Part shown: positions 1 to 64,000 of the stretch, piece after piece
How the letters are laid out: each line of letters starts with the position of its first letter
Position numbering within the stretch: position 1 is the first letter of the stretch
Source: Cupriavidus sp. 2SB
GTDB lineage: Bacteria; Pseudomonadota; Gammaproteobacteria; Burkholderiales; Burkholderiaceae
Reading direction: 5' to 3'
Assembly (NCBI RefSeq): GCF_005503625.1
Contig: NZ_SCMX01000020.1
Span: 1 to 64,000, forward strand
DNA: 64,000 nt
Program-made: the position numbers and the translations under genes
Notes under the pieces: generated by a model
What the model saw: the letters and a program-made list of their open reading frames with translations, nothing else
Databases searched by the model: none
Told to the model about the DNA's origin: nothing

Positions 1-351
1 GCCGCCGGCCTCGCCGTCACCCCCGCCGAGGCCATTCGCGCGCCCCTGCACGACCTGTGGGCCCGGTACCGCGAACCACCGACGCCGGCCCCTGCGCCTG
101 TGCCCGCCGTCCGGCCCCGCCCGGCGGCAGCGCCGCGGCCCACGGTGCCCGCGCCGCTGACTCCGGCCATTGTTGCCGCCCTGCACGCCCGCCTATGCGC
201 ATTCCTGAGCGACTCCGGCGACACAGCCTGCCGGGACGAGCGCCTGGCGCTGCTGTGGGCATTGTTAGGACCCAACGCGTCAGGATCCGACGCCGAGCGC
301 GTGGCCGCGTGCGCCGACGATGCCGACGGGTCGCGTCCGCTGTATCCCTAG
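1..351 (+). CDS. Hypothetical protein, C-terminal part only (start lies before the window)
   Basis: An open frame runs from the first base to a TAG stop at 349-351, so the true start is upstream of the window. The visible 116 residues begin with an Ala/Pro-rich linker-like stretch (residues 20-50) followed by a short Leu/Ala-rich, probably helical segment and a polar tail ending in Leu-Tyr-Pro. I do not recognise a family. The strong G/C bias at third codon positions supports coding. It converges with the XRE gene, with a large inverted repeat in the gap. A role in the neighbouring integrated element is only a guess from position. Confidence 0.45.
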   Translation, partial: AAGLAVTPAEAIRAPLHDLWARYREPPTPAPAPVPAVRPRPAAAPRPTVPAPLTPAIVAALHARLCAFLSDSGDTACRDERLALLWALLGPNASGSDAERVAACADDADGSRPLYP

Positions 352-544
352 CGCCCTCGGGCGAACCGCACGTGCCCCCTCAGGCGCCGGTGGCCAGGCT
401 CGAGGCTGCGAGCAGGGGCGATGACGGGAGAGATCACGGTTGGTCACCGCGTGGCTGGTGAGCGCCGACGCGTGGCACACCGCAACCACGTCGGCGCAGG
501 CGCCCCACGGGGCGCGTGCCTCACACGAGCGTCGCCATGACCAT

Positions 545-607
545 CGGTTATGGTGCGCGGCCGGCCCATCACGGTTGCAGTCACCGACCGGACGCGCACC
601 ATAACCG
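545..607. repeat. Long inverted repeat between convergent genes
   Basis: Bases 545-559 (starting CGGTTATGG) are perfectly complementary to 593-607. After one mismatch the pairing continues for four bases (561-564 with 588-591). The loop is about 20 bases. It lies between a + gene ending at 351 and a - gene ending at 631, so a bidirectional terminator is possible. There is no T-run. The arm length and the nearby recombinase-like genes also allow a recombinase or replication site. Confidence 0.6.
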
Positions 608-630
608 GCGGATTCGACCACCTTGACCGG

Positions 631-951
631 CTAGCGTGCGGCATGCCCACCCGCGACGTGCGCGCCAGCGGCCCGCTGACGCGGCGTAACGATCCGCCGA
701 CTGCTGTCCGCCAGCCCGACAGGCAGCGCTACGCCGGCAAGTGCCAGCCAGTCGTCGCGCTGCAGGGCCCCGAGTACGAGTACTAGGGTCCGCAGGGTGG
801 CGATACCCCGCTCCAGATTCTTCAGGCTGTGCACCGAGACGCCTGCGTGGGCGGCCAGTGCGGCCTGCGTGACATTGCGGGCCAATCGTAAGGCGCGCAG
901 GTCATGGCCCAGGCGCCTGGCGCAGGCTGGAATCGGGTCTGAGCGTCCCAT
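631..951 (-). CDS. XRE-family helix-turn-helix regulator
   Basis: A 106-residue protein starting at the ATG at 951 (Met-Gly-Arg-Ser-Asp). Residues 12-65 form a lambda-Cro/C1-type domain: a basic helix, then the 'VTQAALAAHAGVS' turn, then 'SLKNLERG', which fits the recognition helix and its following helix. The C-terminal 35 residues are basic and low in complexity. Such small regulators commonly control the mobile element that carries them. It is divergent from the gene at 1320, with an AT-rich gap between them, so autoregulation and control of that gene are likely. A longer frame upstream to 1005 exists but lacks family support. Confidence 0.75.
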   Translation of the reverse strand: MGRSDPIPACARRLGHDLRALRLARNVTQAALAAHAGVSVHSLKNLERGIATLRTLVLVLGALQRDDWLALAGVALPVGLADSSRRIVTPRQRAAGAHVAGGHAAR

Positions 952-1319
952 ATGGCTCTCCTGGCAAACGGCGGGTGGCGCCCCACAGAGCGAGGGTGCA
1001 AGCACTCCCTTAAAATATACGAAAACATATAATTTTGGAGAAGCCAGACGCGAGACAACCTCAGCATGTTCTTTGTTCAGGTTTGTTCAAGTGGCGAGAC
1101 GTCCTTAGGTAGACACGCGCGCGTGCCGTCCCATACTGGGCTTGCTGCCGCGCCGGTGCGCTGCGAGGGGTCTGACGATCTCCTGCAGCTGCCCTGGCTA
1201 GCCCCCCGAGCGTGCACGCCGCGCGGTCAGCACCCTGCCGCCATCCTTGCCCTTTTTGGCGGCCAGGGCATACCGGCCGCGCGTGCCGTGACGCGGCCAA
1301 CGGAGGTGGGAGAAGCGTG
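952..1319. promoter_or_regulatory. Divergent promoter region with AT-rich imperfect palindrome
   Basis: This 368-base gap separates the XRE gene (-) from the unknown gene at 1320 (+). Most of it is GC-rich, but 1012-1036 is a sharp AT island with AAAATATA at 1012-1019 and TATAATTTT at 1028-1036 as imperfect inverted halves. It is the obvious candidate for the promoter and operator of the XRE regulator. No gene was supported in the rest of the gap. Confidence 0.45.
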
Positions 1320-2345
1320 ATGCGCAAGATTCGCTGGGTCCTGCTGAAATACCTGTCGACCGCGCCGACGTGGGAGGCCAACCTGTCACAGCGCCCTGCG
1401 CTACAGCGCTGGTTGGCCGAGCAACCGTGGACCCAGGTGGACAGTCCGCTGGCCGTCCAGCAGATGCTGCAGTGGACCCACCTGCGGATGCGCCGTGGCG
1501 TGCGACTGGACGGCGAACTGTTGGCCTCGTGGCGTCAGCGCTTCCGCGCCGTATTGGACGGGCAGCCGTGGGAAGCCGCCTTCCCATTACCGTGGACGCA
1601 GCCGGTGCGCCCGGTGCGCCCGGGGCGCACGGTACCGGACGCAGCCAGCACTGTGGTGGCATGTCCAGACCCCAATGGTCAGGTGCGCTTCCGGCATCCC
1701 GATCGGGTGGTCTTCCCGACGGGACTAGCCCTCGCGCCGCCGACCGACTGTGTAGCGCAGGCACTCGCCTACTTCTGCGCCTTGCCCGGTGCGGCGCCGA
1801 CGCTGCCCGCATGGCTGTACGACGGGTTGAGGGCGCGCCTGGACTGGATCCTCGCCGGCCGCGACTGGGAAGCGGCCTTTCCCCTGCCTGGCCGCGCGGC
1901 CGCGCCGCGAGGCGGACTCCGGGCCATGGTGCCCACTCTTCTGCTCGGTCTCGAACTTGAGGGTCTGCAACGGGGGACACGACATTCGCCCGCGCTGCCA
2001 CCCGCCGAGGCGCGGGCCAGACTGGCGACCTATCGCTCGATCTCTCCTCAGGCTATCGCCGCCGCCTCCACCTGCGTACAGAAGCTGGCGACCGGCCAGG
2101 ACCTGGCGGGCTCGCCGGACCCGAGCGCCTGGTGGCCGCTCCTGCGCTCGACCCTCTATCCCATCGCCCGCGTGACCGCCGTCGCGATTGCGCGGGGCGC
2201 CACGCACGGTCTGTCGCACTCGCGGCGGCGCCAACGGATGCTGGCCGGCCAGCCGCGGCGCGCGTGGCGCGACCTTGGTGGGGCCGCATCTCGCACCGTG
2301 CGCCGTCCCGGAGATTCATCATGGCCCAGCCCCCCCTCTCCCTGA
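1320..2345 (+). CDS. Unknown protein with an internal duplicated motif
   Basis: A 341-residue frame with a GGAGG ribosome site at 1301-1305 and start ATG 1320 (a GTG at 1317 is the alternative). I recognise no family. Two related segments are visible: 'LDGQPWEAAFPLP' near residues 79-91 and 'LAGRDWEAAFPLP' near residues 178-190, each preceded by a basic helix, so the protein looks built from two repeats of about 100 residues. Its last 25 bases overlap the start of the recombinase-like gene at 2321, which points to translational coupling. The last 40 residues are low-complexity, so the true end could differ if a frameshift is present. Confidence 0.55.
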   Translation: MRKIRWVLLKYLSTAPTWEANLSQRPALQRWLAEQPWTQVDSPLAVQQMLQWTHLRMRRGVRLDGELLASWRQRFRAVLDGQPWEAAFPLPWTQPVRPVRPGRTVPDAASTVVACPDPNGQVRFRHPDRVVFPTGLALAPPTDCVAQALAYFCALPGAAPTLPAWLYDGLRARLDWILAGRDWEAAFPLPGRAAAPRGGLRAMVPTLLLGLELEGLQRGTRHSPALPPAEARARLATYRSISPQAIAAASTCVQKLATGQDLAGSPDPSAWWPLLRSTLYPIARVTAVAIARGATHGLSHSRRRQRMLAGQPRRAWRDLGGAASRTVRRPGDSSWPSPPSP

Positions 2346-3271
2346 GCGAACTCGCCGCGCACTGGCCGGTGAAACGTCATCCGGACGCCATCACGGCGCG
2401 ACAGATGCGTCACGTCACGGATTGCCTGAGCGTGATCAGTGCCGTCACCGATCCGTGCAGGCTGACCCCTGCCCACCTTGAAGTATTTCGGGCCGATCTG
2501 CTAATCCACTATCCGCCGCACACCGCGCGCCGGATGCTCGACCTCATCCAAGCCCTGCTGCAATTTGGCGTCAGTGAAACCCTACTGACTGCGAATCCCA
2601 CACGGGGCATGGCGATCCGCCCGTCCCCCGCCCCTGCCGTGACAACCAGCTATCCCTTTGCGCCGGACGACCTGACCCGCATTTTCCGTCATCCAATCTT
2701 TACGGCGCACACCCTGCCGTTGGCACCCAGCGCGGGCGGGATCGCCGCCTACTGGCTGCCGCTAATCCTGCTGGGTACGGGGGCGCGACCAGGGGAGGTA
2801 GCGGCCTTGCGCACGGGCGACTTTGGCTACAGTGCCGATACGCCGCCCATTCCCTACTGGCGCGTCGTCGACCGGGTCGTCAAAACCGCCGCGTCCCAAT
2901 GCGCCCGACCGATCCACCCGATCCTGTGTCGGCTGGGCCTGCTGGACTATGTCGAAAGCCTCCCCGCCGGCAGCGACCTGTTTCCGTTGCTCCCGCCCGA
3001 CCACATGGGAAACCGGAGCACGCGGTTTTCCGCCTACCTCCACCGCTTTCTGCGCGAGGAGGTGGGCCTCGCCGAGCCGAACAAGGTAGCACACAGCTTT
3101 CGCCTGACCTTTGCCCAGGCGTGCCGCCAGGCGGCGCTCCCCGCGGATTTCGTGTGTGCCCTGCTGGGCCACCCTACCGCGTCCTGGCGTCGCGGGCACG
3201 GCAAGGAGATACCGCTGGCCGCACTGCAGCAGGCGGTGGCGCGGCTCACCTTTGCGGGTTTTCCGTTGTGA
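2321..3271 (+). CDS. Tyrosine-recombinase-like protein A, catalytic Tyr replaced
   Basis: A 316-residue protein. Residues 20-100 are a helical SAM-like/core-binding domain. The catalytic domain keeps the first Arg (R156 in 'TGARPGEV'), a beta-hairpin Lys (K188), the H-x-x-R pair (H258, R261 in 'AHSFRLTF') and the second His (H284 in 'LLGHP'). In phage-type integrases of this fold the nucleophile follows about nine residues later within a 'YGKG-like' motif; here the matching residue is H293 ('RGHGKE'). The protein is therefore a member of the family by fold but probably cannot form the covalent Tyr-DNA bond. It is followed 59 bases later by a diverged copy. It could be a DNA-binding partner of a recombinase outside the window. 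Confidence 0.7.
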   Translation: MAQPPLSLSELAAHWPVKRHPDAITARQMRHVTDCLSVISAVTDPCRLTPAHLEVFRADLLIHYPPHTARRMLDLIQALLQFGVSETLLTANPTRGMAIRPSPAPAVTTSYPFAPDDLTRIFRHPIFTAHTLPLAPSAGGIAAYWLPLILLGTGARPGEVAALRTGDFGYSADTPPIPYWRVVDRVVKTAASQCARPIHPILCRLGLLDYVESLPAGSDLFPLLPPDHMGNRSTRFSAYLHRFLREEVGLAEPNKVAHSFRLTFAQACRQAALPADFVCALLGHPTASWRRGHGKEIPLAALQQAVARLTFAGFPL

Positions 3272-3330
3272 CGACAGCCCATTTCGCTCGCCCGCCTGGG
3301 GAAGCCCGGTTTACCACACGGAGATCTGCC

Positions 3331-4293
3331 ATGCCGCAGCCCAATCTCAGCCTGACCGAACTCGCATCACACTGGGAAGCCGCGCGTCTTCCGACCGCCG
3401 AGACCGCGCGACAGATGCGCGTGATCGCGCATGATTTAGGCGCATTGAGTCATGTGAGCGAGGCGCGCGCGCTGACCCCTGGACATTTGCGCGCCTTTCG
3501 GAACGACCTGCTCGCCCATTACGCGGCGCCGACCGCGCGCAAGATGTTCGGCCTAGCTCATGCCCTGCTCGCCTTCGGGTACGGCACACTGCTACTGGAC
3601 ACCAATCCCGCGCGCGGCATGACCGTCGCTCTGTCCTCTCCCGCCACGCGTTCGCATGCGCCGTTCACACCGAGCGAGCTCACCCGCATCTTCACGCATC
3701 GAGTATTCACGACTCGCGAACTCCCGCTCCAATGCGGCGCGGGCGGAGTTGCCGCCTATTGGCTACCGCTGATCCTGTTGTGCACGGGCGTGCGACTCGA
3801 TACGGCGGCCGCGCTGCGTACCGACCACCTCCGCTACAGTGCCGATACGCCTCCCGTGCCCTATTGGCAGTTCGAGCACCGGCGCTTCGTCCTCTCCAAG
3901 AGTTATGTCACCGAGTACCTGCAGCCCATCCATCCGATTCTTTGCCGACTGGGCCTGCTCGACTATGTCGCGGCCCTCCCTCCCGGCAGTGATCTGTTCC
4001 CGCTCTTGCCCCCCGACCGAACGGGACGCCGGACCGCGCGCTTCTCCACCTATTTTCACCGCTTCCTCCACCGGGACGTGGGCATTGTGGGGCCGGGCAA
4101 GGGGGCGGACAGCTTCCGCTATACCTTTGCGCTCGCCTGCCGGCAGACGGGGCTGCCTGTTTCCTGGACCTGCGCGGTGCGCGGGATTCCCGTCCCGAAC
4201 GCCTGGAGGAGCCACTTCGACGATATCGAAATACCGCTGGTCACACTCCAGAGGCTAATGGTGCGACTCAGCTTTCCTGGCTTCCCGCTGTGA
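3331..4293 (+). CDS. Tyrosine-recombinase-like protein B, degenerate tandem paralogue
   Basis: A 320-residue protein that aligns along its whole length with protein A, including the shared N-terminus ('LSLTELASHW'), the 'AAYWLPLIL' helix, the 'SADTPPVPYW' strand, and the common ending 'FPGFPL'. Only R155 and R263 of the catalytic set remain. The His of H-x-x-R is D260, the second His is Ile ('RGIP'), and the Tyr position is Phe or Asp. An intact, long open frame in spite of lost catalytic residues suggests selection for a non-catalytic function, such as structural binding with A. Ribosome site GGAG at 3320-3323. Confidence 0.65.
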   Translation: MPQPNLSLTELASHWEAARLPTAETARQMRVIAHDLGALSHVSEARALTPGHLRAFRNDLLAHYAAPTARKMFGLAHALLAFGYGTLLLDTNPARGMTVALSSPATRSHAPFTPSELTRIFTHRVFTTRELPLQCGAGGVAAYWLPLILLCTGVRLDTAAALRTDHLRYSADTPPVPYWQFEHRRFVLSKSYVTEYLQPIHPILCRLGLLDYVAALPPGSDLFPLLPPDRTGRRTARFSTYFHRFLHRDVGIVGPGKGADSFRYTFALACRQTGLPVSWTCAVRGIPVPNAWRSHFDDIEIPLVTLQRLMVRLSFPGFPL

Positions 4294-4605
4294 AGATCTT
4301 TCCGAGGACGACCGTTCCGATCGCCAGTCCAGCAGCCCCGCAAACCTCACACGGGCTTTATTCGCGGCAAACGCGTCAGGTTTTCTGGCCCCAAGTTATG
4401 GCGTATTACTCAAGATTTGCACCGGGCGCGCACGCCCCTCCCACGGTAACCGCGTGCCGCCAAACCATTGCGATAATGGCCGGATATCGCAATGCCGACG
4501 ACAACGGGAGCTACCGACCCTGACGCGAGACGCGGACCGCCCGCAAAGCCTAAACAAGTTTCGTAAAAAAATGCACTAATTGGGCGACCAAGGAAAAGCG
4601 TCTCC
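4294..4605. other. Gap after the recombinase-like pair
   Basis: I see no supported gene, tRNA or clear attachment repeat here. Base composition falls toward the AT side between 4555 and 4620, where promoter elements for the next small genes may lie. Confidence 0.4.
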
Positions 4606-4812
4606 ATGAGCATATTTTCTTCTGATCTAGCGATGTCAGACGCACCGTGCGCAACGCGGCCACTAGATGAGCGGGAGGCGGGTATTCCTGAGTCGGAACC
4701 AGCCTCTACACCATGGCCAGACGCGTTAGAATCAGTCACGCGCCCCCCGAGCTCACGGTGGCCTGCGCGATTCCGTTTTCTTCGTTCCGCCATCCCTCTC
4801 CCTGCTGCATGA
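4606..4812 (+). CDS. Possible small ORF overlapping the H-NS start
   Basis: A 68-residue frame with a plausible ribosome site (AAGGAAAAG about eight bases before ATG 4606) whose stop overlaps the H-NS start codon (ATGA at 4809-4812). The overlap and the ribosome site are the only support. The sequence is Ser/Pro/Arg-rich and unlike any family I know, so it may be a leader peptide or a chance frame. Confidence 0.2.
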   Translation: MSIFSSDLAMSDAPCATRPLDEREAGIPESEPASTPWPDALESVTRPPSSRWPARFRFLRSAIPLPAA

Positions 4813-5084
4813 CTCTGCCCCCAGATTTGAATACCCAACGATTGCGCGAACGCGCCGACACAATCGTGTGGATCAAAACCCAAATGGCGAAATTCGGGCT
4901 GCACCTGGTCGACCTGCAGAAGGCGGGGTGTTTTGTCGAACAGCCAGCTCCTAGCCTACCCGGACCCGTCCGATTCCGGGATGCCCAAGGCCACGCCTGG
5001 GACGGCCATGGTGATTTGCCAGACTGGCTAGAGCGTGCGGTCAACGCGGGCCAGACGATTGCCCATTTTCAGATAGAAAAGTAG
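4809..5084 (+). CDS. H-NS family nucleoid-associated protein
   Basis: A 91-residue protein. The C-terminal part (about residues 56-85) has the H-NS DNA-binding signature: an 'RDAQGHAWDGHG' loop followed by 'PDWLERAVNAGQT', matching the usual Arg-Asp-x-x-Gly-x-x-Trp-x-Gly-x-G form that enters AT-rich minor grooves. The N-terminal 50 residues are a short helical region ('RADTIVWIKTQMAKFGLHLVDLQ') shorter than in full-length H-NS. Proteins of this sort silence horizontally acquired DNA and are often carried by islands and plasmids. An upstream in-frame ATG at 4713 would add 32 unlikely residues, so 4809 is preferred. Confidence 0.8.
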   Translation: MTLPPDLNTQRLRERADTIVWIKTQMAKFGLHLVDLQKAGCFVEQPAPSLPGPVRFRDAQGHAWDGHGDLPDWLERAVNAGQTIAHFQIEK

Positions 5085-5270
5085 GCAACCCAATAAGCCG
5101 TTCCCCGAAGAGCACTTCCGACCTGCCAGCAGCGAAGCGCTGCGGGTGATCGGCAATGCAGCAGTTGGACAGGACGTGGCGATCGCGCTGAGCCAACTAG
5201 CCGACCTATCTTGTGCAGACAAACGTGTTCCCGGCGCGTACAGTTGCGTTCATCAACTGGAGAACGAAAA

Positions 5271-5579
5271 ATGGCGAAGCTGGTGGTGCTGTACAAGAAG
5301 CCTGCGGACAAGGATGCTTTCGATTCCTACTATCTGTCGAAACACGTTCCGATTGCGAAGAGGATTCCCGGCTTGCGCAGCTATGAGATTAGCACTGGGC
5401 CAGTAGCGAGTCCTGCTGGTGATTCGCCATTCCATTTGGTGGCGCTACTCGGCTTCGATTCTTTGGAGGCTATCCAGCAAGGCATGTCGTCGTCGGAAGG
5501 CGCTGCCGCCGCCGCAGATCTCGGGAACTTTGCCCAAGCCGGCGCCGATCTACTTATCTTCGACACCAAAGAGGTCTAG
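5271..5579 (+). CDS. EthD-family small ferredoxin-fold protein
   Basis: A 102-residue protein with GGAG seven bases before ATG 5271. It has the EthD/dimeric alpha-beta barrel pattern: 'KLVVLYKKPADKDAFDSYY' (strand and helix), 'KHVPIAKRIPGLRSYE', a middle strand with 'FHLVALLGFDSLEAIQQGM', and a final 'FAQAGADLLIFDT' strand. Members range from ring-cleavage partners and isomerase-like proteins to unknowns linked with oxidative catabolism. The specific reaction cannot be read from sequence. It is the last + strand gene before the minus-strand DUF779 and decarboxylase genes. Confidence 0.75.
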   Translation: MAKLVVLYKKPADKDAFDSYYLSKHVPIAKRIPGLRSYEISTGPVASPAGDSPFHLVALLGFDSLEAIQQGMSSSEGAAAAADLGNFAQAGADLLIFDTKEV

Positions 5580-5631
5580 AAGAAGGCTCGCAAGTGTGAA
5601 GAGGCCGCCCGCGATCGAAGGATACGGGCGG

Positions 5632-6009
5632 TCAGGATGCGCCAACCTGAGCCGCCAGCCCGCGCGATGGCGCAACTCGCCGCAAGCGTGCAAAGAATCG
5701 GACCCCCAACCGTCGCTCCAAGGCGAAAAGCCCTCCACTCCCCGGTCCGGCATCTACAACAATCTGCTTTTTCTGCAGATCGCGGAGATCATCACGGCGG
5801 ATGTAGAACGCGGCACCGGCAATATCGGCGATCTTCAATTCGTTGGCACCCGGCAGAAACTCCCGGATCGGAAAGCATGCCAGCCCCGTCCGCCCAACAC
5901 ACCCTTTCGGCTGATACAAAACCAGCGGCCCGTGTTCATCCTGAAGCTTCCTAAGAAGGGTGGCGGCTGACTTCGTGGCAACTACCCGCTCTGATGCAGG
6001 AGCATTCAT
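5632..6009 (-). CDS. DUF779 family protein
   Basis: A 125-residue protein with the DUF779 pattern: 'LLRKLQDEHGPLVLYQPKGC', 'CFPIREFLPGANELKIADIAGAAFYIRRDD' and a hydrophobic 'IVVDAGPGSGGLFALE' near the end. The family is usually found beside acetaldehyde/aldehyde dehydrogenase genes; its function is unknown. Here it sits 15 bases beyond the terminator of the decarboxylase operon and so has its own transcription or relies on read-through. It is away from its usual aldehyde dehydrogenase partner, although the pathway around it makes sulfoacetaldehyde. Confidence 0.7.
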   Translation of the reverse strand: MNAPASERVVATKSAATLLRKLQDEHGPLVLYQPKGCVGRTGLACFPIREFLPGANELKIADIAGAAFYIRRDDLRDLQKKQIVVDAGPGSGGLFALERRLGVRFFARLRRVAPSRGLAAQVGAS

Positions 6010-6024
6010 GGCTTTGTCTGTCGC

Positions 6025-6065
6025 AAAAAAGATGCGTCCGGCGAGACGGAGTTGCCGGACGCATC
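6025..6065 (-). terminator. Rho-independent terminator of the decarboxylase operon
   Basis: GATGCGTCCGGC at 6031-6042 pairs perfectly with 6054-6065 over an 11-base loop, and six A on the + strand (6025-6030) give a T-run downstream on the minus strand. It lies 35 bases after the stop of the gene at 6101. Confidence 0.85.
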
Positions 6066-6100
6066 GACGCCGCAGAGGAGGCGGAAAAATTATTCGGGAA

Positions 6101-6700
6101 TCAGATAGAGGTCAATGCAGCGCGAACGCGCCGCAGCTCGTCTCCCATCCGCGTGAAGCGCGCATCGGTCATCTCCACCGCCGGGAAATCGGTTCCGAGC
6201 TTGGGCACTTCGGATTCGACTGCGAGTTCAATGAATGCAGGCGCCGGACCCGCGAGGATGCCGGGAAGCTGCTGGGTCAATTCATCGATGCTCGCGAAGC
6301 GCCGCACGGCGCGGTATCCGGCAGCCTTGGCCAGGGCCGGGAAATCAGCCACCGCATTTCCTGGGGTCTCGAGATTGCCCAATCCGCTGAATTGAATGCT
6401 GTTATTGAATACCACGTGGACAAAATTGGCCGGGCCAGCCTGGGCAACGGTGACCAGACCGCCAAGTTCCATCAGCAGGCTCGCATCACCGTCGAGCACC
6501 AATACGGTCTTGTCTGGCCTAGCCAATGCGATGCCCAGACCAAGCGAAGCGGCTCCGCCCATCAGCGGCACACACGCAACACTGAGTACATCGACCTCAA
6601 GCTTGTCCATGCCATTCATGGCACCCATCGTCGTGACATAGACCGCATCGGGCGCGGTTTGCTGGATGACCTCGCAGGCCTCGACTGTTCTCATATTCAT
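6101..6700 (-). CDS. comE: Sulfopyruvate decarboxylase-type beta subunit (TPP-binding)
   Basis: A 199-residue protein carrying the thiamine-diphosphate motif: 'LDGDASLL' (GD at 71-72) followed 27 residues later by 'FNN' (99-100). This is the C-terminal, cofactor-binding half of ComDE-type sulfopyruvate decarboxylase and of the related phosphonopyruvate decarboxylase. It starts 18 bases after its partner at 6719. The sulfonate genes elsewhere in the window (xsc, pta, tauE-like, sorAB) favour 3-sulfopyruvate to sulfoacetaldehyde and CO2. A phosphonopyruvate role cannot be excluded because a PhnW-like aminotransferase is also present, but no phosphonatase or C-P lyase genes are seen. Confidence 0.75.
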   Translation of the reverse strand: MNMRTVEACEVIQQTAPDAVYVTTMGAMNGMDKLEVDVLSVACVPLMGGAASLGLGIALARPDKTVLVLDGDASLLMELGGLVTVAQAGPANFVHVVFNNSIQFSGLGNLETPGNAVADFPALAKAAGYRAVRRFASIDELTQQLPGILAGPAPAFIELAVESEVPKLGTDFPAVEMTDARFTRMGDELRRVRAALTSI

Positions 6701-6718
6701 CTTGGTTCCCCTTCGCCC

Positions 6719-7279
6719 TTACGCGACCGCAATCTCACTGGGTTGCGACCATCCCACAAAATGCCCTGCGATCGCCACCGCGGGGCCACCGCGCTCTTGG
6801 GCGGCATTCCATGCTTTGGATACACCGTCGACATCGTCCGGGCCTTCCAACCGCCAGTAAGGAATATCTAGAGTCTCAAGCAGTGGCTCCAGAATCCTGA
6901 CCATGCGCCGCTTGGACTTTCTAGGATCGTCGCCGAGGTTCGAAAACTCCCTGCCGAACTGGCCGACCAGCATCAGTAGCGGAATCTTCGAGTCCAACCC
7001 CAGAGCGCGAATGCTGTTAATCGACGCGAACAAACCCTGGTTCTGCATCAGGACCGCAGCCCGCTTGCCGCCCGCGTAGAGACCCGCAGCGACTTCTATG
7101 GCCTGGTCCTCCGTTGTTGTCGGCACTACCGTAATGCCGCATGCCGGTTCCTCCAGGAGTTTGTGCAGCGCGATCTGCAACATGTCCGGCACCGTAACAA
7201 CATGCGTGATGCCGCAGCGTTTGAACTCTCCGAGGACCGACGCAGCGGTGACGGAGTATCGAGAATGTTGAATGTCCAT
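6719..7279 (-). CDS. comD: Sulfopyruvate decarboxylase-type alpha subunit
   Basis: A 186-residue protein equal to the N-terminal (PYR) half of the two-subunit decarboxylase. It has 'TEDQAIEVAAGLYAGG' (acidic residues E57/E62 near the cofactor aminopyrimidine) and 'AVLMQNQGLFASINSI' (79-89), both typical of ComD and phosphonopyruvate decarboxylase. It starts 17 bases after the permease gene ends and is followed closely by the beta subunit. Its place after a GMC dehydrogenase and a permease is unusual; published isethionate operons have only the dehydrogenase and transporter, so here two sulfoacetaldehyde-forming reactions may share one promoter. Confidence 0.75.
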   Translation of the reverse strand: MDIQHSRYSVTAASVLGEFKRCGITHVVTVPDMLQIALHKLLEEPACGITVVPTTTEDQAIEVAAGLYAGGKRAAVLMQNQGLFASINSIRALGLDSKIPLLMLVGQFGREFSNLGDDPRKSKRRMVRILEPLLETLDIPYWRLEGPDDVDGVSKAWNAAQERGGPAVAIAGHFVGWSQPSEIAVA

Positions 7280-7296
7280 GGAAACTCACTAATTCG

Positions 7297-8646
7297 TTAC
7301 ATGCTGATGGATTTTTTAAGCGACGGATGTCCCCGATGTGTCCGTTCTCGCTCGTAAGAGTCGCGCTCCCTCTTCACACGCCGCGCAATGGCAAACGCGC
7401 ACAACGAGGAGAGCAACCCAGAAATCACTACATAAGCACAGACATACCAGGGATCGCCACCGTTGATGGTGACCAAGTAGGTTGCGATGATCGGCGTCAG
7501 ACCGCCTGCCGTGATACTCGAAACCTGGTAGACAAACGAGATACCGGTGTAACGCACTCGCGCATCGAAGAGATCGCACAGGAATACTGCAACTGTCCCG
7601 TACACGGCGGCGTAGAGAATGCCGTACGGCAGCGCAATGGCAGCCCAAACTAGGGTTCGATCGCCATTTGAATGGGTGAAGGCCCAGAACGCGGGATACA
7701 CCGACAGTGCAGTGAGAATCGCTGCTACCGCATACAGGCGCTGACGTCCAAGCCGGTCCGACAGATAACCGAAGATCGGGATGAAAATCGTCAGCACGAA
7801 CGCGCCAATTCCCACCCCCGTCAGCGCGTCCTCGCGAGTCATGCCAATCTTGGAGGTCAGATAGCTGATCGTAAAGACGCTAAAGATATTGAAGAACACG
7901 CCATCAATGTGCCGCGCGCCGAGACCCAGCACGACGTTTGCTGGAAAACGTTTGAACATATCGACGAATGGTACGCGCGCCTCGCCATGACTTTGCTTCA
8001 TCTGAGCGAACTCTGGCGACTCCATGACGTTCAGCCGCACCCACATGCCGAACAGCACAAAGAGGAACGAAATGCCGAATGCAACGCGCCAGCCCCAGGC
8101 CATAAACTGCGCGTCGGTCAGCGCCATCGACAGCGCACCGATGATCCCGGCGGAAAGCAGTACTCCAATTGACAGGCCAATCTGCGGCAAGCTCGCATAG
8201 AAGCCACGCTTCTCTTCCGGCGCACATTCATACGCCATCAGTACGGCCCCACCCCACTCACCGCCCAAGCCGATTCCCTGAAGCACCCGCAGGAACAACA
8301 GGATCCCAGGGGCCCAGTAACCGATCTGCGCATACGTTGGCACCAGGCCAATAGCGACTGTGGAGAGGCCCATGATCATCAGCGTGATGACGAGTACGCT
8401 CTTTCGTCCAACTTTGTCGCCAAAGTGCCCGAAAATAATGCCGCCTAACGGGCGCGCTACGAAACCCACTGCAAAGGTGGCGTAGGCAAGCATCGTCGCT
8501 GTTGCCGGATCGCTGTTGGGAAAATACAGCTTGTTAAGCACAAGGCTCGCCACGACGCCGTAGAGAAAGAAGTCGTACCACTCGATGATGGCGCCGATGA
8601 CACTAGCAGTCGCAACGCGCCGAAGGGCCTTGGGGTTGGTATTCAT
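7297..8646 (-). CDS. MHS-family (MFS) organic-anion permease, IseU-like candidate
   Basis: A 449-residue, twelve-helix major facilitator protein. The opening 'SVIGAIIEWYDFFLYG' and 'ARPLGGIIFGHFGDKVGRK' are hallmarks of the metabolite:H+ symporter family. The start at 8646 has the ribosome site GAGGAGAC just upstream; a longer frame to 8688 has none. It lies between the GMC dehydrogenase and comD on the same strand. In Cupriavidus necator the isethionate genes include a dehydrogenase (IseJ) and a transporter (IseU), and the order here fits that arrangement. Substrate is inferred from context only; members also carry shikimate, alpha-ketoglutarate or proline/betaine. Confidence 0.75.
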   Translation of the reverse strand: MNTNPKALRRVATASVIGAIIEWYDFFLYGVVASLVLNKLYFPNSDPATATMLAYATFAVGFVARPLGGIIFGHFGDKVGRKSVLVITLMIMGLSTVAIGLVPTYAQIGYWAPGILLFLRVLQGIGLGGEWGGAVLMAYECAPEEKRGFYASLPQIGLSIGVLLSAGIIGALSMALTDAQFMAWGWRVAFGISFLFVLFGMWVRLNVMESPEFAQMKQSHGEARVPFVDMFKRFPANVVLGLGARHIDGVFFNIFSVFTISYLTSKIGMTREDALTGVGIGAFVLTIFIPIFGYLSDRLGRQRLYAVAAILTALSVYPAFWAFTHSNGDRTLVWAAIALPYGILYAAVYGTVAVFLCDLFDARVRYTGISFVYQVSSITAGGLTPIIATYLVTINGGDPWYVCAYVVISGLLSSLCAFAIARRVKRERDSYERERTHRGHPSLKKSISM

Positions 8647-8726
8647 GTTTGTCTCCTCGTCTGAAGGACGCGCGGTGTTCTCCCACACTTTTCCTTCGGA
8701 ATGAACTTGATCGAACTATCTAAGAA

Positions 8727-10424
8727 CTACAAGCGAATGCAGGCGGTGGCCTCCTCCGTCAACGCACGAGTAGCAGACGAGGTCTTCGCGATCGTCTCCA
8801 GGTTGATGGCCCGATCGGCGTTCCCGGCGGCATCGAGAATGATGTCGGCGGCTTTCTCGGCGATCATGACCGTAGGAATATTGGTATTTCCCGAAGTAAG
8901 CGTGGGCATGATGGAACAGTCCACCACGCGCAGGCCTGTCAGGCCATGCACCTCCAGTCGATTGTTCACTACTGCGCGCGCATCGTCCGCCAGTCCCATC
9001 TTGACCGTGCCGCAAGGATGAAAAATGGTTGTCGCGTATTCGCGGCAGAAGTGCAGGATTTCATCGTCGGTCACCACATCGGGACCTGGTCGATACTCTC
9101 GCTTCATATAGGGGGCCATGGCACCTGCTGCTGCCACCCGTCGTGCAAAGTTCACTCCCGCAATCGTGGTACGGCGGTCGGTATCCGTCGAAAGGTAGTT
9201 GGCGACAATGCTTGGAGCTTCGAATGGATCCAAGGAATTGATGCGCACGTGACCACGTGATTCAGGTCGAAGCTGACAGATGGAATAGGTGCATCCCGGG
9301 AAATCGTGCACCGCCCCCGCCGTACTGTCTGCCGAGAGATTGGCAAAGTGAAACTGAATATCCGGAGTCAGGTTTTCTTCCGGCAGCGCGCGGCAGAACA
9401 TCCCACCCATGTTGATTCCGACAGCAAGTGGCCCACTACGACTCAGCAGCCACTGCAGACCCATCTTCGTCTTGCCCCATGGCGTACGCATCAGATCATT
9501 CGTCGTAATCGGCTTGCTCACTTCATACATCAGCCGCACCTGCAAATGATCCTGCAGGTTTTCGCCCACGCCCTCGAGAAAGTGAACCGGCTGAATTCCA
9601 AACTGCTGGAGCAACCCGCGCGGCCCCACGCCGGAAAGCTGCAAGAGCTGGGGCGACTGGATGGCGCCGGCGCACAAGAGCACTTCCCGCCTCGCATGCA
9701 CTTCCCTGAACTGCCCTGACTGGCGATACTTCACACCGATTGCCCGCTTGCCCGCAAACAGAAGCTGCGCAGCCTGCGCTTCCGTTTCAACATGCAGATT
9801 GCTTCTTGGCATAGCGGGCTTGAGGTAACTCACGGCAGTCGAACAACGAAGACCTTTGCGTGTCGTGAGTTGAAAGTAGCCGACGCCCTCCTGGTCACCG
9901 GTGTTGAAGTCATCCACGCGGCGCACGCCAACTTGCTGCGATGCAGCGATGAAAGCGTCGACCAGCTCATTGCCGGCCGGCACGCTCGTCGCGTGCATCG
10001 GTCCGGCATCTCCCCGCGTCCGAGAACCACCAAGGTCGTTGGTTTCGAGCTTGCGGAAATATGGCAGACAATCCTCCCAAGACCAGCCTTTGTTCCCGAG
10101 TGACGCCCATTCGTCGTAGTCACGCTGCTGACCACGGATGTAAATCAGCCCGTTGATGGAGCTGGAGCCACCAAGGGTCCGACCGCGCGGCTGGTAGATT
10201 TTTCGGTTGGCGAGTTCCGGCTCGGGCTCGGTGTAGAAGCGCCAGTTGTACTGGTCGTGCTGCATCGTCTTGGCATAGCCAATTGGCACATGGATCCAGG
10301 GGTAACTGTCCTTGGGACCGGCCTCGAGCAGACACACTGTGTACCGCCCGTTTGCGGTCAGGCGATTGGCTAGGACGCATCCGGCAGAACCGGCGCCGAC
10401 GATCACATAGTCGTATGTCCGCAT
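8727..10424 (-). CDS. GMC-family flavin alcohol dehydrogenase, IseJ-like candidate
   Basis: A 565-residue glucose-methanol-choline oxidoreductase. The FAD motif G10-x-G12-x-x-G15 is at the N-terminus ('VIVGAGSAGC'), the GMC signature 'GRTLGGSSSINGLIYIRG' follows near residue 80, and the C-terminus has 'IFHPCGTVKMG' with the catalytic His and 'SGNTNIPTVMIAEKAADII'. The enzyme should oxidise a primary alcohol and pass electrons to the respiratory chain. ATG 10424 is preceded by GGAGACAAC. First gene of an operon with a permease and comDE, divergent from an IclR regulator, as reported for isethionate dehydrogenase clusters. Choline dehydrogenase is less likely because no betaine genes are nearby. 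Confidence 0.75.
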   Translation of the reverse strand: MRTYDYVIVGAGSAGCVLANRLTANGRYTVCLLEAGPKDSYPWIHVPIGYAKTMQHDQYNWRFYTEPEPELANRKIYQPRGRTLGGSSSINGLIYIRGQQRDYDEWASLGNKGWSWEDCLPYFRKLETNDLGGSRTRGDAGPMHATSVPAGNELVDAFIAASQQVGVRRVDDFNTGDQEGVGYFQLTTRKGLRCSTAVSYLKPAMPRSNLHVETEAQAAQLLFAGKRAIGVKYRQSGQFREVHARREVLLCAGAIQSPQLLQLSGVGPRGLLQQFGIQPVHFLEGVGENLQDHLQVRLMYEVSKPITTNDLMRTPWGKTKMGLQWLLSRSGPLAVGINMGGMFCRALPEENLTPDIQFHFANLSADSTAGAVHDFPGCTYSICQLRPESRGHVRINSLDPFEAPSIVANYLSTDTDRRTTIAGVNFARRVAAAGAMAPYMKREYRPGPDVVTDDEILHFCREYATTIFHPCGTVKMGLADDARAVVNNRLEVHGLTGLRVVDCSIMPTLTSGNTNIPTVMIAEKAADIILDAAGNADRAINLETIAKTSSATRALTEEATACIRL

Positions 10425-10604
10425 GACTGTTGTCTCCGTTATGATTTGCCTGCCTCTGAGGCTCATCGCGATGCAGAGGTGCTTGTCTTGGTATCTTTGT
10501 CTCCCGTCTCTGTCGTCTCAAGTAGAACTACTCAAACTCACAGAAACTGAGTCGAAAATCGCATTCGCGGCTCGATTTCACCTATCGCCATCGAAAGTCA
10601 CGCC

Positions 10605-11390
10605 ATGGACGACGACCAACAGAACTCCACCGAACACAAAATGCTTCGGATGCTGCGCATGCTGGAATGCGTCGCGAGCGCCTCGGAGTCGGTAACGATC
10701 GGGCAAATATCCATGCGCCTGGACATCCCAAAGGCGTCCGCCGGTCGGCTAGTAGATGTCCTAGTTGCCAACCGATTCCTTGTGCGCATGCCGGGTGAGC
10801 GCGGCCTGATTCCCGGACCTCGCAGCACCCAACTATCCACCTCTGTGATAGGCAACAGTGCGTTCCGCAGGTTGTCGCGGGCCGTACTACGTGCTCTCGT
10901 GGATCGACTCGGTGAGACCTGCAATCTTTCCGCCTTCGATGGCGACCGGGTGCTGTATCTAGACCGCGTCGAGACCAGTCAGCCCTTGCGCATGCACTTG
11001 GAACTTGGCTCCCGACACCCACTGCACTGCACTGCCGGTGGCAAACTGTTTCTCTCCCTGCTTCCCAGGGTGGAAAGAGAAGCGCTACTCGATCGCATCG
11101 CGTTAAATCGCATGACGCCGCAAACCATTGTCAGTCGTCCGATGTTGACGACCGAACTCGACAAGCTGGCCGCACAGCGCGTGGGCTGGGACGAAGAGGA
11201 GTTTGTAATTGGGATGGTGGGTCTTGCCGTGCCGATCGCGCGGCCAGGAGAGCGGTGCAACGTCGCCCTCGTCTGTCACGCAGCGACAGCGAGAACCACA
11301 CTCACCCAACTTCGGACTCAGTTGCCCTTGCTTCAGGAGGCCGCGCAGCGTCTGTATCCGCTCTTTTACCCGGATACCGCACAATCCTGA
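10605..11390 (+). CDS. IclR-family transcriptional regulator of the GMC-permease-comDE operon
   Basis: A 261-residue protein with an N-terminal winged helix (residues 12-65, 'LRMLECVASASESVTIGQISMRLDIPKASAGRLVDVLV') and a C-terminal IclR effector domain with 'PLRMHLELGSRHPLHCTAGGKLFLSLL' and 'DEEEFVIGMVGLAVPI'. It is divergent from the GMC dehydrogenase with 180 bases between. That spacer holds a short palindrome (AGTAG-AA-CTACT near 10523) and GAAAATCG / CGATTTC halves, which are operator candidates. It is clearly a paralogue of the IclR protein at 44242, with the same effector-domain motifs. Confidence 0.85.
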   Translation: MDDDQQNSTEHKMLRMLRMLECVASASESVTIGQISMRLDIPKASAGRLVDVLVANRFLVRMPGERGLIPGPRSTQLSTSVIGNSAFRRLSRAVLRALVDRLGETCNLSAFDGDRVLYLDRVETSQPLRMHLELGSRHPLHCTAGGKLFLSLLPRVEREALLDRIALNRMTPQTIVSRPMLTTELDKLAAQRVGWDEEEFVIGMVGLAVPIARPGERCNVALVCHAATARTTLTQLRTQLPLLQEAAQRLYPLFYPDTAQS

Positions 11391-11662
11391 CCGTACTACA
11401 GATAGGAGGCAAGGCTGCGCTCACAGTGGTCGCACGTGGGACGGACGGAACCCCCTACAGCGGTCTTCGACGCGGCCTTCGAAAAGTTGGTCACTACACG
11501 CGCAGCGCCGAAGCAAGAGGCTACTGGCGCTGGGGAGTTCTAGCCGGCGTCATTCCCGAGCAGGTTCAGAACGAGCCCTCCGAGCAAGTTGCATGGGTCG
11601 CGACCACCGTCGAAACCCACGCACATCCTTGCTAGTCTGCAAAGAACACCGCTCGCAGCGCA

Positions 11663-12955
11663 TCAAGCAGCCTTGTCCTCGAGCACCTTTGCCGCACCAT
11701 TTCCGTTTGCTAGCACGCGATCGATCAGCTCAACCCAATGTACGACAGGTTGCATCGTTCCACTCTGAAGATGTGAAATACAACCAATGTTGGCCGTAGC
11801 GATGGTTTGAGCGCCGGTCTGCGTCAGCTTCTTCAGCTTGTCATCGCGCAAGCGCATCGAGAACTCGGGTTGCAGTACCGAGTAAGTACCCGCAGAACCG
11901 CAGCAAAGATGGCTGTCCGCGCAGAGCCTGACTTCGATCCCAAAGGCGGCAAGCAACGGCTCCACGACGCCCTTCAAACGTTGTCCATGCTGCAGCGTGC
12001 ACGGCGGATGATAGGCTACCGGCTCCTGCGTCGAGGTTGACTGTATCCCATTGGTCAATACAGGCATCAATTCAGGCAACACCTCCGACAAGTCTTTGGC
12101 CAATGCCGAAATGACCCTGGCGCGCTCGGCATATGCCGGGTCATTACGCAGGAGATGAGCATACTCTTTCACCATTGCGCCACACCCCGATGCATTGATG
12201 ACAAGGGTATTCACGCCATTCGAAACATGCGGCCACCATGCATCGATGTTTCGTCTCATGTCATCCAAGCCGCCATCGTGATCGCCAGTATGGTAGCGAA
12301 TGGCACCACAACAACCAGCCTTGCGCGCGACAACCAGTTCTACTCCGGCCTTATCCAGGACTCTTGCCGTAGCGAGATTGATATTCGGCGACATCGTTGG
12401 CTGTACGCATCCCTCAAGCAGAAGCATCTTCCTTTCGTGCTTACGCGTGGACACTTCTCCGCCAGGCACGACGGCTTGCCTGACTGGGATCTTCCTTCGA
12501 ACCACTTCCGGCAGGGCAGGCCGCATAATCTGGCCAACTCGCATAGCAGCGCCAAACAACCGTGGCCGTGTCAGCCCCTCCCTAAGCGCCCATCTGATTA
12601 AGCGCTCCTTGGTCGGACGTCTCATACCTGCCGTGTCCAGACGCTCATCTACGATGACGCGCCCGATATCCACCAGGCGACCGTAAGTCACGCCCGACGG
12701 ACAAGTCGACTCGCAATTTCGGCAAGTCAGGCAGCGGTCCAAGTGCTTGCGCGTGCTTTGCGACAGCTCGTTGCCTTCCAAGACCTGCTTCATCAGGTAG
12801 ATCCGGCCCCGAGGACCGTCGAGCTCATCGCCGACAAGTTGATAGGTGGGACACGTCGCTGTGCAGAAGCCGCAATGCACGCATTTCTCGATGATAGATT
12901 TTGCCTCCTCAGCATCATCGGAACCGATGAGGAAGTCCGCTAACGTTGTCTGCAT
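11663..12955 (-). CDS. glcF: Glycolate oxidase-type iron-sulfur subunit
   Basis: A 430-residue protein with two [4Fe-4S] ferredoxin motifs near the N-terminus, 'CVHCGFCTATCPTY' (about 26-39) and 'CLTCRNCESTCPSG' (about 76-89), followed by two CCG-type domains ('GCCGAIRYHTGD' and 'CCGSAGTYSVLQ') that bind further cofactor. This is GlcF architecture: electron transfer from the FAD subunits GlcD/GlcE to the membrane quinone pool. It is the last gene of the operon and starts 24 bases after glcE. The oxidised 2-hydroxyacid may be glycolate or lactate or, given the setting, sulfolactate. Confidence 0.85.
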   Translation of the reverse strand: MQTTLADFLIGSDDAEEAKSIIEKCVHCGFCTATCPTYQLVGDELDGPRGRIYLMKQVLEGNELSQSTRKHLDRCLTCRNCESTCPSGVTYGRLVDIGRVIVDERLDTAGMRRPTKERLIRWALREGLTRPRLFGAAMRVGQIMRPALPEVVRRKIPVRQAVVPGGEVSTRKHERKMLLLEGCVQPTMSPNINLATARVLDKAGVELVVARKAGCCGAIRYHTGDHDGGLDDMRRNIDAWWPHVSNGVNTLVINASGCGAMVKEYAHLLRNDPAYAERARVISALAKDLSEVLPELMPVLTNGIQSTSTQEPVAYHPPCTLQHGQRLKGVVEPLLAAFGIEVRLCADSHLCCGSAGTYSVLQPEFSMRLRDDKLKKLTQTGAQTIATANIGCISHLQSGTMQPVVHWVELIDRVLANGNGAAKVLEDKAA

Positions 12956-12979
12956 TCTGTGTCGCTGTTGGCAGTAGTT

Positions 12980-14077
12980 TCAAAGACCTACATACATGCG
13001 GTCCACCCCAAAGATACCCATGGGATCGAACGTCGCTTTCAGTCTCTTGTGGATCGCCCACGCTGCCGGGGGCAGCATGGTGAACACCCCGTTGGATTTC
13101 TCGCCATTCCGGAAGAGAGTGGCATGTCCACCCACCGCCCGAGCGGCAAGTCGTACCTGTTCGGCTGTGGCCAGATGGTCATCGGGTGCATGCCACCAGC
13201 GCTGCCCTCCCCCCCATTCGACAAGCTGCTCGCCTTTGAGCCGAAGGGCAGGCGCAACACTAGGAACCGCAATGCGCCAAAGTGGCTCGGAGTGATGCCG
13301 CGCGAAAAAATCGTGGGATTGGCCGCGAAGACCTTCCCATTGTTCCTTTGCCATCTGTTCAGGCAGCGCTTGGCCGCCCAACTTCTGCGTTGCAGCCCGC
13401 ACCGCTGCACGGGCGCCGGCCAACTTCACTAAGGCGGTGTCTTCGAACCATGCCGTTGCCGCAATGGGCAACGGCTGGCTGGTGCACTTGTTGAAGAATT
13501 CCAGGGCGCTTTCTTGATTCATCTGGAATTCCAGCGTGAGCGTCGCAGCCGGAATCGGAAGCACTTTCAGCGAAATCTCGGTAACCAGTCCCAGGGTCCC
13601 TAGAGATCCCGCCAACAGTCGCGAGACGTCGTAGCCGGCAACATTCTTCATCACCTGTCCACCGAAGCTGAGGAGCTGAGCGTTCCCATCCACTAGCTTC
13701 GCGCCGAGCACAAAATCGCGAAGCGCTCCGACAGATTGCCGCCGCGGCCCCGACAAGCCTGCTGCGAATGCTCCTCCAATCGTGGCGGTGCTCTGCGCTG
13801 AATCAATGCGGAAATGGGGTGGTTCAAATGGCAGGCACTGCCCGCTCTCTGCTAGCACAGCTTCGATCTCTCGAAGTTCAGTACCACAGCGCGCCGTGAT
13901 GACCAGTTCTGCGGGGTCATAGTCGACAATCCCGGCGTAACCACGCGTATCGACGATATCTCCGACGAGCGATTGCCCATAAAAATCTTTCGTTCCGCCA
14001 CCACGGAACCGCAGAGGCTGCTTCTTGCTTCCCGCCTCTCGAATGGTGTCGACAAGTTGAGTTAGAACTGATTGCAT
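12980..14077 (-). CDS. glcE: Glycolate oxidase-type FAD-binding subunit GlcE
   Basis: A 365-residue protein of the FAD-linked oxidase (PCMH) family. The N-terminal half has 'PLRFRGGGTKDFYG', 'LVITARCGTELREIEAVLAESGQCLPFEPPHF' and 'ATIGGAFAAGLSGPRRQSVGALRDFVLGAKLVDG', all typical GlcE features, and the C-terminus ends in 'FDPMGIFGVDRMY'. It is the second flavoprotein subunit of a GlcDEF complex. Start ATG 14077 (Met-Gln-Ser-Val) is favoured over the upstream ATG at 14089. Sits between glcD (45 bases) and glcF (24 bases). Confidence 0.85.
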   Translation of the reverse strand: MQSVLTQLVDTIREAGSKKQPLRFRGGGTKDFYGQSLVGDIVDTRGYAGIVDYDPAELVITARCGTELREIEAVLAESGQCLPFEPPHFRIDSAQSTATIGGAFAAGLSGPRRQSVGALRDFVLGAKLVDGNAQLLSFGGQVMKNVAGYDVSRLLAGSLGTLGLVTEISLKVLPIPAATLTLEFQMNQESALEFFNKCTSQPLPIAATAWFEDTALVKLAGARAAVRAATQKLGGQALPEQMAKEQWEGLRGQSHDFFARHHSEPLWRIAVPSVAPALRLKGEQLVEWGGGQRWWHAPDDHLATAEQVRLAARAVGGHATLFRNGEKSNGVFTMLPPAAWAIHKRLKATFDPMGIFGVDRMYVGL

Positions 14078-14122
14078 TGGCACCACCAAAGGACAGTGTG
14101 AATAAGGTGACTCTGGTACATC

Positions 14123-15628
14123 TCAAAACCTAGGAAGTTGTGGATGTGGCAGCAGCCCTTTTCGAACATGCATCTTTCCGTACTCCGCGCATCGAGCCAG
14201 CGTTGGTATGGCCTTTCCAGGATTCAACAGCCCGCGCGGATCGAAAGCTGATTTGACTGCAAAGAACGCCTCGATCTCTTCGGGTGAGAACTGCACACAC
14301 ATCGAATTGAGCTTTTCCACACCGATGCCATGCTCGCCAGTGACGGTTCCGCCAAGTTCGACACAGGTCTCGAGAATATCGGCGCCGAACAGCTCTGCTC
14401 TCTCCCACTCCTGATGATCGGCACCATTGAAGAGGATGAGCGGATGCATATTTCCGTCGCCAGCGTGGAACACGTTCATGCACCGCAAGCCATACTTGCT
14501 TTCCATTTTCTCGATGCGCTTGAGCAGCGTACCGATGTGTTTCCGCGGAACCGTGCCGTCCATACAGTAGTAGTCGGGGGACATTCGGCCGGCGGCCGGG
14601 AAAGCATTCTTCCGGCCACTCCAGAAACGCAACCTTTCTGCCTCTGACTGGGAGACCTTGATTCCGGTGGCGCCGGCTGCGAGAAGCACCTCCGTCATGT
14701 GCACAATCTCCTCACCAACCTCCTCCTGCGTCCCATCGGACTCACACAGTAGAATGGCTGCGGCATCGAGGTCATAGCCAGCATGTACAAACTGCTCTAC
14801 CGCAGCGGTGGCAGGGCGATCCATCATCTCAAGCCCGGCAGGAATGATCCCTGCGGCGACAACAGCGGCCACGGCATCACCGCCTTTTTCTACGTCATCA
14901 AAGCTAGCCATAATCACTTGGGCTAGCTGCGGTTTAGGGATCAGCCTTACGGTCACCTCCGTGACAACCGCCAACATCCCCTCCGACCCCACCAGCAACG
15001 CCAAGAGATCGAGCCCTGGGGAGTCGGGTGCCTCCGATCCCAGTTCCACAACATCCCCGTCCATCGTCACAGCTCGAGCACGCAATACGTTCTGTATCGT
15101 TAGACCGTATTTAAGGCAATGGACGCCTCCGGAGTTTTCGCTGACATTCCCGCCGATCGTGCAGGCGATTTGAGAGGATGGATCGGGGGCGTAGTACAAG
15201 CCGTAGGGTGCGGCGGCCTCGGATATCGACAGATTTCTGACACCCGGCTGCACTACCGCCACACATGCCACTGGATCGATCCGCTTGATCGTCTTAAATT
15301 TTGCAAGCGACAAGACCAAGCCGTCGGGCACTGGCATTGCGCCACCAGATAGGCTTGTGCCAGCACCTCTCGGGACAACCGGAACTCCCAGCCGACAGCA
15401 GAGACGCAGAATCTCGCCCACCTGTTCCTCGGTGGAGGGTAAAACGACGGCGAGGGGCTTCTGACGATAAGCAGCCAGGCCATCGCACTCGTAAGGGGTG
15501 GTGTCCTCGGATTCGAACAGAATCGCGTCGCTCGCGACGATCTTTCCCAGATCTTCAAGTAGCAACGCACGGCGGTCGAGCCGCTGCAGCGCACCAGTTG
15601 TGACTGGCGCGTCGGTGATGGCATTCAA
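14123..15628 (-). CDS. glcD: Glycolate/2-hydroxyacid oxidase FAD subunit GlcD
   Basis: A 501-residue FAD-linked oxidase, counted from a TTG start at 15628 with GAGGGA upstream; the ORF continues to 15718 without family support. It has the PCMH motif 'VVPRGAGTSLSGGAMPVPDGLVLSLAKF' and 'CTIGGNVSENSGGVHCLKYGLT', and the C-terminal 'CVELGGTVTGEHGIGVEKL' plus 'DPRGLLNPGKAIPT', all standard GlcD features. The rare TTG start may keep expression low. With GlcE and GlcF it should oxidise a D- or L-2-hydroxyacid to the 2-oxoacid. Its place directly after the aconitase-X genes suggests a dedicated hydroxyacid pathway, not house-keeping glycolate use. Confidence 0.85.
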   Translation of the reverse strand: MNAITDAPVTTGALQRLDRRALLLEDLGKIVASDAILFESEDTTPYECDGLAAYRQKPLAVVLPSTEEQVGEILRLCCRLGVPVVPRGAGTSLSGGAMPVPDGLVLSLAKFKTIKRIDPVACVAVVQPGVRNLSISEAAAPYGLYYAPDPSSQIACTIGGNVSENSGGVHCLKYGLTIQNVLRARAVTMDGDVVELGSEAPDSPGLDLLALLVGSEGMLAVVTEVTVRLIPKPQLAQVIMASFDDVEKGGDAVAAVVAAGIIPAGLEMMDRPATAAVEQFVHAGYDLDAAAILLCESDGTQEEVGEEIVHMTEVLLAAGATGIKVSQSEAERLRFWSGRKNAFPAAGRMSPDYYCMDGTVPRKHIGTLLKRIEKMESKYGLRCMNVFHAGDGNMHPLILFNGADHQEWERAELFGADILETCVELGGTVTGEHGIGVEKLNSMCVQFSPEEIEAFFAVKSAFDPRGLLNPGKAIPTLARCAEYGKMHVRKGLLPHPQLPRF

Positions 15629-15817
15629 TTTTGTTCCCTCGTGCACGGCCGCAACTAAAAGGGCCGCCGGCTTGGAGCCCGACGCAACCCGCCGACGCTG
15701 CGCAGAACACGGTCCCACACACGAAGGCGTGATTCGGGCGATGTGGTTACGTTGATTTGGCGGGTAGACAGCTTGCCATCCGTTGTGGCAGATGCCGCCT
15801 ACCTCGCCGCAGCAGCG

Positions 15818-16291
15818 CTATTTAGGGAAATGCACTCGAGCCAGGCCCTCTTCGAGCGCCTCTTGCGTCGGCACTTCGGACGGATCGAGAACCCGAATCG
15901 ACTTCGCTTCGGGATCGATCTCGACGAAACTGCCGTGAGGAATGGCTTCTGTGATATCGACATCAAAGCCGGCCATCATCGAGACGTCACCCAATGCAGC
16001 GCCTTGGACCAAAATCGTATTCACTGTGTTGAACACGATGGCCTGCGGCACCATGTTGCGAGAACGCATCTCATGCAGCATCCACGCGGTTGCAACCCCG
16101 CCCTTTGCAGTGTCAAGCACGAGGATGCGGTCAATATAGGATTGACCCGCGAGCTTATGAGCTGGACGGGAAAAGACACCCTGGAGGCGGTTCAGGTCAT
16201 AACGAGCCGAAAAACCATCGTGAGCTACCAAGGCTTGGCCAATCACCTTCTTGCCCATCGCATGACGGGCGATATACGTATCCTTCTTCAT
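15818..16291 (-). CDS. Aconitase-X small (swivel, DUF126) subunit
   Basis: A 157-residue protein of the DUF126 swivel-domain family. It keeps the glycine-rich cofactor loop 'DTAKGGVATAWMLHEMRSRNMVP' and 'AIVFNTVNTILVQGAALGDVSMMAGFDVDIT'. Its ATG overlaps the stop of the large subunit (ATGA at 16288-16291), so the two are translationally coupled. In known split AcnX enzymes (for example cis-3-hydroxy-L-proline dehydratase and archaeal phosphomevalonate dehydratase) this subunit pairs with the DUF521 subunit. The upstream in-frame ATG at 16324 is not needed. Confidence 0.8.
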   Translation of the reverse strand: MKKDTYIARHAMGKKVIGQALVAHDGFSARYDLNRLQGVFSRPAHKLAGQSYIDRILVLDTAKGGVATAWMLHEMRSRNMVPQAIVFNTVNTILVQGAALGDVSMMAGFDVDITEAIPHGSFVEIDPEAKSIRVLDPSEVPTQEALEEGLARVHFPK

Positions 16292-17517
16292 TTCAGTTCC
16301 CCAGTTTCGGCGGCGTCCACGCATTCCTCCATCGTTGCCAACATCGGCACATATCCATACCCACCCAGAATGTTGACGAGCTTCGCGCTATTGGTGGCCA
16401 GGCGCGTCCAGCCCTTGGCCTCCTTCATTTCTCGCGCATAAGACTGATAGAAGCACATGCCAGACAGCACGCTGCCACCCGCCTCCTCGATCGTTTGCGT
16501 GTATCCAAAGCGATCGCAGTCCGGCTTTACCTGGGGACTAGTCACCGCCAGCAATGGCTTCTTGAGTTGACGCCCCTTGCACAGTCTGGCGATGTCACGC
16601 AGTTCGAATAGACTGAGCTGCGGCGCCGAGAAGACAACTACGTCGATACCTTTCTCGACAGCATAGTGATCCCGCAGCCCTCGAAGGTCTGCTTCGCCGA
16701 TGCGATGCGCCACGGGCAACTTGTGCCCGCCTACATCCTCCAGCCGTGAGGCTTCGGGCGTAATGCCGACCAGGTGGAACAATGCCGACGATCCAAAACT
16801 CGCCATCGCTGCACCGAAGTGCTTCAGTTCGTCCGAGGTCGGCGCCCGGTCAAGTCCCTCCACGACGGGTACTTGCCAATAATTTCCCGACAATTTGCCC
16901 ACCACACCACCCAGCGCACCCCACTCGCTGAGATCCTTCGGCGTCCAATCCACACGCAACCTCAGGGTCGCCTGGCGTTGCTCGTCGAGATGGTAGCCAT
17001 ATCGGGGCGTCCGTCCTGTCAGTCCCGCCGACAGCGCCGAGGGGCCACCTTCGAAGTTGGAGCGCGCGCCGCCTACGGAGTTGGAATAGATCACGACACC
17101 GGTGTCACCGAATGCAACGTGCTCTCCTCGAGTCGCTGCCAACACGGTTTGGTAGTTGATACAGGTGTCAGTCATGCTGACGCCCAGGCGTGAGAAGGCT
17201 TCGATCGCGCGACGCTCGAGCTCAACCATCCACTCGGCCTGCCCAAGGTCGGACGCCTTAGAGAAATCGGTCCCTCGCGGATCGGTGATCGTCGGGATGC
17301 GTACGCCGCCCTCGTTGGCGTCCGCCAGACGTTCCAGCCACATCACGCCGGCTTGTCCGAGACTCTCGGTATCGGCCATGACGTGCGCCTGGGTGACGGG
17401 AACGAAATCCTTTGCACCGAAGAACGTACCCACCTTGATCTGGTGCTCGATGGCGGTCTTCGCCACAATGCCTGCCTCACCCGCAAGCATTGCTTTTTCC
17501 TCTTCATTCAGTATCAT
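16288..17517 (-). CDS. Aconitase-X large (DUF521) subunit, hydro-lyase
   Basis: A 409-residue protein of the AcnX catalytic family: 'MADTESLGQAGVMWLERLAD', 'DTCINYQTVLAATRGEHVAFGDTGVVIYSNSVGGARSNFEGGPSALSAGLTGRTP' (about residues 120-173) and 'YGYHLDEQRQATLRL'. The 'SNSVGGARSNFEGGP' block is the family signature. AcnX enzymes are hydro-lyases acting on hydroxylated acids; characterised members include cis-3-hydroxyproline dehydratase and mevalonate-5-phosphate dehydratase. No proline-racemase or imine-reductase partner is visible here, so the substrate is open. It lies between a Bug receptor (6 bases away) and glcDEF, which points to an imported hydroxyacid. Confidence 0.8.
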   Translation of the reverse strand: MILNEEEKAMLAGEAGIVAKTAIEHQIKVGTFFGAKDFVPVTQAHVMADTESLGQAGVMWLERLADANEGGVRIPTITDPRGTDFSKASDLGQAEWMVELERRAIEAFSRLGVSMTDTCINYQTVLAATRGEHVAFGDTGVVIYSNSVGGARSNFEGGPSALSAGLTGRTPRYGYHLDEQRQATLRLRVDWTPKDLSEWGALGGVVGKLSGNYWQVPVVEGLDRAPTSDELKHFGAAMASFGSSALFHLVGITPEASRLEDVGGHKLPVAHRIGEADLRGLRDHYAVEKGIDVVVFSAPQLSLFELRDIARLCKGRQLKKPLLAVTSPQVKPDCDRFGYTQTIEEAGGSVLSGMCFYQSYAREMKEAKGWTRLATNSAKLVNILGGYGYVPMLATMEECVDAAETGELK

Positions 17518-17522
17518 GTGAA

Positions 17523-18506
17523 TCACTCGATAGTTATGCCCGTGGAACGAACCGCATCGCTCCACTTGGCGGCTTCAGATCGTTGAAAATCTGAAAGGGG
17601 AACGCTCATCGGTTGCAAGCCCATTGGCGTGAGCAAGCTTCCGAATTCGCTGGACTGAACAATCTTCTGCGCCTCCGACTTCAGACGCTCGGTGATATTT
17701 GCCGGCAGCCCCGCTGGGCCATAGAGCGCCCACCAAGCCAAGGCTTCGAACCCCGGATACCCTTGCTCTGCCACGGTCTGCACGTCAGGCAATGCACCGA
17801 AGCGTTGTCGGCTGGTCAGCGCGAGAATGCGGATCTTTCCGGATTTCACATGCGGCAGCACGGATTGCAGCGGATCGAACATCAGTGGGATCTGGCCACC
17901 AATCAACTCCGTCATTGCGGGCGCACTTCCCTTGTACGGGACGTGTGACAGCTTGATACCCGCTCTCGCCGCAAACAGTTCGCTGGCCAGGTGCCCTGGA
18001 GTGCCATTCCCGGCGGACCCATAGTTGATAGTGGCGGGCTTCGCTTTCGCTTTCGCCACAAGATCCGCGAGTGAGGAAATGCCTGAATTTTGGCTTACAA
18101 CAATCGCCACTGGCGCATTCGCCAATGTTGCAATCGGCGTGAAATCCTTATCTGGGCTATAGCCAAGTTTTCGATACAGCGATGGATTTATGGCGTTAGT
18201 CCCCACAGTTCCGAGCAACAGCGTATAGCCATCCGCCGGTGCGGAAGCCACCGCCATTGCCCCAATGGAACCACCCGCCCCGCCCCGATTGTCAATGACG
18301 ATTGATTGACCCAATGCGTCGCCCAAGAATTTCGCAAATGGTCTTGCAACGATGTCAGTCGGACCACCTGCCGGGAACGGCACGATAAGACGAATGGGCT
18401 TAGCAGGATACTTCGCAGCGAGGGCACGGGCGGATACTCCAAGCGCGCAAGCTCCCGCGCCAAGCGTAAGGGCGGCCAGCACCCTCCTTCTCGAATGGAA
18501 GGACAT
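17523..18506 (-). CDS. Bug-family (TctC-like) periplasmic solute receptor
   Basis: A 327-residue secreted protein with a Tat/Sec-like signal ('SRRRVLAALTLGAGACALGVSA') followed by the Bug fold start 'YPAKPIRLIVPFPAGGPTDIVARPFAKFL', 'QSIVIDNRGGAGGSIGAMAVASAPADGYTLLLG' and 'LSHVPYKGSAPAMTELIGGQIPLMFD'. Bug proteins bind carboxylic or related acids, usually for a tripartite TctABC carrier, but here no TctA or TctB is nearby. Its stop is six bases from the AcnX start, so the receptor probably senses or captures the AcnX-GlcDEF substrate. Confidence 0.85.
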   Translation of the reverse strand: MSFHSRRRVLAALTLGAGACALGVSARALAAKYPAKPIRLIVPFPAGGPTDIVARPFAKFLGDALGQSIVIDNRGGAGGSIGAMAVASAPADGYTLLLGTVGTNAINPSLYRKLGYSPDKDFTPIATLANAPVAIVVSQNSGISSLADLVAKAKAKPATINYGSAGNGTPGHLASELFAARAGIKLSHVPYKGSAPAMTELIGGQIPLMFDPLQSVLPHVKSGKIRILALTSRQRFGALPDVQTVAEQGYPGFEALAWWALYGPAGLPANITERLKSEAQKIVQSSEFGSLLTPMGLQPMSVPLSDFQRSEAAKWSDAVRSTGITIE

Positions 18507-18574
18507 AGTGGGTTGTCTCCTGTGGGTATTTACGACTCTTCGGTCGTCTCGAATTTCAGCGTCAGAACATAGCG

Positions 18575-19351
18575 CTATCGTCCCGCCGTCGCTGTCGGCC
18601 TCAGCGCCCGCGCAATTTCCAAGGGACCAGGCAGACTGAGTTTGAACGTATAGCTCTCAGGCACAATGTAGATACGCATGTGCTCACAAGCTTGACCCGT
18701 CCCACTGAACGACGTGCGTTCCATAACGAGGACGTTTGAACTAGGTCGGAGCCCCAGCTCTTTGGCGACTTGATCGCCAGGCCGGCCGCAGCGGATGCCC
18801 ACGTCGGCACGACCAATGCGCAGCCCCATGTACTGCTCGACAATCTCGTAGACCGCCATCTGCCTCGCCCTGACTTCCCCAAGCGCTGCAGCCGCTTCCG
18901 GAAGAAATGCCTCGACGATTGCAAACGGTTCACCGTTCAGACAATAGCGACGGCGCAGTCGGACTGGAAAATTTAGTCCGGGTGGGATCTGCGAATCAAT
19001 TCGTCCCGCTGAGGCCGAAAACTCCAGCAACTCCGTTTCTGGCTCAACACCTTGGCTTCGCAGAGCCTCCTGAAAGCCTTGAAGCATACCCAAGTCTTGA
19101 TGCAGCCCAGTTCGCGTGACAAACGTTCCCTTGCCCCGATGGGCGGTCACCTGCCCATTGCGCGTCAGCATCTGAATTGCCTGCCGGACCGTGATGCGGC
19201 TCACGCCATAGGCGGACATGAGTTCGGCCTCGGTGGGTAGCTTGCTTCCCGGCGACAGTTCACCCTCCGAAATGCGCGCCGCCAATCGACCCGCGAGCTG
19301 AACATAGAGCGGCTCAACACTTTTCGAATCCAGCGGTTCTGTCATGTCCAT
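18575..19351 (-). CDS. GntR-family (HutC subfamily) regulator
   Basis: A 258-residue protein. The N-terminal winged helix reads 'PLYVQLAGRLAARISEGELSPGSKLPTEAELMSAYGVSRITVRQAIQMLTRNGQVTAHRGKGTFV' in the family layout (residues 14-80), and the C-terminal UTRA domain ends with 'CEHMRIYIVPESYTFKL'. It is the first gene of the Bug-AcnX-GlcDEF strand and is divergent from the MFS carrier at 19634, so it likely controls both. The 282-base divergent gap holds an AT-rich stretch with TTGTTATA / TATAACAA half-sites near each start. Confidence 0.85.
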   Translation of the reverse strand: MDMTEPLDSKSVEPLYVQLAGRLAARISEGELSPGSKLPTEAELMSAYGVSRITVRQAIQMLTRNGQVTAHRGKGTFVTRTGLHQDLGMLQGFQEALRSQGVEPETELLEFSASAGRIDSQIPPGLNFPVRLRRRYCLNGEPFAIVEAFLPEAAAALGEVRARQMAVYEIVEQYMGLRIGRADVGIRCGRPGDQVAKELGLRPSSNVLVMERTSFSGTGQACEHMRIYIVPESYTFKLSLPGPLEIARALRPTATAGR

Positions 19352-19633
19352 GACAATCCTTGTCCTTATTTGTTATAGAACATCATATTCCATAGACTCG
19401 ACTACAGCAAGTACTACTTTGCTCCCGAGCCTCACATCATTGTGATTCAAAAAGCTTTTTATTGTTCATAAAGTGGCGTTTTATCGTCTTTATTAACAAA
19501 TATACAAATAGGATGGTTCAGTCGTAACGTCAGGTTAGCTTGCGCATTGTCCTGTAAACATCTACTCTGCCACGATACTTTATATAACAACATGCGACAT
19601 GAGGTTGCGTGCGGACACCCCAGGAGACAACGA
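19352..19633. promoter_or_regulatory. Divergent AT-rich promoter between gntR and the MFS carrier
   Basis: The region is much more AT-rich than its flanks, especially 19440-19510 and 19570-19590. TTGTTATA at 19370-19377 and TATAACAA at 19583-19590 are inverted copies placed near the two divergent starts. They could be half-operators for the HutC-type GntR. No small gene is supported here. Confidence 0.35.
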
Positions 19634-20943
19634 GTGCAAAACGTATCGAGAAAGTTTTGGAAGTTCAGGGCCAGCGATTGGGTACTGATCCTGATCTGCT
19701 TGCTGTACCTCATCCAGTATTCGGACCGAGTAAACATTGCCACGGCCGCGGGCGCCATCGCAAAGGATCTGCACCTTAGCAATACAGAGCTCGGGTTCGT
19801 GTTCTCCGCGTTCGCCTACCCGTATGCCGTGGTCCAATTGTTCGGGGGATGGCTGGGTGACAAGATTGGCGCCAGGCGCATGCTCACGGTCTTCGGACTT
19901 ATCGTTGCGATTGCGTGCATCTGCACCTCGTTTGCTGGTGGCCTGCTCTCGTTGGCTGCCTGTCGCTTCCTGCTTGGCGTCGGCGAGGCTCCCACCCTGG
20001 CAACGGCCACCAGCGCAATGGCGCGTTGGCTGCCGGCTCATAGGCGAGGGTTGGGTCAAGGCCTCACGCACGCTTGCGCACGCGTGGGTAGCGCCCTTAC
20101 ACCCCCCTCATTGCGTTCTTGATGGCCCTCTGGAACTGGCGCGTCTCCTTCATCATTGCTGGCGTCATTGGTATTGTTTGGGTAGTGGTCTGGTTCTGGT
20201 ATTTCCGCGACGAGCCTGCATCGCATCCAAGTATTACGAAGGCCGAACTGGAGACATTGCCAAAAGCCCCGGCAAAAGGCTCCAAGGCGAACGTCCCCGT
20301 TTTTCCGCTACTGCGCCGCATGCTGCCCGTGACGGCAGTGGATTTCTGCTACGCGTGGACACTGTGGGTATTCCTGACCTGGTTGCCCTCGTTCTTCCTG
20401 AACAACTTCAAACTGGATCTGAAGAGCTCGGCACTCTTTACGTCGGGCGTCTTCGTTGCAGGCATCGTCGGCGATACGCTTGGTGGCATCTGGAGCGACA
20501 AGATCTATGAGCGCACCGGCAACGTTCAACGGGCACGTCTGACCGTCATCGTGGGCGGAATGACCGGCGCTCTGATCTTCCTGACGCCAGTGCTATTTGT
20601 GCGCGACCTTACGACAGTGTGCTTCTGCCTTTGTGCGGCCTTCTTCCTCATGGAGCTTGTAATCGCTCCGCTGTGGTCGGTCCCGATGGATATCGCACCC
20701 AACTATGCGGGGACCGCCAGCAGCTTCATGAACGTGGGCTTCGGTCTGGCAGGTATTACATCGCCTCTGGTCTTTGGATGGGTGATCGACCGCACTGGTA
20801 ACTGGCAGTTGCCCTTCGCGATTTCAATGGGACTTTTGGTGCTTGGCATCATTCTCTCGTTCTTCATGCGTCCAGATCGAGCGTTCAGGCCAGCGGGCTA
20901 CCAAAAAGATCCCGCCCCCGTAGCCAACGAACAAAGGGCATAA
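19634..20943 (+). pseudogene. MFS carrier of the anion:cation symporter type, frameshifted
   Basis: GTG start at 19634 with AGGAGA upstream. The first part encodes helices 1-5 ('ASDWVLILICLLYLIQYSDRVNIATAAGAI', 'GFVFSAFAYPYAVVQLFGGWLGDKIGARR'), typical of ACS-family organic-anion carriers. The frame then stops at 20122. Adding one C to the run of six C at about 20101-20106 restores 'TPPLIAFLMALWNWR' and joins the second frame, which continues helices 6-12 to 20943. So a single missing C in a homopolymer breaks the gene. It may be a sequencing error, a recent inactivation, or a slippage switch. A strong terminator follows. Confidence 0.75.
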
Positions 20944-20968
20944 CAGCACGCCCGACCGATTCGAGCGT

Positions 20969-20994
20969 AAGACTCCCGCGGTGCGGGAGTCTTT
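20969..20994 (+). terminator. Rho-independent terminator after the MFS gene
   Basis: AAGACTCCCGC (20969-20979) pairs perfectly with 20983-20993 over a three-base loop, followed by TTT. It separates the carrier from aroA, which should therefore have its own promoter in 20995-21060. Confidence 0.85.
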
Positions 20995-21060
20995 GCACTT
21001 CTCCGCAGCGAAGACGCTTGAGTCCTCTACCTGCTTCGCACCTCAAAACAGTAAGCAATC

Positions 21061-22380
21061 ATGTCAACTTCTGAACGCTTGGCGATTGAACCCACGCAAA
21101 GTGCTAGCGGCACAGTCACCATTCCGGGCTCCAAGAGTGTCTCGAATCGTGCCCTCCTGCTGGCAGCGCTATGCCAAGGTACGACACGCATTCGCAACCT
21201 TCTTGTTTGCGATGACACAGATCTGATGCTCGGCGCCCTGGCGCAACTTGGGATTAGATGGCGACGAGAGGGAAACGACTACGTCATCGAGGGCTGCTGC
21301 GGCTCGTTCCCGACGAGGAAGGCCGATCTCAAAGTTGGAAACTCGGGCACCACCATGCGCTTTCTGACGGCCGCCCTATCTCTGCAAGAGGGGACCTACC
21401 ATCTCTCCGGGGCGCCGAGGATGCATGAGCGCCCTATTGGCGCCCTTGTGGACAGCCTGAATAGCATTGGCGCCGATATCCGCTACGAAGCAAAAGCAGG
21501 CTACCCTCCTCTTACCATTGAAGGCAGCGACGTGTTTGTTGAGGGAAATGGCATCGAATTGGACGCCTCCGCGTCCAGCCAATACCTGACGGCATTGTTG
21601 ATTGCCCTGACCCAGGCCGACTCGGTTTCCGAGCATATTGATCTACGCGTTCGCAACGGGCTGATCTCCCGTCCGTACATTGATATTACGATCCAGCTTC
21701 TGAAGGTATTTGGGGTACCTGTCCAGGTCATCGATCATGCGACCTTCCGCATCCCAGCTCATCTTCGCTTGCAGTCTCCGACGAATCTGACCATTGAAGG
21801 CGACGCCTCCTCGGCATCCTATTTTCTGGCGGCCGGCGCGATTGGTTGCGGCCCGTTACGTGTTGAAGGTGTGGGATCTTCAAGTAGTCAAGGCGACATC
21901 CGCTTCGCGCAGGCACTGAAGGACATGGGCGCATCGATCGAGATGACAGACCAGTGGATACAAGTCAGTCGTAACCCGGAGGCCCCACTTCGCGGCATCA
22001 GCGTGGACTGCAATGACATGCCAGATGCCGCCATGACACTCGCCGTCGTGGCGCTCTTCGCCACAGGCGAAACAACGCTCTCGAATATCGCTAGCTGGCG
22101 AGTAAAAGAGACTGATCGATTGGCCGCGATGGCCGTGGAACTTCGAAAGCTCGGGGCGAAAGTCTACGAGGGGAAAGATTTTTTAAAGGTAAAAGCACCG
22201 GACGCGTGGCTGTCCCCAGGCCACGGCATCGACACGTACGAGGACCACCGGATTGCAATGTGTTTCTCGCTGGCGGCCTTCGGACCGAATCCAGTTGTCA
22301 TTAATGATCCTGGCTGCGTGTCCAAGACCTTCCCGACGTACTTCGATCTGTTGAAGCAGGTAACCCATCACCACGCATGA
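21061..22380 (+). CDS. aroA: 3-phosphoshikimate 1-carboxyvinyltransferase (EPSP synthase), orphan copy
   Basis: A 439-residue class I-length EPSP synthase: 'IPGSKSVSNRALLLAAL' (22-38), the PEP/glyphosate loop 'VGNSGTTMRFLTAAL' (92-106), 'SGAPRMHERPIGALVDSL', 'DASASSQYLTALLIAL', 'CNDMPDAAMTLAV' (catalytic Asp) and 'RVKETDRLAAM' (catalytic Glu). It converts shikimate-3-phosphate and PEP to EPSP. It is not in the usual betaproteobacterial serC-pheA-tyrA-aroA-cmk context, so it is probably a second copy. In Escherichia coli numbering, which coincides here, the Pro at 101 is Phe, in a loop where changes alter inhibitor binding. Why it sits in a catabolic region is unclear. Confidence 0.9.
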   Translation: MSTSERLAIEPTQSASGTVTIPGSKSVSNRALLLAALCQGTTRIRNLLVCDDTDLMLGALAQLGIRWRREGNDYVIEGCCGSFPTRKADLKVGNSGTTMRFLTAALSLQEGTYHLSGAPRMHERPIGALVDSLNSIGADIRYEAKAGYPPLTIEGSDVFVEGNGIELDASASSQYLTALLIALTQADSVSEHIDLRVRNGLISRPYIDITIQLLKVFGVPVQVIDHATFRIPAHLRLQSPTNLTIEGDASSASYFLAAGAIGCGPLRVEGVGSSSSQGDIRFAQALKDMGASIEMTDQWIQVSRNPEAPLRGISVDCNDMPDAAMTLAVVALFATGETTLSNIASWRVKETDRLAAMAVELRKLGAKVYEGKDFLKVKAPDAWLSPGHGIDTYEDHRIAMCFSLAAFGPNPVVINDPGCVSKTFPTYFDLLKQVTHHHA

Positions 22381-22432
22381 GGTCGTCAAGGGTGCCGCGG
22401 CACCGTTTGCACGACGATGGGAACCCGTGATA

Positions 22433-24244
22433 CTAGCTGCATTGCTGCTCAGAAGCGTCCGGGGTACGACTCACCAAGCTTGGCGGACATTCGTTGAACA
22501 CCCGTGCGCGGCACGTCGCACAAACCGCGGGATCAAGTCGGGGAACAATATGCTTGAGCGCATCATCTTTGCCGTAAAAGATGTTTTTGTGTCCCAGAGT
22601 TTGCAGGAAGCCGCTACGCTTCCAGGTATCGAGTACCTGACGCCGAGGTCGATGAAAATAGAGATCTCCACCGCCTTCGCGCCTCTCCTTTAACTCTTTC
22701 TCCCACATTTCTGCGGCGGCGAGATCGATGAAGTTCATACTTTTGACCATGGCGAGCACGAACTTCTGACCATTTCTTTCGTCGGCGTGGAGCTGCTCAG
22801 TGACGTGGGGCACGGCGCCGAAAAAAATGGCCCCTTCGATACGCACCAGTCTAAGCTGCGGGCAAACCTCTGGAACTTCCGGCAGCTCATCCAAAGGCGT
22901 AAATGTACGCTCGATACGATTGGCATCTGGAAGGAGGTTACGAATCGCAGGACGAGACGTCTGATACAGGTATGCCCCAAGTGAGAGAGCCGTCCCCAGA
23001 AGCACTGCCACCTCAAGACGGAGAACCAGTGTTGCAATCAAAGTGCTCAACGCAATTGCAAACTCGGTGCGATTTAGCCGCGAGACGCGCCGCAAACGCT
23101 CTACATCAAAGAGCCCCCAGGCAACCAGAATAAGCATTGCACCGATCGCAGCTAGCGGAATCTGCTCCAGAACGGCAGCACTGACAGACACCAGCGTTAC
23201 AAGCGCCACGGCCGCAAACACGCTGGAGAGCGGTGTTCGCGCTCCAGCTTCGAAATTGGGCATCGACCGATTCAACGAGCCGCAGGACACATAGGAAGAG
23301 AAGATGCCACCAACGATGTTGGAGAGGCCTTGCCCGATAATTTCGCGATTGCTATCGATCTGCTGGCCTGAGCGCAGAGCCACTGCCTTCGCAATAGAGA
23401 TCGACTGCCCGATAGCTACGATCGTCAGTGCTGCAGCCATTCCCAACAGGTTGGGCAGCGCAGCCAAAGAAACTTGAGGGATGTGCAATGGCGGCAACGG
23501 CGACGGTATTGCGCCGACAACGCTTACATGCTGCACCCACGACAATCCGGATCGATTCAAGCCGTAAGCGATGCCGAATCCCGCCATAAGACCAAGAAGC
23601 ATGAACGGCCAGTGCCGTGCGAGTCGCCGCACGATCAGCGTCGTGCCAAGTGTGCCCACTCCAACAAGCACTGCACTCCAGTTGATGGCATCGATATGAG
23701 TGACAAGGTATTTCAGTACGCCAAATGCCGATGTTCCGGGCGGCAACTGGAGGCCAAACAGATCCTTGAGAGCAAACAAGCCGATGAGCATCGCGGCCCC
23801 GCAAGTAAACCCAAGCAGCACAGACGGCGATATGAAGTTGGCCAACGATCCGAGTCGAAAGACGCCGATACACAACTGGAGCAAGCCGACTGCCACTGTA
23901 ATCGCAAGCGCCAAATTGACGTAGTCCGGACTACCCACGAGGGCAAGCGGACTCAGCATCGCGAACAAGGCTAGCGAGTTTGCATTGGTAGGGCCCGATA
24001 CGACGTGCAAACTGGAGCCGAACAACGCCGCGACAACACAAGGAACTACAGCGCTGTAGATCCCATACTGTGGAGGAAGGCCCGCCAACGTCGCGAAAGC
24101 GACGCCCTGTGGTAACGCGAGAACAGCTCCCAGAAGCCCGGCCATCAAGTCCGCTCTTAAGGTGAAGGCATTTACGCTTCGAACCCAACTGGGGACACAG
24201 AATGCAGGGAAAATTCTGAAGCCATTGATCATGACGGGAACCAT
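22433..24244 (-). CDS. SulP-family anion transporter with STAS domain
   Basis: A 603-residue membrane protein. 'LRADLMAGLLGAVLALPQGVAFATLAGLPPQYGIYSAVVPCVVAALFGSS' and 'VVSGPTNANSLALFAML' are SulP signatures within about 14 membrane segments (residues 20-430). The cytoplasmic STAS domain follows (about 450-560, 'LRLVRIEGAIFFGAVPHVTEQL ... MVKSMNFIDLAAAEMW'). The last 35 residues hold 'CATCRARVF'. The family moves sulfate, bicarbonate and carboxylates. In a region that would produce sulfate, sulfate or sulfonate transport is a fair guess. Start could also be ATG 24232. Convergent with aroA. Confidence 0.85.
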   Translation of the reverse strand: MVPVMINGFRIFPAFCVPSWVRSVNAFTLRADLMAGLLGAVLALPQGVAFATLAGLPPQYGIYSAVVPCVVAALFGSSLHVVSGPTNANSLALFAMLSPLALVGSPDYVNLALAITVAVGLLQLCIGVFRLGSLANFISPSVLLGFTCGAAMLIGLFALKDLFGLQLPPGTSAFGVLKYLVTHIDAINWSAVLVGVGTLGTTLIVRRLARHWPFMLLGLMAGFGIAYGLNRSGLSWVQHVSVVGAIPSPLPPLHIPQVSLAALPNLLGMAAALTIVAIGQSISIAKAVALRSGQQIDSNREIIGQGLSNIVGGIFSSYVSCGSLNRSMPNFEAGARTPLSSVFAAVALVTLVSVSAAVLEQIPLAAIGAMLILVAWGLFDVERLRRVSRLNRTEFAIALSTLIATLVLRLEVAVLLGTALSLGAYLYQTSRPAIRNLLPDANRIERTFTPLDELPEVPEVCPQLRLVRIEGAIFFGAVPHVTEQLHADERNGQKFVLAMVKSMNFIDLAAAEMWEKELKERREGGGDLYFHRPRRQVLDTWKRSGFLQTLGHKNIFYGKDDALKHIVPRLDPAVCATCRARVFNECPPSLVSRTPDASEQQCS

Positions 24245-24694
24245 CGACGTTGGCCGATCACGCTATGCAGGCGGACCCACCTGGAAGAAACCGCGCATCG
24301 CCGTAGCGTCCCGAAAGAACACGATTGTGGCGACTACGTACTATATTGTATTAGTACAATATAGATCATGATAGTTCTAAGATTGCCCCGGTGTCAACGA
24401 TGCGCCAATCGGTAAGTCATCAGGCACGCCGGGCGGAGCGCCGGCGAGGAATCACGTTGATCTGGCCGTTCATGCACGCTCGAGGCCCTCGCCCCGGGAT
24501 TCGCCTCGTCACATATCGCCCTCTGCATGGGGCATTTTTCGAGCCATGTTCAGTGACCGGGAACACGGGGCATGCCGCGCAAGGACGAGGCGACTCCCAT
24601 CTTTGAATGAGGCTCAAAGGTGTTTGTAGAACGTTGCGCTTCTGCTGGAGAACCAAACTGCTCAAGATGACGAGATCCATCTCGAGCACCCTCT
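24245..24694. other. Gap between the SulP gene and patB
   Basis: This 450-base gap separates divergently placed genes. It holds the AT-rich palindrome listed separately and probably both promoters. No coding frame in it has family support; short frames near 24391-24689 show no recognisable domain. Confidence 0.4.
24341..24364. promoter_or_regulatory. Perfect palindromic operator upstream of the SulP gene
   Basis: CTATATTGTA (24341-24350) and TACAATATAG (24355-24364) are perfect inverted arms around TTAG. It lies about 100 bases before the SulP start. The TTGTA-N4-TACAA core is like GntR-type sites, and overlapping TATATTGTA could serve as a promoter. Confidence 0.55.
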
Positions 24695-25870
24695 ATGTAC
24701 AACTTCGACCAGACTATCAACCGGCTCCAGACGAATTCGATGAAATGGGATGGTATGCGGCACCGCCTGACACCGGATCAGCAAGCCGCAAACCCATTGC
24801 CAATGTGGGTCGCAGACATGGACTTCCGCGTCGCACAACCCATTCGCGATGCCATACATCGTGAAGCCGAGTTCGGGGTGTTTGGGTATGGCCAAATCTC
24901 AGAGAGCTATGTTGAGGCAGCGATAGAGTGGCAACGTCGTCGCTTCAACTGGGTGGTGCGGCCCGAGTGGCTGGTACCTTCTTCCGGTGTTGTCAATGCG
25001 CTGAACATGGCAATCCAGACGTTCTCGCACCCCGGTGACTACATCCTGGTACAACCGCCCGTATACATACACTTCCATCAAGACATCGTCATCAACGGCC
25101 GCCGGCTGTTAGAAGCCCCCCTTGCACGCACGACACACGGCTACCGATTCGATCCTGAAGCATTTGAAGCCGCCATTCGCCCGGGAACGAAACTCTTCAT
25201 CTTGTGCAACCCCCATAACCCAACGGGAAACGTGTGGTCGCGCGAGGACTTGATGACAATGGGCGCGATCTGCCAGCGGCACGGCATCATCGTCGTATCC
25301 GACGAAATTCATGCGGACCTGATCTTTGACCGCAGCCTGCAGCACATACCGTTCGCTTCGCTTGATCCCGGGCTTGCCGAAAACTGCATCGTCTGCACCT
25401 CTCCCGGTAAGACGTTTAATACCGCAGGTCTACAGTGCGCCAACATCTTCATCCCCAACCCTCGGCTCCGAGCAGCCTTCCGTGCGCAATGTGAACGCAG
25501 CGGGCTGAACCTGGTGAACACGATTGGGGCCATCGCGTGCGAAGCCGCATATCGATTTGGAGAGTCGTGGGTGGACGCAATGGTTGACTACGTTGGCGAA
25601 AATCAACGTCATTTCGCAGCAACTGTTCGCGATCACGCTTTACCAGTCAACGTGGTTCCGACTGGCGCGCTCTACCTCGCGTGGTTGGATTGCAGGTCAC
25701 TTGGTCTGCCCCCTAATGAACTGCATGATCACATGCTGCGGAACGTAGGTCTCTGGCTCGATCCTGGCTCCAAGTTCGGTGCGACGGCAGAAGGCTTCAT
25801 GCGCATTAATCTCGCCTGCCCGCGTAGCACCGTGAACGAAGCGCTCCGACGACTAACGACCTACCTGTAA
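24695..25870 (+). CDS. patB: PatB/MalY-type PLP C-S lyase (cystathionine beta-lyase-like aminotransferase)
   Basis: A 391-residue fold-type I PLP enzyme. 'PMWVADMDFRVAQPIRDAI' at 36-54 is the PatB/MalY hallmark. The cofactor site has 'NPHNPTGNVWSREDL' (172-186), 'VVSDEIHADLIF' (200-211) and the Schiff-base Lys K239 in 'TSPGKTFNTAGLQ'. These enzymes cleave C-S bonds of cystathionine and related cysteine conjugates to pyruvate, ammonia and a thiol; some act as aminotransferases. In this region it might release thiols for the dioxygenase at 62501 or act on sulfur amino acids. It is not in an evident operon. Confidence 0.8.
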   Translation: MYNFDQTINRLQTNSMKWDGMRHRLTPDQQAANPLPMWVADMDFRVAQPIRDAIHREAEFGVFGYGQISESYVEAAIEWQRRRFNWVVRPEWLVPSSGVVNALNMAIQTFSHPGDYILVQPPVYIHFHQDIVINGRRLLEAPLARTTHGYRFDPEAFEAAIRPGTKLFILCNPHNPTGNVWSREDLMTMGAICQRHGIIVVSDEIHADLIFDRSLQHIPFASLDPGLAENCIVCTSPGKTFNTAGLQCANIFIPNPRLRAAFRAQCERSGLNLVNTIGAIACEAAYRFGESWVDAMVDYVGENQRHFAATVRDHALPVNVVPTGALYLAWLDCRSLGLPPNELHDHMLRNVGLWLDPGSKFGATAEGFMRINLACPRSTVNEALRRLTTYL

Positions 25871-26274
25871 GCTGCCCCCTGCCCGCTTGCGCCTCAACGC
25901 TGACGAAGCGCTCTCGCGGGCTGCATACCAGCGATCATTCTTCGCGGCATTCGCTTCGAGAACGAGAGTCGCATAAAGGCCGTGGGCGGACGGTCACGCG
26001 AACCATCCTTCAACCATCCCCCTCGTCCATTGCGATGCTATGCGGTTCGGTGAATTGCATAGCGATGAACTTCGTGATGGCATGCCCCCATCGGCGAGGT
26101 TTCATCCCGTCGCAAGCGACAACTCCCTGGCGATCTTTGAACGCAATTCATAGGTGCTTGGACGAACTTGCGCTTTCACTACGACGTGCTCGTGACTAAG
26201 AATTGGGAGGCATTCCCGCACACGCAGGCGAAAGCGCATGCACACCTTGTCGTCACCCAAATGGAGATACAACA
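25871..26274. other. Gap between patB and the CMD gene
   Basis: About 400 bases with no supported gene, RNA or repeat. It should contain the promoter of the CMD gene. Confidence 0.35.
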
Positions 26275-26619
26275 ATGATCAAGGACTGGATCGATCAACT
26301 TAAGAAGAATCGCGCCGCAGGCGCCGTATTCGCGAAGGCCTCGCCGAAGTTGATGGAAGGCTTTGTGGCACTGAATACCAATCAGAATGGCAATGGTGCG
26401 CTCGACGCGCGAACGCGTGAGTTGATTGCACTGGCGGTCGCAGTAACGACCCGCTGCGAAGGTTGCATTGCCTCCCATGCTAATGCCGCGCGGCAGGCAG
26501 GTGTGACCGAAGCTGAGTTGGCCGATGCACTTGGCACGGCGATGGCGCTCAATGCCGGAGCAGCGTACGTCTATTCTGTGCGCGCGTTTGAGGCGTTCCA
26601 ACAGTTCGAAGCGAAGTGA
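26275..26619 (+). CDS. Carboxymuconolactone decarboxylase / AhpD-like protein
   Basis: A 114-residue protein with the CMD-family motif 'ELIALAVAVTTRCEGCIASHANAARQAGVTEAELADAL' (49-86), including C61-x-x-C64 and H68. Members with this redox CxxC-x3-H pattern act as thiol-dependent peroxidase or alkylhydroperoxidase reductase partners; without enzymology the assignment stays at family level. The start at 26275 is chosen because the preceding in-frame residues (from 26203) have no family match. It is isolated, with a palindromic hairpin 45 bases after its stop. Confidence 0.8.
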   Translation: MIKDWIDQLKKNRAAGAVFAKASPKLMEGFVALNTNQNGNGALDARTRELIALAVAVTTRCEGCIASHANAARQAGVTEAELADALGTAMALNAGAAYVYSVRAFEAFQQFEAK

Positions 26620-26663
26620 TGCAACGCTCGGCCACTCCGTCAATCCTACATCTTTAAGATCAT

Positions 26664-26683
26664 CCGACCCACATGTGGGTCGG
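26664..26683. terminator. 20-base perfect palindrome, likely hairpin after the CMD gene
   Basis: CCGACCCACA / TGTGGGTCGG at 26664-26683 is a perfect palindrome. It can form an 8-bp stem with a CATG loop in either strand's transcript. There is no T-run, so termination is only probable. Confidence 0.5.
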
Positions 26684-26959
26684 TCTAACCGACACAGGAT
26701 TCTCCGGTGTCGCCCTCCGGTTGCCCTCCATATGCACCCCGACCAGTCGAAAAGCCACGCTGGTGGCTCCTCGGCTGCAGACGAGTCGCCCGTCGGTTTC
26801 CTTACCTTGCCAGGCATCTCAGCCATGTTGGACCCGTAGTCCAGCCCTCGCTCCATGTAGCGCGGCCTTTCTCGGTGCCTGGCACTCTTGTCCCGTAGCA
26901 AGGCCGCTTCGCATGTGGTCCTTTTGACACTCCCCCATTCACTACCATGGGATTTACCC

Positions 26960-26982
26960 GAATGGAACGTTTGGTTCCATTC
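26960..26982. promoter_or_regulatory. GGAAC-N5-GTTCC inverted repeat upstream of the LysR-ABC-cuyA locus
   Basis: GAATGGAAC (26960-26968) and GTTCCATTC (26974-26982) are perfect inverted arms with a five-base spacer. This is the layout of IclR/KdgR-family operators and matches the core of the site before xsc at 40160. Confidence 0.6.
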
Positions 26983-27204
26983 CAATAACATTCCTAAGCA
27001 ATTCACGAGACGTAGATGTCCATCGTCGGCGCACCATCATGGTGGCGTCCGGCCTACCAATCGAGCATGTGAGGCGCCGCCCCACACTTTCGGTGCAGCA
27101 CGCCGCGGGAGAAGCCCTCCCGGAAGGCCCTGAGCCTGGTTGGGGAATTGCGATGTGATTGGGATCCGTCCCAGACGATGAACCGCGGTGGAATAGGGTA
27201 TGAG

Positions 27205-28188
27205 ATGAAGAGCTTTGCCACACTTACCCAAATGACGGTGTTCGCAAGAATCGCCGAATCCGGAAGCCTTTCAGCCGCCGCGCGGGATCTCAATCTGTCG
27301 CCATCTGCGGTAAGCAAAAGCCTGGCTCAGCTCGAAGAGCGCTTGGGCGTGCTGCTCGTCAAGCGCACGACGCGAAGCCTCACCCTTACCGAGGGAGGCC
27401 GGCTGTTTCTTGAGCGGGCAACGTCCATCCTCTCTGATGTGGAGAACACTCTCGACACCGCGCGCCAGTTTGGACACCCCCATGGAAATCTCAAGCTCAG
27501 CAGCTCCATCGCGTTCGGCACAAAGCAACTGACAAATATCGTTGGCAGATATCTCGAAGCGTATCCCGAGGTCAACGCCAACATTATTCTGGACGATCGC
27601 AACGTCAATCTCTCCGAGGAAAATTTTGACATCGCGCTGCGTATCACCGCCGACACACATTGGGGCTATGCCGCACGGAAGCTAGCCTGTATCCGATGGT
27701 TGTACTGCGCCTCACCTGAATATCTGGCCAATCATGCCGATATCGATCATCCCCAGGATCTCACGCATCATGCCTGCCTTGTCTATCCGGCCATGACGCT
27801 CGACGGGGCATGGACATTCCGGCGAGACGACCATACCCAGCACATCAAAGTATCACCCCGCATGATCTGCAACTCGAGCCTGGCGCTGCGAGAAGCCGCG
27901 CTCGAACATCGAGGCATTGCTTGCCTTCCCACCTACCTGGTGGCCTCCGACATCAGCAAAGGCCATCTCCGCGTGGTAGTTCCCCAATACCGATCCGCGA
28001 TAGTTCACACGCTGTATGCCATGTACTACCGCTCAAAATACGAGAATCCCCTCATTAGAAGTTTTATAGATTTTCTGGCAAATGAATTCGGCGACATCCC
28101 ACCTTGGGAGCGCGATGCCCCTGCATCACCAAGCTTGTCTTACCCCAGGGGCTATCCTCGGGATTTTCATGCCGTTGCAAGCGCTTGA
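27205..28188 (+). CDS. LysR-family regulator (LTTR)
   Basis: A 327-residue protein with an N-terminal helix-turn-helix ('MTVFARIAESGSLSAAARDLNLSPSAVSKSLAQLEERLGVLLVKRTTRSLTLTEGG', residues 9-65) and a periplasmic-binding-like effector domain. Start ATG 27205 is just before the conserved domain. It is placed upstream of, and co-directional with, the ABC transporter and CuyA-like genes, but a terminator follows it, so it is a separate unit. It is the most likely local regulator of those genes; a T-N11-A-like palindrome lies before the binding-protein gene. Confidence 0.85.
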   Translation: MKSFATLTQMTVFARIAESGSLSAAARDLNLSPSAVSKSLAQLEERLGVLLVKRTTRSLTLTEGGRLFLERATSILSDVENTLDTARQFGHPHGNLKLSSSIAFGTKQLTNIVGRYLEAYPEVNANIILDDRNVNLSEENFDIALRITADTHWGYAARKLACIRWLYCASPEYLANHADIDHPQDLTHHACLVYPAMTLDGAWTFRRDDHTQHIKVSPRMICNSSLALREAALEHRGIACLPTYLVASDISKGHLRVVVPQYRSAIVHTLYAMYYRSKYENPLIRSFIDFLANEFGDIPPWERDAPASPSLSYPRGYPRDFHAVASA

Positions 28189-28235
28189 ATTCACCACCCT
28201 GATCATCACGCAGCTTTAAACGTCACCTATTCACA

Positions 28236-28265
28236 AAAACCACGACAGCCCGTCGTGGCTTTTGT
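28236..28265 (+). terminator. Terminator after the LysR gene
   Basis: CCACGAC (28240-28246) pairs with GTCGTGG (28252-28258), followed by CTTTT, with AAAAA on the other side. It is bidirectional in form. Confidence 0.7.
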
Positions 28266-28338
28266 CGTTGCACCTAAATATTGCTCAATTCACTTTGGAC
28301 AATAACTCAAAGGTCTCATGAACATAATGCGCTTCTCG

Positions 28339-28355
28339 GCAAATTTTCAATTTGC
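28339..28355. promoter_or_regulatory. Palindrome upstream of the ABC binding-protein gene
   Basis: GCAAATT (28339-28345) and AATTTGC (28349-28355) flank TTC. It lies 54 bases before the start of the gene at 28409 in an AT-rich stretch. The shape fits a LysR-type site. Confidence 0.45.
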
Positions 28356-28408
28356 TTTAATGAATCCAACCACGACCATGCATCGATCCCACCAGGAAGC
28401 CTACGACC

Positions 28409-29296
28409 ATGAAATCCACGCACCTCCTTATCGCTGCGATGACGTTCATCGCATGCAACTCATATGCATCAGATGTTGATACGCTAAGCCGAATCAAAAG
28501 CTCCGGAGCGATGACGCTTGGTTACCAGGAAACCGCCGTTCCTTTCTCTTATCTTGGAGACAATGCGGCGCCCACTGGCTTCACCTGGGAGATCTGCCAG
28601 AGGATCGTTGGGTCTGTAAAGAAAGCCATCGGGCGCAATGACATTGCAGTCAAAAGTCAGCCGGTAACTGGCCAAAACAGAATTCCGCTGCTTGTGAACG
28701 GCACCATCGACTTGCAGTGCGGTTCCACCACCAACAATAAAGAGCGCGCCAAACAAGTCGCATTCGCCACGAACACCTTCTACACAGGTACCCGATTTCT
28801 TGTGAAATCGAGCTCCGGCATCAATTCCATCACTGACCTGAAAGGCAAAACGGTAGTCTCGACGGTTGGCTCATCGAATCTCCTTGTACTCCGTCGTGTG
28901 AACAAAGAGCAAAATCTGGGAATGGAGATTATCGCTGCAAAAGACAATGCGGAAGCGATGCTGCTTGTGCAGTCTGGCCAGGCGGCGGCCTTCGGGATGG
29001 ACGACATCCTCCTGTTTGGCCAACGCGCCGGATCGCGCAATCCGGGCGACTACGCAATCGTCGGCGATGCTATCCAGGTCGAACCTTTTGCCATCATGCT
29101 CCGCCGAGACGACCCCGAGTTCAAGAAGCTTGTGGACGACACGATCTCCGGCCTGATGAAAAGTGGCGAGTTTGATGCGATGTATAAGAAATGGTTCGAA
29201 ACGCCGATTCCACCCAAGGGAATTTCGCTCAATGTCCCGATGAGCCAGGCGCTTCGAGACAACATGAAGACGCTCTCGGACAAGCCTTCTCTGTAG
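28409..29296 (+). CDS. Amino-acid ABC transporter substrate-binding protein (GltI-like)
   Basis: A 295-residue secreted protein with a signal peptide (residues 1-20, 'HLLIAAMTFIACNSYAS') and a family 3 solute-binding fold: 'LSRIKSSGAMTLGYQETAVPFSYLGDNAAPTGFTWEIC', 'VNGTIDLQCGSTTNNKERAKQVAFA' and 'GSSNLLVLRRVNKEQNLGMEI'. It resembles glutamate/aspartate-binding proteins. L-Cysteate is the sulfonate analogue of aspartate, and the operon ends with a CuyA-like gene, so cysteate or a related amino acid is a plausible ligand. This is inference from context. A hairpin separates it from the permease genes, which usually raises the binding-protein level. Confidence 0.85.
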   Translation: MKSTHLLIAAMTFIACNSYASDVDTLSRIKSSGAMTLGYQETAVPFSYLGDNAAPTGFTWEICQRIVGSVKKAIGRNDIAVKSQPVTGQNRIPLLVNGTIDLQCGSTTNNKERAKQVAFATNTFYTGTRFLVKSSSGINSITDLKGKTVVSTVGSSNLLVLRRVNKEQNLGMEIIAAKDNAEAMLLVQSGQAAAFGMDDILLFGQRAGSRNPGDYAIVGDAIQVEPFAIMLRRDDPEFKKLVDDTISGLMKSGEFDAMYKKWFETPIPPKGISLNVPMSQALRDNMKTLSDKPSL

Positions 29297-29315
29297 GTTC
29301 CTTACGCCTCATTAG

Positions 29316-29346
29316 AAAAGGGGACCACTCTAAACGGCCCCCTTTT
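29316..29346 (+). terminator. Intercistronic hairpin between binding protein and permease
   Basis: AAAAGGGG (29316-29323) pairs with CCCCTTTT (29339-29346) over a 15-base loop. It ends in four T. It is probably a leaky terminator or a 3' stabiliser inside the ABC operon. Confidence 0.55.
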
Positions 29347-29420
29347 CCTAATTATTATCAGAATGTTCTGCAAACCATGAATCAATTTTCATCATTCAAT
29401 AATAGGCGTGAGGATCTGCC

Positions 29421-30164
29421 GTGAATATATGGGACTGGCAGGTTTTCTGCACGGACACCATCAGCGGCGAGATCTCGCCAAGATGCTTCGGTGAGAATGG
29501 CAGTATTACGTACCTGGATTGGATGCTTTCAGCCTGGGGATGGACCCTTTCCGTCGCAACGTGCGCGCTCGTAATCGGTGTCATTATTGGAACCATTATC
29601 GGAGTGATTCGCACGTTTGACAATAAGCTCATCCTACGAATAAGCAGCATATGGATCGATCTGTTTCGAAACATCCCATTGCTTCTGCAGGTCTTCCTTT
29701 GGTATCACGTTGTGCCTCAGTTGATACCTGGTCTGTCAGGTACGCCTAGATTCTTACTTGTCGTCATCGCATTGGGACTGTTCACTTCCGCGCGGATAGC
29801 GGAGCAGGTTCGTACCGGTATTCAGGCGATCCCCAAAGGTCAGCGGGCTGCTGGCCAGGCGCTCGGTCTAACCCGGTGGCAAACGTATCGATTCGTTCTT
29901 CTTCCCGTAGCGTTTCGCATCATCGCACCGCCGCTCACCAGCGAGGCTATGACGATCGTCAAGAACTCTTCGGTCGCATTTGCCGTCAGCGTTTCCGAAT
30001 TGACCATGTTCGCGATGCAAGCGCAGGAGGAGACATCTCGCGGGATTGAAATCTATCTCGCGGTTACCCTCCTTTATTTCGCGTCGACGTTTGCGGTAAA
30101 CCTGGCCGCGAGGCGAATCGAAAATCGATTCTGCATACCTGGAATGCTGGGGTTCAAGCAATGA
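29421..30164 (+). CDS. Amino-acid ABC transporter permease 1 (GltJ-like)
   Basis: A 247-residue membrane protein of the HisMQ permease family, with about five helices and the cytoplasmic loop 'AARIAEQVRTGIQAIPKGQRAAGQALGLTRWQTYRFVLLPVAFRIIAPPL', which docks on the ATPase. The N-terminal 'DWQVFC... WMLSAWGWTLSVATCALVIGVIIG' is like the GltJ permease of glutamate/aspartate systems. It overlaps the next permease by four bases (ATGA), so the two are coupled. Confidence 0.85.
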   Translation: MNIWDWQVFCTDTISGEISPRCFGENGSITYLDWMLSAWGWTLSVATCALVIGVIIGTIIGVIRTFDNKLILRISSIWIDLFRNIPLLLQVFLWYHVVPQLIPGLSGTPRFLLVVIALGLFTSARIAEQVRTGIQAIPKGQRAAGQALGLTRWQTYRFVLLPVAFRIIAPPLTSEAMTIVKNSSVAFAVSVSELTMFAMQAQEETSRGIEIYLAVTLLYFASTFAVNLAARRIENRFCIPGMLGFKQ

Positions 30165-30829
30165 ACAATCTCGACTTCTCTTTCTTCAACTGGGATACCT
30201 TCCTTGTTTTCATAAAAAAAGGGCTCTTCTTTTCGATCAAGCTTACATTGATCGCGATGCTTTGCGGCATCGCCATCGGCACGGTGTTGGCATTGATGCG
30301 GTTATCGGGAAGGCGTTGGCTGGAGCGTCCGGCCTCGATCTACGTCAATACGCTGCGATCGATTCCCCTTGTGATGATCATCCTCTGGTTCTATCTGCTG
30401 ATACCACTATTCGTTGGTCATCCGATTGGTGCAGAGCTCTCGGCAATCATCACTTACGTTGCATTTGAGGCCGCCTATTATTCGGAAATCATGCGCGCGG
30501 GCATACAAAGTGTCTCCCGCGGTCAGATCCATGCGGGATACGCCATGGGTATGACGTATGGGCAATGCATGCGGCTCGTCGTGCTTCCTCAAGCATTCCG
30601 CGCAATGTTGCCACTGCTTTTGACCCAGACGATCGTCCTATTTCAAGAGACATCGCTGGTCTACGCCATCGGCGCCTATGACCTGCTGAAGGGCTTTTCA
30701 ATTGTTGGCGTCAACTTCAATCGGCCGGTCGAAACATATTTAATCGCCAGCATCACATATTTCTGCATTTGCTACTCACTTAGCCTGATGGTGAGGAGAC
30801 TCCAGTTCCGCCTGGCCGTCGTTAGATAA
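30161..30829 (+). CDS. Amino-acid ABC transporter permease 2 (GltK-like)
   Basis: A 222-residue HisMQ-family permease: 'GLFFSIKLTLIAMLCGIAIGTVLALMRLSG', 'TLRSIPLVMIILWFYLLIPLF' and the EAA loop 'EAAYYSEIMRAGIQSVSRGQIHAGYAMGMTYGQCMRLVVLPQAFRAMLPLL'. It forms a heterodimer with the preceding permease. The gene overlaps its neighbour by four bases and ends 11 bases before the ATPase gene. Confidence 0.85.
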   Translation: MNNLDFSFFNWDTFLVFIKKGLFFSIKLTLIAMLCGIAIGTVLALMRLSGRRWLERPASIYVNTLRSIPLVMIILWFYLLIPLFVGHPIGAELSAIITYVAFEAAYYSEIMRAGIQSVSRGQIHAGYAMGMTYGQCMRLVVLPQAFRAMLPLLLTQTIVLFQETSLVYAIGAYDLLKGFSIVGVNFNRPVETYLIASITYFCICYSLSLMVRRLQFRLAVVR

Positions 30830-30840
30830 AAGGTTGCGCC

Positions 30841-31575
<735 letters not shown>

Positions 31576-31597
31576 CCACTAGCCCAGAGCGCCCGTC

Positions 31598-32608
31598 ATG
31601 AATCTTGATTTGCAACGGTACCCACGACTGTTCCTGGGGGGAACGCACACTCCATTGGAATATCTGCCCCGACTTACAAAATTGCTCGGAGGGCCCTCGC
31701 TGTTTATCAAGCGGGAGGACTGCTCGCGACTGGCCACAGGCGGAAACAAGACCCGAAAGCTTGAGTTTCTCCTCGGAGACGCGCAGAGACAGGGAGCGGA
31801 CACGATTGTCACAAGTGGTGCAACGCAATCCAATCATGCACGGCAGACAGCGGCCGCAGCAGCAAAGATGGGGTTTCAATGTACGGTCGTACTTGAGGCG
31901 CGTGTCCCGTCTATGGAGCCGCATTACAGTTCGTCGGGCAACGCGCTGCTGGACAAGGTGCTGGGTGCCTCGATTGTCTCGGCGCCGTCGGGCGCAGACA
32001 TACCAGCCCTGGTGGAAGAGGTTGCGCAACGTCTGCGTGATGCAGGCCGCTCGCCCTACGTGATTCCGGCTGGTGGATCAAATGTCATCGGGACACTGGG
32101 ATTTGTAGAGTGCGCGGGGGAGATTCTGGCCCAGACCGCCGAACTACAGGTATCCCCAGACCACCTCGTCGTTGCCTCCGGCAGCGCCGGTACGCATGCA
32201 GGCCTCCTTGTGGGCCTCGATGCATTGGGGAGCTCCTGCGCGATTTCTGGCATCAGCGTGGGCGCCCCGACATCCCTCCAAGCAAACAAGGTAGGGCATC
32301 TGGCCGCTGCCGTCTGCCGCGAGCTCGAGCTTCCCGTGGAAAACATTCCTGGACAAGTACGGGTCGATGATGAGTTCATCGGGCCGGGATACGGCCTGCC
32401 GACGGCAGCGGTCAGAGAAGCGATTGATCTCATGGCACGCCATGAAGGCATTCTTCTCGACCCGGTCTACACAGGGAAAAGCATGGCAGCTTTGATTAGC
32501 TATGTTCGGTCGGGTCGTTTTTCCAAAGATGAGAACGTTATTTTCGTTCACACCGGAGGCAGTGCCGCACTGTTTGGCTACGAGCTTTTTTTAAGCAGGC
32601 CTCACTAG
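31598..32608 (+). CDS. cuyA: PLP lyase of the L-cysteate sulfo-lyase / D-cysteine desulfhydrase family
   Basis: A 336-residue fold-type II PLP enzyme of the ACC deaminase-like family. Key parts are 'IKREDCSRLATGGNKTRKLEFLLGDA' with Schiff-base Lys K51, 'TSGATQSNHARQTAAAAAKMG' and 'VIPAGGSNVIGTLGFVECAGEI'. CuyA cleaves L-cysteate to pyruvate, sulfite and ammonia; DcyD acts on D-cysteine and releases sulfide. The two cannot be told apart reliably by eye. I lean to CuyA because the window holds a sulfite exporter, a sulfite dehydrogenase and Xsc, and because the upstream importer is of the aspartate type. Last gene of the ABC operon. Confidence 0.7.
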   Translation: MNLDLQRYPRLFLGGTHTPLEYLPRLTKLLGGPSLFIKREDCSRLATGGNKTRKLEFLLGDAQRQGADTIVTSGATQSNHARQTAAAAAKMGFQCTVVLEARVPSMEPHYSSSGNALLDKVLGASIVSAPSGADIPALVEEVAQRLRDAGRSPYVIPAGGSNVIGTLGFVECAGEILAQTAELQVSPDHLVVASGSAGTHAGLLVGLDALGSSCAISGISVGAPTSLQANKVGHLAAAVCRELELPVENIPGQVRVDDEFIGPGYGLPTAAVREAIDLMARHEGILLDPVYTGKSMAALISYVRSGRFSKDENVIFVHTGGSAALFGYELFLSRPH

Positions 32609-32755
32609 GCGGCCGCCAGCAGCTTTCGCTTGCTTATTCTCCACGTACCGAGGCACCATGAAGCATCGATAGAAGATGGCACGTCATGATTAGTATTGCT
32701 GGCGACCTGGCGGCGGGCGTTGCTCCGCGCCATCGCCTGCTGCACCACCCGAGAG

Positions 32756-33544
32756 TCAGTCTTCGAAGATGCCCATTAGCGTGTCCTCGGGCACTCCGAT
32801 TTGCCTTCTCAACTTATTGTGACCGTCGATCCAGACTAGTGCGGGTAGTTCGTTGAATCCGAACTGCCGCAGCACGCGCATGTTTGCTTCGATCTGGTGC
32901 TGGACCACTTCAGTCGCGGCGGCAGCCGGCATCTCGCAGTGGAACGTCCAGGGCAGATGCGGGCGTACCGCCCTCATCGCGCACTCGTCCATCTGCCTCA
33001 GAAAGGTGGAGGAAGGGTCGGCTGCTGTCAGAACTCCCGCGACACGGCCTGCACTCTCCACCCCGCGCAACCCGACAAGAATATGCCGGAGTTGCACTTT
33101 TCCGCTATCAACCCAAGGTCGAGCGTCAAGCCAGAACTTGAAACACGATTCACAATTCAAGTCCGTGAACACATAGACGATGCGTGGAGCATCGGTCCTG
33201 CCGTCTGCGATCCAGGTTGTGCCCGCCAACTTCTCCGTTAGGGCTTGCGACAGAGCGACGCGTACCGCGGCGATCACCTCCGCCTTGCTGGTTTCACGCC
33301 CTGCCATATCGAGCATTGTTCCGATTACCACGTGCTCCCCATCTGGCGCTTGGTAGATGGCAATTGGTCGCCCGTCACTTTCCGCCGCCCACGCATGCAA
33401 CCCGCCTTGTGACGCAATTGGGCGCAGTACTGAGATGCCCCGGTTGTGAAGGATGTCGAAGAGTCTGGATTCCTTGGGCGTGGCGGCTGTCGCGGTCATC
33501 ACGGCAAAAAGGAAGATGGCGGAAAGGAACCCTTTGGGGGGCAT
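32756..33544 (-). CDS. DsbC/DsbG-like periplasmic thioredoxin-fold protein, CESC active site
   Basis: A 262-residue secreted protein (signal at residues 1-22). The thioredoxin-like domain has 'IVYVFTDLNCESCFKFWLDARPW', so the active site is C131-Glu-Ser-C134, which differs from the CPYC/CGYC of typical DsbG/DsbC. The N-terminal half matches the dimerisation domain ('ILHNRGISVLRPIASQGGLHAWAAESDGRPIAIY'). It is divergent from the response regulator at 33710 and a distant paralogue of DsbG at 35950. The unusual CXXC should change redox potential. The start at 33544 is chosen because a signal peptide follows; the ORF extends to 33631. Confidence 0.75.
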   Translation of the reverse strand: MPPKGFLSAIFLFAVMTATAATPKESRLFDILHNRGISVLRPIASQGGLHAWAAESDGRPIAIYQAPDGEHVVIGTMLDMAGRETSKAEVIAAVRVALSQALTEKLAGTTWIADGRTDAPRIVYVFTDLNCESCFKFWLDARPWVDSGKVQLRHILVGLRGVESAGRVAGVLTAADPSSTFLRQMDECAMRAVRPHLPWTFHCEMPAAAATEVVQHQIEANMRVLRQFGFNELPALVWIDGHNKLRRQIGVPEDTLMGIFED

Positions 33545-33646
33545 GCTGTCGATGTCAGGTCCGTAATGAGGTTGCCGCGTGATGTATCCGGATCCGCACG
33601 AGGAACCCGGTAAATCTGCGAAGCCGGCCAAGGTTGCGCGGAAAGC

Positions 33647-33684
33647 GTTAACGGACCGTTAACATCACGACGGAAGAATCCGTC
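33647..33684. promoter_or_regulatory. Two stacked palindromes in the dsb/two-component promoter
   Basis: GTTAACGG (33647-33654) and CCGTTAAC (33656-33663) flank a single A; GACGGA (33669-33674) and TCCGTC (33679-33684) flank AGAA. Both lie between divergent starts at 33544 and 33710 and are candidate response-regulator sites. Confidence 0.55.
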
Positions 33685-33709
33685 GCAGTCCCCGTGAGAG
33701 TTAGGAATA

Positions 33710-34381
33710 ATGCACGTCTTGCTCGTTGAAGATGATCCGCTGGTACGCGACGGAGTTGCCAACGGCCTTCGCATACATGGATTTGAGGTGACACCCGTGG
33801 GCAACGCCAGCAGCGCCCAGAGCGTCCGACGAGCGTCCCATTTTGACCTCTGTTTGCTCGATCTCGGATTGCCCGACACCGATGGAGTTCATCTCCTTCG
33901 ACAATGGCGTGCAGATGGCGTCAGCTTTCCGGTTATTGCACTGACTGCCAGGGATTCCGTCAGGCACAAGATCACGGGTCTGCAAGCTGGCGCCGACGAC
34001 TACCTGACAAAGCCTTTTGATCTCGATGAACTGGTCGCCAGAATGCAGAGCGTTCTCAGACGCTCGACTGGGGCAATCGTCAATCGCTATCGTTGGGGGC
34101 CGCTGACGCTTTCCCCCAACAGCGGGGAGGTACATCGTCATGGCGACTTGATCGAGCTCACGCGCCGCGAGTTCAGACTCCTCCAGGTGTTTCTCCAATA
34201 CCCCCAACAGATTTTGACTACCACTCAGCTCCAGGACAGCATATATGGGCTAGAGACGAGTGTGGAAAGCAACGCCGTCAACGTTCATATCCACCACTTG
34301 AGGCGGAAGCTCGGGCCGAGAACAATTGAAACCGTCCGCGGACTCGGGTTCAGGCTGGGACCGGTGGAAGCGTTCGCATGA
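33710..34381 (+). CDS. OmpR-family response regulator
   Basis: A 223-residue protein. The receiver domain has the acidic pocket 'EDDP' (7-10), phospho-acceptor D51 ('LLDLGLPDTDG') and 'LTKPFD'. The C-terminal winged-helix domain has 'ELTRREFRLLQVFLQYPQQILTTTQLQDSIYG' and 'VHIHHLRRKLG' followed by 'VRGLGFRLG', the OmpR pattern. It overlaps the sensor kinase gene by four bases. Its neighbours are all periplasmic disulfide proteins, so it probably senses periplasmic thiol or envelope stress. Confidence 0.9.
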   Translation: MHVLLVEDDPLVRDGVANGLRIHGFEVTPVGNASSAQSVRRASHFDLCLLDLGLPDTDGVHLLRQWRADGVSFPVIALTARDSVRHKITGLQAGADDYLTKPFDLDELVARMQSVLRRSTGAIVNRYRWGPLTLSPNSGEVHRHGDLIELTRREFRLLQVFLQYPQQILTTTQLQDSIYGLETSVESNAVNVHIHHLRRKLGPRTIETVRGLGFRLGPVEAFA

Positions 34382-35736
34382 GTCTTAGATTTCGATTGCT
34401 CGTCATCATCGGCACCTCGCTTTCACTGATGTGGACTGCCGTCGCCGTATGGATGTACCGGGATTTCAACCGTGAGGTCCGATCGGTGCTGGATGCCCGA
34501 TTGCAGGCATCGGCACGGATGGTATCGAACCTGATGGACAGGCTTCCGACAGCGCAACCGAACACACGATTTTCCCCCGCGTTCCCCATCGCAAAGGATG
34601 CGTCTGGCGGCTTGGTCTGCGAGATCAGTCTTTCCCGAGATACGACGGCACCGACATTGCTGGCTCGCACCACCGGAAGCCCCGGCCTGATGCATGCCCA
34701 GCCGGGGTATGGTACCTACGAGATCGGCGGGATGGCCTGGCGGGTCTACGTGCTCCAACGTGATGGTGTACGGATTTCGACGGCGGAGCCGGAGAATGTC
34801 AGACGTGGTTTGCTGCGGGACTATGCGATGTCTGGGGGCGTGCCATTTCTCGCCGCGGTGATGGGCAGCCTCGCAATCTTATGGCTCGCGATCGCTCGCG
34901 GACTCGCTCCACTTGAACGCATACGACTACTCCTCTCGCAGCGCATTCCAGGCGACACCAGCCCGCTGCCCGCCATTTCTGCGCCCAGCGAACTGCGTCC
35001 GCTGATCAGTACGCTGCGGCATCTTTTGATTCGCGTACAGGAAGCACTACTGCGTGAGAGACAGTTCTCGGATGATGCCGCGCATGAGTTACGCACGCCC
35101 TTGACGGCCATCAGGACCAACATCCAGGTGGCCATACTTGGCCTGCGCAATCACGCACCGCTTCCGCTGGTGGAACGCTCAATGGCCAACGCGGAAGCGG
35201 GAGCGTTGCGGCTGCAAGCCACACTCGAAAGCCTGTTGCTCCTCGCTCGGGTCGAAGCCGGCGACGACGATCCCGCAAAGCATTCGACTGATTTCGTGGA
35301 CACTCTGCGGCAGTCCGTGCAGGAACTGGGTTCGTCAATGGGCGCCATGGAACGCATCGTCGTAACTCCCCCCGCTGACGCCAGTCCAATCTGGGTCAGC
35401 GTCCCACCAGCACTCCTCGCGTCGGCGATACGCAACCTGTTGGAAAACGCCTTGCGACATGCACCGTTCGACACTGTTGTCGATGCGCGCATCGAGCGGA
35501 CGGACAACCGAGTGGTCCGACTGTTCGTGGTCGACCGTGGACCAGGCCTCTCACCTGATCAGATCACGCACGCGACAGAGCGCTTTTGGCGCTGCAGTCC
35601 GTCCGCCGAGGGAAGCGGGCTCGGACTCGCCATTGTGAAAGCCATCGCGTCCGAGTATGAGGGAACGCTTACTTTGAGTAGCCCGTCGACCGGCTTGACC
35701 GTCTGCCTCGAATTCCCATTCGCCGCTGATGATTGA
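34378..35736 (+). CDS. Sensor histidine kinase (QseC/TctE type)
   Basis: A 452-residue kinase with two membrane segments (about 7-27 and 153-175) enclosing a periplasmic domain of about 125 residues, then HAMP, DHp and ATPase domains. The phospho-acceptor is H236 in 'SDDAAHELRTPLTAI'. The N box is 'LLENALRHAP' and the G boxes 'VDRGPGLSPDQ' and 'GSGLGLAIVKAIA'. The periplasmic domain holds Cys81 ('GGLVCEISL'), the only Cys seen there, which might take part in redox sensing. It pairs with the regulator at 33710. Confidence 0.9.
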   Translation: MSLRFRLLVIIGTSLSLMWTAVAVWMYRDFNREVRSVLDARLQASARMVSNLMDRLPTAQPNTRFSPAFPIAKDASGGLVCEISLSRDTTAPTLLARTTGSPGLMHAQPGYGTYEIGGMAWRVYVLQRDGVRISTAEPENVRRGLLRDYAMSGGVPFLAAVMGSLAILWLAIARGLAPLERIRLLLSQRIPGDTSPLPAISAPSELRPLISTLRHLLIRVQEALLRERQFSDDAAHELRTPLTAIRTNIQVAILGLRNHAPLPLVERSMANAEAGALRLQATLESLLLLARVEAGDDDPAKHSTDFVDTLRQSVQELGSSMGAMERIVVTPPADASPIWVSVPPALLASAIRNLLENALRHAPFDTVVDARIERTDNRVVRLFVVDRGPGLSPDQITHATERFWRCSPSAEGSGLGLAIVKAIASEYEGTLTLSSPSTGLTVCLEFPFAADD

Positions 35737-35949
35737 TCCACCAGGCGCGCAACGCAACGTGCGTGGCAATCTCATTCGGGCATCGTCTGGGCTCGCAGTC
35801 CATGCCTTTAACTACGCCTTAATGTTGGAATCCTAGCATCCGCGACATCCGTGCTTGCCACGGACTGCCTCTCATCGCGAACACCTGCCGCTTCGACGCG
35901 ACTGCGCTGTGGCGATCTGAGTCCAGCCAATGAAACCTTGTCATTGCGG

Positions 35950-36801
35950 ATGCCCAATCCAATCTTCCGAAAGCCAAAAACTGCCGTCCTCCGTTCCGCG
36001 TGCGCGGGCATGCTGACGTTCCTCTGCATCGCCGAGCCCTCGATTGCCGGCGACACATCGGGTTACCCGAGTGTCATCCAAGACGCCGTGAAGAACGGGA
36101 TCAGTATCGTAAAGAGCTTCCCGGCGGCCTCGGGCCTCACGGGCTGGGTACTGGAGCGCGACGGCGAGCATTCCATCGTTTACACGACGAGCGACCGCAA
36201 AACAATGCTAGTCGGCAATCTTGTGACCGACAACGGGAAGATCCTCTCTGCCGAGTACGAAGATCGCTACATGCCGAAAGCCGATTTCGCCGGCTTGTAC
36301 GCGGAACTGGAAAAGGCGCCGCAAGTTGTCGAAGGAACGCAAGCCAATCCGAAGCGAGTTCTCTACATCTTCACCGACCCGGAATGTCCCTACTGTCACC
36401 TCGCGTGGAAGGCGCTGCAACCCTATGAGGCGGCGGGCCTGCAGGTCAGATGGGTCATGGTTGCCGTCATCAAGCCCTCAAGTCTGCCCAAGGCAGTTGA
36501 GATACTGGGCTCGGCCAATAAAACTGACACCTTCCGATCAATGGAGTCGAATCACGGCAAGCCGTGGAACTCGACGGTGAAAACGGACCCAAGCAAAGCT
36601 GCCACGATCCAAAAAGGCCTGGCTAGCAACGCCATCCTGATGGAGCGGTTCAAATTCGGCGGAACACCTGGTTTCGTCTGGAAGGACGAAAAGGGAGAGG
36701 TACATCTGCAGGCGGGCATGCCAAAGCTCAGTGAACTCCCAAGGATCACCGGCCTGCCTAGACAGAAAATCTCGGACCCAGAGTTTGCGAGGTTCCAATG
36801 A
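35950..36801 (+). CDS. dsbG: DsbG-like thiol:disulfide isomerase
   Basis: A 283-residue protein with a signal (residues 1-34), dimerisation domain, and a thioredoxin fold with C146-Pro-Tyr-C149 ('IFTDPECPYCHLAWKAL'). The C-terminal 'FKFGGTPGFVWKDEKGEVHLQAGMP' has the cis-Pro loop 'GTPG'. DsbG protects or repairs single and mispaired cysteines in the periplasm and is kept reduced by DsbD. It overlaps the start of dsbD by four bases (ATGA at 36798), so they are made together. A start 33 codons upstream (35851) would spoil the signal peptide. Confidence 0.85.
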   Translation: MPNPIFRKPKTAVLRSACAGMLTFLCIAEPSIAGDTSGYPSVIQDAVKNGISIVKSFPAASGLTGWVLERDGEHSIVYTTSDRKTMLVGNLVTDNGKILSAEYEDRYMPKADFAGLYAELEKAPQVVEGTQANPKRVLYIFTDPECPYCHLAWKALQPYEAAGLQVRWVMVAVIKPSSLPKAVEILGSANKTDTFRSMESNHGKPWNSTVKTDPSKAATIQKGLASNAILMERFKFGGTPGFVWKDEKGEVHLQAGMPKLSELPRITGLPRQKISDPEFARFQ

Positions 36802-38744
36802 AAAAAGAGCCGACCAATGAGATTACACGCTGGATACTTGCGTTGTCTCGGCTTGCACATTTATGGGCAAGCTGGAGCCTTCGCCTGACGGATCGTCTGC
36901 CCCTCCCCGGCGCGCGCCCGAGTCTCATATGGGCATTGCTGTGCGTCGCCCCGAGGTTTGCCATGGGCGTTGACTTTCTGCCGCCCGACCAAGCCTTCCG
37001 ATTGACGGCGGATCGTGTCGACTCTCATACAGTGGCGATCCGCTTCGAAATCGAAGATGGCTACTATATGTATCGCGAACGATTTGCGTTCTCCTCGAAC
37101 TCGAACAACGTACGGCTGCTCGCGCCAGCATATCCCACACCAGAACGAAAATTTGACGAAACGTTTGACAAGGACGTGGATATCTATCGCAAAGGCGTCA
37201 ACATTACGCTCCCCTTCGATGAAGGAGGCGCGCCTGGCGATTGGGTACTGCGCGTTACGTCTCAGGGGTGTGCCGACGCTGGAATTTGCTACCCGCCGCA
37301 GCAGCATGATGTGCCGATCTCCCCGCTAACCAGTGAGCACCCCCCGGTCATCAATCAGAACGTCACAACGGTCGCGCAGCATACGCCGCCGATAGAAACT
37401 TCCGAATTGGAACTTTCATCTGTGCCAGACGCGTCGGCGCGCATCGACCGGGCGCTCTCCAGTCGAAGTCTGATGTTGGTTGTCTCGCTATTCTTCGGAA
37501 TGGGCGTTCTGCTGGCCCTGACGCCTTGCGTGCTTCCGATGGTCCCGATTCTATCGGTCATCGTCGTAGGTACCGAAGCGAGACGGTGGCGGTCGTTGGC
37601 ATTGTCTGCCGCGTACGTGCTGGGCATGTCGGTAATCTATACCGGCGTGGGCGTCACGGCCGGCATCATCGGCGAAAGCCTGACCGCGTATCTCCAGGCG
37701 CCGTGGGTCCTGGCCAGCTTCGCCGTGCTGCTATCCGTCTTGGCACTCGCCATGTTCGGGGTCTACGAGTTCCAGCTTCCCCAGTCCTGGTTGACTCGCC
37801 TGCAAGCTTCGTCTGGCAAGCTTCACGGAGGACACTTCATCAGCGCAGCGGTCATGGGAGCAATGTCCGCCCTGATAGTTGGGCCTTGCGTGACCGCCCC
37901 GCTTGCTGGTGCTCTTGCCTACATTGCCCGCAGCGGTGATGCCGTGATTGGCGGCAGCGCGCTCTTTGCGATGGCACTGGGAATGGGCACGCCTTTGCTT
38001 CTCGTCGGCGCAGGTGCTGGCGTGTTGTTGCCTCGCACGGGCCAATGGATGGTACATACGAAGACGGCCTCGGGTTACATGCTCTTGGCTCTGGCACTCT
38101 GGATGGCGAATCCGATTATGCCGTCGTGGATGTTCATGCTCGCCGTGGCAACCCTGCTCCTGGCCGTGGGCGTCGCGTTGGGAGCATTAACTCCCTTTCA
38201 AGGGTCCGCCCCGCTCGCAGCGGTGAAAAAGGCGGTCGGCATTCTCGCCATTTCGTTCGGCGTGGTGCTGATCCTGGGGGTCAGCTCGGGTGGACGGGAC
38301 GTATTACAACCCCTTGGCAAGCTCACAATCATTTCGGGCGCCGCCGCGAATTCGGATGCGATTGGTCCTCATCAGTCCGATCTGCACTTCGAATCGGTTC
38401 AAAGCGTTGACGAACTGGAGGCAAGGCTTGCACAGGCCGCTGGCGACCATCGTCCGGTCATGCTGGATTTCTACGCCGATTGGTGTACGAGTTGCAAGGA
38501 AATGGAACGTTTCACGTTCGCGGATTCCAGCGTGAAAAACAAACTGCAACGATTTGTACTGTTGCGAGCAGATGTCACGGCCAACTCGCAGGAAGATCGG
38601 GAACTGCTCCGACGGTTCGGGATCTTTGGCCCGCCATCGGCGATCTTCTATGACGCGGATGGCAAGCTCAAAGCGGAGCGTGTCGTGGGCTACAAGTCCG
38701 CGTCAGCTTTTCTCTCCACACTTCAACGTATCTACCCTTCCTGA
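36798..38744 (+). CDS. dsbD: Thiol:disulfide interchange protein DsbD
   Basis: A 648-residue three-domain protein. An N-terminal segment (about 1-57) is followed by the periplasmic alpha domain with C158 and C164 ('QGCADAGICYPP'). The eight-helix membrane domain has C244 in 'LALTPCVLPMVPILS' and a second Cys in 'VGPCVTAPLAG'. The C-terminal thioredoxin domain has C563-Thr-Ser-C566 ('DFYADWCTSCKEME'). Electrons pass from cytosolic thioredoxin to DsbG-type proteins. All six active-site cysteines are present. The long N-terminus before the signal is unusual; a later start is possible. Confidence 0.9.
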   Translation: MKKEPTNEITRWILALSRLAHLWASWSLRLTDRLPLPGARPSLIWALLCVAPRFAMGVDFLPPDQAFRLTADRVDSHTVAIRFEIEDGYYMYRERFAFSSNSNNVRLLAPAYPTPERKFDETFDKDVDIYRKGVNITLPFDEGGAPGDWVLRVTSQGCADAGICYPPQQHDVPISPLTSEHPPVINQNVTTVAQHTPPIETSELELSSVPDASARIDRALSSRSLMLVVSLFFGMGVLLALTPCVLPMVPILSVIVVGTEARRWRSLALSAAYVLGMSVIYTGVGVTAGIIGESLTAYLQAPWVLASFAVLLSVLALAMFGVYEFQLPQSWLTRLQASSGKLHGGHFISAAVMGAMSALIVGPCVTAPLAGALAYIARSGDAVIGGSALFAMALGMGTPLLLVGAGAGVLLPRTGQWMVHTKTASGYMLLALALWMANPIMPSWMFMLAVATLLLAVGVALGALTPFQGSAPLAAVKKAVGILAISFGVVLILGVSSGGRDVLQPLGKLTIISGAAANSDAIGPHQSDLHFESVQSVDELEARLAQAAGDHRPVMLDFYADWCTSCKEMERFTFADSSVKNKLQRFVLLRADVTANSQEDRELLRRFGIFGPPSAIFYDADGKLKAERVVGYKSASAFLSTLQRIYPS

Positions 38745-38776
38745 GCGCGGCCTCGAAATCTCGACGCTTTGACAAA

Positions 38777-38804
38777 GAGCGCGGCCCCTTTCGCGGCCGC
38801 GCTC
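38777..38804. terminator. GC-rich hairpin between convergent dsbD and Bug genes
   Basis: GAGCGCGGCC (38777-38786) pairs perfectly with GGCCGCGCTC (38795-38804) over an eight-base loop. There is no T-run, but its position between two convergent genes supports a bidirectional terminator. Confidence 0.7.
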
Positions 38805-38827
38805 ACAGCAGAAAACGACCACCCACC

Positions 38828-39799
38828 CTATTCGATCGTGATGCCGGCGTCCTTGATCAGCTTTGAGAAATAAGGAATCTCCGCCTGAATCTTCTGCTTC
38901 ATTTCGTCAGGTGTGGACAGTACAAGTTCGGCACCCTGCTTCCTGAATGACTCTTCCATCGCCGGCGAGCGAAGTCCCGCCAGTGCACGATTGATCTTGG
39001 CGATGATCTCCGGCGGCGTCCCCGCCGGCGCCATCAGCCCATACCACGCGCCAGCTTCGTAACCCGCCACACCGGACTCAGCCACCGTCGGGACATTTGG
39101 CATCGATGGCCAGCGTGTTGCTCCTCCAGTCGCCAGAACCCGGACCTTGCCGGCGTCAACTGCGCCCCGGACGGCCGCGTAGTTGGTGAACATCACCGGC
39201 ACATGACCGGCCATGACGTCGGTAATGGCGGGCGAGGCCCCCTTATACGCGATATTGCGTAGTTTCACCCCTGCCATGCGATTGAACTGTTCCGCAGCAA
39301 GGTGTGCAGGGCTACCGGGACCGGACGATGCGTAGGCTACCTCCCCCGGCTTTTGCTTTGCATAGGTAATTAGTTCGGAAACGTTCTTCGCGGGAAAATT
39401 ACTGTTCACTACCAGCCAATTCGGCACGTTTGCAAGAATCGACACCGGCGCCAGATCCTTCAGCGTGTCATACGTCATCTTGGGGAACAGCGTCATGTTG
39501 ACGGAGTTGGGGGTACTCGCCAGCAGGAGCGTATAGCCGTCGGGCGCAGCCTTCGCCACGTTCTCCGAGCCAATATTGGTGCCGGCTCCAGGCTTGTTTT
39601 CCACGACAACCGGCTGACCAAGCTCTTGTGACATCACGCTGGCTGCCTGGCGACCCAGAAAGTCGGAGACCGCCCCGGCCGGATAGGGAACGATCAGTTT
39701 GATCGGCTTCTGCGGCCAGGCCTTTTCAGCGCTGACGGAAAAGCTGACCGGCAATGCACATGCTGCGGCCAGTACAGCAACCAGTTGACGTCGTGACAT
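38828..39799 (-). CDS. Bug-family periplasmic solute receptor
   Basis: A 323-residue secreted protein: signal 'RRQLVAVLAAACALPVSFSVSA', then 'WPQKPIKLIVPYPAGAVSDFLGRQAASVM', 'QPVVVENKPGAGTNIGSENVAKAAPDGYTLLL' and 'NIAYKGASPAITDVMAGHVPVMFTN'. It is divergent from xsc with 400 bases between them and has no TctAB partner nearby. A role in capturing a sulfonate for the Xsc pathway is possible, since the shared gap could hold one regulator's sites for both. Ligands of this family are not predictable by sequence. Confidence 0.85.
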   Translation of the reverse strand: MSRRQLVAVLAAACALPVSFSVSAEKAWPQKPIKLIVPYPAGAVSDFLGRQAASVMSQELGQPVVVENKPGAGTNIGSENVAKAAPDGYTLLLASTPNSVNMTLFPKMTYDTLKDLAPVSILANVPNWLVVNSNFPAKNVSELITYAKQKPGEVAYASSGPGSPAHLAAEQFNRMAGVKLRNIAYKGASPAITDVMAGHVPVMFTNYAAVRGAVDAGKVRVLATGGATRWPSMPNVPTVAESGVAGYEAGAWYGLMAPAGTPPEIIAKINRALAGLRSPAMEESFRKQGAELVLSTPDEMKQKIQAEIPYFSKLIKDAGITIE

Positions 39800-40199
39800 C
39801 GTTGTCTCCGTGTTCTGTAGGCGATCGGAAGCCGCCTATCGATGAACTCAAATTTAGTTGTAGTCCTTCCTCACTCGCACGGTACCGCGCTTGATTTCCC
39901 GCAGCACACCGGCAGCCAACGTCTTTAAATTCGACGCTGTAATCAGCATAGTTGAGACGGAATGTTCCGTTATCAGTGTTAACCTCGATATGGACTGCGC
40001 CCGCCATCCGCGCAATAGCGCCTTATAAACCTCTTTAATGGTGAAAATTCCGGTTAAGAAACCATTTAATTCAATTTTTTGGGCCCAATTTCACCGCGCC
40101 TCTGAAATCACGGTTGACATCGCCTAAGTTTCGTCCTAACTTTGCACAAACAGCTTTTTCGGAACGATCTGTTCCGTTTTTAGAGACTGGAGACAACCG
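39800..40199. promoter_or_regulatory. Divergent control region of the Bug receptor and the xsc operon
   Basis: An AT-richer 400-base gap. It contains ACGGAA-TG-TTCCGT at 39957-39970 and the palindrome at 40160-40176. I found no convincing gene in it. A ribosome site GGAGA is placed at 40189-40193 before xsc. Confidence 0.5.
40160..40176. promoter_or_regulatory. IclR-type operator before xsc
   Basis: CGGAAC (40160-40165) and GTTCCG (40171-40176) flank GATCT, 24 bases before the xsc start. The GGAAC-N5-GTTCC core equals that at 26960. A T-run follows, so it could also act as a leader hairpin. Confidence 0.6.
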
Positions 40200-42044
40200 A
40201 TGCGAGACTCAGATAACACGTACGCCACAGGCAACAAAGGTGGTGCCGCAGCTTCGACCGATTCCGGCCCGCAGGCCATGACGCCGTCGGAAGCCTTCGT
40301 TGAGACTATGGCCGCGAACGGCGTCACCGACATGTTCGGCATCATGGGTTCCGCGTTCATGGATGCGATGGACATCTTCGCGCCGGCCGGCATCCGGCTC
40401 ATCCCGGTCGTTCACGAACAGGGCGCTGGCCATATGGCAGACGGCTACTCTCGTGTTTCTGGTCGACATGGCGTCGTGATCGGCCAGAACGGCCCGGGCA
40501 TCAGTAATTGTGTGACCGCAATCGCGGCGGCATATTGGGCCCACAGCCCGGTGGTGATCGTGACGCCGGAAGCCGGCACCATGGGCATCGGCCTCGGCGG
40601 GTTCCAGGAGGCCAAGCAGCTTCCGATGTTCCAGGAATTCACCAAGTACCAAGGACACGTCACGCATCCGGCGCGCATGGCCGAATTCACCGGGCGCTGC
40701 TTTGATCGCGCCATGGCCGAGATGGGCCCCACCCAACTGAATATTCCGCGCGATTACTTCTACGGGCAGATCAAGGCGGAAATCCCGAAGCCACAACGAC
40801 TCGATCGCGGCCCCGGTGGAGAGCAAAGTCTGAATGAAGCGGCCGAACTGCTCGCCAATGCGAAATTCCCCGTCATCATTTCGGGTGGTGGCGTGGTCAT
40901 GGCCGACGGCGTGGAGGAGTGCAAGGCTTTGGCGGACCGCCTGGGCGCCCCAGTCGTCAACAGCTATCTGCACAATGATTCGTTCCCGGCCAGCCATCCG
41001 CTCTGGTGCGGCCCGCTGGGATACCAAGGCTCCAAAGCCGCCATGAAGTTGATTTCCCGCGCCGACGTGGTGGTCGCACTTGGCTCCCGCCTGGGTCCCT
41101 TCGGCACGCTTCCGCAGCATGGCATGGACTATTGGCCGAAGACCGCAAAGATCATCCAGATCGACGCGGACCACAAGATGCTTGGCCTTGTGAAGAAGAT
41201 CTCAGTCGGCATCTGCGGCGATGCCAAGGCCGCCGCCGTGGCGCTCACCCAGCGGTTGGCGAATCGTACCCTCGCCTGCGACAGTAGTCGCGACAGCCGG
41301 GCGACGGAAATCGCCGCAGAAAAGGCTGCATGGGAGAAGGAGCTCGATGAGTGGACGCACGAGCGTGACCCCTACAGTCTTGACATGATCGAGGAGCAGC
41401 AACACGAGCGTACGCCGACAGGCGGCACTTACCTCCACCCGCGTCAGGTGCTACGCGAACTCGAACGTGCCATGCCGCCGGACGTAATGCTGTCCACCGA
41501 CATCGGCAATATCAACTCGGTGGCAAACAGCTACCTTCGCTTTGAAAAGCCGAGAAGCTTCTTCGCCGCGATGAGCTGGGGCAACTGCGGCTACGCATTC
41601 CCCACCATTATTGGCGCAAAGGTTGCGGCGCCTCATCGTCCGGCAATCTCCTACGCTGGCGACGGCGCGTGGGGCATGAGCCTGATGGAGACCATGACGT
41701 GCGTGCGCCACAACATCCCGGTTACCGCGGTGGTATTCCACAACCGCCAATGGGGCGCGGAGAAAAAGAACCAGGTGGATTTCTATAACCGCCGCTTCGT
41801 GGCCGGTGAACTGGACAACCAGAGCTTTGCCGGCATTGCCAAGGCAATGGGCGCCGAAGGCATTGTTGTCGATCGACTCGAAGACGTCGGCCCTGCGCTG
41901 AAGCGCGCTGTCGATCTGCAGATGAATCATGGCAAGACCACAATCATCGAGATCATGTGTACGCGCGAACTCGGCGATCCGTTCCGTCGGGATGCGCTGT
42001 CGAAGCCCGTGCGCATGCTCGACAAGTACAAGGACTTCGTCTGA
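40200..42044 (+). CDS. xsc: Sulfoacetaldehyde acetyltransferase
   Basis: A 614-residue TPP enzyme. The PYR domain has 'MTPSEAFVETMAANGVTDMFGIMGSAFMDAMDIF' and E73 in 'VVHEQGAGHMADGYSR'; the PP domain has GDG at 488-490 ('AGDGAWGMSLMETM') and the cofactor Asn region 'FHNRQWGAEKKNQVDFY', which is specific to Xsc. Xsc turns sulfoacetaldehyde and phosphate into acetyl phosphate and sulfite, the desulfonation step for taurine, isethionate and C3 sulfonates. The start at 40200 has a good ribosome site and gives 26 extra residues compared with the common start at Met27. First gene of an operon with pta, aminotransferase, IclR and exporter. Confidence 0.95.
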   Translation: MRDSDNTYATGNKGGAAASTDSGPQAMTPSEAFVETMAANGVTDMFGIMGSAFMDAMDIFAPAGIRLIPVVHEQGAGHMADGYSRVSGRHGVVIGQNGPGISNCVTAIAAAYWAHSPVVIVTPEAGTMGIGLGGFQEAKQLPMFQEFTKYQGHVTHPARMAEFTGRCFDRAMAEMGPTQLNIPRDYFYGQIKAEIPKPQRLDRGPGGEQSLNEAAELLANAKFPVIISGGGVVMADGVEECKALADRLGAPVVNSYLHNDSFPASHPLWCGPLGYQGSKAAMKLISRADVVVALGSRLGPFGTLPQHGMDYWPKTAKIIQIDADHKMLGLVKKISVGICGDAKAAAVALTQRLANRTLACDSSRDSRATEIAAEKAAWEKELDEWTHERDPYSLDMIEEQQHERTPTGGTYLHPRQVLRELERAMPPDVMLSTDIGNINSVANSYLRFEKPRSFFAAMSWGNCGYAFPTIIGAKVAAPHRPAISYAGDGAWGMSLMETMTCVRHNIPVTAVVFHNRQWGAEKKNQVDFYNRRFVAGELDNQSFAGIAKAMGAEGIVVDRLEDVGPALKRAVDLQMNHGKTTIIEIMCTRELGDPFRRDALSKPVRMLDKYKDFV

Positions 42045-42065
42045 TTCGGCTCTGGGGGGCCCATC

Positions 42066-43094
42066 ATGAAAGCGATTCACCGAATCATCGATCGTGCCCG
42101 TGCGGATCCCCAGCGCATCGCGCTCTGCGAAGCGGAAGACCCCAGGGTCCTCCTCGCCGCGCGGCGCGCGATGGCCGAAGGCATCGCCCACCCTATCCTG
42201 GTGGGCGATCGCCCCAGGATTACCGTAAGCGCCGACAACGCCAACGTGGATCTTCGTGACATCACAATCCTTGACCCGCAGGACGCAGACGTCGGCGAAC
42301 CCTTCGCAGAAGAGCTCTTCCGCCTCCGCAAAGCAAAGGGAATGTCACGAGACACCGCAGCGGCGGAAGTCCGCAAGCCGCTATGTTTCGCCAACATGCT
42401 GGTGCGGATGGGGCATGCGGATGGCTCCGTTGCCGGCGCCGCGCACACCACGGCCGACGTCGTTCGCAGCGCCATCCAACTGATCGGCCTCGACCCGGCG
42501 TGCAAGCTGGTTTCCAGTTTCTTCATCATGATGCTCTGCGAGCCTTTCCATACGGTCAAAGGCGGCGTCATCTTTACCGATTGCGGCCTGGTGGTCGACC
42601 CCGATGATCGTCAGCTCGCGGAAATCGCAATGGCGGGCGCAGATAGTGCATCAAACTTGCTGCTGGAGGAACCACGCGTTGCAATGCTCTCCTTCTCAAC
42701 CAGTGGCAGTGCACATCACCCTGCGGTGGACAAGGTAGTTCGGGCGACCGAGATAGTCCGCCAACGGCGACCAGCACTGGCCATCGACGGTGACGTTCAA
42801 CTCGACGCAGCCATTGTCGCGGAGATCGCGGCGAAGAAGATTGCACACTCACAGGTTCAGGGTCATGCCAATGTCCTAGTCTTTCCCGGCCTGGAAGCTG
42901 GCAATATCGGCTACAAGCTTGCCGAACGAGTGGGCGGCGCCAAGGCCATCGGACCTCTCCTCCAAGGGCTTCGAAAGCCGGCCAACGACCTATCCCGCGG
43001 ATGCAGCGCCGACGACGTATTTCACGTCATTGCGGTCACCGTCGTACAGGCACAGGCCGCGAAATGTTTGACATCCACTGAATTGCCCCGTTGA
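42066..43094 (+). CDS. pta: Phosphate acetyltransferase
   Basis: A 342-residue protein with the single-domain Pta fold: 'RIALCEAEDPRVLLAARRAMAEGIAHPILVGD', 'MLVRMGHADGSVAGAAHTTADVVRSAIQLIG' and 'NVLVFPGLEAGNIGYKLAERVGGAKAIGPLLQGL'. It converts the acetyl phosphate made by Xsc to acetyl-CoA. The short form without the N-terminal regulatory domain is the one commonly linked to xsc. It begins 21 bases after xsc. Confidence 0.95.
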   Translation: MKAIHRIIDRARADPQRIALCEAEDPRVLLAARRAMAEGIAHPILVGDRPRITVSADNANVDLRDITILDPQDADVGEPFAEELFRLRKAKGMSRDTAAAEVRKPLCFANMLVRMGHADGSVAGAAHTTADVVRSAIQLIGLDPACKLVSSFFIMMLCEPFHTVKGGVIFTDCGLVVDPDDRQLAEIAMAGADSASNLLLEEPRVAMLSFSTSGSAHHPAVDKVVRATEIVRQRRPALAIDGDVQLDAAIVAEIAAKKIAHSQVQGHANVLVFPGLEAGNIGYKLAERVGGAKAIGPLLQGLRKPANDLSRGCSADDVFHVIAVTVVQAQAAKCLTSTELPR

Positions 43095-43160
43095 TGTATC
43101 CGCGTTGGGCATTTTCAATGCGATACACCAGCGCTTTCCAACTCTTTTCTCGAAACCTCC

Positions 43161-44228
43161 ATGCTGCTTCTCAACCCCGGCCCCGTCACACTATCGCAGC
43201 GTGTTCGGCGTAGCCTCCTGCAACCGGACCTTTGCCACCGCGAGAGCGAGTTCTTCGACCTCCAGGATGAGGCCAGACGGCGTATCGGCGGCGTGTATGG
43301 ACTCGACAGCAACGAATGGGCTTCGGTGCTGCTCACGGGATCCGGCACGGCGGCCGTAGAGAGTATGATCGCAGGACTTGTACCGGCGGGCGGCAAGCTC
43401 CTGATCGTACAAAACGGCGTCTATGGTGAGCGTATTGCGCAGATTTCCGCGCAGTATCAGATACCGCACACCCTTGTGAAGCACGACTGGATGGACGCGC
43501 CGGATATCGCCCGCATCGGGGCTGCGTTACATTCCGACAAGGGGATTACACACGTAGCTGTGATCCACCACGAAACCACCACGGGCCGCCTGAACGATCT
43601 CGCGGCCATCGACAAGTTGTGTCAGGCGCAGGGGGTTCGTCTCCTGGTCGATGCAGTAAGCAGCTTCGGCGCGGAGGCAATCGACTTCAATGGCAGCATC
43701 GACGCCGTAGCCGCCACCGCCAACAAGTGTCTGCACGGCGTTCCGGGAATTGCGTTCGTCATTGCGCGACGCAGCGCCCTCGCGAGCGCAACAAGCCGTA
43801 CTTACTATCTCGATATCGCGCGCCATGCCAAATTGCAGGATCAGCGCAACACCCCCTTCACGCCGGCGGTGCACGCCCTCTACGCTTTGGTTGAAGCACT
43901 CCGCGAGCACGACGAGGAAGGTGGCTGGAAGGCCCGCCATCGCCGATATGCTTCGTTGGCGGGCCGAGTCCGCGAGGGACTCGCTGCCCTGGGCATCAAA
44001 GAGTTGCTCCCGGCCTTCATGTCATCTGTTGTGCTTCGTGCCTACGCCCTCCCGAGCGGCCTTGACTATCCTCACCTCCACGACGCATTGAAAGCGCATG
44101 GCTTTGTAATCTATGCAGGTCAGGGCGATCTCTCCAGGACACTATTCAGGGTCTCAACGATGGGCGCTCTAGATACTGATGATGTTGATCGGTTGATCAG
44201 GGCATTCGAATCCCTGCTGCACAAATAG
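43161..44228 (+). CDS. Class V aminotransferase of the PhnW (2-aminoethylphosphonate) type
   Basis: A 355-residue PLP enzyme. 'LNPGPVTLSQRVRRSLL' at the start, 'LLTGSGTAAVESMIAGLVP' (58-75), D164 in 'LLVDAVSSFGAEAIDFN' and Schiff-base K189 in 'ATANKCLHGVPGIAFVIARR' match PhnW, which makes phosphonoacetaldehyde from 2-aminoethylphosphonate and pyruvate. Taurine is the sulfonate analogue, and the gene is third in the xsc-pta operon, so the product here is more likely sulfoacetaldehyde. Known taurine:pyruvate aminotransferases are class III and unrelated, so this would be a different solution. No phosphonatase gene is present in the window. Confidence 0.8.
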   Translation: MLLLNPGPVTLSQRVRRSLLQPDLCHRESEFFDLQDEARRRIGGVYGLDSNEWASVLLTGSGTAAVESMIAGLVPAGGKLLIVQNGVYGERIAQISAQYQIPHTLVKHDWMDAPDIARIGAALHSDKGITHVAVIHHETTTGRLNDLAAIDKLCQAQGVRLLVDAVSSFGAEAIDFNGSIDAVAATANKCLHGVPGIAFVIARRSALASATSRTYYLDIARHAKLQDQRNTPFTPAVHALYALVEALREHDEEGGWKARHRRYASLAGRVREGLAALGIKELLPAFMSSVVLRAYALPSGLDYPHLHDALKAHGFVIYAGQGDLSRTLFRVSTMGALDTDDVDRLIRAFESLLHK

Positions 44229-44241
44229 TCCCTGGTCCGCG

Positions 44242-45075
44242 ATGATGCCGACAAATTCTCTCAACCAACAGATCCCTCCGGCAGCGCAAGGCGGGCCCTC
44301 TGTCCCTTTGACGCCGGAGCTTTCCTTCGAACGGGAAACGCCGACATTGCGAGCCTTATCTCTGCTCGAATTCCTGGTGGCCGCTGATCGGCCGCTCAGT
44401 CCTTCGGAGATTCTCCAAGGATTCGAAGCCCCAAAAGCTTCCCTACATCGGATGCTCACGGCGCTGGTAGCAGGCGGACTCGTAATACGCGAGCCCGGCA
44501 ACCGCAATACCTATGCTGTTGGACCGCGGCTGGCGCGGCTCGGATTGGCGATCGTCACGCGGTCGGGCCCCAAGCAACTCCGCATCGCGGTGTTGGCAAA
44601 GCTGGTCGAGGATATTGGAGAAACGGTCAACGTCACCGTTCTCCATGAAAACTCAATTCTGTATCTTGACCGGATGGAAGCGCCTTGGCCGCTGAGGCTC
44701 GACCTGCAGCCCGGCTCCCGGGTACCCTTGCATTGCTCAGCCAGCGGCAAACTGCTGCTATCCGCACTTCCGCTTAATCAGCGTACGGCGCTTGTTCAAC
44801 AATTGCCTCTGGATCGCTATACCGAAAAGACCATTACTGATATGGGGCGTTTGGAGGCTGAACTCGACCGCTGTGTGGAACAGCAAATCGGCGTCGACGA
44901 TGAAGAGTTCATCGCAGGCATTTCATGTGTCGCCGTCCCGATCTACGATCCTGATGGGCAGGTTCTGGCTGCCCTTGCTGTCCATGCGCCCGCCGTGCGA
45001 TCTCCGCTATCCAGGTCGCTGTCACTTGTACCCCGATTGCAGCGAGCGGCTGCCGAACTGGCGAACACGTTCTAG
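44242..45075 (+). CDS. IclR-family regulator within the xsc operon
   Basis: A 277-residue protein with a 30-residue Pro-rich N-terminal extension, a winged helix (about 37-90, 'LRALSLLEFLVAADRPLSPSEILQGFEAPKASLHRMLTALVAGGLV') and an IclR effector domain ('PLRLDLQPGSRVPLHCSASGKLLLSALP', 'DDEEFIAGISCVAVPIYDPDG'). Lying between the aminotransferase and the exporter, it probably senses a sulfonate or its aldehyde and acts at the palindromes before xsc. It is similar to the regulator at 10605. Confidence 0.85.
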   Translation: MMPTNSLNQQIPPAAQGGPSVPLTPELSFERETPTLRALSLLEFLVAADRPLSPSEILQGFEAPKASLHRMLTALVAGGLVIREPGNRNTYAVGPRLARLGLAIVTRSGPKQLRIAVLAKLVEDIGETVNVTVLHENSILYLDRMEAPWPLRLDLQPGSRVPLHCSASGKLLLSALPLNQRTALVQQLPLDRYTEKTITDMGRLEAELDRCVEQQIGVDDEEFIAGISCVAVPIYDPDGQVLAALAVHAPAVRSPLSRSLSLVPRLQRAAAELANTF

Positions 45076-45079
45076 GGCG

Positions 45080-45841
45080 ATGACGCTAGACGCAGCACTT
45101 CCTATCTTGGTGACTATGGCAGCGGCCAGCTATTTTCAGACAGTCACCGGCTTTGGATTGGGCATGATTGCCGTGGGCGTAGTCAGCGGTCTCCACCTTG
45201 CACCCGTAGCTGTTATTGCGATGGTGGCGAGCCTCGTGACGCTCGCAAACAGCGCGATGGCGCTGCCCGGGAAACTACACCACGTTGATTGGCGCGCCGT
45301 ACTTTTTGCTACGATCGGCATCCTCCCCTCCGTCGTCGTTGGCGTACTGGCACTGGAATACTTGAGCCAAGCGGCGTCCGGAATTCTTCACTTTGTTCTC
45401 GGCGCAGTCGTAATGTATGGCGGCGTGACGGCCGCATTTCGTCCGGCTTCCTTGCCCGAACGATCAAGCAATGTCAGCTTTTTGGTGAGCGGCGTACTCG
45501 GCGGTGTGCTGAGTGGCATGTTCGGGGTTTCGGGCCCACCGCTGATTTTTCAGTTTTATAGGCAACCGTTCTCGCTTATCGGCATCCGCTGCGCATTGAT
45601 CTTTATCTTTACGGTCACCTCATCAGTTCGGACTGCTTTCAATGCGTGGCAAGGTCAAATTTCGCAGGAGACCCTGGCGGTCGCTGTAACGGCGGTACCG
45701 GTCGTCGCGCTCGCCACACTGGTCGCTCGTGCGTGGCCACCGCCCTTGTCATTAAAGGCATCACGCCGACTGGCCTATTCCGTGCTCATGGTCATTGGCG
45801 CCGGCCTTATGCTTCCAGCCGTCCTCGCGATGTTTGCCTGA
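45080..45841 (+). CDS. TauE/SafE-family sulfite/sulfonate exporter
   Basis: A 253-residue membrane protein with about eight helices in two related halves: 'AAASYFQTVTGFGLGMIAVGVVSGLHLAPVAVIAMVASLVTLANSAM' and 'LVSGVLGGVLSGMFGVSGPPLIFQFY'. The 'GGVLSGMFGVSGPP' loop is the family mark. TauE/SafE proteins are thought to export sulfite or sulfoacetate from cells degrading sulfonates. It starts five bases after the IclR gene and ends the xsc operon. Downstream on the other strand is the periplasmic sulfite dehydrogenase, which fits export followed by oxidation. Confidence 0.85.
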   Translation: MTLDAALPILVTMAAASYFQTVTGFGLGMIAVGVVSGLHLAPVAVIAMVASLVTLANSAMALPGKLHHVDWRAVLFATIGILPSVVVGVLALEYLSQAASGILHFVLGAVVMYGGVTAAFRPASLPERSSNVSFLVSGVLGGVLSGMFGVSGPPLIFQFYRQPFSLIGIRCALIFIFTVTSSVRTAFNAWQGQISQETLAVAVTAVPVVALATLVARAWPPPLSLKASRRLAYSVLMVIGAGLMLPAVLAMFA

Positions 45842-46098
45842 CTCGTTGACCGCTCGCCCTGGCTCAATTGTCAGGGTGGCTACACGCGATTACTGCGGCC
45901 ATCAAGCTCATCGGCCGTTCCCAGACAGGCGGAAAATGTCGATCCCCCACGAGAGCTGCCGAGTGAGGACCGGTACCTTCCGCTGCGCTCGACGCTACGG
46001 AAACCACATATCCCCTATGTGACACCTCACGACGGCGCTCCGCACCAGATAACTTCATCGAGAACGCTATAACGAGCCATCCCGCTATAGCGCTCGTT

Positions 46099-46470
46099 CT
46101 ATTTTGACATTCCGGCAGTAGAGGGCCGGGCAGGATCCTTGACCGTGTTTTGCGCCTCCGCGCCATAGGTCTTCACCAGATAGTCAACAATCGGCTCGAT
46201 ATTTTCATCCTTGAGAGGTGCGCCAAAAGGCTTCTTCATTTTCTTTACGGTCGCATCCCAGTATGCGCGAGATGATGTTGGCGGCTGTGTACTGACGTAT
46301 TGCGCAGAGTGACAGATCATGCAGTTCTGCAATGCAAGGTTGTAGCCTGGGAGAGTGCTGGCCTTGTACGTGGCAGTCTCCTGGGGCAGTTTGATTTCCT
46401 TGGGGCTCGCGGAGGCAAATTGACTCACGAACGTGGCCGCGGCAAATGCCGCGATAAGTTTGTTGTTCAT
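46099..46470 (-). CDS. sorB: Monohaem cytochrome c, sulfite dehydrogenase subunit SorB
   Basis: A 123-residue secreted protein: signal (1-22), haem site C50-Met-Ile-C53-H54 ('LQNCMICHSAQYV') and a C-terminal helix 'IEPIVDYLVKTYG' that packs on the haem. The distal Met may be in 'VKKMKKPFG'. It lies ten bases after sorA and would accept electrons from the molybdenum subunit and pass them to cytochrome c oxidase. Confidence 0.85.
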   Translation of the reverse strand: MNNKLIAAFAAATFVSQFASASPKEIKLPQETATYKASTLPGYNLALQNCMICHSAQYVSTQPPTSSRAYWDATVKKMKKPFGAPLKDENIEPIVDYLVKTYGAEAQNTVKDPARPSTAGMSK

Positions 46471-46480
46471 CGCGTGCCTC

Positions 46481-47728
46481 TCAAACCACCGTGACTTGCG
46501 TGCTTTCTACGACGTTGCGCATATATCCAGCCGGGTTCCAGCGAGCGGTGGTTGGCTGAACTTCGCCCGCCTGGCTGCGGGCCCTGACGCGAAGATCCAA
46601 ATTGCCCTTCTGCGATGGCCGATAGTCGATATGCCACTCGCGGAATGAATACTTGCCCAGGTCCTTGCCCAGCTTCGCGGGGCGCCATGTTTTGCCCGCA
46701 TCGTCGGAGAAAGAAACCTCTGCGATACCGCTTCCGCCATCGAAGGCGATTCCCTTGATCGTGGTCGTCAGCCCCGCGCGGAGTATGCTGTTCTGGCCAA
46801 GGCTAGTGATGAACGAGCGCACGCCAAACCGCCCTATCGGGACAGTTTCCGCGGGTGTCTTACCGGGCTCCACGCACGCGCAATCGTTCTTCGGAATGCG
46901 ATACGCAGACTTGACCCAGAATCCTTCGAAATTCTTGTCCAGCACCTCGATATGCGAGAGATGCTTAACCCAATACGTGCCGAAGTATCCGGGCACCACC
47001 AGACGCAGCGGGTAGCCATTGAGAAATGGCAAATCCTTGCCGTTCATCTGCCATGCAAGCATGACCTCGCCGTCCATGGCATGGTCAAACGTCAACGCTT
47101 TGACAAAGTCTGGTCCGCCCTCAAGTGGCGGCCGATCGAGGCCATCGAAAGAAACAGACACCGCACCGGGCTTGACGCCGGCCCGTTCAAGGACAGTGCG
47201 AAGGGGAATGCCCGTCCATCGCGCATTGCCCATGGCACCGTTGCCTAGCTGCCCACCATTCACGCGAGGGGAAAAAAAGCCGCGACTGTTTCCCGAGCAT
47301 TGGTTCACCGCGACAATCTCGACGGCTTGCCCCATCTTGCGCAGTTCGGCAAGACTCAGGTCCAACGAGCGCCCGACGTGGCCATCTACCTTAAGTCGAT
47401 AGGTCGATGCGTCAACGGAGGTCGGAATGCCGCTCCAGTGATAGCGCACAAAGAACGCGTCATTGGGGGTAATTGGTCCCTCGTTGAAGATCTCGAATGG
47501 GGTCTCCAACTGGGGAGGCCGATTGGTCAGCAGAATCAATGGGCGCTTCTGGGGGAATGCGACAAGTTCCCGATGCCCATTCTCAAACGCCATATCCCTT
47601 GAGAGCGTCGCGGCAAACAATCCCTTCTCGTGGGCACCAAGTACCCCACCAACCGCCAGAGCGGCGCCCTGCGCCAAAAAGCGTCGACGCCGCAGGGCTT
47701 CAGACGGGATTGCGATGACTTTATTCAC
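46481..47728 (-). CDS. sorA: Molybdenum-containing sulfite dehydrogenase, SorA type
   Basis: A 415-residue protein from a GTG start at 47728 with AGGAG upstream. A twin-arginine signal is visible at residues 13-32 ('RRRRFLAQGAALAVGG'). The sulfite-oxidase fold has 'FFVRYHWSGIP', the Mo-binding Cys C144 in 'VAVNQCSGNSRGFFSP', 'GNARWTGIPLRTVLERAG' and 'YPLRLVVPGYFGTYWVKHLSHIEV'; a dimerisation domain follows. It oxidises sulfite to sulfate in the periplasm. Lies opposite the IclR at 47910, and ends the detoxification step for the Xsc and CuyA branches. SoxC is the alternative but no sox genes are near. Confidence 0.9.
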   Translation of the reverse strand: MNKVIAIPSEALRRRRFLAQGAALAVGGVLGAHEKGLFAATLSRDMAFENGHRELVAFPQKRPLILLTNRPPQLETPFEIFNEGPITPNDAFFVRYHWSGIPTSVDASTYRLKVDGHVGRSLDLSLAELRKMGQAVEIVAVNQCSGNSRGFFSPRVNGGQLGNGAMGNARWTGIPLRTVLERAGVKPGAVSVSFDGLDRPPLEGGPDFVKALTFDHAMDGEVMLAWQMNGKDLPFLNGYPLRLVVPGYFGTYWVKHLSHIEVLDKNFEGFWVKSAYRIPKNDCACVEPGKTPAETVPIGRFGVRSFITSLGQNSILRAGLTTTIKGIAFDGGSGIAEVSFSDDAGKTWRPAKLGKDLGKYSFREWHIDYRPSQKGNLDLRVRARSQAGEVQPTTARWNPAGYMRNVVESTQVTVV

Positions 47729-47886
47729 GAAGTCTCCTGTGGAATAGTTTTGGTGCTTTGCCTCGCACATGGAGCGTAGCGGATCCGCCAACTTGCGGTC
47801 CAACTCACTGTATTCATATGACTAATCGAATTTTCCGGTAAGCACTCCGCCCAGTTACCTGTTGCCAACGCAGAATGCTAAGATAC

Positions 47887-47903
47887 GTCCTAATATTTAG
47901 GAC
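47887..47903. promoter_or_regulatory. Palindromic operator at the IclR start, upstream of sorAB
   Basis: GTCCTAA (47887-47893) and TTAGGAC (47897-47903) flank TAT. It ends seven bases before ATG 47910, so binding would block translation initiation or the promoter of the regulator. sorA starts 159 bases away on the other strand. Confidence 0.65.
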
Positions 47904-47909
47904 CGCGAG

Positions 47910-48662
47910 ATGGACAAGACCCTCCTGAAAGGCCTGATGGTGCTCGAGGAAATTATCGACATCGACGGCGAAAGTCATACGATCGACGAACTGGCTGAGC
48001 GCGTTGGGCTCACGCGGAGTAACACGCATCGCACGCTGCAGACCCTGGTCCATGCCGGCTATGTTGCAAAGGACGAGACGGGCTCAGGGTATCGCGGAAC
48101 CACCCGATTGTTCGAGTTGGCAGCCCGGCAACTCGCAAGACTGGATGTTCGGCGAGTTGCTGCACCGGCCATGAGAAAGCTTGCGAACAAGACGGGAGAG
48201 ACGGTGCACCTTTCCATCCTCGATGGAATTGACGTGGTGTACATCGAGAAAATTGACAGCCTTCAACCGATCCGTGCGTACTCCATGGTTGGCGGGCGAG
48301 CACCCGCCTATGCAGTAGCGACGGGAAAAGCGCTTCTGGCCTACCAGATCGATGGCTTTCTTGACCAGTTTGAAGACCGGATAGTCCGCCACACACCCTC
48401 GACGATTACGTCGCTGCCGCTGATCAAAGATGAGCTTCGCAAGGTCATGCGGGTGGGCTACGCCGTCAACAATGGCGAATGGAGAGTCGGCGTTGGTGGA
48501 CTGGCGGTGACGATATTTAATTTGCTGGACCAGCCGGTAGCTGCTGTAGGCATCTCGGGGCCACTGGAACGGCTAACCGCCAAGACCATGCGCGAATTTG
48601 CGCCGGACGTTGTGGAATGCGCCCGTGAAATCTCTCGACAACTGGGTCATCAATCGACCTAG
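47910..48662 (+). CDS. IclR-family regulator divergent from sorAB
   Basis: A 250-residue protein with a winged helix ('LKGLMVLEEIIDIDGESHTIDELAERVGLTRSNTHRTLQTLVHAGYV', 5-50) and an IclR effector domain ('KTGETVHLSILDGIDVVYIEKIDSLQPIRAYSMVGGRAPAYAVATGKALLAY'). It probably controls sorAB and itself through the palindrome at its start. It differs from the two IclR proteins at 10605 and 44242, so it probably sees a different effector. Confidence 0.85.
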   Translation: MDKTLLKGLMVLEEIIDIDGESHTIDELAERVGLTRSNTHRTLQTLVHAGYVAKDETGSGYRGTTRLFELAARQLARLDVRRVAAPAMRKLANKTGETVHLSILDGIDVVYIEKIDSLQPIRAYSMVGGRAPAYAVATGKALLAYQIDGFLDQFEDRIVRHTPSTITSLPLIKDELRKVMRVGYAVNNGEWRVGVGGLAVTIFNLLDQPVAAVGISGPLERLTAKTMREFAPDVVECAREISRQLGHQST

Positions 48663-48809
48663 CATCGAGCAAGGCAAGCCCAGGCGGCAGCTAAGTCTGA
48701 AACGCGGGAGCGTGTGGCGCCGCGCAGCCCGCACGTTCGTATGCGCTTAGCAATCGATCACTCCACAGCCATAGTCCAACACGCAGTCTCAAGAACAATA
48801 TCTCCGGCC

Positions 48810-49301
48810 ATGGCTCATCCGTTTTTCCGCAAGGCAACTCCTTCCGACACGGACCGCTGCTACCACATCGAAATCTCCGCATACGAAGGCGATGAGGCCG
48901 CTACGCGTGACAAAATTGCCACTCGGATTGCAACGTACCCGGAAGGGTTCATGATCCTGGAGGTCGATGGAAAGATCGTGGGCTTCATCAACTGCGGGTG
49001 CGCTTACGAGGTCGTCATGTCGGATGATGCATTCAAGGAACTTGTCGGCCATGATCCTGATGCCCCGAACGTCGTCGTTATGTCCGTCGTTCTCGACCCA
49101 GAGTACCAAGGCAAAGGTTACGCGAAGCTGATGATGCAATCGTTTGTGACGCAGATGACGAACATGGGAAAGCAAACCATCCATCTCATGTGCAAGGACC
49201 GGCATATTGGCCTGTACGAGAAGATGGGCTACACATATGTGAAGCCTTCAACTTCAGACCACGGAGGGTTGGCGTGGCATGAAATGGCAATGAATTTGTA
49301 A
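48810..49301 (+). CDS. GNAT-family N-acetyltransferase
   Basis: A 163-residue protein with the acetyl-CoA motif A 'VVVMSVVLDPEYQGKGYAKLMMQSFVTQM' (Q-G-K-G-Y) and motif B 'IHLMCKDRHIGLYEKMGYTYVKPS'. The N-terminal 'HPFFRKATPSDTDRCYHIEISAYEGDEAA' resembles the arylalkylamine N-acetyltransferase branch. Substrate unknown. The start at 48810 follows a stretch with no domain support. It is not in a clear operon. Confidence 0.8.
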   Translation: MAHPFFRKATPSDTDRCYHIEISAYEGDEAATRDKIATRIATYPEGFMILEVDGKIVGFINCGCAYEVVMSDDAFKELVGHDPDAPNVVVMSVVLDPEYQGKGYAKLMMQSFVTQMTNMGKQTIHLMCKDRHIGLYEKMGYTYVKPSTSDHGGLAWHEMAMNL

Positions 49302-49538
49302 ATGCCGTAGTCCGGGATTTGCACCGCGAACAGCCAAGCCCCTCACCCAGAATTACATTTCAATTCGAAAGCGTAGCCCCCTTACTACAGTGACACCCTG
49401 CGGAGCTAAAGGGCGAGCGGAATCCCCGCGCGATGAGGATGGCCTTCGCCGCTAGTCGCCCCTTACCTTTCGCGTTTTGCGCTCGAAGAGGTTGCGCAGT
49501 AGCGAGGTCATTGCTCCACTACTGCGCCGCGGATTCGC

Positions 49539-50513
49539 TTACGGCTTGAACGTCAGCCCTGCGGTCTTTGCGACCTCCGTATATCGCTGATAATCAGACT
49601 CCATCAATGTTGCGAAGGCCTGCGGACTTGACCAGGCTGACTGCAAACCGAGCTCGGCAAGCTTCTGCTTGACATCAGGCATGCCCATGATCTTCTGTAG
49701 AGCTTGATTCGTTTTGTCGACAACGTCCTTGGGAACGCCTGCAGGCATCAGGATTCCCCACCATGTACCCAGTTCATATGTCCCTGGTACACCGATCTCA
49801 CCAAGACTTTGCACCTGAGGAAACGCCGGCGCACGATTGCGAGAGGTCACGGCGAGCGCCCGGAGTTTCCCCGAATCGACGAAGCTCTTCACAGACAACG
49901 GGGTATCGATTGCATAGTCCGTTTCGCCAGCCACCACCGCAAGCACCGAAGGCGCGCTTCCCTTATAAGGGATGTGCATCCCCTTCAGCCCTGTCGAGGT
50001 CTTGAGTATCTCCGTCGAGAACAACATAACGCTGCAACAAGAGCTGTAGGACAGAGCGTCTGGCTTCTTCCTCGACGTTGACTGCAAGTCGGCGAAAGAC
50101 TTGATTGGTGAGCTGCCGTTCACTACCAGCACCAATGGCGATTGCGCCAACTGCCCCACCGCAGTGAAATCCCGAGCGGCATCGTAAGGCATGGCACTCT
50201 GGACGATTCGGTTCAGTACGAAATCCAGAGTGAAAAGGCCCATGTAGTAGCCGTCTTTCTTGGCATTTGCGACTGCTGCTGCGCCGATCATGCTCTCGCC
50301 GCCCGCGCGATTTTCGACGACGACGCTCACGCCCCACAGCTCACCAAGTTTCTGGGCCACTAGCCTGCCAATCAGGTCCGATGCCCCTCCTGGAGGGAAG
50401 GGGACCACAACCGATAGTGTCCTCCCTCTGACCGGAAAATCCGTAGCTTGAGCGCCATTCACTTGCGCAAAAAATGCGATTCCTGCGAGCAGCCATACAG
50501 CGAAACGTTTCAT
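49539..50513 (-). CDS. Bug-family periplasmic solute receptor
   Basis: A 324-residue secreted protein: signal 'AVWLLAGIAFFAQVNGAQA', then 'FPVRGRTLSVVVPFPPGGASDLIGRLVAQKL', 'VSVVVENRAGGESMIGAAAVANAKKDGYY' and 'GMHIPYKGSAPSVLAVVAGETDYAID'. It is divergent from the LysR at 50721. The shared 207-base gap has a 22-base site like one in the TauD/aldehyde dehydrogenase promoter, linking this receptor to that cluster. Confidence 0.85.
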   Translation of the reverse strand: MKRFAVWLLAGIAFFAQVNGAQATDFPVRGRTLSVVVPFPPGGASDLIGRLVAQKLGELWGVSVVVENRAGGESMIGAAAVANAKKDGYYMGLFTLDFVLNRIVQSAMPYDAARDFTAVGQLAQSPLVLVVNGSSPIKSFADLQSTSRKKPDALSYSSCCSVMLFSTEILKTSTGLKGMHIPYKGSAPSVLAVVAGETDYAIDTPLSVKSFVDSGKLRALAVTSRNRAPAFPQVQSLGEIGVPGTYELGTWWGILMPAGVPKDVVDKTNQALQKIMGMPDVKQKLAELGLQSAWSSPQAFATLMESDYQRYTEVAKTAGLTFKP

Positions 50514-50627
50514 CTGTCATTCCTCCAGCTTGAACATCGTTGGACTACGGAAATGCCCGGCGCGCCTACTCGCACCATACCCACCATTGACCTTGTGGAT
50601 CCATCATCACAATGACCGCATCTCGAT

Positions 50628-50649
50628 ATATAGGATAGTATTCCCACAT
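50628..50649. promoter_or_regulatory. Likely LysR operator, near-copy of the site at 52875
   Basis: This 22-base site (left half ATATAGGATA, right half ATTCCCACAT) agrees with the palindrome at 52875-52896 at 18 of 22 positions by my alignment. It lies 72 bases before the LysR start. Confidence 0.6.
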
Positions 50650-50720
50650 CATAGAACTATCAGTGCGTACCCTGTTGACCGCGGAATGTCCCCTGGAAAT
50701 CAGAGCACGCGCTCCGAGCC

Positions 50721-51635
50721 ATGAACATCAAGCAGATAGAAACCTTCGTGCGAATCGTCGAGTTGGGAAGCTTCCAAGCAGCAGCAACACACCTGCACGC
50801 ATCGCCGTCGACGGTCTCCGCGAGGATCAAGGAGCTTGAGCGCTTTATTGGAGAGGACCTCTTCGACAGGAGCTTTCATCGAGCTCAACTCACACCGAAA
50901 GGAAGGGACTTTTTCGAGTCAGCGACCCAACTGGTTGAGTTCACGCGAACGTTATCCAATCGGATCCGTGCGAACACGGCTGTCAGAGGCCATATACGCT
51001 TGGGAGTGGTTGGTGTAGTGGCCAATACGTGGTTGCCCGCACTTGTCGAGGGCATTCGGTCTCAACACCCCAACGTGTCCATCATGCTCGATGTCGCGCT
51101 TACTCGCGCGCTAGTCGATCGCCTGGCGGAGGGAAAGGTCGACATGGCGATCATCGCCGGTCGCATTGACGATCCAGATCTCAGTTGCGAGGCGCTCGGC
51201 TACGATGACTTTGTGTGGATGGCCGCGCCTTTTGACCGCTCGGACGATGGTGGTCCATTGACGCCATCGGCGCTGGCCGAACTACCCACGCTAGCGCTAA
51301 GTGAAGAATCCCACCATTATCCGATCATCCGGCAGTGGTTTCGTGACGCGGGTGTCGATATGCGCCCAGCCGTGGCCTGCAATAACCTGTCCGTGCTCGC
51401 CGCCTTGGCCACGCGGGGACTCGGCATCTGCCTGCTCCCACGGCATGGCTATCGCGCGAAAATTGAATCCGGTGAATTGATCACCATTGCATCTAGTCCC
51501 GCGATACCGGCGGTCCCTTTCTCCTTGGTCTATCGAAGGAACAGACGTCCGATGCTCGTGGATCAGATTCTTGCCCTATGTCTGGCGGTGAGTGATCTCT
51601 CACCGGCGCCAAGCCTACCGCCCACAAGCGCATGA
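50721..51635 (+). CDS. LysR-family regulator
   Basis: A 304-residue protein: helix-turn-helix at 1-60 ('NIKQIETFVRIVELGSFQAAATHLHASPSTVSARIKELERFIGEDLFDRS'), then an effector domain ('GHIRLGVVGVVANTWLPALVEGIRSQHPNVSIMLDV'). Divergent from the Bug receptor, convergent with the TauD-like gene. The operator motif found in its own promoter, and again in the TauD/aldehyde dehydrogenase promoter, makes it the best candidate controller of the 49.5-57 kb genes. Confidence 0.9.
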   Translation: MNIKQIETFVRIVELGSFQAAATHLHASPSTVSARIKELERFIGEDLFDRSFHRAQLTPKGRDFFESATQLVEFTRTLSNRIRANTAVRGHIRLGVVGVVANTWLPALVEGIRSQHPNVSIMLDVALTRALVDRLAEGKVDMAIIAGRIDDPDLSCEALGYDDFVWMAAPFDRSDDGGPLTPSALAELPTLALSEESHHYPIIRQWFRDAGVDMRPAVACNNLSVLAALATRGLGICLLPRHGYRAKIESGELITIASSPAIPAVPFSLVYRRNRRPMLVDQILALCLAVSDLSPAPSLPPTSA

Positions 51636-51650
51636 GCTGACAACGGCTCA

Positions 51651-52688
51651 CTAGCCGTTGTAGAAGCGTCGCCCCTCATCGCGAAGCCAGAGACGCACCA
51701 AATGCCGCTTGCGCTCAAACTCGTCGTGATCGACGAAGCCACTACGGCGATGTCCGCACCGCTTGTTGTCAACGATCTGAATCTGACCCGGTTCGAAAAA
51801 AAACTCGCGCGCAAAAATTGGTTCACGCATGATCGACTCAAGCGTCTCAAGAGCGGACGCGCTTTCGTCGTCCATCTCCCTGCCCAACATCTGATAGCCA
51901 GTGACCACGTGCCGATGCGAAAGTCGAAACACGGCCCTTGACTTGTCTACCTGCACGAGGGGATGAGCGATAAGCTTCAGATCTTCAGGCGCATGCTCTC
52001 GTTGGCGATCAAAAACGTAAGGCTGGAAAAGTCGAGAGATAAGTTGCGGATGGCGCTGTCGCAATGCGTTGAAAACGGAGTAGAAGCTCACGATACTACT
52101 GACGCCCCCTTCCTTAGCCGGCCTCACGCAGAGTAACGAGACGTATTCGGGGGGGCAAAGGTTGTAACTGTTGTCGGTATGGAAGTTCTGTTCCGCATTC
52201 GTGATGTCTGGCCGCACGCCATTGCCTGGCGGCTTTCCCAAGTCTCGGACATCGTAGAGCAGCTTGCCTTGCCAATTCTGCGCTACGGGTCGTCCCACCA
52301 TTTGCGACAACAGCCAGTAGACGGACCGAGCCTCATCGACGCTATAACGCTCCATCGGCAATTTGTCGATAATGACGAATCCGACCCCCTCTTCAAGAAT
52401 CTTCTTCGCTTGGGCCATCATGGTCCGGCTGTGAGGCAGGTGAAAATCCGCCGTGCACAAGGCCTCTATGGGCAGGGAATTTACGCGAAGATCGGCTACT
52501 AGGGAGTCCAGTTCCGCGACTACTTCATCGCCGAGCTTGATCACGCCGTCTGAATCCTTGAGGGTGTTCCGCGTCCAAGCGATGTCGCCGTGAAGTTCGC
52601 CTTCAGGTATCGAATTCGTCGCCGGTGACGGGCCGTCCCACAATACCTGCGCATCCACGTGCGCTGCAAACTGATCTGCCGTGCTCAT
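51651..52688 (-). CDS. TauD/TfdA-like Fe(II)/2-oxoglutarate dioxygenase
   Basis: A 345-residue protein with the 2-His-1-Asp iron site: H170-x-D172 in 'NFHTDNSYN' and H313 in 'RCGHRRSGF', and a 2-oxoglutarate-binding Arg near 332 in 'HLVRLWLRDEGRR'. Longer than TauD itself (about 280 residues) and with a distinct N-terminus, so it belongs to the broader clavaminate-synthase/TauD-like group that hydroxylates varied acids and amines. Taurine is not implied. Divergent from the aldehyde dehydrogenase with a strong operator between them; hydroxylation next to a heteroatom followed by collapse to an aldehyde would link the two. Confidence 0.8.
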   Translation of the reverse strand: MSTADQFAAHVDAQVLWDGPSPATNSIPEGELHGDIAWTRNTLKDSDGVIKLGDEVVAELDSLVADLRVNSLPIEALCTADFHLPHSRTMMAQAKKILEEGVGFVIIDKLPMERYSVDEARSVYWLLSQMVGRPVAQNWQGKLLYDVRDLGKPPGNGVRPDITNAEQNFHTDNSYNLCPPEYVSLLCVRPAKEGGVSSIVSFYSVFNALRQRHPQLISRLFQPYVFDRQREHAPEDLKLIAHPLVQVDKSRAVFRLSHRHVVTGYQMLGREMDDESASALETLESIMREPIFAREFFFEPGQIQIVDNKRCGHRRSGFVDHDEFERKRHLVRLWLRDEGRRFYNG

Positions 52689-52874
52689 TGTGCAATTCCT
52701 CGTATCGAGTTTACCGAGCCCCCCGCCGGAACCTGATGTTGGCGCAGAGAGTCAAGCGGAGTCTAGAAGACCGCGAAACCGCTTGATAGCGAAAAAATCC
52801 GAACAAGCGCAGCCAGTTTTTATGCACAGCGCATCTGCACGACGGACTCTCAAATTTCGGGCATCACCCCTCAC

Positions 52875-52896
52875 ATATGGGATATTAATCCCATAT
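52875..52896. promoter_or_regulatory. Perfect 9-4-9 palindromic operator
   Basis: ATATGGGAT (52875-52883) and ATCCCATAT (52888-52896) are perfect inverted arms around ATTA, ending four bases before the -35 box. The T-N11-A core fits LysR-type binding. Confidence 0.75.
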
Positions 52897-52900
52897 TTTG

Positions 52901-52930
52901 TTGACACTTGCTGATCGTTGTCCGTAGTAT
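52901..52930 (+). promoter_or_regulatory. Sigma-70 promoter of the aldehyde dehydrogenase gene
   Basis: TTGACA at 52901-52906 and TAGTAT at 52925-52930 with an 18-base spacer. It is directly downstream of the palindromic operator, in the position expected for activation by a LysR protein. Confidence 0.65.
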
Positions 52931-53081
52931 CCAAAGGCCTGCGCGCAACTTGTCGGTCGCCCTCGCGGCATCGCGCCAGCCCTGCGCCGGCCCACTGCCA
53001 CCAACGGCTCGAATCGGCCACACGACTGGCATCGGTACCGTGTCCCGCCCAATCAAAAACACTGAATCCTTGAGAACCACG

Positions 53082-54524
53082 ATGACAACCTATCCAGATA
53101 CCAAGCTTCTTATCGCCGGCAAGTTCGTTGACGCAGCACAGGGCCGCCAGATCGACGTGGTCAATCCGGCAAGTGGCGTCGTAATTGGCAGAGTTGCCCA
53201 TGCGGGGCTGGAGGATCTGGAGGCGGCCGTAGCGGCGGCGCAGCGCGGATTTTCCGTATGGAGTCGGACACCTGCGGTCGACCGCTCCCGTCTCATGCGC
53301 AAGGCGGCAGAGCTTTTCCGGCGGGACATGGAAAGTACCGCGCAAGCATTGACGGCGGAACAGGGCAAGCCATTGGCTGAAGCGCGAGGGGAAATCGAAC
53401 GTTCGGCGGACATTATCGAGTGGTTCGCCGATGAGGCTCAACGCGTGTACGGTCGCATCGTTCCGTCCCGGAGTACATCGTCGATGCAGATGGTCGTGAA
53501 AGACCCAGTTGGACCCGTAGCTGCGTTCACCCCCTGGAATTTCCCCATCAATCAGGTGGTTCGAAAGGTTTCTGCAGCCCTTGCAACAGGATGTTCGATC
53601 ATCGTGAAGGCCCCGGAAGAAACCCCCGCTGCGCCTGCAGCGCTTCTCAAGGCCTTCGTTGAGGCCGGACTCCCTGACGGTGTGGTCGGATTGGTTTACG
53701 GCGTCCCCTCCGAAATCTCGGAGTTCTTGATCGCGCACCCAGCAATCAGAAAGATCAGCTTTACCGGATCCACGGCGGTTGGCAAACACCTAGCTTCGCT
53801 AGCTGGCAAACACATGAAGCGTGCCACTATGGAGTTGGGGGGACACGCCCCCGTCATCGTGGCAGCCGACGCAGACATCGATCTGGCCGTGAGTGCTCTG
53901 GCCGCCGCCAAGTTCCGAAATGCCGGCCAGGTGTGCGTTGCCCCAACACGCTTCCTTGTACATAGGGACATCGCTGCAGAGTTTGCGGCCGCGCTTGCGC
54001 GTACCGCTAGCGGTCTCAATGTCGGAAACGGAGCGACGGAAGGCGTACAGATGGGGCCACTAGCCAATCCGCGCCGCCTTTCGGCAATGCAAGAACTGAC
54101 CGAGAATGCGCATGCGCAGGGTGCCAAGTTGCTCGCGGGCGGAGAACGAATTGGTTCGACTGGGAACTACTGGATGCCAACCGTAATCACGGACGTGCCG
54201 AGTACCGCACGCATCTTCAATGACGAGCCGTTCGGGCCAGTCGCTGCAATCCAGCCGTACACAGATCTGGAAGATGCGATCACAGAAGCCAATCGGCTCC
54301 CCTACGGATTAGCCGGTTATGGTTTCACGCGCTCCCTCAAGACTGCGCATGTTCTCGCCCAGCGTGTAGCGGTGGGCATGCTATGGCTCAATCAAGGCGC
54401 GGCCGCGCATCCAGAACTGCCTTTTGTTGGCATCGGTGATTCCGGGTATGGCTCGGAAGGCGGCCCCGAAGCACTCGAAGCGTATCTCAATACCCGACTC
54501 ATCTCATCCGTCAACGCCTGGTAG
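53082..54524 (+). CDS. NAD(P)-dependent aldehyde dehydrogenase, succinate-semialdehyde type
   Basis: A 480-residue dehydrogenase with '[34 protein letters not shown]' (149-182), 'FTGSTAVGK', catalytic E251 ('[11 protein letters not shown]') and nucleophile C285 ('[11 protein letters not shown]'). The pattern is closest to GabD-type and phosphono-/sulfo-aldehyde-oxidising relatives. The real substrate is uncertain; candidates include the aldehyde from the divergent dioxygenase or sulfolactaldehyde/sulfoacetaldehyde. The start at 53082 is used because the family domain begins there. Confidence 0.85.
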
Positions 54525-54550
54525 TATCGCCCGTCGAGATACGTGCAAAA

Positions 54551-54577
54551 CCCCCGCCTGCTCTACGCAGGCGAGGG
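54551..54577. terminator. Bidirectional terminator between convergent genes
   Basis: CGCCTGC (54555-54561) pairs with GCAGGCG (54567-54573) over a five-base loop, extended by CCC/GGG with one bulge. AAAA precedes it and TTT follows closely. Confidence 0.7.
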
Positions 54578-54599
54578 ACTTTCGATTGTTTCCATTCCG

Positions 54600-56168
54600 C
54601 TAAGCCTGATGCACGTCTCCCAAACTCGCGGCATCCAACCCTTTGGCGACGTGGCACGCCTGACCGTAGGCTAACCTTGCGTTGATCTCCATGGACGCCG
54701 TCCAAAAATACGTACCTGTGGCAAGACTTCCCAACAAGGAAATGCGATCATTCCTCGCTCCATTTGGCATCACGACGCAGCCGGTATCGAAATCAAGCTG
54801 GATTCCCCCACACGGATCCGCTGTCGCCAATCGTTGATCGATCAGGCTACGGATAAGCCGGTCCGATGTACACGAGACATCCGTGGAAAAGCTTGTCGCG
54901 TTCACGAGCCAATCACATGAAACGCTTTCCGTGTTGCCGGATTCGGTACGTCGCGACAACGAGAACTGGCCCGCGTCTTGGTCATATACCGCACCACTAA
55001 AGCCGTTCAGCACCGACAGTTGCCCATCGGCAAACAGCGTCTGAATCTTCAATGCGTTGCGCAGCGGGAAAGTGGCGCGCCTCGCCATCCATAGTCCCTT
55101 CCATTCACGCAGAAAACGTTGGCGCTCGCTCGCTCCCAGTGCACGCCAGATTGTCTCGACATGCTCGTTAGTCGACGAGGCCACCGCTTGCCACGGTCGC
55201 GGTCCGGCCAACGATGCGTCGATTTCCCGGTCCAGGCTCTCGTGTGCACTACCGTCAAAGCCAAGGACATCCTCCCGGTCAAAGGTGCCACCCATCCTCC
55301 TTAGAGCGTCGAGCAGCATTTCCGAGACTTCCACAAGGGTCACCTCGCTCCTGCCCGCCAGGAGGATGCGATTCAGACGCGCTTCTCCAAAATCGCGCAG
55401 GGAGATTGAAGGGTTGCGTGGGCTTCTTACCGATGGGAGCCGTCCGCCGCGCGAAACACAGACGATGCGCCCCCGATGTCCTGCCGCCTGCAATGCCACG
55501 ACGGCATCAATGGCACTTAGACTAGACCCAAGAATTCCCACGACATCGTCACGGCCGATGCGATCGGTCAACGCCTTTACCGGATATGGAGAATTCAGGA
55601 ACTGATCAATCGCCATCAATTCCGGAAACGATACTGATGGCAGGTTCCCATTACATAGCACTACCCTGCTCGCGCAGTAGCCGACGCCGTTCTCTGCGGT
55701 CAATACGATGGCGCCCTCCGCATCGCCTGCACTAAGCGTTCGCAACGAGATGACGGCGGATCGGACATGCACGAGCTCAATCTCTAGGTCTTTGGCAAGC
55801 ATGGCAGCGCGCCGATACACATCGCGCATATAAATACCGAACAACGGACGGGGATAGAAATCGGCAGGGTTTACGCCCTGCACGTCGAACCTGGCCAGCA
55901 GATCTGCTGGCTGCTCTTGCAACCAGCGTACGAAGTCACCACGTTCCGACGCAATGGCGGACATGGAACCCGCAGGAATGTTCAGCAAATTGCTCGCCTG
56001 ATCATCCTGATATGCCCCCCCTGGTCCAATAGCAGTTTGGGGTTCGAATATCAGAATGCGCGGCTTGCGGTGCCGCCCTTTTGTCAGCGCCTGGAGTAGT
56101 TGATACAGGAACGAAGTTCCAACAGAGCCGCCGCCGACGATGGCGATCGTTTCAATGGTCGAGGTCAT
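54600..56168 (-). CDS. FAD/NAD(P)-binding oxidoreductase (PF13454-like)
   Basis: A 522-residue protein. The N-terminal 'IAIVGGGSVGTSFLYQLLQAL' (G12-x-G14-x-x-G17) and 'RILIFEPQTAIGPGGAYQDDQASNLLNIPAGSMSAI' are marks of the FAD-NAD(P)-binding family found in hydroxylase-like and unknown proteins. A second nucleotide fold at about 200 has 'VVGILGSSLSAIDAVVALQAAG'. Probably an N-hydroxylating or flavin-dependent oxidase of unknown substrate. It is 21 bases after the Bug gene on the same strand, so the receptor and enzyme are co-transcribed. Confidence 0.75.
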   Translation of the reverse strand: MTSTIETIAIVGGGSVGTSFLYQLLQALTKGRHRKPRILIFEPQTAIGPGGAYQDDQASNLLNIPAGSMSAIASERGDFVRWLQEQPADLLARFDVQGVNPADFYPRPLFGIYMRDVYRRAAMLAKDLEIELVHVRSAVISLRTLSAGDAEGAIVLTAENGVGYCASRVVLCNGNLPSVSFPELMAIDQFLNSPYPVKALTDRIGRDDVVGILGSSLSAIDAVVALQAAGHRGRIVCVSRGGRLPSVRSPRNPSISLRDFGEARLNRILLAGRSEVTLVEVSEMLLDALRRMGGTFDREDVLGFDGSAHESLDREIDASLAGPRPWQAVASSTNEHVETIWRALGASERQRFLREWKGLWMARRATFPLRNALKIQTLFADGQLSVLNGFSGAVYDQDAGQFSLSRRTESGNTESVSCDWLVNATSFSTDVSCTSDRLIRSLIDQRLATADPCGGIQLDFDTGCVVMPNGARNDRISLLGSLATGTYFWTASMEINARLAYGQACHVAKGLDAASLGDVHQA

Positions 56169-56189
56169 CGGAGCATTTGTCTTGTGAAG

Positions 56190-57176
56190 TTAGCGGGACG
56201 CAGTAGCTGCCTGTTCTAACGACATGCGCACAACGCCGGCCCACTTGACTGCCTCGGCCTTGATCAGTCGGTCTGTCTCCTCGGGCGTCGTGAAAGCCAC
56301 CTCCCCGCCCAGCTTGCGCACCGAGTCCTGAACTGCCGGCATCGCAGCTACCGTCTGCATGGCGCCGGACAATGTCTTGACGATTTCCTTCGGCGTGCCC
56401 GCAGGTGCCAGCAGCGCATAGGTATTAGTGACGCGATAGCCCGTCACGCCCTGCTCTTCTACGGTGGCCAGATCGGGAAGCGTAGGGAGCCGCTTCTCCG
56501 AAGTTAATCCGATCAGGCGGATTTTTCCGCTTGCAATCTGAGGCAACAAGGCCGGCAACGTATCGAAAACGAGATCGACCTGACCGCCCAGCAGATCGGC
56601 GATTGCCGGGCCACTGCCGCGGTAGGGCACATGCAGCAGTTTCACCCCCGCTTTCGCTTGGAAAAACTCGCCCGCCATTTGCTGTGCACTCCCGGGACCC
56701 GCCGATCCAAAAGAAAGCTTCCCAGGTTGTTTTCGCGCCAGATCGACAAGTTCCCGAATTGAATTGGCCGGTAGCTTGGTGGAGACAGCCACAGCCATGG
56801 GCGTAGTGGTCGCGAGCGATACGCCGCTGTAGGCCGTGGTGAAGTTGTATGCCGGCCTCTCTGGAAGCGCAGCATGAACCGCCTGGCTCGCCAGCGCACC
56901 CATGAGAAGCGTATACCCATCGGGCGCAGCTTTTGCGACGAACTCCGACCCGATCTCCCCGCCTGCACCTGCACGATTGTCAATGACAACCGGCTGCTTC
57001 AGTAGAGCGCCAAGATGCTGGGCATAGATCCGCGCCGTGGCATCCGTTGCGCCACCCGGAGGGAAAGGCACAACCAGGCGGACAGGCTTGCTAGGCCATG
57101 TTTCGGCATGCACGCCTGCACTAATCATTACAGCACTTGCTCCGACCAGGAACATCTTCATCCACATGCGGTTCAT
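56190..57176 (-). CDS. Bug-family periplasmic solute receptor
   Basis: A 328-residue secreted protein: 'MFLVGASAVMISAGVHAETWPSKPVRLVVPFPPGGATDATARIYAQHL', 'QPVVIDNRAGAGGEIGSEFVAKAAPDGYTLLMG' and 'LLHVPYRGSGPAIADLLGGQVDLVFD'. Start ATG 57176 has GGAGACGAGC upstream. It is divergent from the CaiB gene and co-directional with the FAD protein. It is the fourth Bug receptor of the window and likely serves the CoA-pathway substrate. Confidence 0.85.
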   Translation of the reverse strand: MNRMWMKMFLVGASAVMISAGVHAETWPSKPVRLVVPFPPGGATDATARIYAQHLGALLKQPVVIDNRAGAGGEIGSEFVAKAAPDGYTLLMGALASQAVHAALPERPAYNFTTAYSGVSLATTTPMAVAVSTKLPANSIRELVDLARKQPGKLSFGSAGPGSAQQMAGEFFQAKAGVKLLHVPYRGSGPAIADLLGGQVDLVFDTLPALLPQIASGKIRLIGLTSEKRLPTLPDLATVEEQGVTGYRVTNTYALLAPAGTPKEIVKTLSGAMQTVAAMPAVQDSVRKLGGEVAFTTPEETDRLIKAEAVKWAGVVRMSLEQAATASR

Positions 57177-57239
57177 TGCTCGTCTCCTTTGTTGTCGTGG
57201 CTGGCGTTGCCTACGCGCGCCAGCCAATCCGCAGCACTA

Positions 57240-57258
57240 AATCCTATTTATTGGGATT
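57240..57258. promoter_or_regulatory. Half-sites of the LysR-type motif in the Bug/CaiB promoter
   Basis: AATCCTA (57240-57246) and TGGGATT (57252-57258) repeat the ATCCCA/TGGGAT half-sites of the operator at 52875, but pointing outward. Weaker than the other two copies. Confidence 0.35.
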
Positions 57259-57419
57259 CTTTTTCTAAATGCTGGTAGACACAGCATTGCACACGGTGCT
57301 AACCTTGGTCAAGGGCAAACTGGCGACCTGTAGCCTTGTACGGGGGCTCAGCGTTGGTCGCCAAGAAGCGCAATTTCCATCACCTGGTACTTGATTCCCG
57401 AAATATAGCGAGGTACAAC

Positions 57420-58589
57420 ATGACGCCAAACCTAGCGCTGACAGGCGTGAAAGTCGTAGAGTTTTGCAACGTTGCAGCAGGACCGTACTGCGGCATGCTG
57501 CTGGCCGATATGGGTGCGGAAGTCACGAAGATCGAACATCCGGTGGGTGGCGACACACTGCGGGCGTGGCCACCAATCACCGATGGCTACAGTGAGAACT
57601 TTGCATCGCTAAATCGGAACAAGCGCTCGGTCACGTTAAACCTCAAGGACCCAGCCGACGTAGAACTGGCACGCCGATTGGCCGCCGGCGCAGATGTCTT
57701 GCTGGAGAACAATCGACCTGGCGTTATGGATCGCCTGGGCTTGGGCTACGGCGATTTGAAGGCATTGAATCCTCGACTGATCTATTGCTCCATTTCGGCC
57801 TACGGTCAGACTGGGCCGCGCTCTCATGAAGGGGGGTTCGATCTGACGATCCAGGCGATGAGCGGCATCATGAGCATCACGGGCGAGCCTGGTGGTGCAC
57901 CGGTCAAATGTGGCGTGCCTCTCGCGGATTTCTCGGCAGGGCTGTATGCGGCGTTTTCCATCGTCTCGGCGTTGCGCTGCGCGGAGGCAACCGGCACGGG
58001 TACCCACATTGATGTCCCGATGCTTGGCGCTTCATTGGCATTCGCGGCTCTGCAGACATCTGAACTGTTCGGCACCGGGAAGAATCCCGCCAAACTCGGC
58101 TCCGCCCATCCGCGAAATGCGCCGTATCAGGCCTTCCGTTGCAAGGATGGATATTTTGGCCTTGCAGCCGGGAATAACGCCCTGTGGAAATCCGTCTGCG
58201 AGACTGTCGGCCGTCCCGATCTTTATCAGGACGAACGGTTTATTGACACGCGCGCCCGCGCAACGAACCAAGCCGAGCTATGCGAAATTCTGGAAGCGGA
58301 TTTCGTTCTTCAAGATGGCACTTATTGGCTGTCCCGATTCCGCGCCTGCGGGGTGCCCTGCGCACCGATCAATACCTACTCGCAGGTGCTGGCCGACGAG
58401 CAGGTCGAGCACATGGAATGGGTCCAGCCGATTGATCTTCCCAACGGCGTCTCAACGCGCACATTCGCGTCACCGATCAAGTTCGATCATGCCGCGCCGC
58501 CGATCCGTCGCGGACCTCCTGCATTGGGTGAACACAATGACGAAGTCCTGGCACCCCTGCGCAACCAGGATATGGAGGCACTGGGATGA
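57420..58589 (+). CDS. CaiB/BaiF family III CoA-transferase
   Basis: A 389-residue protein: 'LTGVKVVEFCNVAAGPYCGMLLADMGAEVTKIEHPVGGDTLR' at 7-48, 'LNLKDP', 'LLENNRPGVMDRLGLGYGDL' and catalytic D141 in 'EGGFDLTIQAMSGIM'. It moves CoA between acids in the substrate-activation step. ATG 57420 starts just before the conserved domain. First gene of a six-gene strand: CaiB, enoyl-CoA hydratase-like, transferase A and B, acyl-CoA ligase, cupin; it overlaps the next by four bases. Confidence 0.85.
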   Translation: MTPNLALTGVKVVEFCNVAAGPYCGMLLADMGAEVTKIEHPVGGDTLRAWPPITDGYSENFASLNRNKRSVTLNLKDPADVELARRLAAGADVLLENNRPGVMDRLGLGYGDLKALNPRLIYCSISAYGQTGPRSHEGGFDLTIQAMSGIMSITGEPGGAPVKCGVPLADFSAGLYAAFSIVSALRCAEATGTGTHIDVPMLGASLAFAALQTSELFGTGKNPAKLGSAHPRNAPYQAFRCKDGYFGLAAGNNALWKSVCETVGRPDLYQDERFIDTRARATNQAELCEILEADFVLQDGTYWLSRFRACGVPCAPINTYSQVLADEQVEHMEWVQPIDLPNGVSTRTFASPIKFDHAAPPIRRGPPALGEHNDEVLAPLRNQDMEALG

Positions 58590-59311
58590 CCGAACTGATC
58601 TCTGTCACCGATACCGAGGACGTTTGCCATATCAGGCTGAATCGCCCGGACAAGATGAATGCACTTTCGTCGGATCTCGTCGAAGCACTGCTTGTCGCGG
58701 TCGACGCCGCCGAGCGACGACGCTGCACTGTGATCGCCCTGCAGGGTGAGGGCCGCAACTTTAGCGCCGGCTTCGACTTTGGCAGTGTGGAAGCCCAAAG
58801 CGAGGGAGATCTCCTCCTGCGCTTTGTCAGATTGGAAACGTTGCTTCACAAGTTGGCATCGGCATCTGCGCTGACAATTGCCTTCGCCCATGGAAAGAAC
58901 TTCGGCGCTGGTGTGGATCTATTTGGCGCCTGCCACAGGCGAATCAGCACTGCCGATGCCACCTTCCGAATGCCGGGTCTGAAATTCGGGCTCGTCCTGA
59001 ACACGCGCCGGTTTTCCAAAGTCGTCGGCGCCGATGCCGCCCGCGAGATCCTTGGCAAGACCCGCCCCTTTGCGGCCGATGAAGGGCATCGCCTTGGCTT
59101 CGTGACAAGTATTGCCGCCCGTGAAACCTGGCCGGAACATGTGCGAGCTGCGATCGAAGACGCGAAATCCCTGCCTGCGTCGGCACGCAAGCTGCTGCAC
59201 GATGCGATTTCGAACGAACGCGCCGACCAAGACCTCGCCACGCTGGTTCGTTCTGCGTCCATCCCTGGCCTGAAGGATCGCATCGCAGCGTACCTCAACC
59301 CGCAGGCGTAG
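58586..59311 (+). CDS. Enoyl-CoA hydratase/isomerase family protein with altered active site
   Basis: A 241-residue crotonase-fold protein: 'HIRLNRPDKMNALSSDLVEAL', the first oxyanion-hole strand 'GRNFSAGFDFG' (57-66) and 'AHGKNFGAGVDLFGACHRRIS' (101-121). At the place where hydratases carry a Glu ('PE-x-x-x-G') it has 'MPGLKFGLVLN', so Gly replaces it and water addition may be lost. It may instead be a CoA-thioester hydrolase, isomerase or ring-opening partner. Overlaps caiB by four bases. Confidence 0.8.
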   Translation: MTELISVTDTEDVCHIRLNRPDKMNALSSDLVEALLVAVDAAERRRCTVIALQGEGRNFSAGFDFGSVEAQSEGDLLLRFVRLETLLHKLASASALTIAFAHGKNFGAGVDLFGACHRRISTADATFRMPGLKFGLVLNTRRFSKVVGADAAREILGKTRPFAADEGHRLGFVTSIAARETWPEHVRAAIEDAKSLPASARKLLHDAISNERADQDLATLVRSASIPGLKDRIAAYLNPQA

Positions 59312-59333
59312 AGACTGTGCAAAGGAGACACTC

Positions 59334-60167
59334 ATGACTTCCGGATTCAACAGCCCAGGCAAACGCGTACCACTGCACGATCTTGCGGCATTGGTGCCCG
59401 ATGGTGCGTCGCTTGCATTGGGAGGCAGCTTCCTTCACCGTGGCCCTTTCGCCTTCGTGCGTGAGCTAATCCGCCAGGGACGCAAGGATCTAGAGATCAT
59501 CAAGCAATCTCCGGGTTATGACATCGACATTCTCTGTCGCACTGGCGTCGCATCCCGCGCGCGCGCCGGCATTGTGGCGATGGAAGGCAACTTCGGCCTC
59601 GCACCCTGGTACCGTAAAGCGGTCGAGGCGGGAACTCTAAAACTGGAGGAACACGCCTGCGCCACCCTTACCGCTGGCTTGCGTGCCGCGGCATTCGGCG
59701 TCCCGTTCCAACCTTGCGCAGGGATTCATGGCAGCGACCTCCCTGCTCTGAACAACTGGGCATATCTGGAGGACCCCTATGGTTCAGGCGATGGGACCTA
59801 TGTCATTCCCGCGATTCGCCCTGATTTCGCCGTCATTCATGCATCCGAGATAGATCGCTTGGGCAATGTCAGGGTCTATGGCACGCATCATTGGGACCGC
59901 ATTATGTCGCGGGCGGCTGGCAGCGTCTTGGTTGTGGCCGAACGCGAGGTCGAAACCGCCGTCTTCGAAGCGCAACCGGAAATGACCTTGATTCCCTATT
60001 TCATGGTTCAGGGATACTCGGTGGTACCGCATGGAGCGTGGCCAGGGTCATGCACACCGCTCTACGACATCGACTACCCGGCAGTTGAACGATACATGGA
60101 CACCGAGCAACCACTGCAGGCGCACCTTGATATTGCCCCTGAACTGCGGGAGAACGCCAATGTCTGA
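59334..60167 (+). CDS. CoA-transferase-like subunit A (GctA/IpdA type)
   Basis: A 277-residue protein with the family I CoA-transferase fold: 'VPLHDLAALVPDGASLALGGSFLHRGPFAFVRELIRQGRKDLEIIK', 'GIVAMEGNFGLAPWYRKAVEAG' and 'DFAVIHASEIDRLGNVRVYGTHHWDRIMSRAA'. It pairs with the next gene (8-base overlap). The nearest types are glutaconate CoA-transferase alpha and IpdA, the latter a ring-opening hydrolase of steroid catabolism. Confidence 0.8.
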   Translation: MTSGFNSPGKRVPLHDLAALVPDGASLALGGSFLHRGPFAFVRELIRQGRKDLEIIKQSPGYDIDILCRTGVASRARAGIVAMEGNFGLAPWYRKAVEAGTLKLEEHACATLTAGLRAAAFGVPFQPCAGIHGSDLPALNNWAYLEDPYGSGDGTYVIPAIRPDFAVIHASEIDRLGNVRVYGTHHWDRIMSRAAGSVLVVAEREVETAVFEAQPEMTLIPYFMVQGYSVVPHGAWPGSCTPLYDIDYPAVERYMDTEQPLQAHLDIAPELRENANV

Positions 60168-60894
60168 ACAATGGTCTCCTTTCTCCTATATCGTCACAAA
60201 TCTTGCTCGTTTCGTTCGTCCCAACGAGATTACGTTTAGTGGCGTAAATTCCACGATGCCGATGCTGGCCTGTCTGCTTGCCAAGAAGGCCTACGACTGG
60301 GACTTCATCTACATCAACGTGGCTGGTGGCGTCGATCCTCGCCCTTCTCATATGCCGCTATCCAGTTCGGCTCCCGCCTTGGCCGAACACACGGCATCAA
60401 TCTTCGCCAACGAGGACTTCTACGACCTGTGCTGTCGTGGCCGAATGGACCTGACATTCCTGGGTGCTGCGCAGATCGATGGCGAAGGTTGCGCGAACAA
60501 TTCATGCATTGGCAATTGGCATCAACCGAAAGTCAGGTTACCTGGCGGTGGAGGTGGGGCAGTAATGTTGCCCACGGCGCGAAGGGCGTGCACCTGGCGG
60601 ACCGAGCACTCGCCGCGCACATTCGTCGAAAAGCTGGATTTTCGCACCTCATGGGGCGGCTTCCACGGGGTGGTCACCCCAATTGCCGTATTCATCAAGC
60701 GCGACGGCCGCCTTGCGCTCGAATCGTGGCATCCGGAATCGAGTCTTGGCGAAGTACGCGAGCGCACTGGCTTCCAGTTCGATAGCACCGGGGCCGCGCC
60801 TACCCCATTGCCGTCTCAGCAGGAGCGCGACGCTTTAGCAGCGCTTGATCCGGAGAAGATTTTCGAGCGGGACGCAAACGTGCGTCTTCGTTGA
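60160..60894 (+). CDS. CoA-transferase-like subunit B (GctB/IpdB type), catalytic Glu missing
   Basis: A 244-residue protein that aligns with the glutaconate CoA-transferase beta subunit: 'DFIYINVAGGVDPRPSHMPLS', 'DLTFLGAAQIDGEGCANNSCIGNWHQPKVRLPGGGGGA' and 'WHPESSLGEVRERTGFQFD'. In GctB the covalent CoA is carried by a Glu at position 54; here the aligned residue 54 is Val. The pair therefore cannot use the normal transferase mechanism. IpdB-type hydrolases are similar in this respect. Overlaps subunit A, consistent with a heterodimer. Confidence 0.75.
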   Translation: MSEQWSPFSYIVTNLARFVRPNEITFSGVNSTMPMLACLLAKKAYDWDFIYINVAGGVDPRPSHMPLSSSAPALAEHTASIFANEDFYDLCCRGRMDLTFLGAAQIDGEGCANNSCIGNWHQPKVRLPGGGGGAVMLPTARRACTWRTEHSPRTFVEKLDFRTSWGGFHGVVTPIAVFIKRDGRLALESWHPESSLGEVRERTGFQFDSTGAAPTPLPSQQERDALAALDPEKIFERDANVRLR

Positions 60895-60922
60895 CCTGAC
60901 AAATCAGAGAAGGATAGAGGCT

Positions 60923-62422
60923 ATGGGCTCGCGTGTAGATGCAGGACAATTAACGCTGATGGCCGCGTTCCAGTGCGCCTGGGACGAGGTTGAACGGCGA
61001 GAAAGAATTGCCATTACCGACGGGAATCGCACTTTGACTTATCCCGAATTGGCCGCATCGGTGGCGAAGTTCTCGGGGCAGTTCTTGAATGCGGGTGTCG
61101 GACACGGTGATCGTGTTGCCATTGGACTGGAGCGTTCAATCGACACGATCATCGCGATCCTCGGCACGATGGCGGCCGGCGCGTGTGCCTGTCCAATGGA
61201 ACCCAAGCTCAGCAATGATGAACTGAGCCGTCGCTTCACGATGGCAAACCTGACCTGGCTGGTGGCTGACACCTCGGCCCCATTGCCGGAGCGGACCGAC
61301 AACGTTCCCGTGCGCATCATCGTACCTTCGAGCTTACAAGAGGGAGGCGGCCAATTGTCACCGGCAATTGCGCCGGATGATCCAGCTTTCCTGCTGTTCA
61401 CCTCGGGCAGCAGTGGCAAGCCCAAGGGTGTACTGCAGAGCCATCGCGGCTTACTGGCAAACGCGCTCGGAATCATCGCGCATTCGGGTCTTTCGGCACA
61501 GGACAAGTTGCTGCACGTCATGCCGCTCTATCATACGAACGGTGTGAACAACCAGATTCTCGCACCACTCTTGGCCGGCAGCACAATTGCGCTCGCGACA
61601 CGCTTCCGCGCCGACGACATGCCTACCCTTCTGGCCAGGCACCGGCCGACGATTGTAACGGGCGTTCCGACGATGTACTCGCGGATGCTACCCATTGCTT
61701 TCACCAAAGAGAGTCTCGAATCCCTGCGGATGGCGCGATGCGGTTCTGCGCCAATTACGGAAGAGCTGCATCGCAAAGTTGAAGAGCATCTGGGTTGCCC
61801 CCTCGTTGTTTCGTATGGCCTGTCCGAGGCAACCTGCACGTCTACTATGAATCCGCCCATGGGGCGGCGGATCGGCTCCGTTGGTACCGTGCTGCAGGGA
61901 CAATCCGTTACGTTGCGTACTCCAGACGATGCGGAAGTCACAACTTCAGGGACCGAGGGAGAAATCTGCATCACGGGGCCCGCCTTGATGCTTGGCTATC
62001 TTGAAGAAGGCAACAACGGCGTTGCGACAAGTCCTGGAGGAGTCATCCGAACCGGTGACTTGGGTCGATTTGATGACGACGGATTCCTGTATGTGACTGG
62101 ACGGATCAAGGACGTCATTATTCGAGGCGGTGAGAATTTGTCACCCCATCTGATCGAATGCGCATTGGCGGAAGTGCCTGGTGTCGCCAATTGCTGTGTC
62201 GTGGGCAAGCCCGACGCCGACCTTGGTGAAGTACCACTGGCCTTTGTCGTCAGGACCAGCGACACGAACGGACAAGCACTGCAGGAAGGGCTATTGGTCT
62301 CCGCGGTTGAGAATAAGCTCTCCCGCATTTACAAGCCGGCTCAGATAGTGTTTCTCGAGAAACTGCCAGAGAATTCGGTCGGCAAGTTGGACCGAAAAGC
62401 CTTGAGAGCCATGGCGATCTAG
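60923..62422 (+). CDS. AMP-forming acyl-CoA ligase
   Basis: A 499-residue ANL-superfamily enzyme: P-loop 'LLFTSGSSGKPKGVLQSHRG' (157-176), 'MPLYHTNGVN', 'YGLSEATCTSTMNPP', 'RTGDLGRFDDDGFLYVTGRIKDVIIRGGENLSP' and catalytic K488 in 'NSVGKLDRKAL'. It activates a carboxylic acid to its CoA ester and so gives the CoA operon its entry step. Ribosome site GAAGGATAGAGG before 60923; the ORF extends upstream to 60845 inside subunit B, which is not needed. Confidence 0.9.
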   Translation: MGSRVDAGQLTLMAAFQCAWDEVERRERIAITDGNRTLTYPELAASVAKFSGQFLNAGVGHGDRVAIGLERSIDTIIAILGTMAAGACACPMEPKLSNDELSRRFTMANLTWLVADTSAPLPERTDNVPVRIIVPSSLQEGGGQLSPAIAPDDPAFLLFTSGSSGKPKGVLQSHRGLLANALGIIAHSGLSAQDKLLHVMPLYHTNGVNNQILAPLLAGSTIALATRFRADDMPTLLARHRPTIVTGVPTMYSRMLPIAFTKESLESLRMARCGSAPITEELHRKVEEHLGCPLVVSYGLSEATCTSTMNPPMGRRIGSVGTVLQGQSVTLRTPDDAEVTTSGTEGEICITGPALMLGYLEEGNNGVATSPGGVIRTGDLGRFDDDGFLYVTGRIKDVIIRGGENLSPHLIECALAEVPGVANCCVVGKPDADLGEVPLAFVVRTSDTNGQALQEGLLVSAVENKLSRIYKPAQIVFLEKLPENSVGKLDRKALRAMAI

Positions 62423-62500
62423 ATCCCAGACGCGACACTCGTTGACGGCGCTCCGTTGCCGTATCAAGGTCGCGTCCCGCGGATCGATTTGAGAAATTCC

Positions 62501-63091
62501 ATGAGAGATACCTCTTTTCCCTCCGATCCGCTGCAACAATTCATCGATGCAGTCGGAATCGCGTTGGACTCACACAGCGTGGAATCCAAATTCCTTCCAG
62601 AAATCGGTGAAGCCATGAGACGGTTGATCGCCGATGATCACTGGCTTGCCGACACCTATGCACAGCCGCACGAAACGTACTATCAGCAGTATCTTCTACA
62701 TCTGGACCCCGCCAACCGTTTTAGCGTTGTAAGTTTTGTCTGGGGTCCCGGTCAAGCTACACCAATCCACGACCATCTGGTGTGGGGCGTCATTGGTGTA
62801 CTGCGCGGCGCCGAGATTTCCGATCCTTACTCTGCAGGATCGGCTGGGCATGCGCCTGTGCAAGGAAGCCCTCAGCGCTTGAATGTAGGCGACGTAGGCT
62901 ACGTCTCGCCGTCAATTGGTGATGTACATCGCGTCAGAAACGCCTTCGATGATCAAGTCTCGATCAGCATTCACGTCTACGGTGGCGACATTGGCGCCAT
63001 CTCCCGACATGTCTATGATCACGACAATGCCGCGAGGAAGCCCTTTGTATCCGGTTACGCGAACAAAGCTGAGGGAACCCCGCGTATGTAG
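62501..63091 (+). CDS. Cysteine-dioxygenase-family cupin (thiol dioxygenase)
   Basis: A 196-residue cupin. The iron site is H90-x-H92 ('ATPIHDHLVWGVIGVLRGAE') with H143 in 'IGDVHRVRN', and the S-H-Y triad residues appear in 'SISIHVYGGDIG' (S155, H158, Y160). Thiol dioxygenases oxidise cysteine, 3-mercaptopropionate or mercaptosuccinate to sulfinates with Fe(II) and O2. Proteobacterial members of this length are often 3-mercaptopropionate dioxygenases. This gives the CoA operon a sulfur link: thiol to sulfinate, then CoA activation. ATG 62501 is chosen over an upstream TTG (62456). Confidence 0.8.
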   Translation: MRDTSFPSDPLQQFIDAVGIALDSHSVESKFLPEIGEAMRRLIADDHWLADTYAQPHETYYQQYLLHLDPANRFSVVSFVWGPGQATPIHDHLVWGVIGVLRGAEISDPYSAGSAGHAPVQGSPQRLNVGDVGYVSPSIGDVHRVRNAFDDQVSISIHVYGGDIGAISRHVYDHDNAARKPFVSGYANKAEGTPRM

Positions 63092-63093
63092 TC

Positions 63094-63113
63094 AGGCGGG
63101 CTTCTGCCCGCCT
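63094..63113. terminator. Bidirectional terminator after the cupin gene
   Basis: AGGCGGGC (63094-63101) pairs perfectly with GCCCGCCT (63106-63113) with a TTCT loop, between convergent genes. Confidence 0.75.
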
Positions 63114-63133
63114 CGAACTTTCAACTTCCGCTA

Positions 63134-64000
63134 CTAGCGCCCCGCGAGGATGAAGTCGCTGGCCTTCTCCGCAATCATAACTGTCGGTGAGTTGGTGTTG
63201 CCCGAGATCAGTGTCGGCATGATCGAGCAATCGACTACGCGCAAGCCTGCGATCCCGTGCACCCGCAGTTGAGTGTCGACGACCGATGCATCGTCCGTAC
63301 CCATCTTGCACGTCCCCGACGGGTGGAAAATGGTTCCCCCGCTTTCGCGCGCAAAAGCCAAAAACTCGTCGTCCGTGCGGAGCTTTTCCGTTGGTGCGTG
63401 GGCGGCCCCAATGTACGGCCGCATGGCATCGGTTTCCGTCAAACGCTGCATCAGACGCAACCCCTCAATGGCACATCGCCTGTCTACCTCGGCGGTCAGA
63501 TAGTTGGCAACGATACTAGGCGACATCCGTGCATCCGCCGTCCGAATTTTCAGGCTACCTCGAGACTCCGGCCGCAACTGACATACGGAGATCGTGCAGC
63601 CCGAAAACTTGTGGGGATCCGTGCGTGACTTCTCCGCCGAGATCGCACCAAAATGAAACTGCACATCGGGCGTCTGCGAATCAGACAGAACTTTGGCAAA
63701 CATCCCACCTGGTGTGGCCGTGTAAGCCAGCGGCCCGCGTTTGCGGAGCATGTAGTTCATACCCATGCCAAGTCGCCCCAACGGCGTCCGCATCTGATCG
63801 TTGATAGTGATTGGCTTGGTCACCTTGTACACGCCTCTGAGTTGCAGGTGGTCCTGAAGATTCTCTCCGACACCAGGAAGATCACGCACGATCGACACGC
63901 CAGCATCTTTGAGTACCTGAGCTGGACCAATGCCCGATAGCTGCAGTATTTGCGGACTTTGCAAAGCGCCCGCCGCGAGAATAATTTCCCGCCGTGCACT
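63134..64000 (-). CDS. Second GMC-family alcohol dehydrogenase, 5' end beyond the window
   Basis: The open frame continues past base 64000, so only the C-terminal 288 residues are seen. They match the GMC dehydrogenase at 8727 closely: 'LQSPQILQLSGIGPAQVLKDAG', 'VGENLQDHLQLRGVYKVTKPITINDQM', 'SRGSLKIRTADARMSPSIVANYL', 'FHPSGTCKMG' with the catalytic His, and 'SGNTNSPTVMIAEKASDFI'. It is a paralogue, so the island carries two similar alcohol dehydrogenases near its two ends, presumably with different substrates. Confidence 0.8.
   Translation of the reverse strand, partial: SARREIILAAGALQSPQILQLSGIGPAQVLKDAGVSIVRDLPGVGENLQDHLQLRGVYKVTKPITINDQMRTPLGRLGMGMNYMLRKRGPLAYTATPGGMFAKVLSDSQTPDVQFHFGAISAEKSRTDPHKFSGCTISVCQLRPESRGSLKIRTADARMSPSIVANYLTAEVDRRCAIEGLRLMQRLTETDAMRPYIGAAHAPTEKLRTDDEFLAFARESGGTIFHPSGTCKMGTDDASVVDTQLRVHGIAGLRVVDCSIMPTLISGNTNSPTVMIAEKASDFILAGR

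What the first reader, a model, noticed from the sequence alone, without database searches (positions are those of the whole stretch)
6025..48662. Candidate many-entry sulfonate catabolon converging on Xsc and sulfite oxidation
Seen: Xsc, Pta, ComDE-type decarboxylase, GMC dehydrogenase with MHS permease and IclR, CuyA-like lyase with aspartate-type ABC importer, TauE/SafE exporter and SorAB within 42 kb. Established: the bifurcated sulfolactate pathway uses sulfopyruvate decarboxylase-Xsc and cysteate sulfo-lyase branches, and isethionate uses a membrane GMC dehydrogenase. Inference: this strain combines isethionate, sulfopyruvate/sulfolactate, amino-sulfonate and cysteate entries in one region, with a GlcDEF oxidase that could make sulfopyruvate.
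Basis: partly seen in the sequence, partly recalled or inferred. Interest (0 to 1): 0.72.

Follow-up and report, generated by a model that had tools for sequence, protein, structure and literature searches.

The report
Sulfonate genes with borrowed phosphonate aminotransferase
A Cupriavidus-type bacterium carries, beside a well-established gene set for breaking down sulfur-containing sulfonates, an aminotransferase that looks copied from a phosphonate-making pathway and re-purposed, while some neighbouring genes first taken for sulfonate genes seem to belong to a different and still unsolved pathway.

Summary
The single "catabolon" reading is only partly supported: it is a mosaic of modules with separate regulators. 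(1) The third gene of the xsc operon (43161-44228) is a class V aminotransferase of the AepZ type (2-aminoethylphosphonate biosynthesis). A 77% paralogue sits in a PepM-Ppd-AepZ operon elsewhere in the genome. The xsc-linked copies form one clade with the longest branch of the tree apart from the outgroup, then purifying selection; no Tpa orthologue was found. Best reading: a taurine(-like) transaminase feeding Xsc. (2) ComDE is equally far (25%) from a sulfopyruvate and a phosphonopyruvate decarboxylase. It travels with a GMC gene, and in its nearest relatives also with a two-subunit aconitase X. On an alphaproteobacterial plasmid this module lies beside malate synthase G and GlcDEF, so GlcDEF is most simply glycolate oxidase. 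Aconitase X nevertheless follows xsc in four small genomes of one genus, so a link to sulfonates exists but is unexplained. All functions are inferred from sequence.

The parts
6101..6700 (-). ComE-like TPP decarboxylase beta subunit
   Evidence: TIGR03846 84.5 bits (cut-off 221.5), TIGR03297 99 (312.5); about 25% to a true ComDE and to Ppd over the joined pair
6719..7279 (-). ComD-like TPP decarboxylase alpha subunit
   Evidence: TIGR03845 79 bits (cut-off 148); found in 12 of 299 family genomes at E 1e-20
7297..8688 (-). MHS-family metabolite:H+ permease
   Evidence: TIGR00883 403 bits, cut-off 443
8727..10466 (-). GMC (choline dehydrogenase-like) dehydrogenase, candidate isethionate-type
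   Evidence: PRK02106 644 vs 605; its clade is sister to six GMCs near xsc
10605..11390 (+). IclR-type regulator, divergent from GMC
11663..15718 (-). GlcF, GlcE, GlcD glycolate-oxidase-type complex
   Evidence: GlcF and GlcE over cut-off, GlcD below; one of three close GlcD copies in the genome
15818..16324 (-). aconitase X small (swivel) subunit
   Evidence: PF01989 74.3 vs 27
16288..17565 (-). aconitase X large subunit of unknown function
   Evidence: lacks several C3LHyp-binding residues
17523..18506 (-). TctC/Bug-type solute receptor
   Evidence: PF03401 223 vs 27
18575..19351 (-). GntR-type regulator
19547..20943 (+). MFS transporter split into two overlapping ORFs
21061..22380 (+). AroA-type enolpyruvyl transferase
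   Evidence: TIGR01356 448 vs 287; homologue (59%) in the same block of G214
22433..24244 (-). SulP anion permease
   Evidence: TIGR00815 330.5 bits, cut-off 380
24695..25870 (+). PatB-type C-S lyase
   Evidence: TIGR04350 424 vs 340
27148..28188 (+). LysR-type regulator
28409..31575 (+). aspartate/glutamate-type ABC importer (SBP, two permeases, ATPase)
31598..32608 (+). CuyA-like cysteate sulfo-lyase
   Evidence: NF052482 447.4 vs 450; 50.3% to the R. pomeroyi homologue
38828..39799 (-). TctC/Bug-type receptor divergent from xsc
   Evidence: PF03401 250 vs 27
40200..42044 (+). Xsc sulfoacetaldehyde acetyltransferase
   Evidence: TIGR03457 1077 vs 676
42066..43094 (+). Pta phosphate acetyltransferase
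   Evidence: TIGR00651 352 vs 311
43161..44228 (+). AepZ-type class V aminotransferase, candidate taurine transaminase
   Evidence: TIGR03301 403.7 vs 360.8; tree; residue changes; dN/dS 0.097
44242..45075 (+). IclR-type regulator in the xsc operon
45083..45841 (+). TauE/SafE-type exporter (start codon chosen by me)
   Evidence: PF01925 62.5 vs 32.6 on ORF 44792-45841
46099..46470 (-). SorB-like monohaem cytochrome c
   Evidence: one CxxCH motif; homologue beside SorA in G286
46481..47803 (-). SorA sulfite dehydrogenase catalytic subunit
   Evidence: NF052245 667 vs 600
47910..48662 (+). IclR-type regulator divergent from SorA

Best explanation
The region is a mosaic around a true Xsc operon. 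An amino-sulfonate, most likely taurine, is deaminated to sulfoacetaldehyde by an aminotransferase (43161-44228) that descends from the AEP-biosynthesis transaminase AepZ by duplication and re-specialised. Xsc converts sulfoacetaldehyde and phosphate into acetyl phosphate and sulfite. Pta passes the acetyl group to CoA. SorAB oxidises sulfite, and TauE-type and perhaps SulP transporters export sulfur anions. The GMC dehydrogenase (isethionate-type) and the CuyA-like lyase with its aspartate-type importer are separate, independently regulated entries for isethionate and cysteate. ComDE, aconitase X, TctC, GntR, SulP and GlcDEF form a second recurrent module with an unknown substrate, in which GlcDEF oxidises glycolate. 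Shown here: gene identities, synteny, phylogeny and selection. Inferred: every substrate and the direction of each reaction.
For: Xsc, Pta, AT and IclR are same-strand neighbours with gaps of 21, 66 and 13 bases, followed by TauE (coordinates). AT passes the PhnW-AepZ cut-off. A 77% paralogue at C77 follows PepM and Ppd. The three xsc-linked copies (window, EM10, C. campinensis MJ1; the last two identical) are one clade, 100/100, with stem 0.31, the longest branch apart from the PhnW outgroup, next longest 0.20 (28 of 82 AepZ used). At 8 positions that are at least 90% conserved in 82 AepZ, all three carry a residue never seen there. dN/dS is 0.097. None of the six full-length class III aminotransferases found in the genome is labelled Tpa, and a tauA-linked class III probe from G072 finds only AptA at 36%. 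PhnW-type genes sit beside xsc in G091 (a 259-aa ORF, perhaps truncated) and G250. NT26_p1 places ComDE, GMC, SulP and AcnX beside malate synthase G, GlcDEF-type genes and acs.
Against: No biochemical or expression data. AepZ is thought to work in the aminating direction in its own pathway (recalled), so this enzyme could make rather than consume taurine. The paper passages I read describe PhnW as an AEP enzyme and none reports taurine transamination. The xsc-AT association rests on two lineages (window; EM10/MJ1). The host's own AepZ is not the closest relative in the tree, the clade's exact sister is weakly resolved (80/73), Burkholderia and Paraburkholderia AepZ lie in that sister group, and the only outgroup is a long branch, so the duplication could be old or the copy imported. 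A TauA homologue (53%) is on another contig, not here. The Tpa probe is assigned only by its place beside tauA, and NCBIfam may hold no Tpa model. TauXY was not searched for.
Confidence: 0.5

Rival explanations
1. One reading: one many-entry catabolon in which ComDE decarboxylates sulfopyruvate made by GlcDEF or GMC, feeding the same Xsc.
For: All parts lie within 42 kb. The five ComD-bearing genomes closest in gene set (window, EM10, G286, G078, G259; G259 grouped by gene set, its ComD is only 42%) all have Xsc. ComD, GMC and AcnX occur together in these five.
Against: ComDE is about 25% to a true ComDE and to Ppd alike and fails both cut-offs. No ComD within 10 kb of xsc in 60 fetched xsc regions. 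Of the other seven ComD genomes (39-49% identity), 3 have Xsc, near the background of 118 in 299. GlcDEF-type genes recur with AcnX and have no match in EM10's fetched stretch. No shared operator.
Confidence: 0.15
2. The AT keeps the AEP/phosphonoacetaldehyde activity of its family; it is a phosphonate enzyme parked in the operon, or links phosphonoacetaldehyde to an Xsc with relaxed specificity.
For: It still passes the AepZ/PhnW model, and by eye the motifs of the two printed sequences are largely the same.
Against: Long stem with changes at positions conserved in AepZ; an intact AepZ with PepM and Ppd elsewhere in the genome; the operon-mates are sulfonate enzymes.
Confidence: 0.2
3. ComDE, GMC, AcnX, SulP and GlcDEF form a pathway for a non-sulfonate or sulfate-ester carbon source that yields glycolate and acetate, unrelated to Xsc. 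(This concerns another part of the window than the AT rival, so the odds do not add up to one.)
For: NT26_p1 gene set; sulfatase genes near AcnX in G259 and G100; GlcFED-SulP-AcnX-TctC-GntR-AroA block in G214 on another contig than its xsc.
Against: AcnX directly follows xsc and tctC in four genomes of genus g12; 14 of 16 genomes with close AcnX have Xsc against 118 of 299.
Confidence: 0.35

Closest known systems
Taurine dissimilation via Tpa/TauXY, Xsc and Pta
   Same: Xsc-Pta core, TauE-type exporter, sulfoacetaldehyde as the inferred hub
   Different: The amino group is apparently removed by a class V AepZ-type aminotransferase; no class III Tpa orthologue found, no tauABC in the window's annotated genes
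2-aminoethylphosphonate transaminases PhnW/AepZ (TIGR03301)
   Same: Family membership, 77% identity to the host's own AepZ
   Different: Sits in an xsc-pta operon; 8 positions changed that are at least 90% conserved in AepZ
Isethionate dissimilation by the GMC dehydrogenase IseJ with Xsc (iseJKLM-R of Ruegeria pomeroyi)
   Same: GMC dehydrogenase, transporter and regulator; a sister clade neighbours xsc in other genera
   Different: MHS permease instead of TRAP, ComDE-like pair attached, 30 kb from xsc; IseJ itself not compared
Cysteate sulfo-lyase CuyA (R. pomeroyi cuyARZ)
   Same: 50% identity, LysR gene nearby
   Different: Aspartate-type ABC importer next to it instead of the exporter CuyZ; 2.6 bits under the family cut-off
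Aconitase X type II
   Same: Separate swivel and catalytic subunits; residues matching Cys273, Cys508 and Lys530 kept
   Different: Other C3LHyp-binding residues replaced; context is xsc or GMC-ComDE-SulP

Membership tests
Xsc sulfoacetaldehyde acetyltransferase | Curated equivalog score TIGR03457 | tested here: met
   1077 vs 676 bits
PhnW/AepZ aminotransferase | Curated equivalog score TIGR03301 | tested here: met
   403.7 vs 360.8; the EM10 copy 397
PhnW/AepZ aminotransferase | Phosphonate gene context | tested here: not met
   Neighbours are Xsc, Pta, IclR, TauE
Taurine:pyruvate aminotransferase Tpa | Class III aminotransferase fold (PF00202; that Tpa is class III is recalled) | tested here: not met
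   The AT belongs to the PhnW/AepZ family; own full-length class III genes carry the labels GabT, ArgD, PRK07483, BioA, AptA, HemL
Taurine transaminase activity | Turns taurine into sulfoacetaldehyde | not testable with these tools
   Needs enzyme assay
Sulfopyruvate decarboxylase ComDE | Curated scores TIGR03845 and TIGR03846 | tested here: not met
   79 vs 148 and 84.5 vs 221.5; Leisingera ComDE passes both (149.4 and 242)
Phosphonopyruvate decarboxylase | Curated score TIGR03297 (single-chain model) | tested here: not met
   99 and 60 vs 312.5, split in two genes
CuyA cysteate sulfo-lyase | Curated score NF052482 | tested here: inconclusive
   447.4 vs 450; R. pomeroyi homologue 553; next best model for the window protein 315.6
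IseJ isethionate dehydrogenase | GMC family and grouping with GMCs near xsc | tested here: met
   Sister to six GMCs within 9 kb of xsc; R. pomeroyi IseJ sequence itself not compared, so this is context only
IseJ isethionate dehydrogenase | Membrane-bound isethionate oxidation | not testable with these tools
   Needs assay
Glycolate oxidase GlcDEF | Three subunits with curated scores | tested here: inconclusive
   GlcE and GlcF pass, GlcD 752 vs 897
[quoted passage not shown] tumefaciens numbering) | tested here: not met
   Asp, Thr, Gly, Ile in the alignment, counted by me with an offset of 10; residue roles from PMC8184944 section 9. Small-subunit residues not tested
SorAB sulfite dehydrogenase | SorA curated score and adjacent c-type cytochrome | tested here: met
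   667 vs 600; CxxCH in the next gene
Catabolon (one co-regulated unit) | Shared regulator or operator | tested here: inconclusive
   Five separate regulator genes; in five intergenic stretches the best shared 12-mers equal shuffled controls (8 shuffles a pair); a weak test

The most novel reading that the evidence does not exclude
A phosphonate-biosynthesis transaminase (AepZ) was duplicated and re-specialised into a taurine transaminase inside an xsc operon, a sulfonate enzyme born from a phosphonate enzyme. Beside it, an uncharacterised two-subunit aconitase X, linked to xsc in three genera and to GMC-ComDE across two classes of bacteria, may perform an unknown dehydration step in organosulfur breakdown.
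Probability: 0.4. Interest if true: 0.68.

Novelty: new variant of a known kind. Interest (0 to 1): 0.5.

Why it matters
If the aminotransferase acts on taurine, it is a traceable case of an enzyme moving from C-P to C-S metabolism, with both paralogues in one genome and few candidate specificity residues. The aconitase X link points to a testable role for enzymes that their own literature calls uncharacterised. The correction on ComDE and GlcDEF would stop a likely mis-annotation of sulfolactate metabolism.

Tried and rejected
A shared operator between the GMC, xsc, SorA, ABC and GntR promoters: best 12-mer matches 9-11 of 12, shuffled 9-11.

An xsc neighbour for the AT among 80 named loci (up to 10 kb each side, some shorter): none; 147 further relatives were not kept and not examined.

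ComD elsewhere: only the window's own genome among 369 genomes of the class at E 1e-25.

GlcDEF as sulfolactate oxidase: rejected as the simplest reading because.

Aconitase X as C3LHyp dehydratase: rejected on residues.

Literature searches for the AT, isethionate, AcnX with sulfo (54), C3 sulfonates (55), PhnW structure (95), CobS/Xsc (96) and glycolate/AcnX (101): no listing or passage that I saw reports an AepZ-type taurine transaminase or an AcnX-Xsc link. The library holds open-licence papers only, and most hits were seen as listings. No structure prediction was run.


Full report
What is there. The window is G000:C87:1-64000 of a 6.98 Mb genome in 174 contigs. The first 4 kb have 67-70% GC, the rest 51-61%.

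Modules and their conservation. In EM10 most of 5.2-45.8 kb is syntenic at about 82-87% DNA identity. Exceptions: GlcDEF and AroA have no match in the fetched stretch, the aconitase X block matches only at 69-74% and in another order, and SorAB is absent there. Of 25 proteins compared with EM10, 22 gave dN/dS 0.02-0.14 (several over part of their length). For AcnX large, TctC1 and SulP dS was saturated, and for AcnX small and GntR it was 3.2 and 4.3, against 0.35-1.4 for the other genes. I infer that the AcnX-TctC-GntR-SulP block has another history than its flanks, perhaps separate acquisitions next to the same GMC-ComDE module. No shared operator was found in a small test.

The aminotransferase. 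Gene 43161-44228 is in tandem with xsc, pta, iclR and tauE and passes TIGR03301. The genome holds a second copy, 77% identical, at C77, downstream of a PEP mutase and a phosphonopyruvate decarboxylase: AEP biosynthesis. Among 299 family genomes, 165 have a homologue at E 1e-100, and only the window genome and EM10 show two (at most 6 candidates scored per genome). Of 80 named loci none has Xsc beside it (147 relatives not kept). Of 60 fetched xsc regions, from 59 of the 117 other family genomes with Xsc, one (EM10) has this gene within 10 kb, and two (G091, as a 259-aa ORF, and G250) have a different PhnW-type gene. The tree (32 rows, 28 of 82 AepZ used) puts the three xsc-linked copies in one clade (100/100) with a stem of 0.31; apart from the PhnW outgroup the next longest branches are 0.20. 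Against a simple story: the host's own AepZ is not the nearest, the exact sister is weakly resolved (80/73) and includes Burkholderia and Paraburkholderia rows, and the outgroup is very long. Nineteen positions carry a residue unseen in 82 AepZ; at eight of them AepZ is at least 90% conserved. EM10 and MJ1 are identical here, so this is two independent sequences. That these residues line the substrate pocket is not shown. No Tpa: six full-length class III genes carry other labels, and a class III probe found beside tauA in G072 has its best hit at 35-36% in the window genome, EM10, G002, G237 and G145; in the window genome that hit is AptA. NCBIfam did not label the probe Tpa either; its best model was AptA, under cut-off. 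A TauA homologue (53%) is on contig C131.

GMC. The tree of 33 GMC proteins puts window, EM10, G286 and G078 (all with ComDE) as sister to six GMCs near xsc without ComDE (G072, G047, G164, G017, G128, G270; joint clade 100/99). The GMCs of G259 and NT-25, also with ComDE, lie just outside; a second clade of eight GMCs near xsc lies further off, and nine ComDE-linked GMCs form a remote clade. The tool warned of several long branches. IseJ is described as a membrane-bound flavin isethionate dehydrogenase acting with Xsc in PMC6453916 (passages), is named in PMC11423573 (passages), and is listed with TRAP genes iseKLM in PMC4334477 (passages).

ComDE-like pair. Found in 12 of 299 family genomes. 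In all 12 a ComE and a GMC gene are close by, as on the NT-25 and NT-26 plasmids. It fails the curated cut-offs of both candidate families, while a Leisingera ComDE passes; identities are 25.5% to that ComDE and 24.6% to the host's phosphonopyruvate decarboxylase. Xsc is present in 8 of these 12 genomes: in 5 of 5 for the four with 68% or more ComD identity plus G259 (added for its gene set, ComD 42%), and in 3 of 7 for the rest; background 118 of 299.

Aconitase X and GlcDEF. Both AcnX subunits are at 15818-17565. Close AcnX (68% or more) occurs in 16 of 299 genomes, and 14 of these have Xsc (Fisher p 7e-5, not corrected for kinship). I dropped three hits under 50% (G004, G079, G281), of which two have Xsc, so with them it is 16 of 19. 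In 9 of the 14, AcnX lies within about 45 kb of xsc (0.34 expected), but five are one genus and two are the window and EM10; for the other seven genomes it is 2, both of genus g10 (0.10 expected). In four of six genomes of genus g12 (about 2 Mb, 44-46% GC; Polynucleobacter by my guess, no call names them) the order is xsc-tctC-acnX large-acnX small (L152, L225, L226, L229; not L227, L228), in L152 next to DmsC/PhsA-type genes on the other strand. The large subunit keeps residues matching Cys273, Cys508 and Lys530 but not Glu292, Ser293, Asn294, Cys510 and Tyr534 (alignment, counted by me; roles from PMC8184944 section 9). The same paper states that subclasses IIc-f lack the landmark residues of either known activity (section 14); I did not place the window protein in a subclass. 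On plasmid NT26_p1 the order is ComE, ComD, GMC, GntR, TRAP, SulP, AcnX large, AcnX small, malate synthase G, a haem-binding protein (GlcG by recall), two FAD proteins annotated as GlcD and FAD-binding in NT-25, GlcF, acetate-CoA ligase. In G214 the block GlcFED-SulP-AcnX-TctC-GntR-AroA recurs without GMC-ComDE in the 16.7 kb read. GlcD has two other close copies in the window genome (79% and 68%). Hence GlcDEF is read as glycolate oxidase. What AcnX dehydrates, and how it connects to xsc, is open.

CuyA. Intact in the window; MJ1 and EM10 show a frame change near residue 247, EM10 further ones near the start. It is 50.3% identical to a R. pomeroyi megaplasmid protein that scores 553 on the CuyA model and whose gene lies beside a LysR gene and an exporter gene; I take it for cuyA (SPOA0158 in PMC4334477, passages). 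Close homologues (E 1e-120) occur only in the window genome and EM10 among 299. The aspartate-type importer is a plausible cysteate importer (inference).

Papers. Passages only: PMC6453916, PMC11423573, PMC10590968, PMC10574752, PMC8154272, PMC4334477; passages plus sections 9 and 14: PMC8184944; the rest search listings. The bifurcated sulfolactate pathway of Roseovarius and the isethionate gene-cluster paper of 2010 are recalled and seen only as references.

Verdict. A real and largely ordinary Xsc region with an unusual aminotransferase and an unsolved companion module; the single-catabolon model is only partly supported.

Noticed in passing
L163 about 7.4-9.4 kb (own contig C87, about 71.4-73.4 kb); 40 of 60 fetched xsc regions: A CobS/CobT-like AAA+/VWA gene pair lies within 10 kb of xsc in 40 of 60 fetched xsc regions of the family, and about 30 kb downstream of xsc on the window's contig; one literature search gave no paper.
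   Followed up: partly
window 19547-20943: An MFS transporter is split into two overlapping ORFs holding its N- and C-terminal halves; disabled gene or assembly error.
   Followed up: no
window 21061-22380; L239 14381: An AroA-type gene (EPSP synthase family) sits next to the GntR/MFS/AcnX block here and in G214 (59% identity); an odd partner for a catabolic block.
   Followed up: no
L211 8391-9394 (MJ1); EM10 2298834-2299835: CuyA shows a frame change near residue 247 in both sister strains, intact in the window.
   Followed up: partly
L148 6732-14965; L141 5246-14602: G250 and G091 carry two xsc copies with a PhnW-type gene beside one of them (in G091 a 259-aa ORF).
   Followed up: partly
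L163 13958-15544 (contig C87 about 78 kb): A second GMC dehydrogenase (60% identity) with TctC receptors lies downstream; a close homologue is in EM10 (L166).
   Followed up: no
window 32756-38744: DsbG, two-component system, DsbG and DsbD genes lie between CuyA and Xsc, also in EM10 and MJ1; link to sulfonates unknown.
   Followed up: no
L203 13082-14725; L243 12928: A sulfatase gene neighbours the AcnX module in G259 and a homologue (64%) does in G100, hinting at a sulfate-ester substrate.
   Followed up: no
window 1-4000: The first 4 kb have 67-70% GC, then a drop to 51-61%; possible island border.
   Followed up: no
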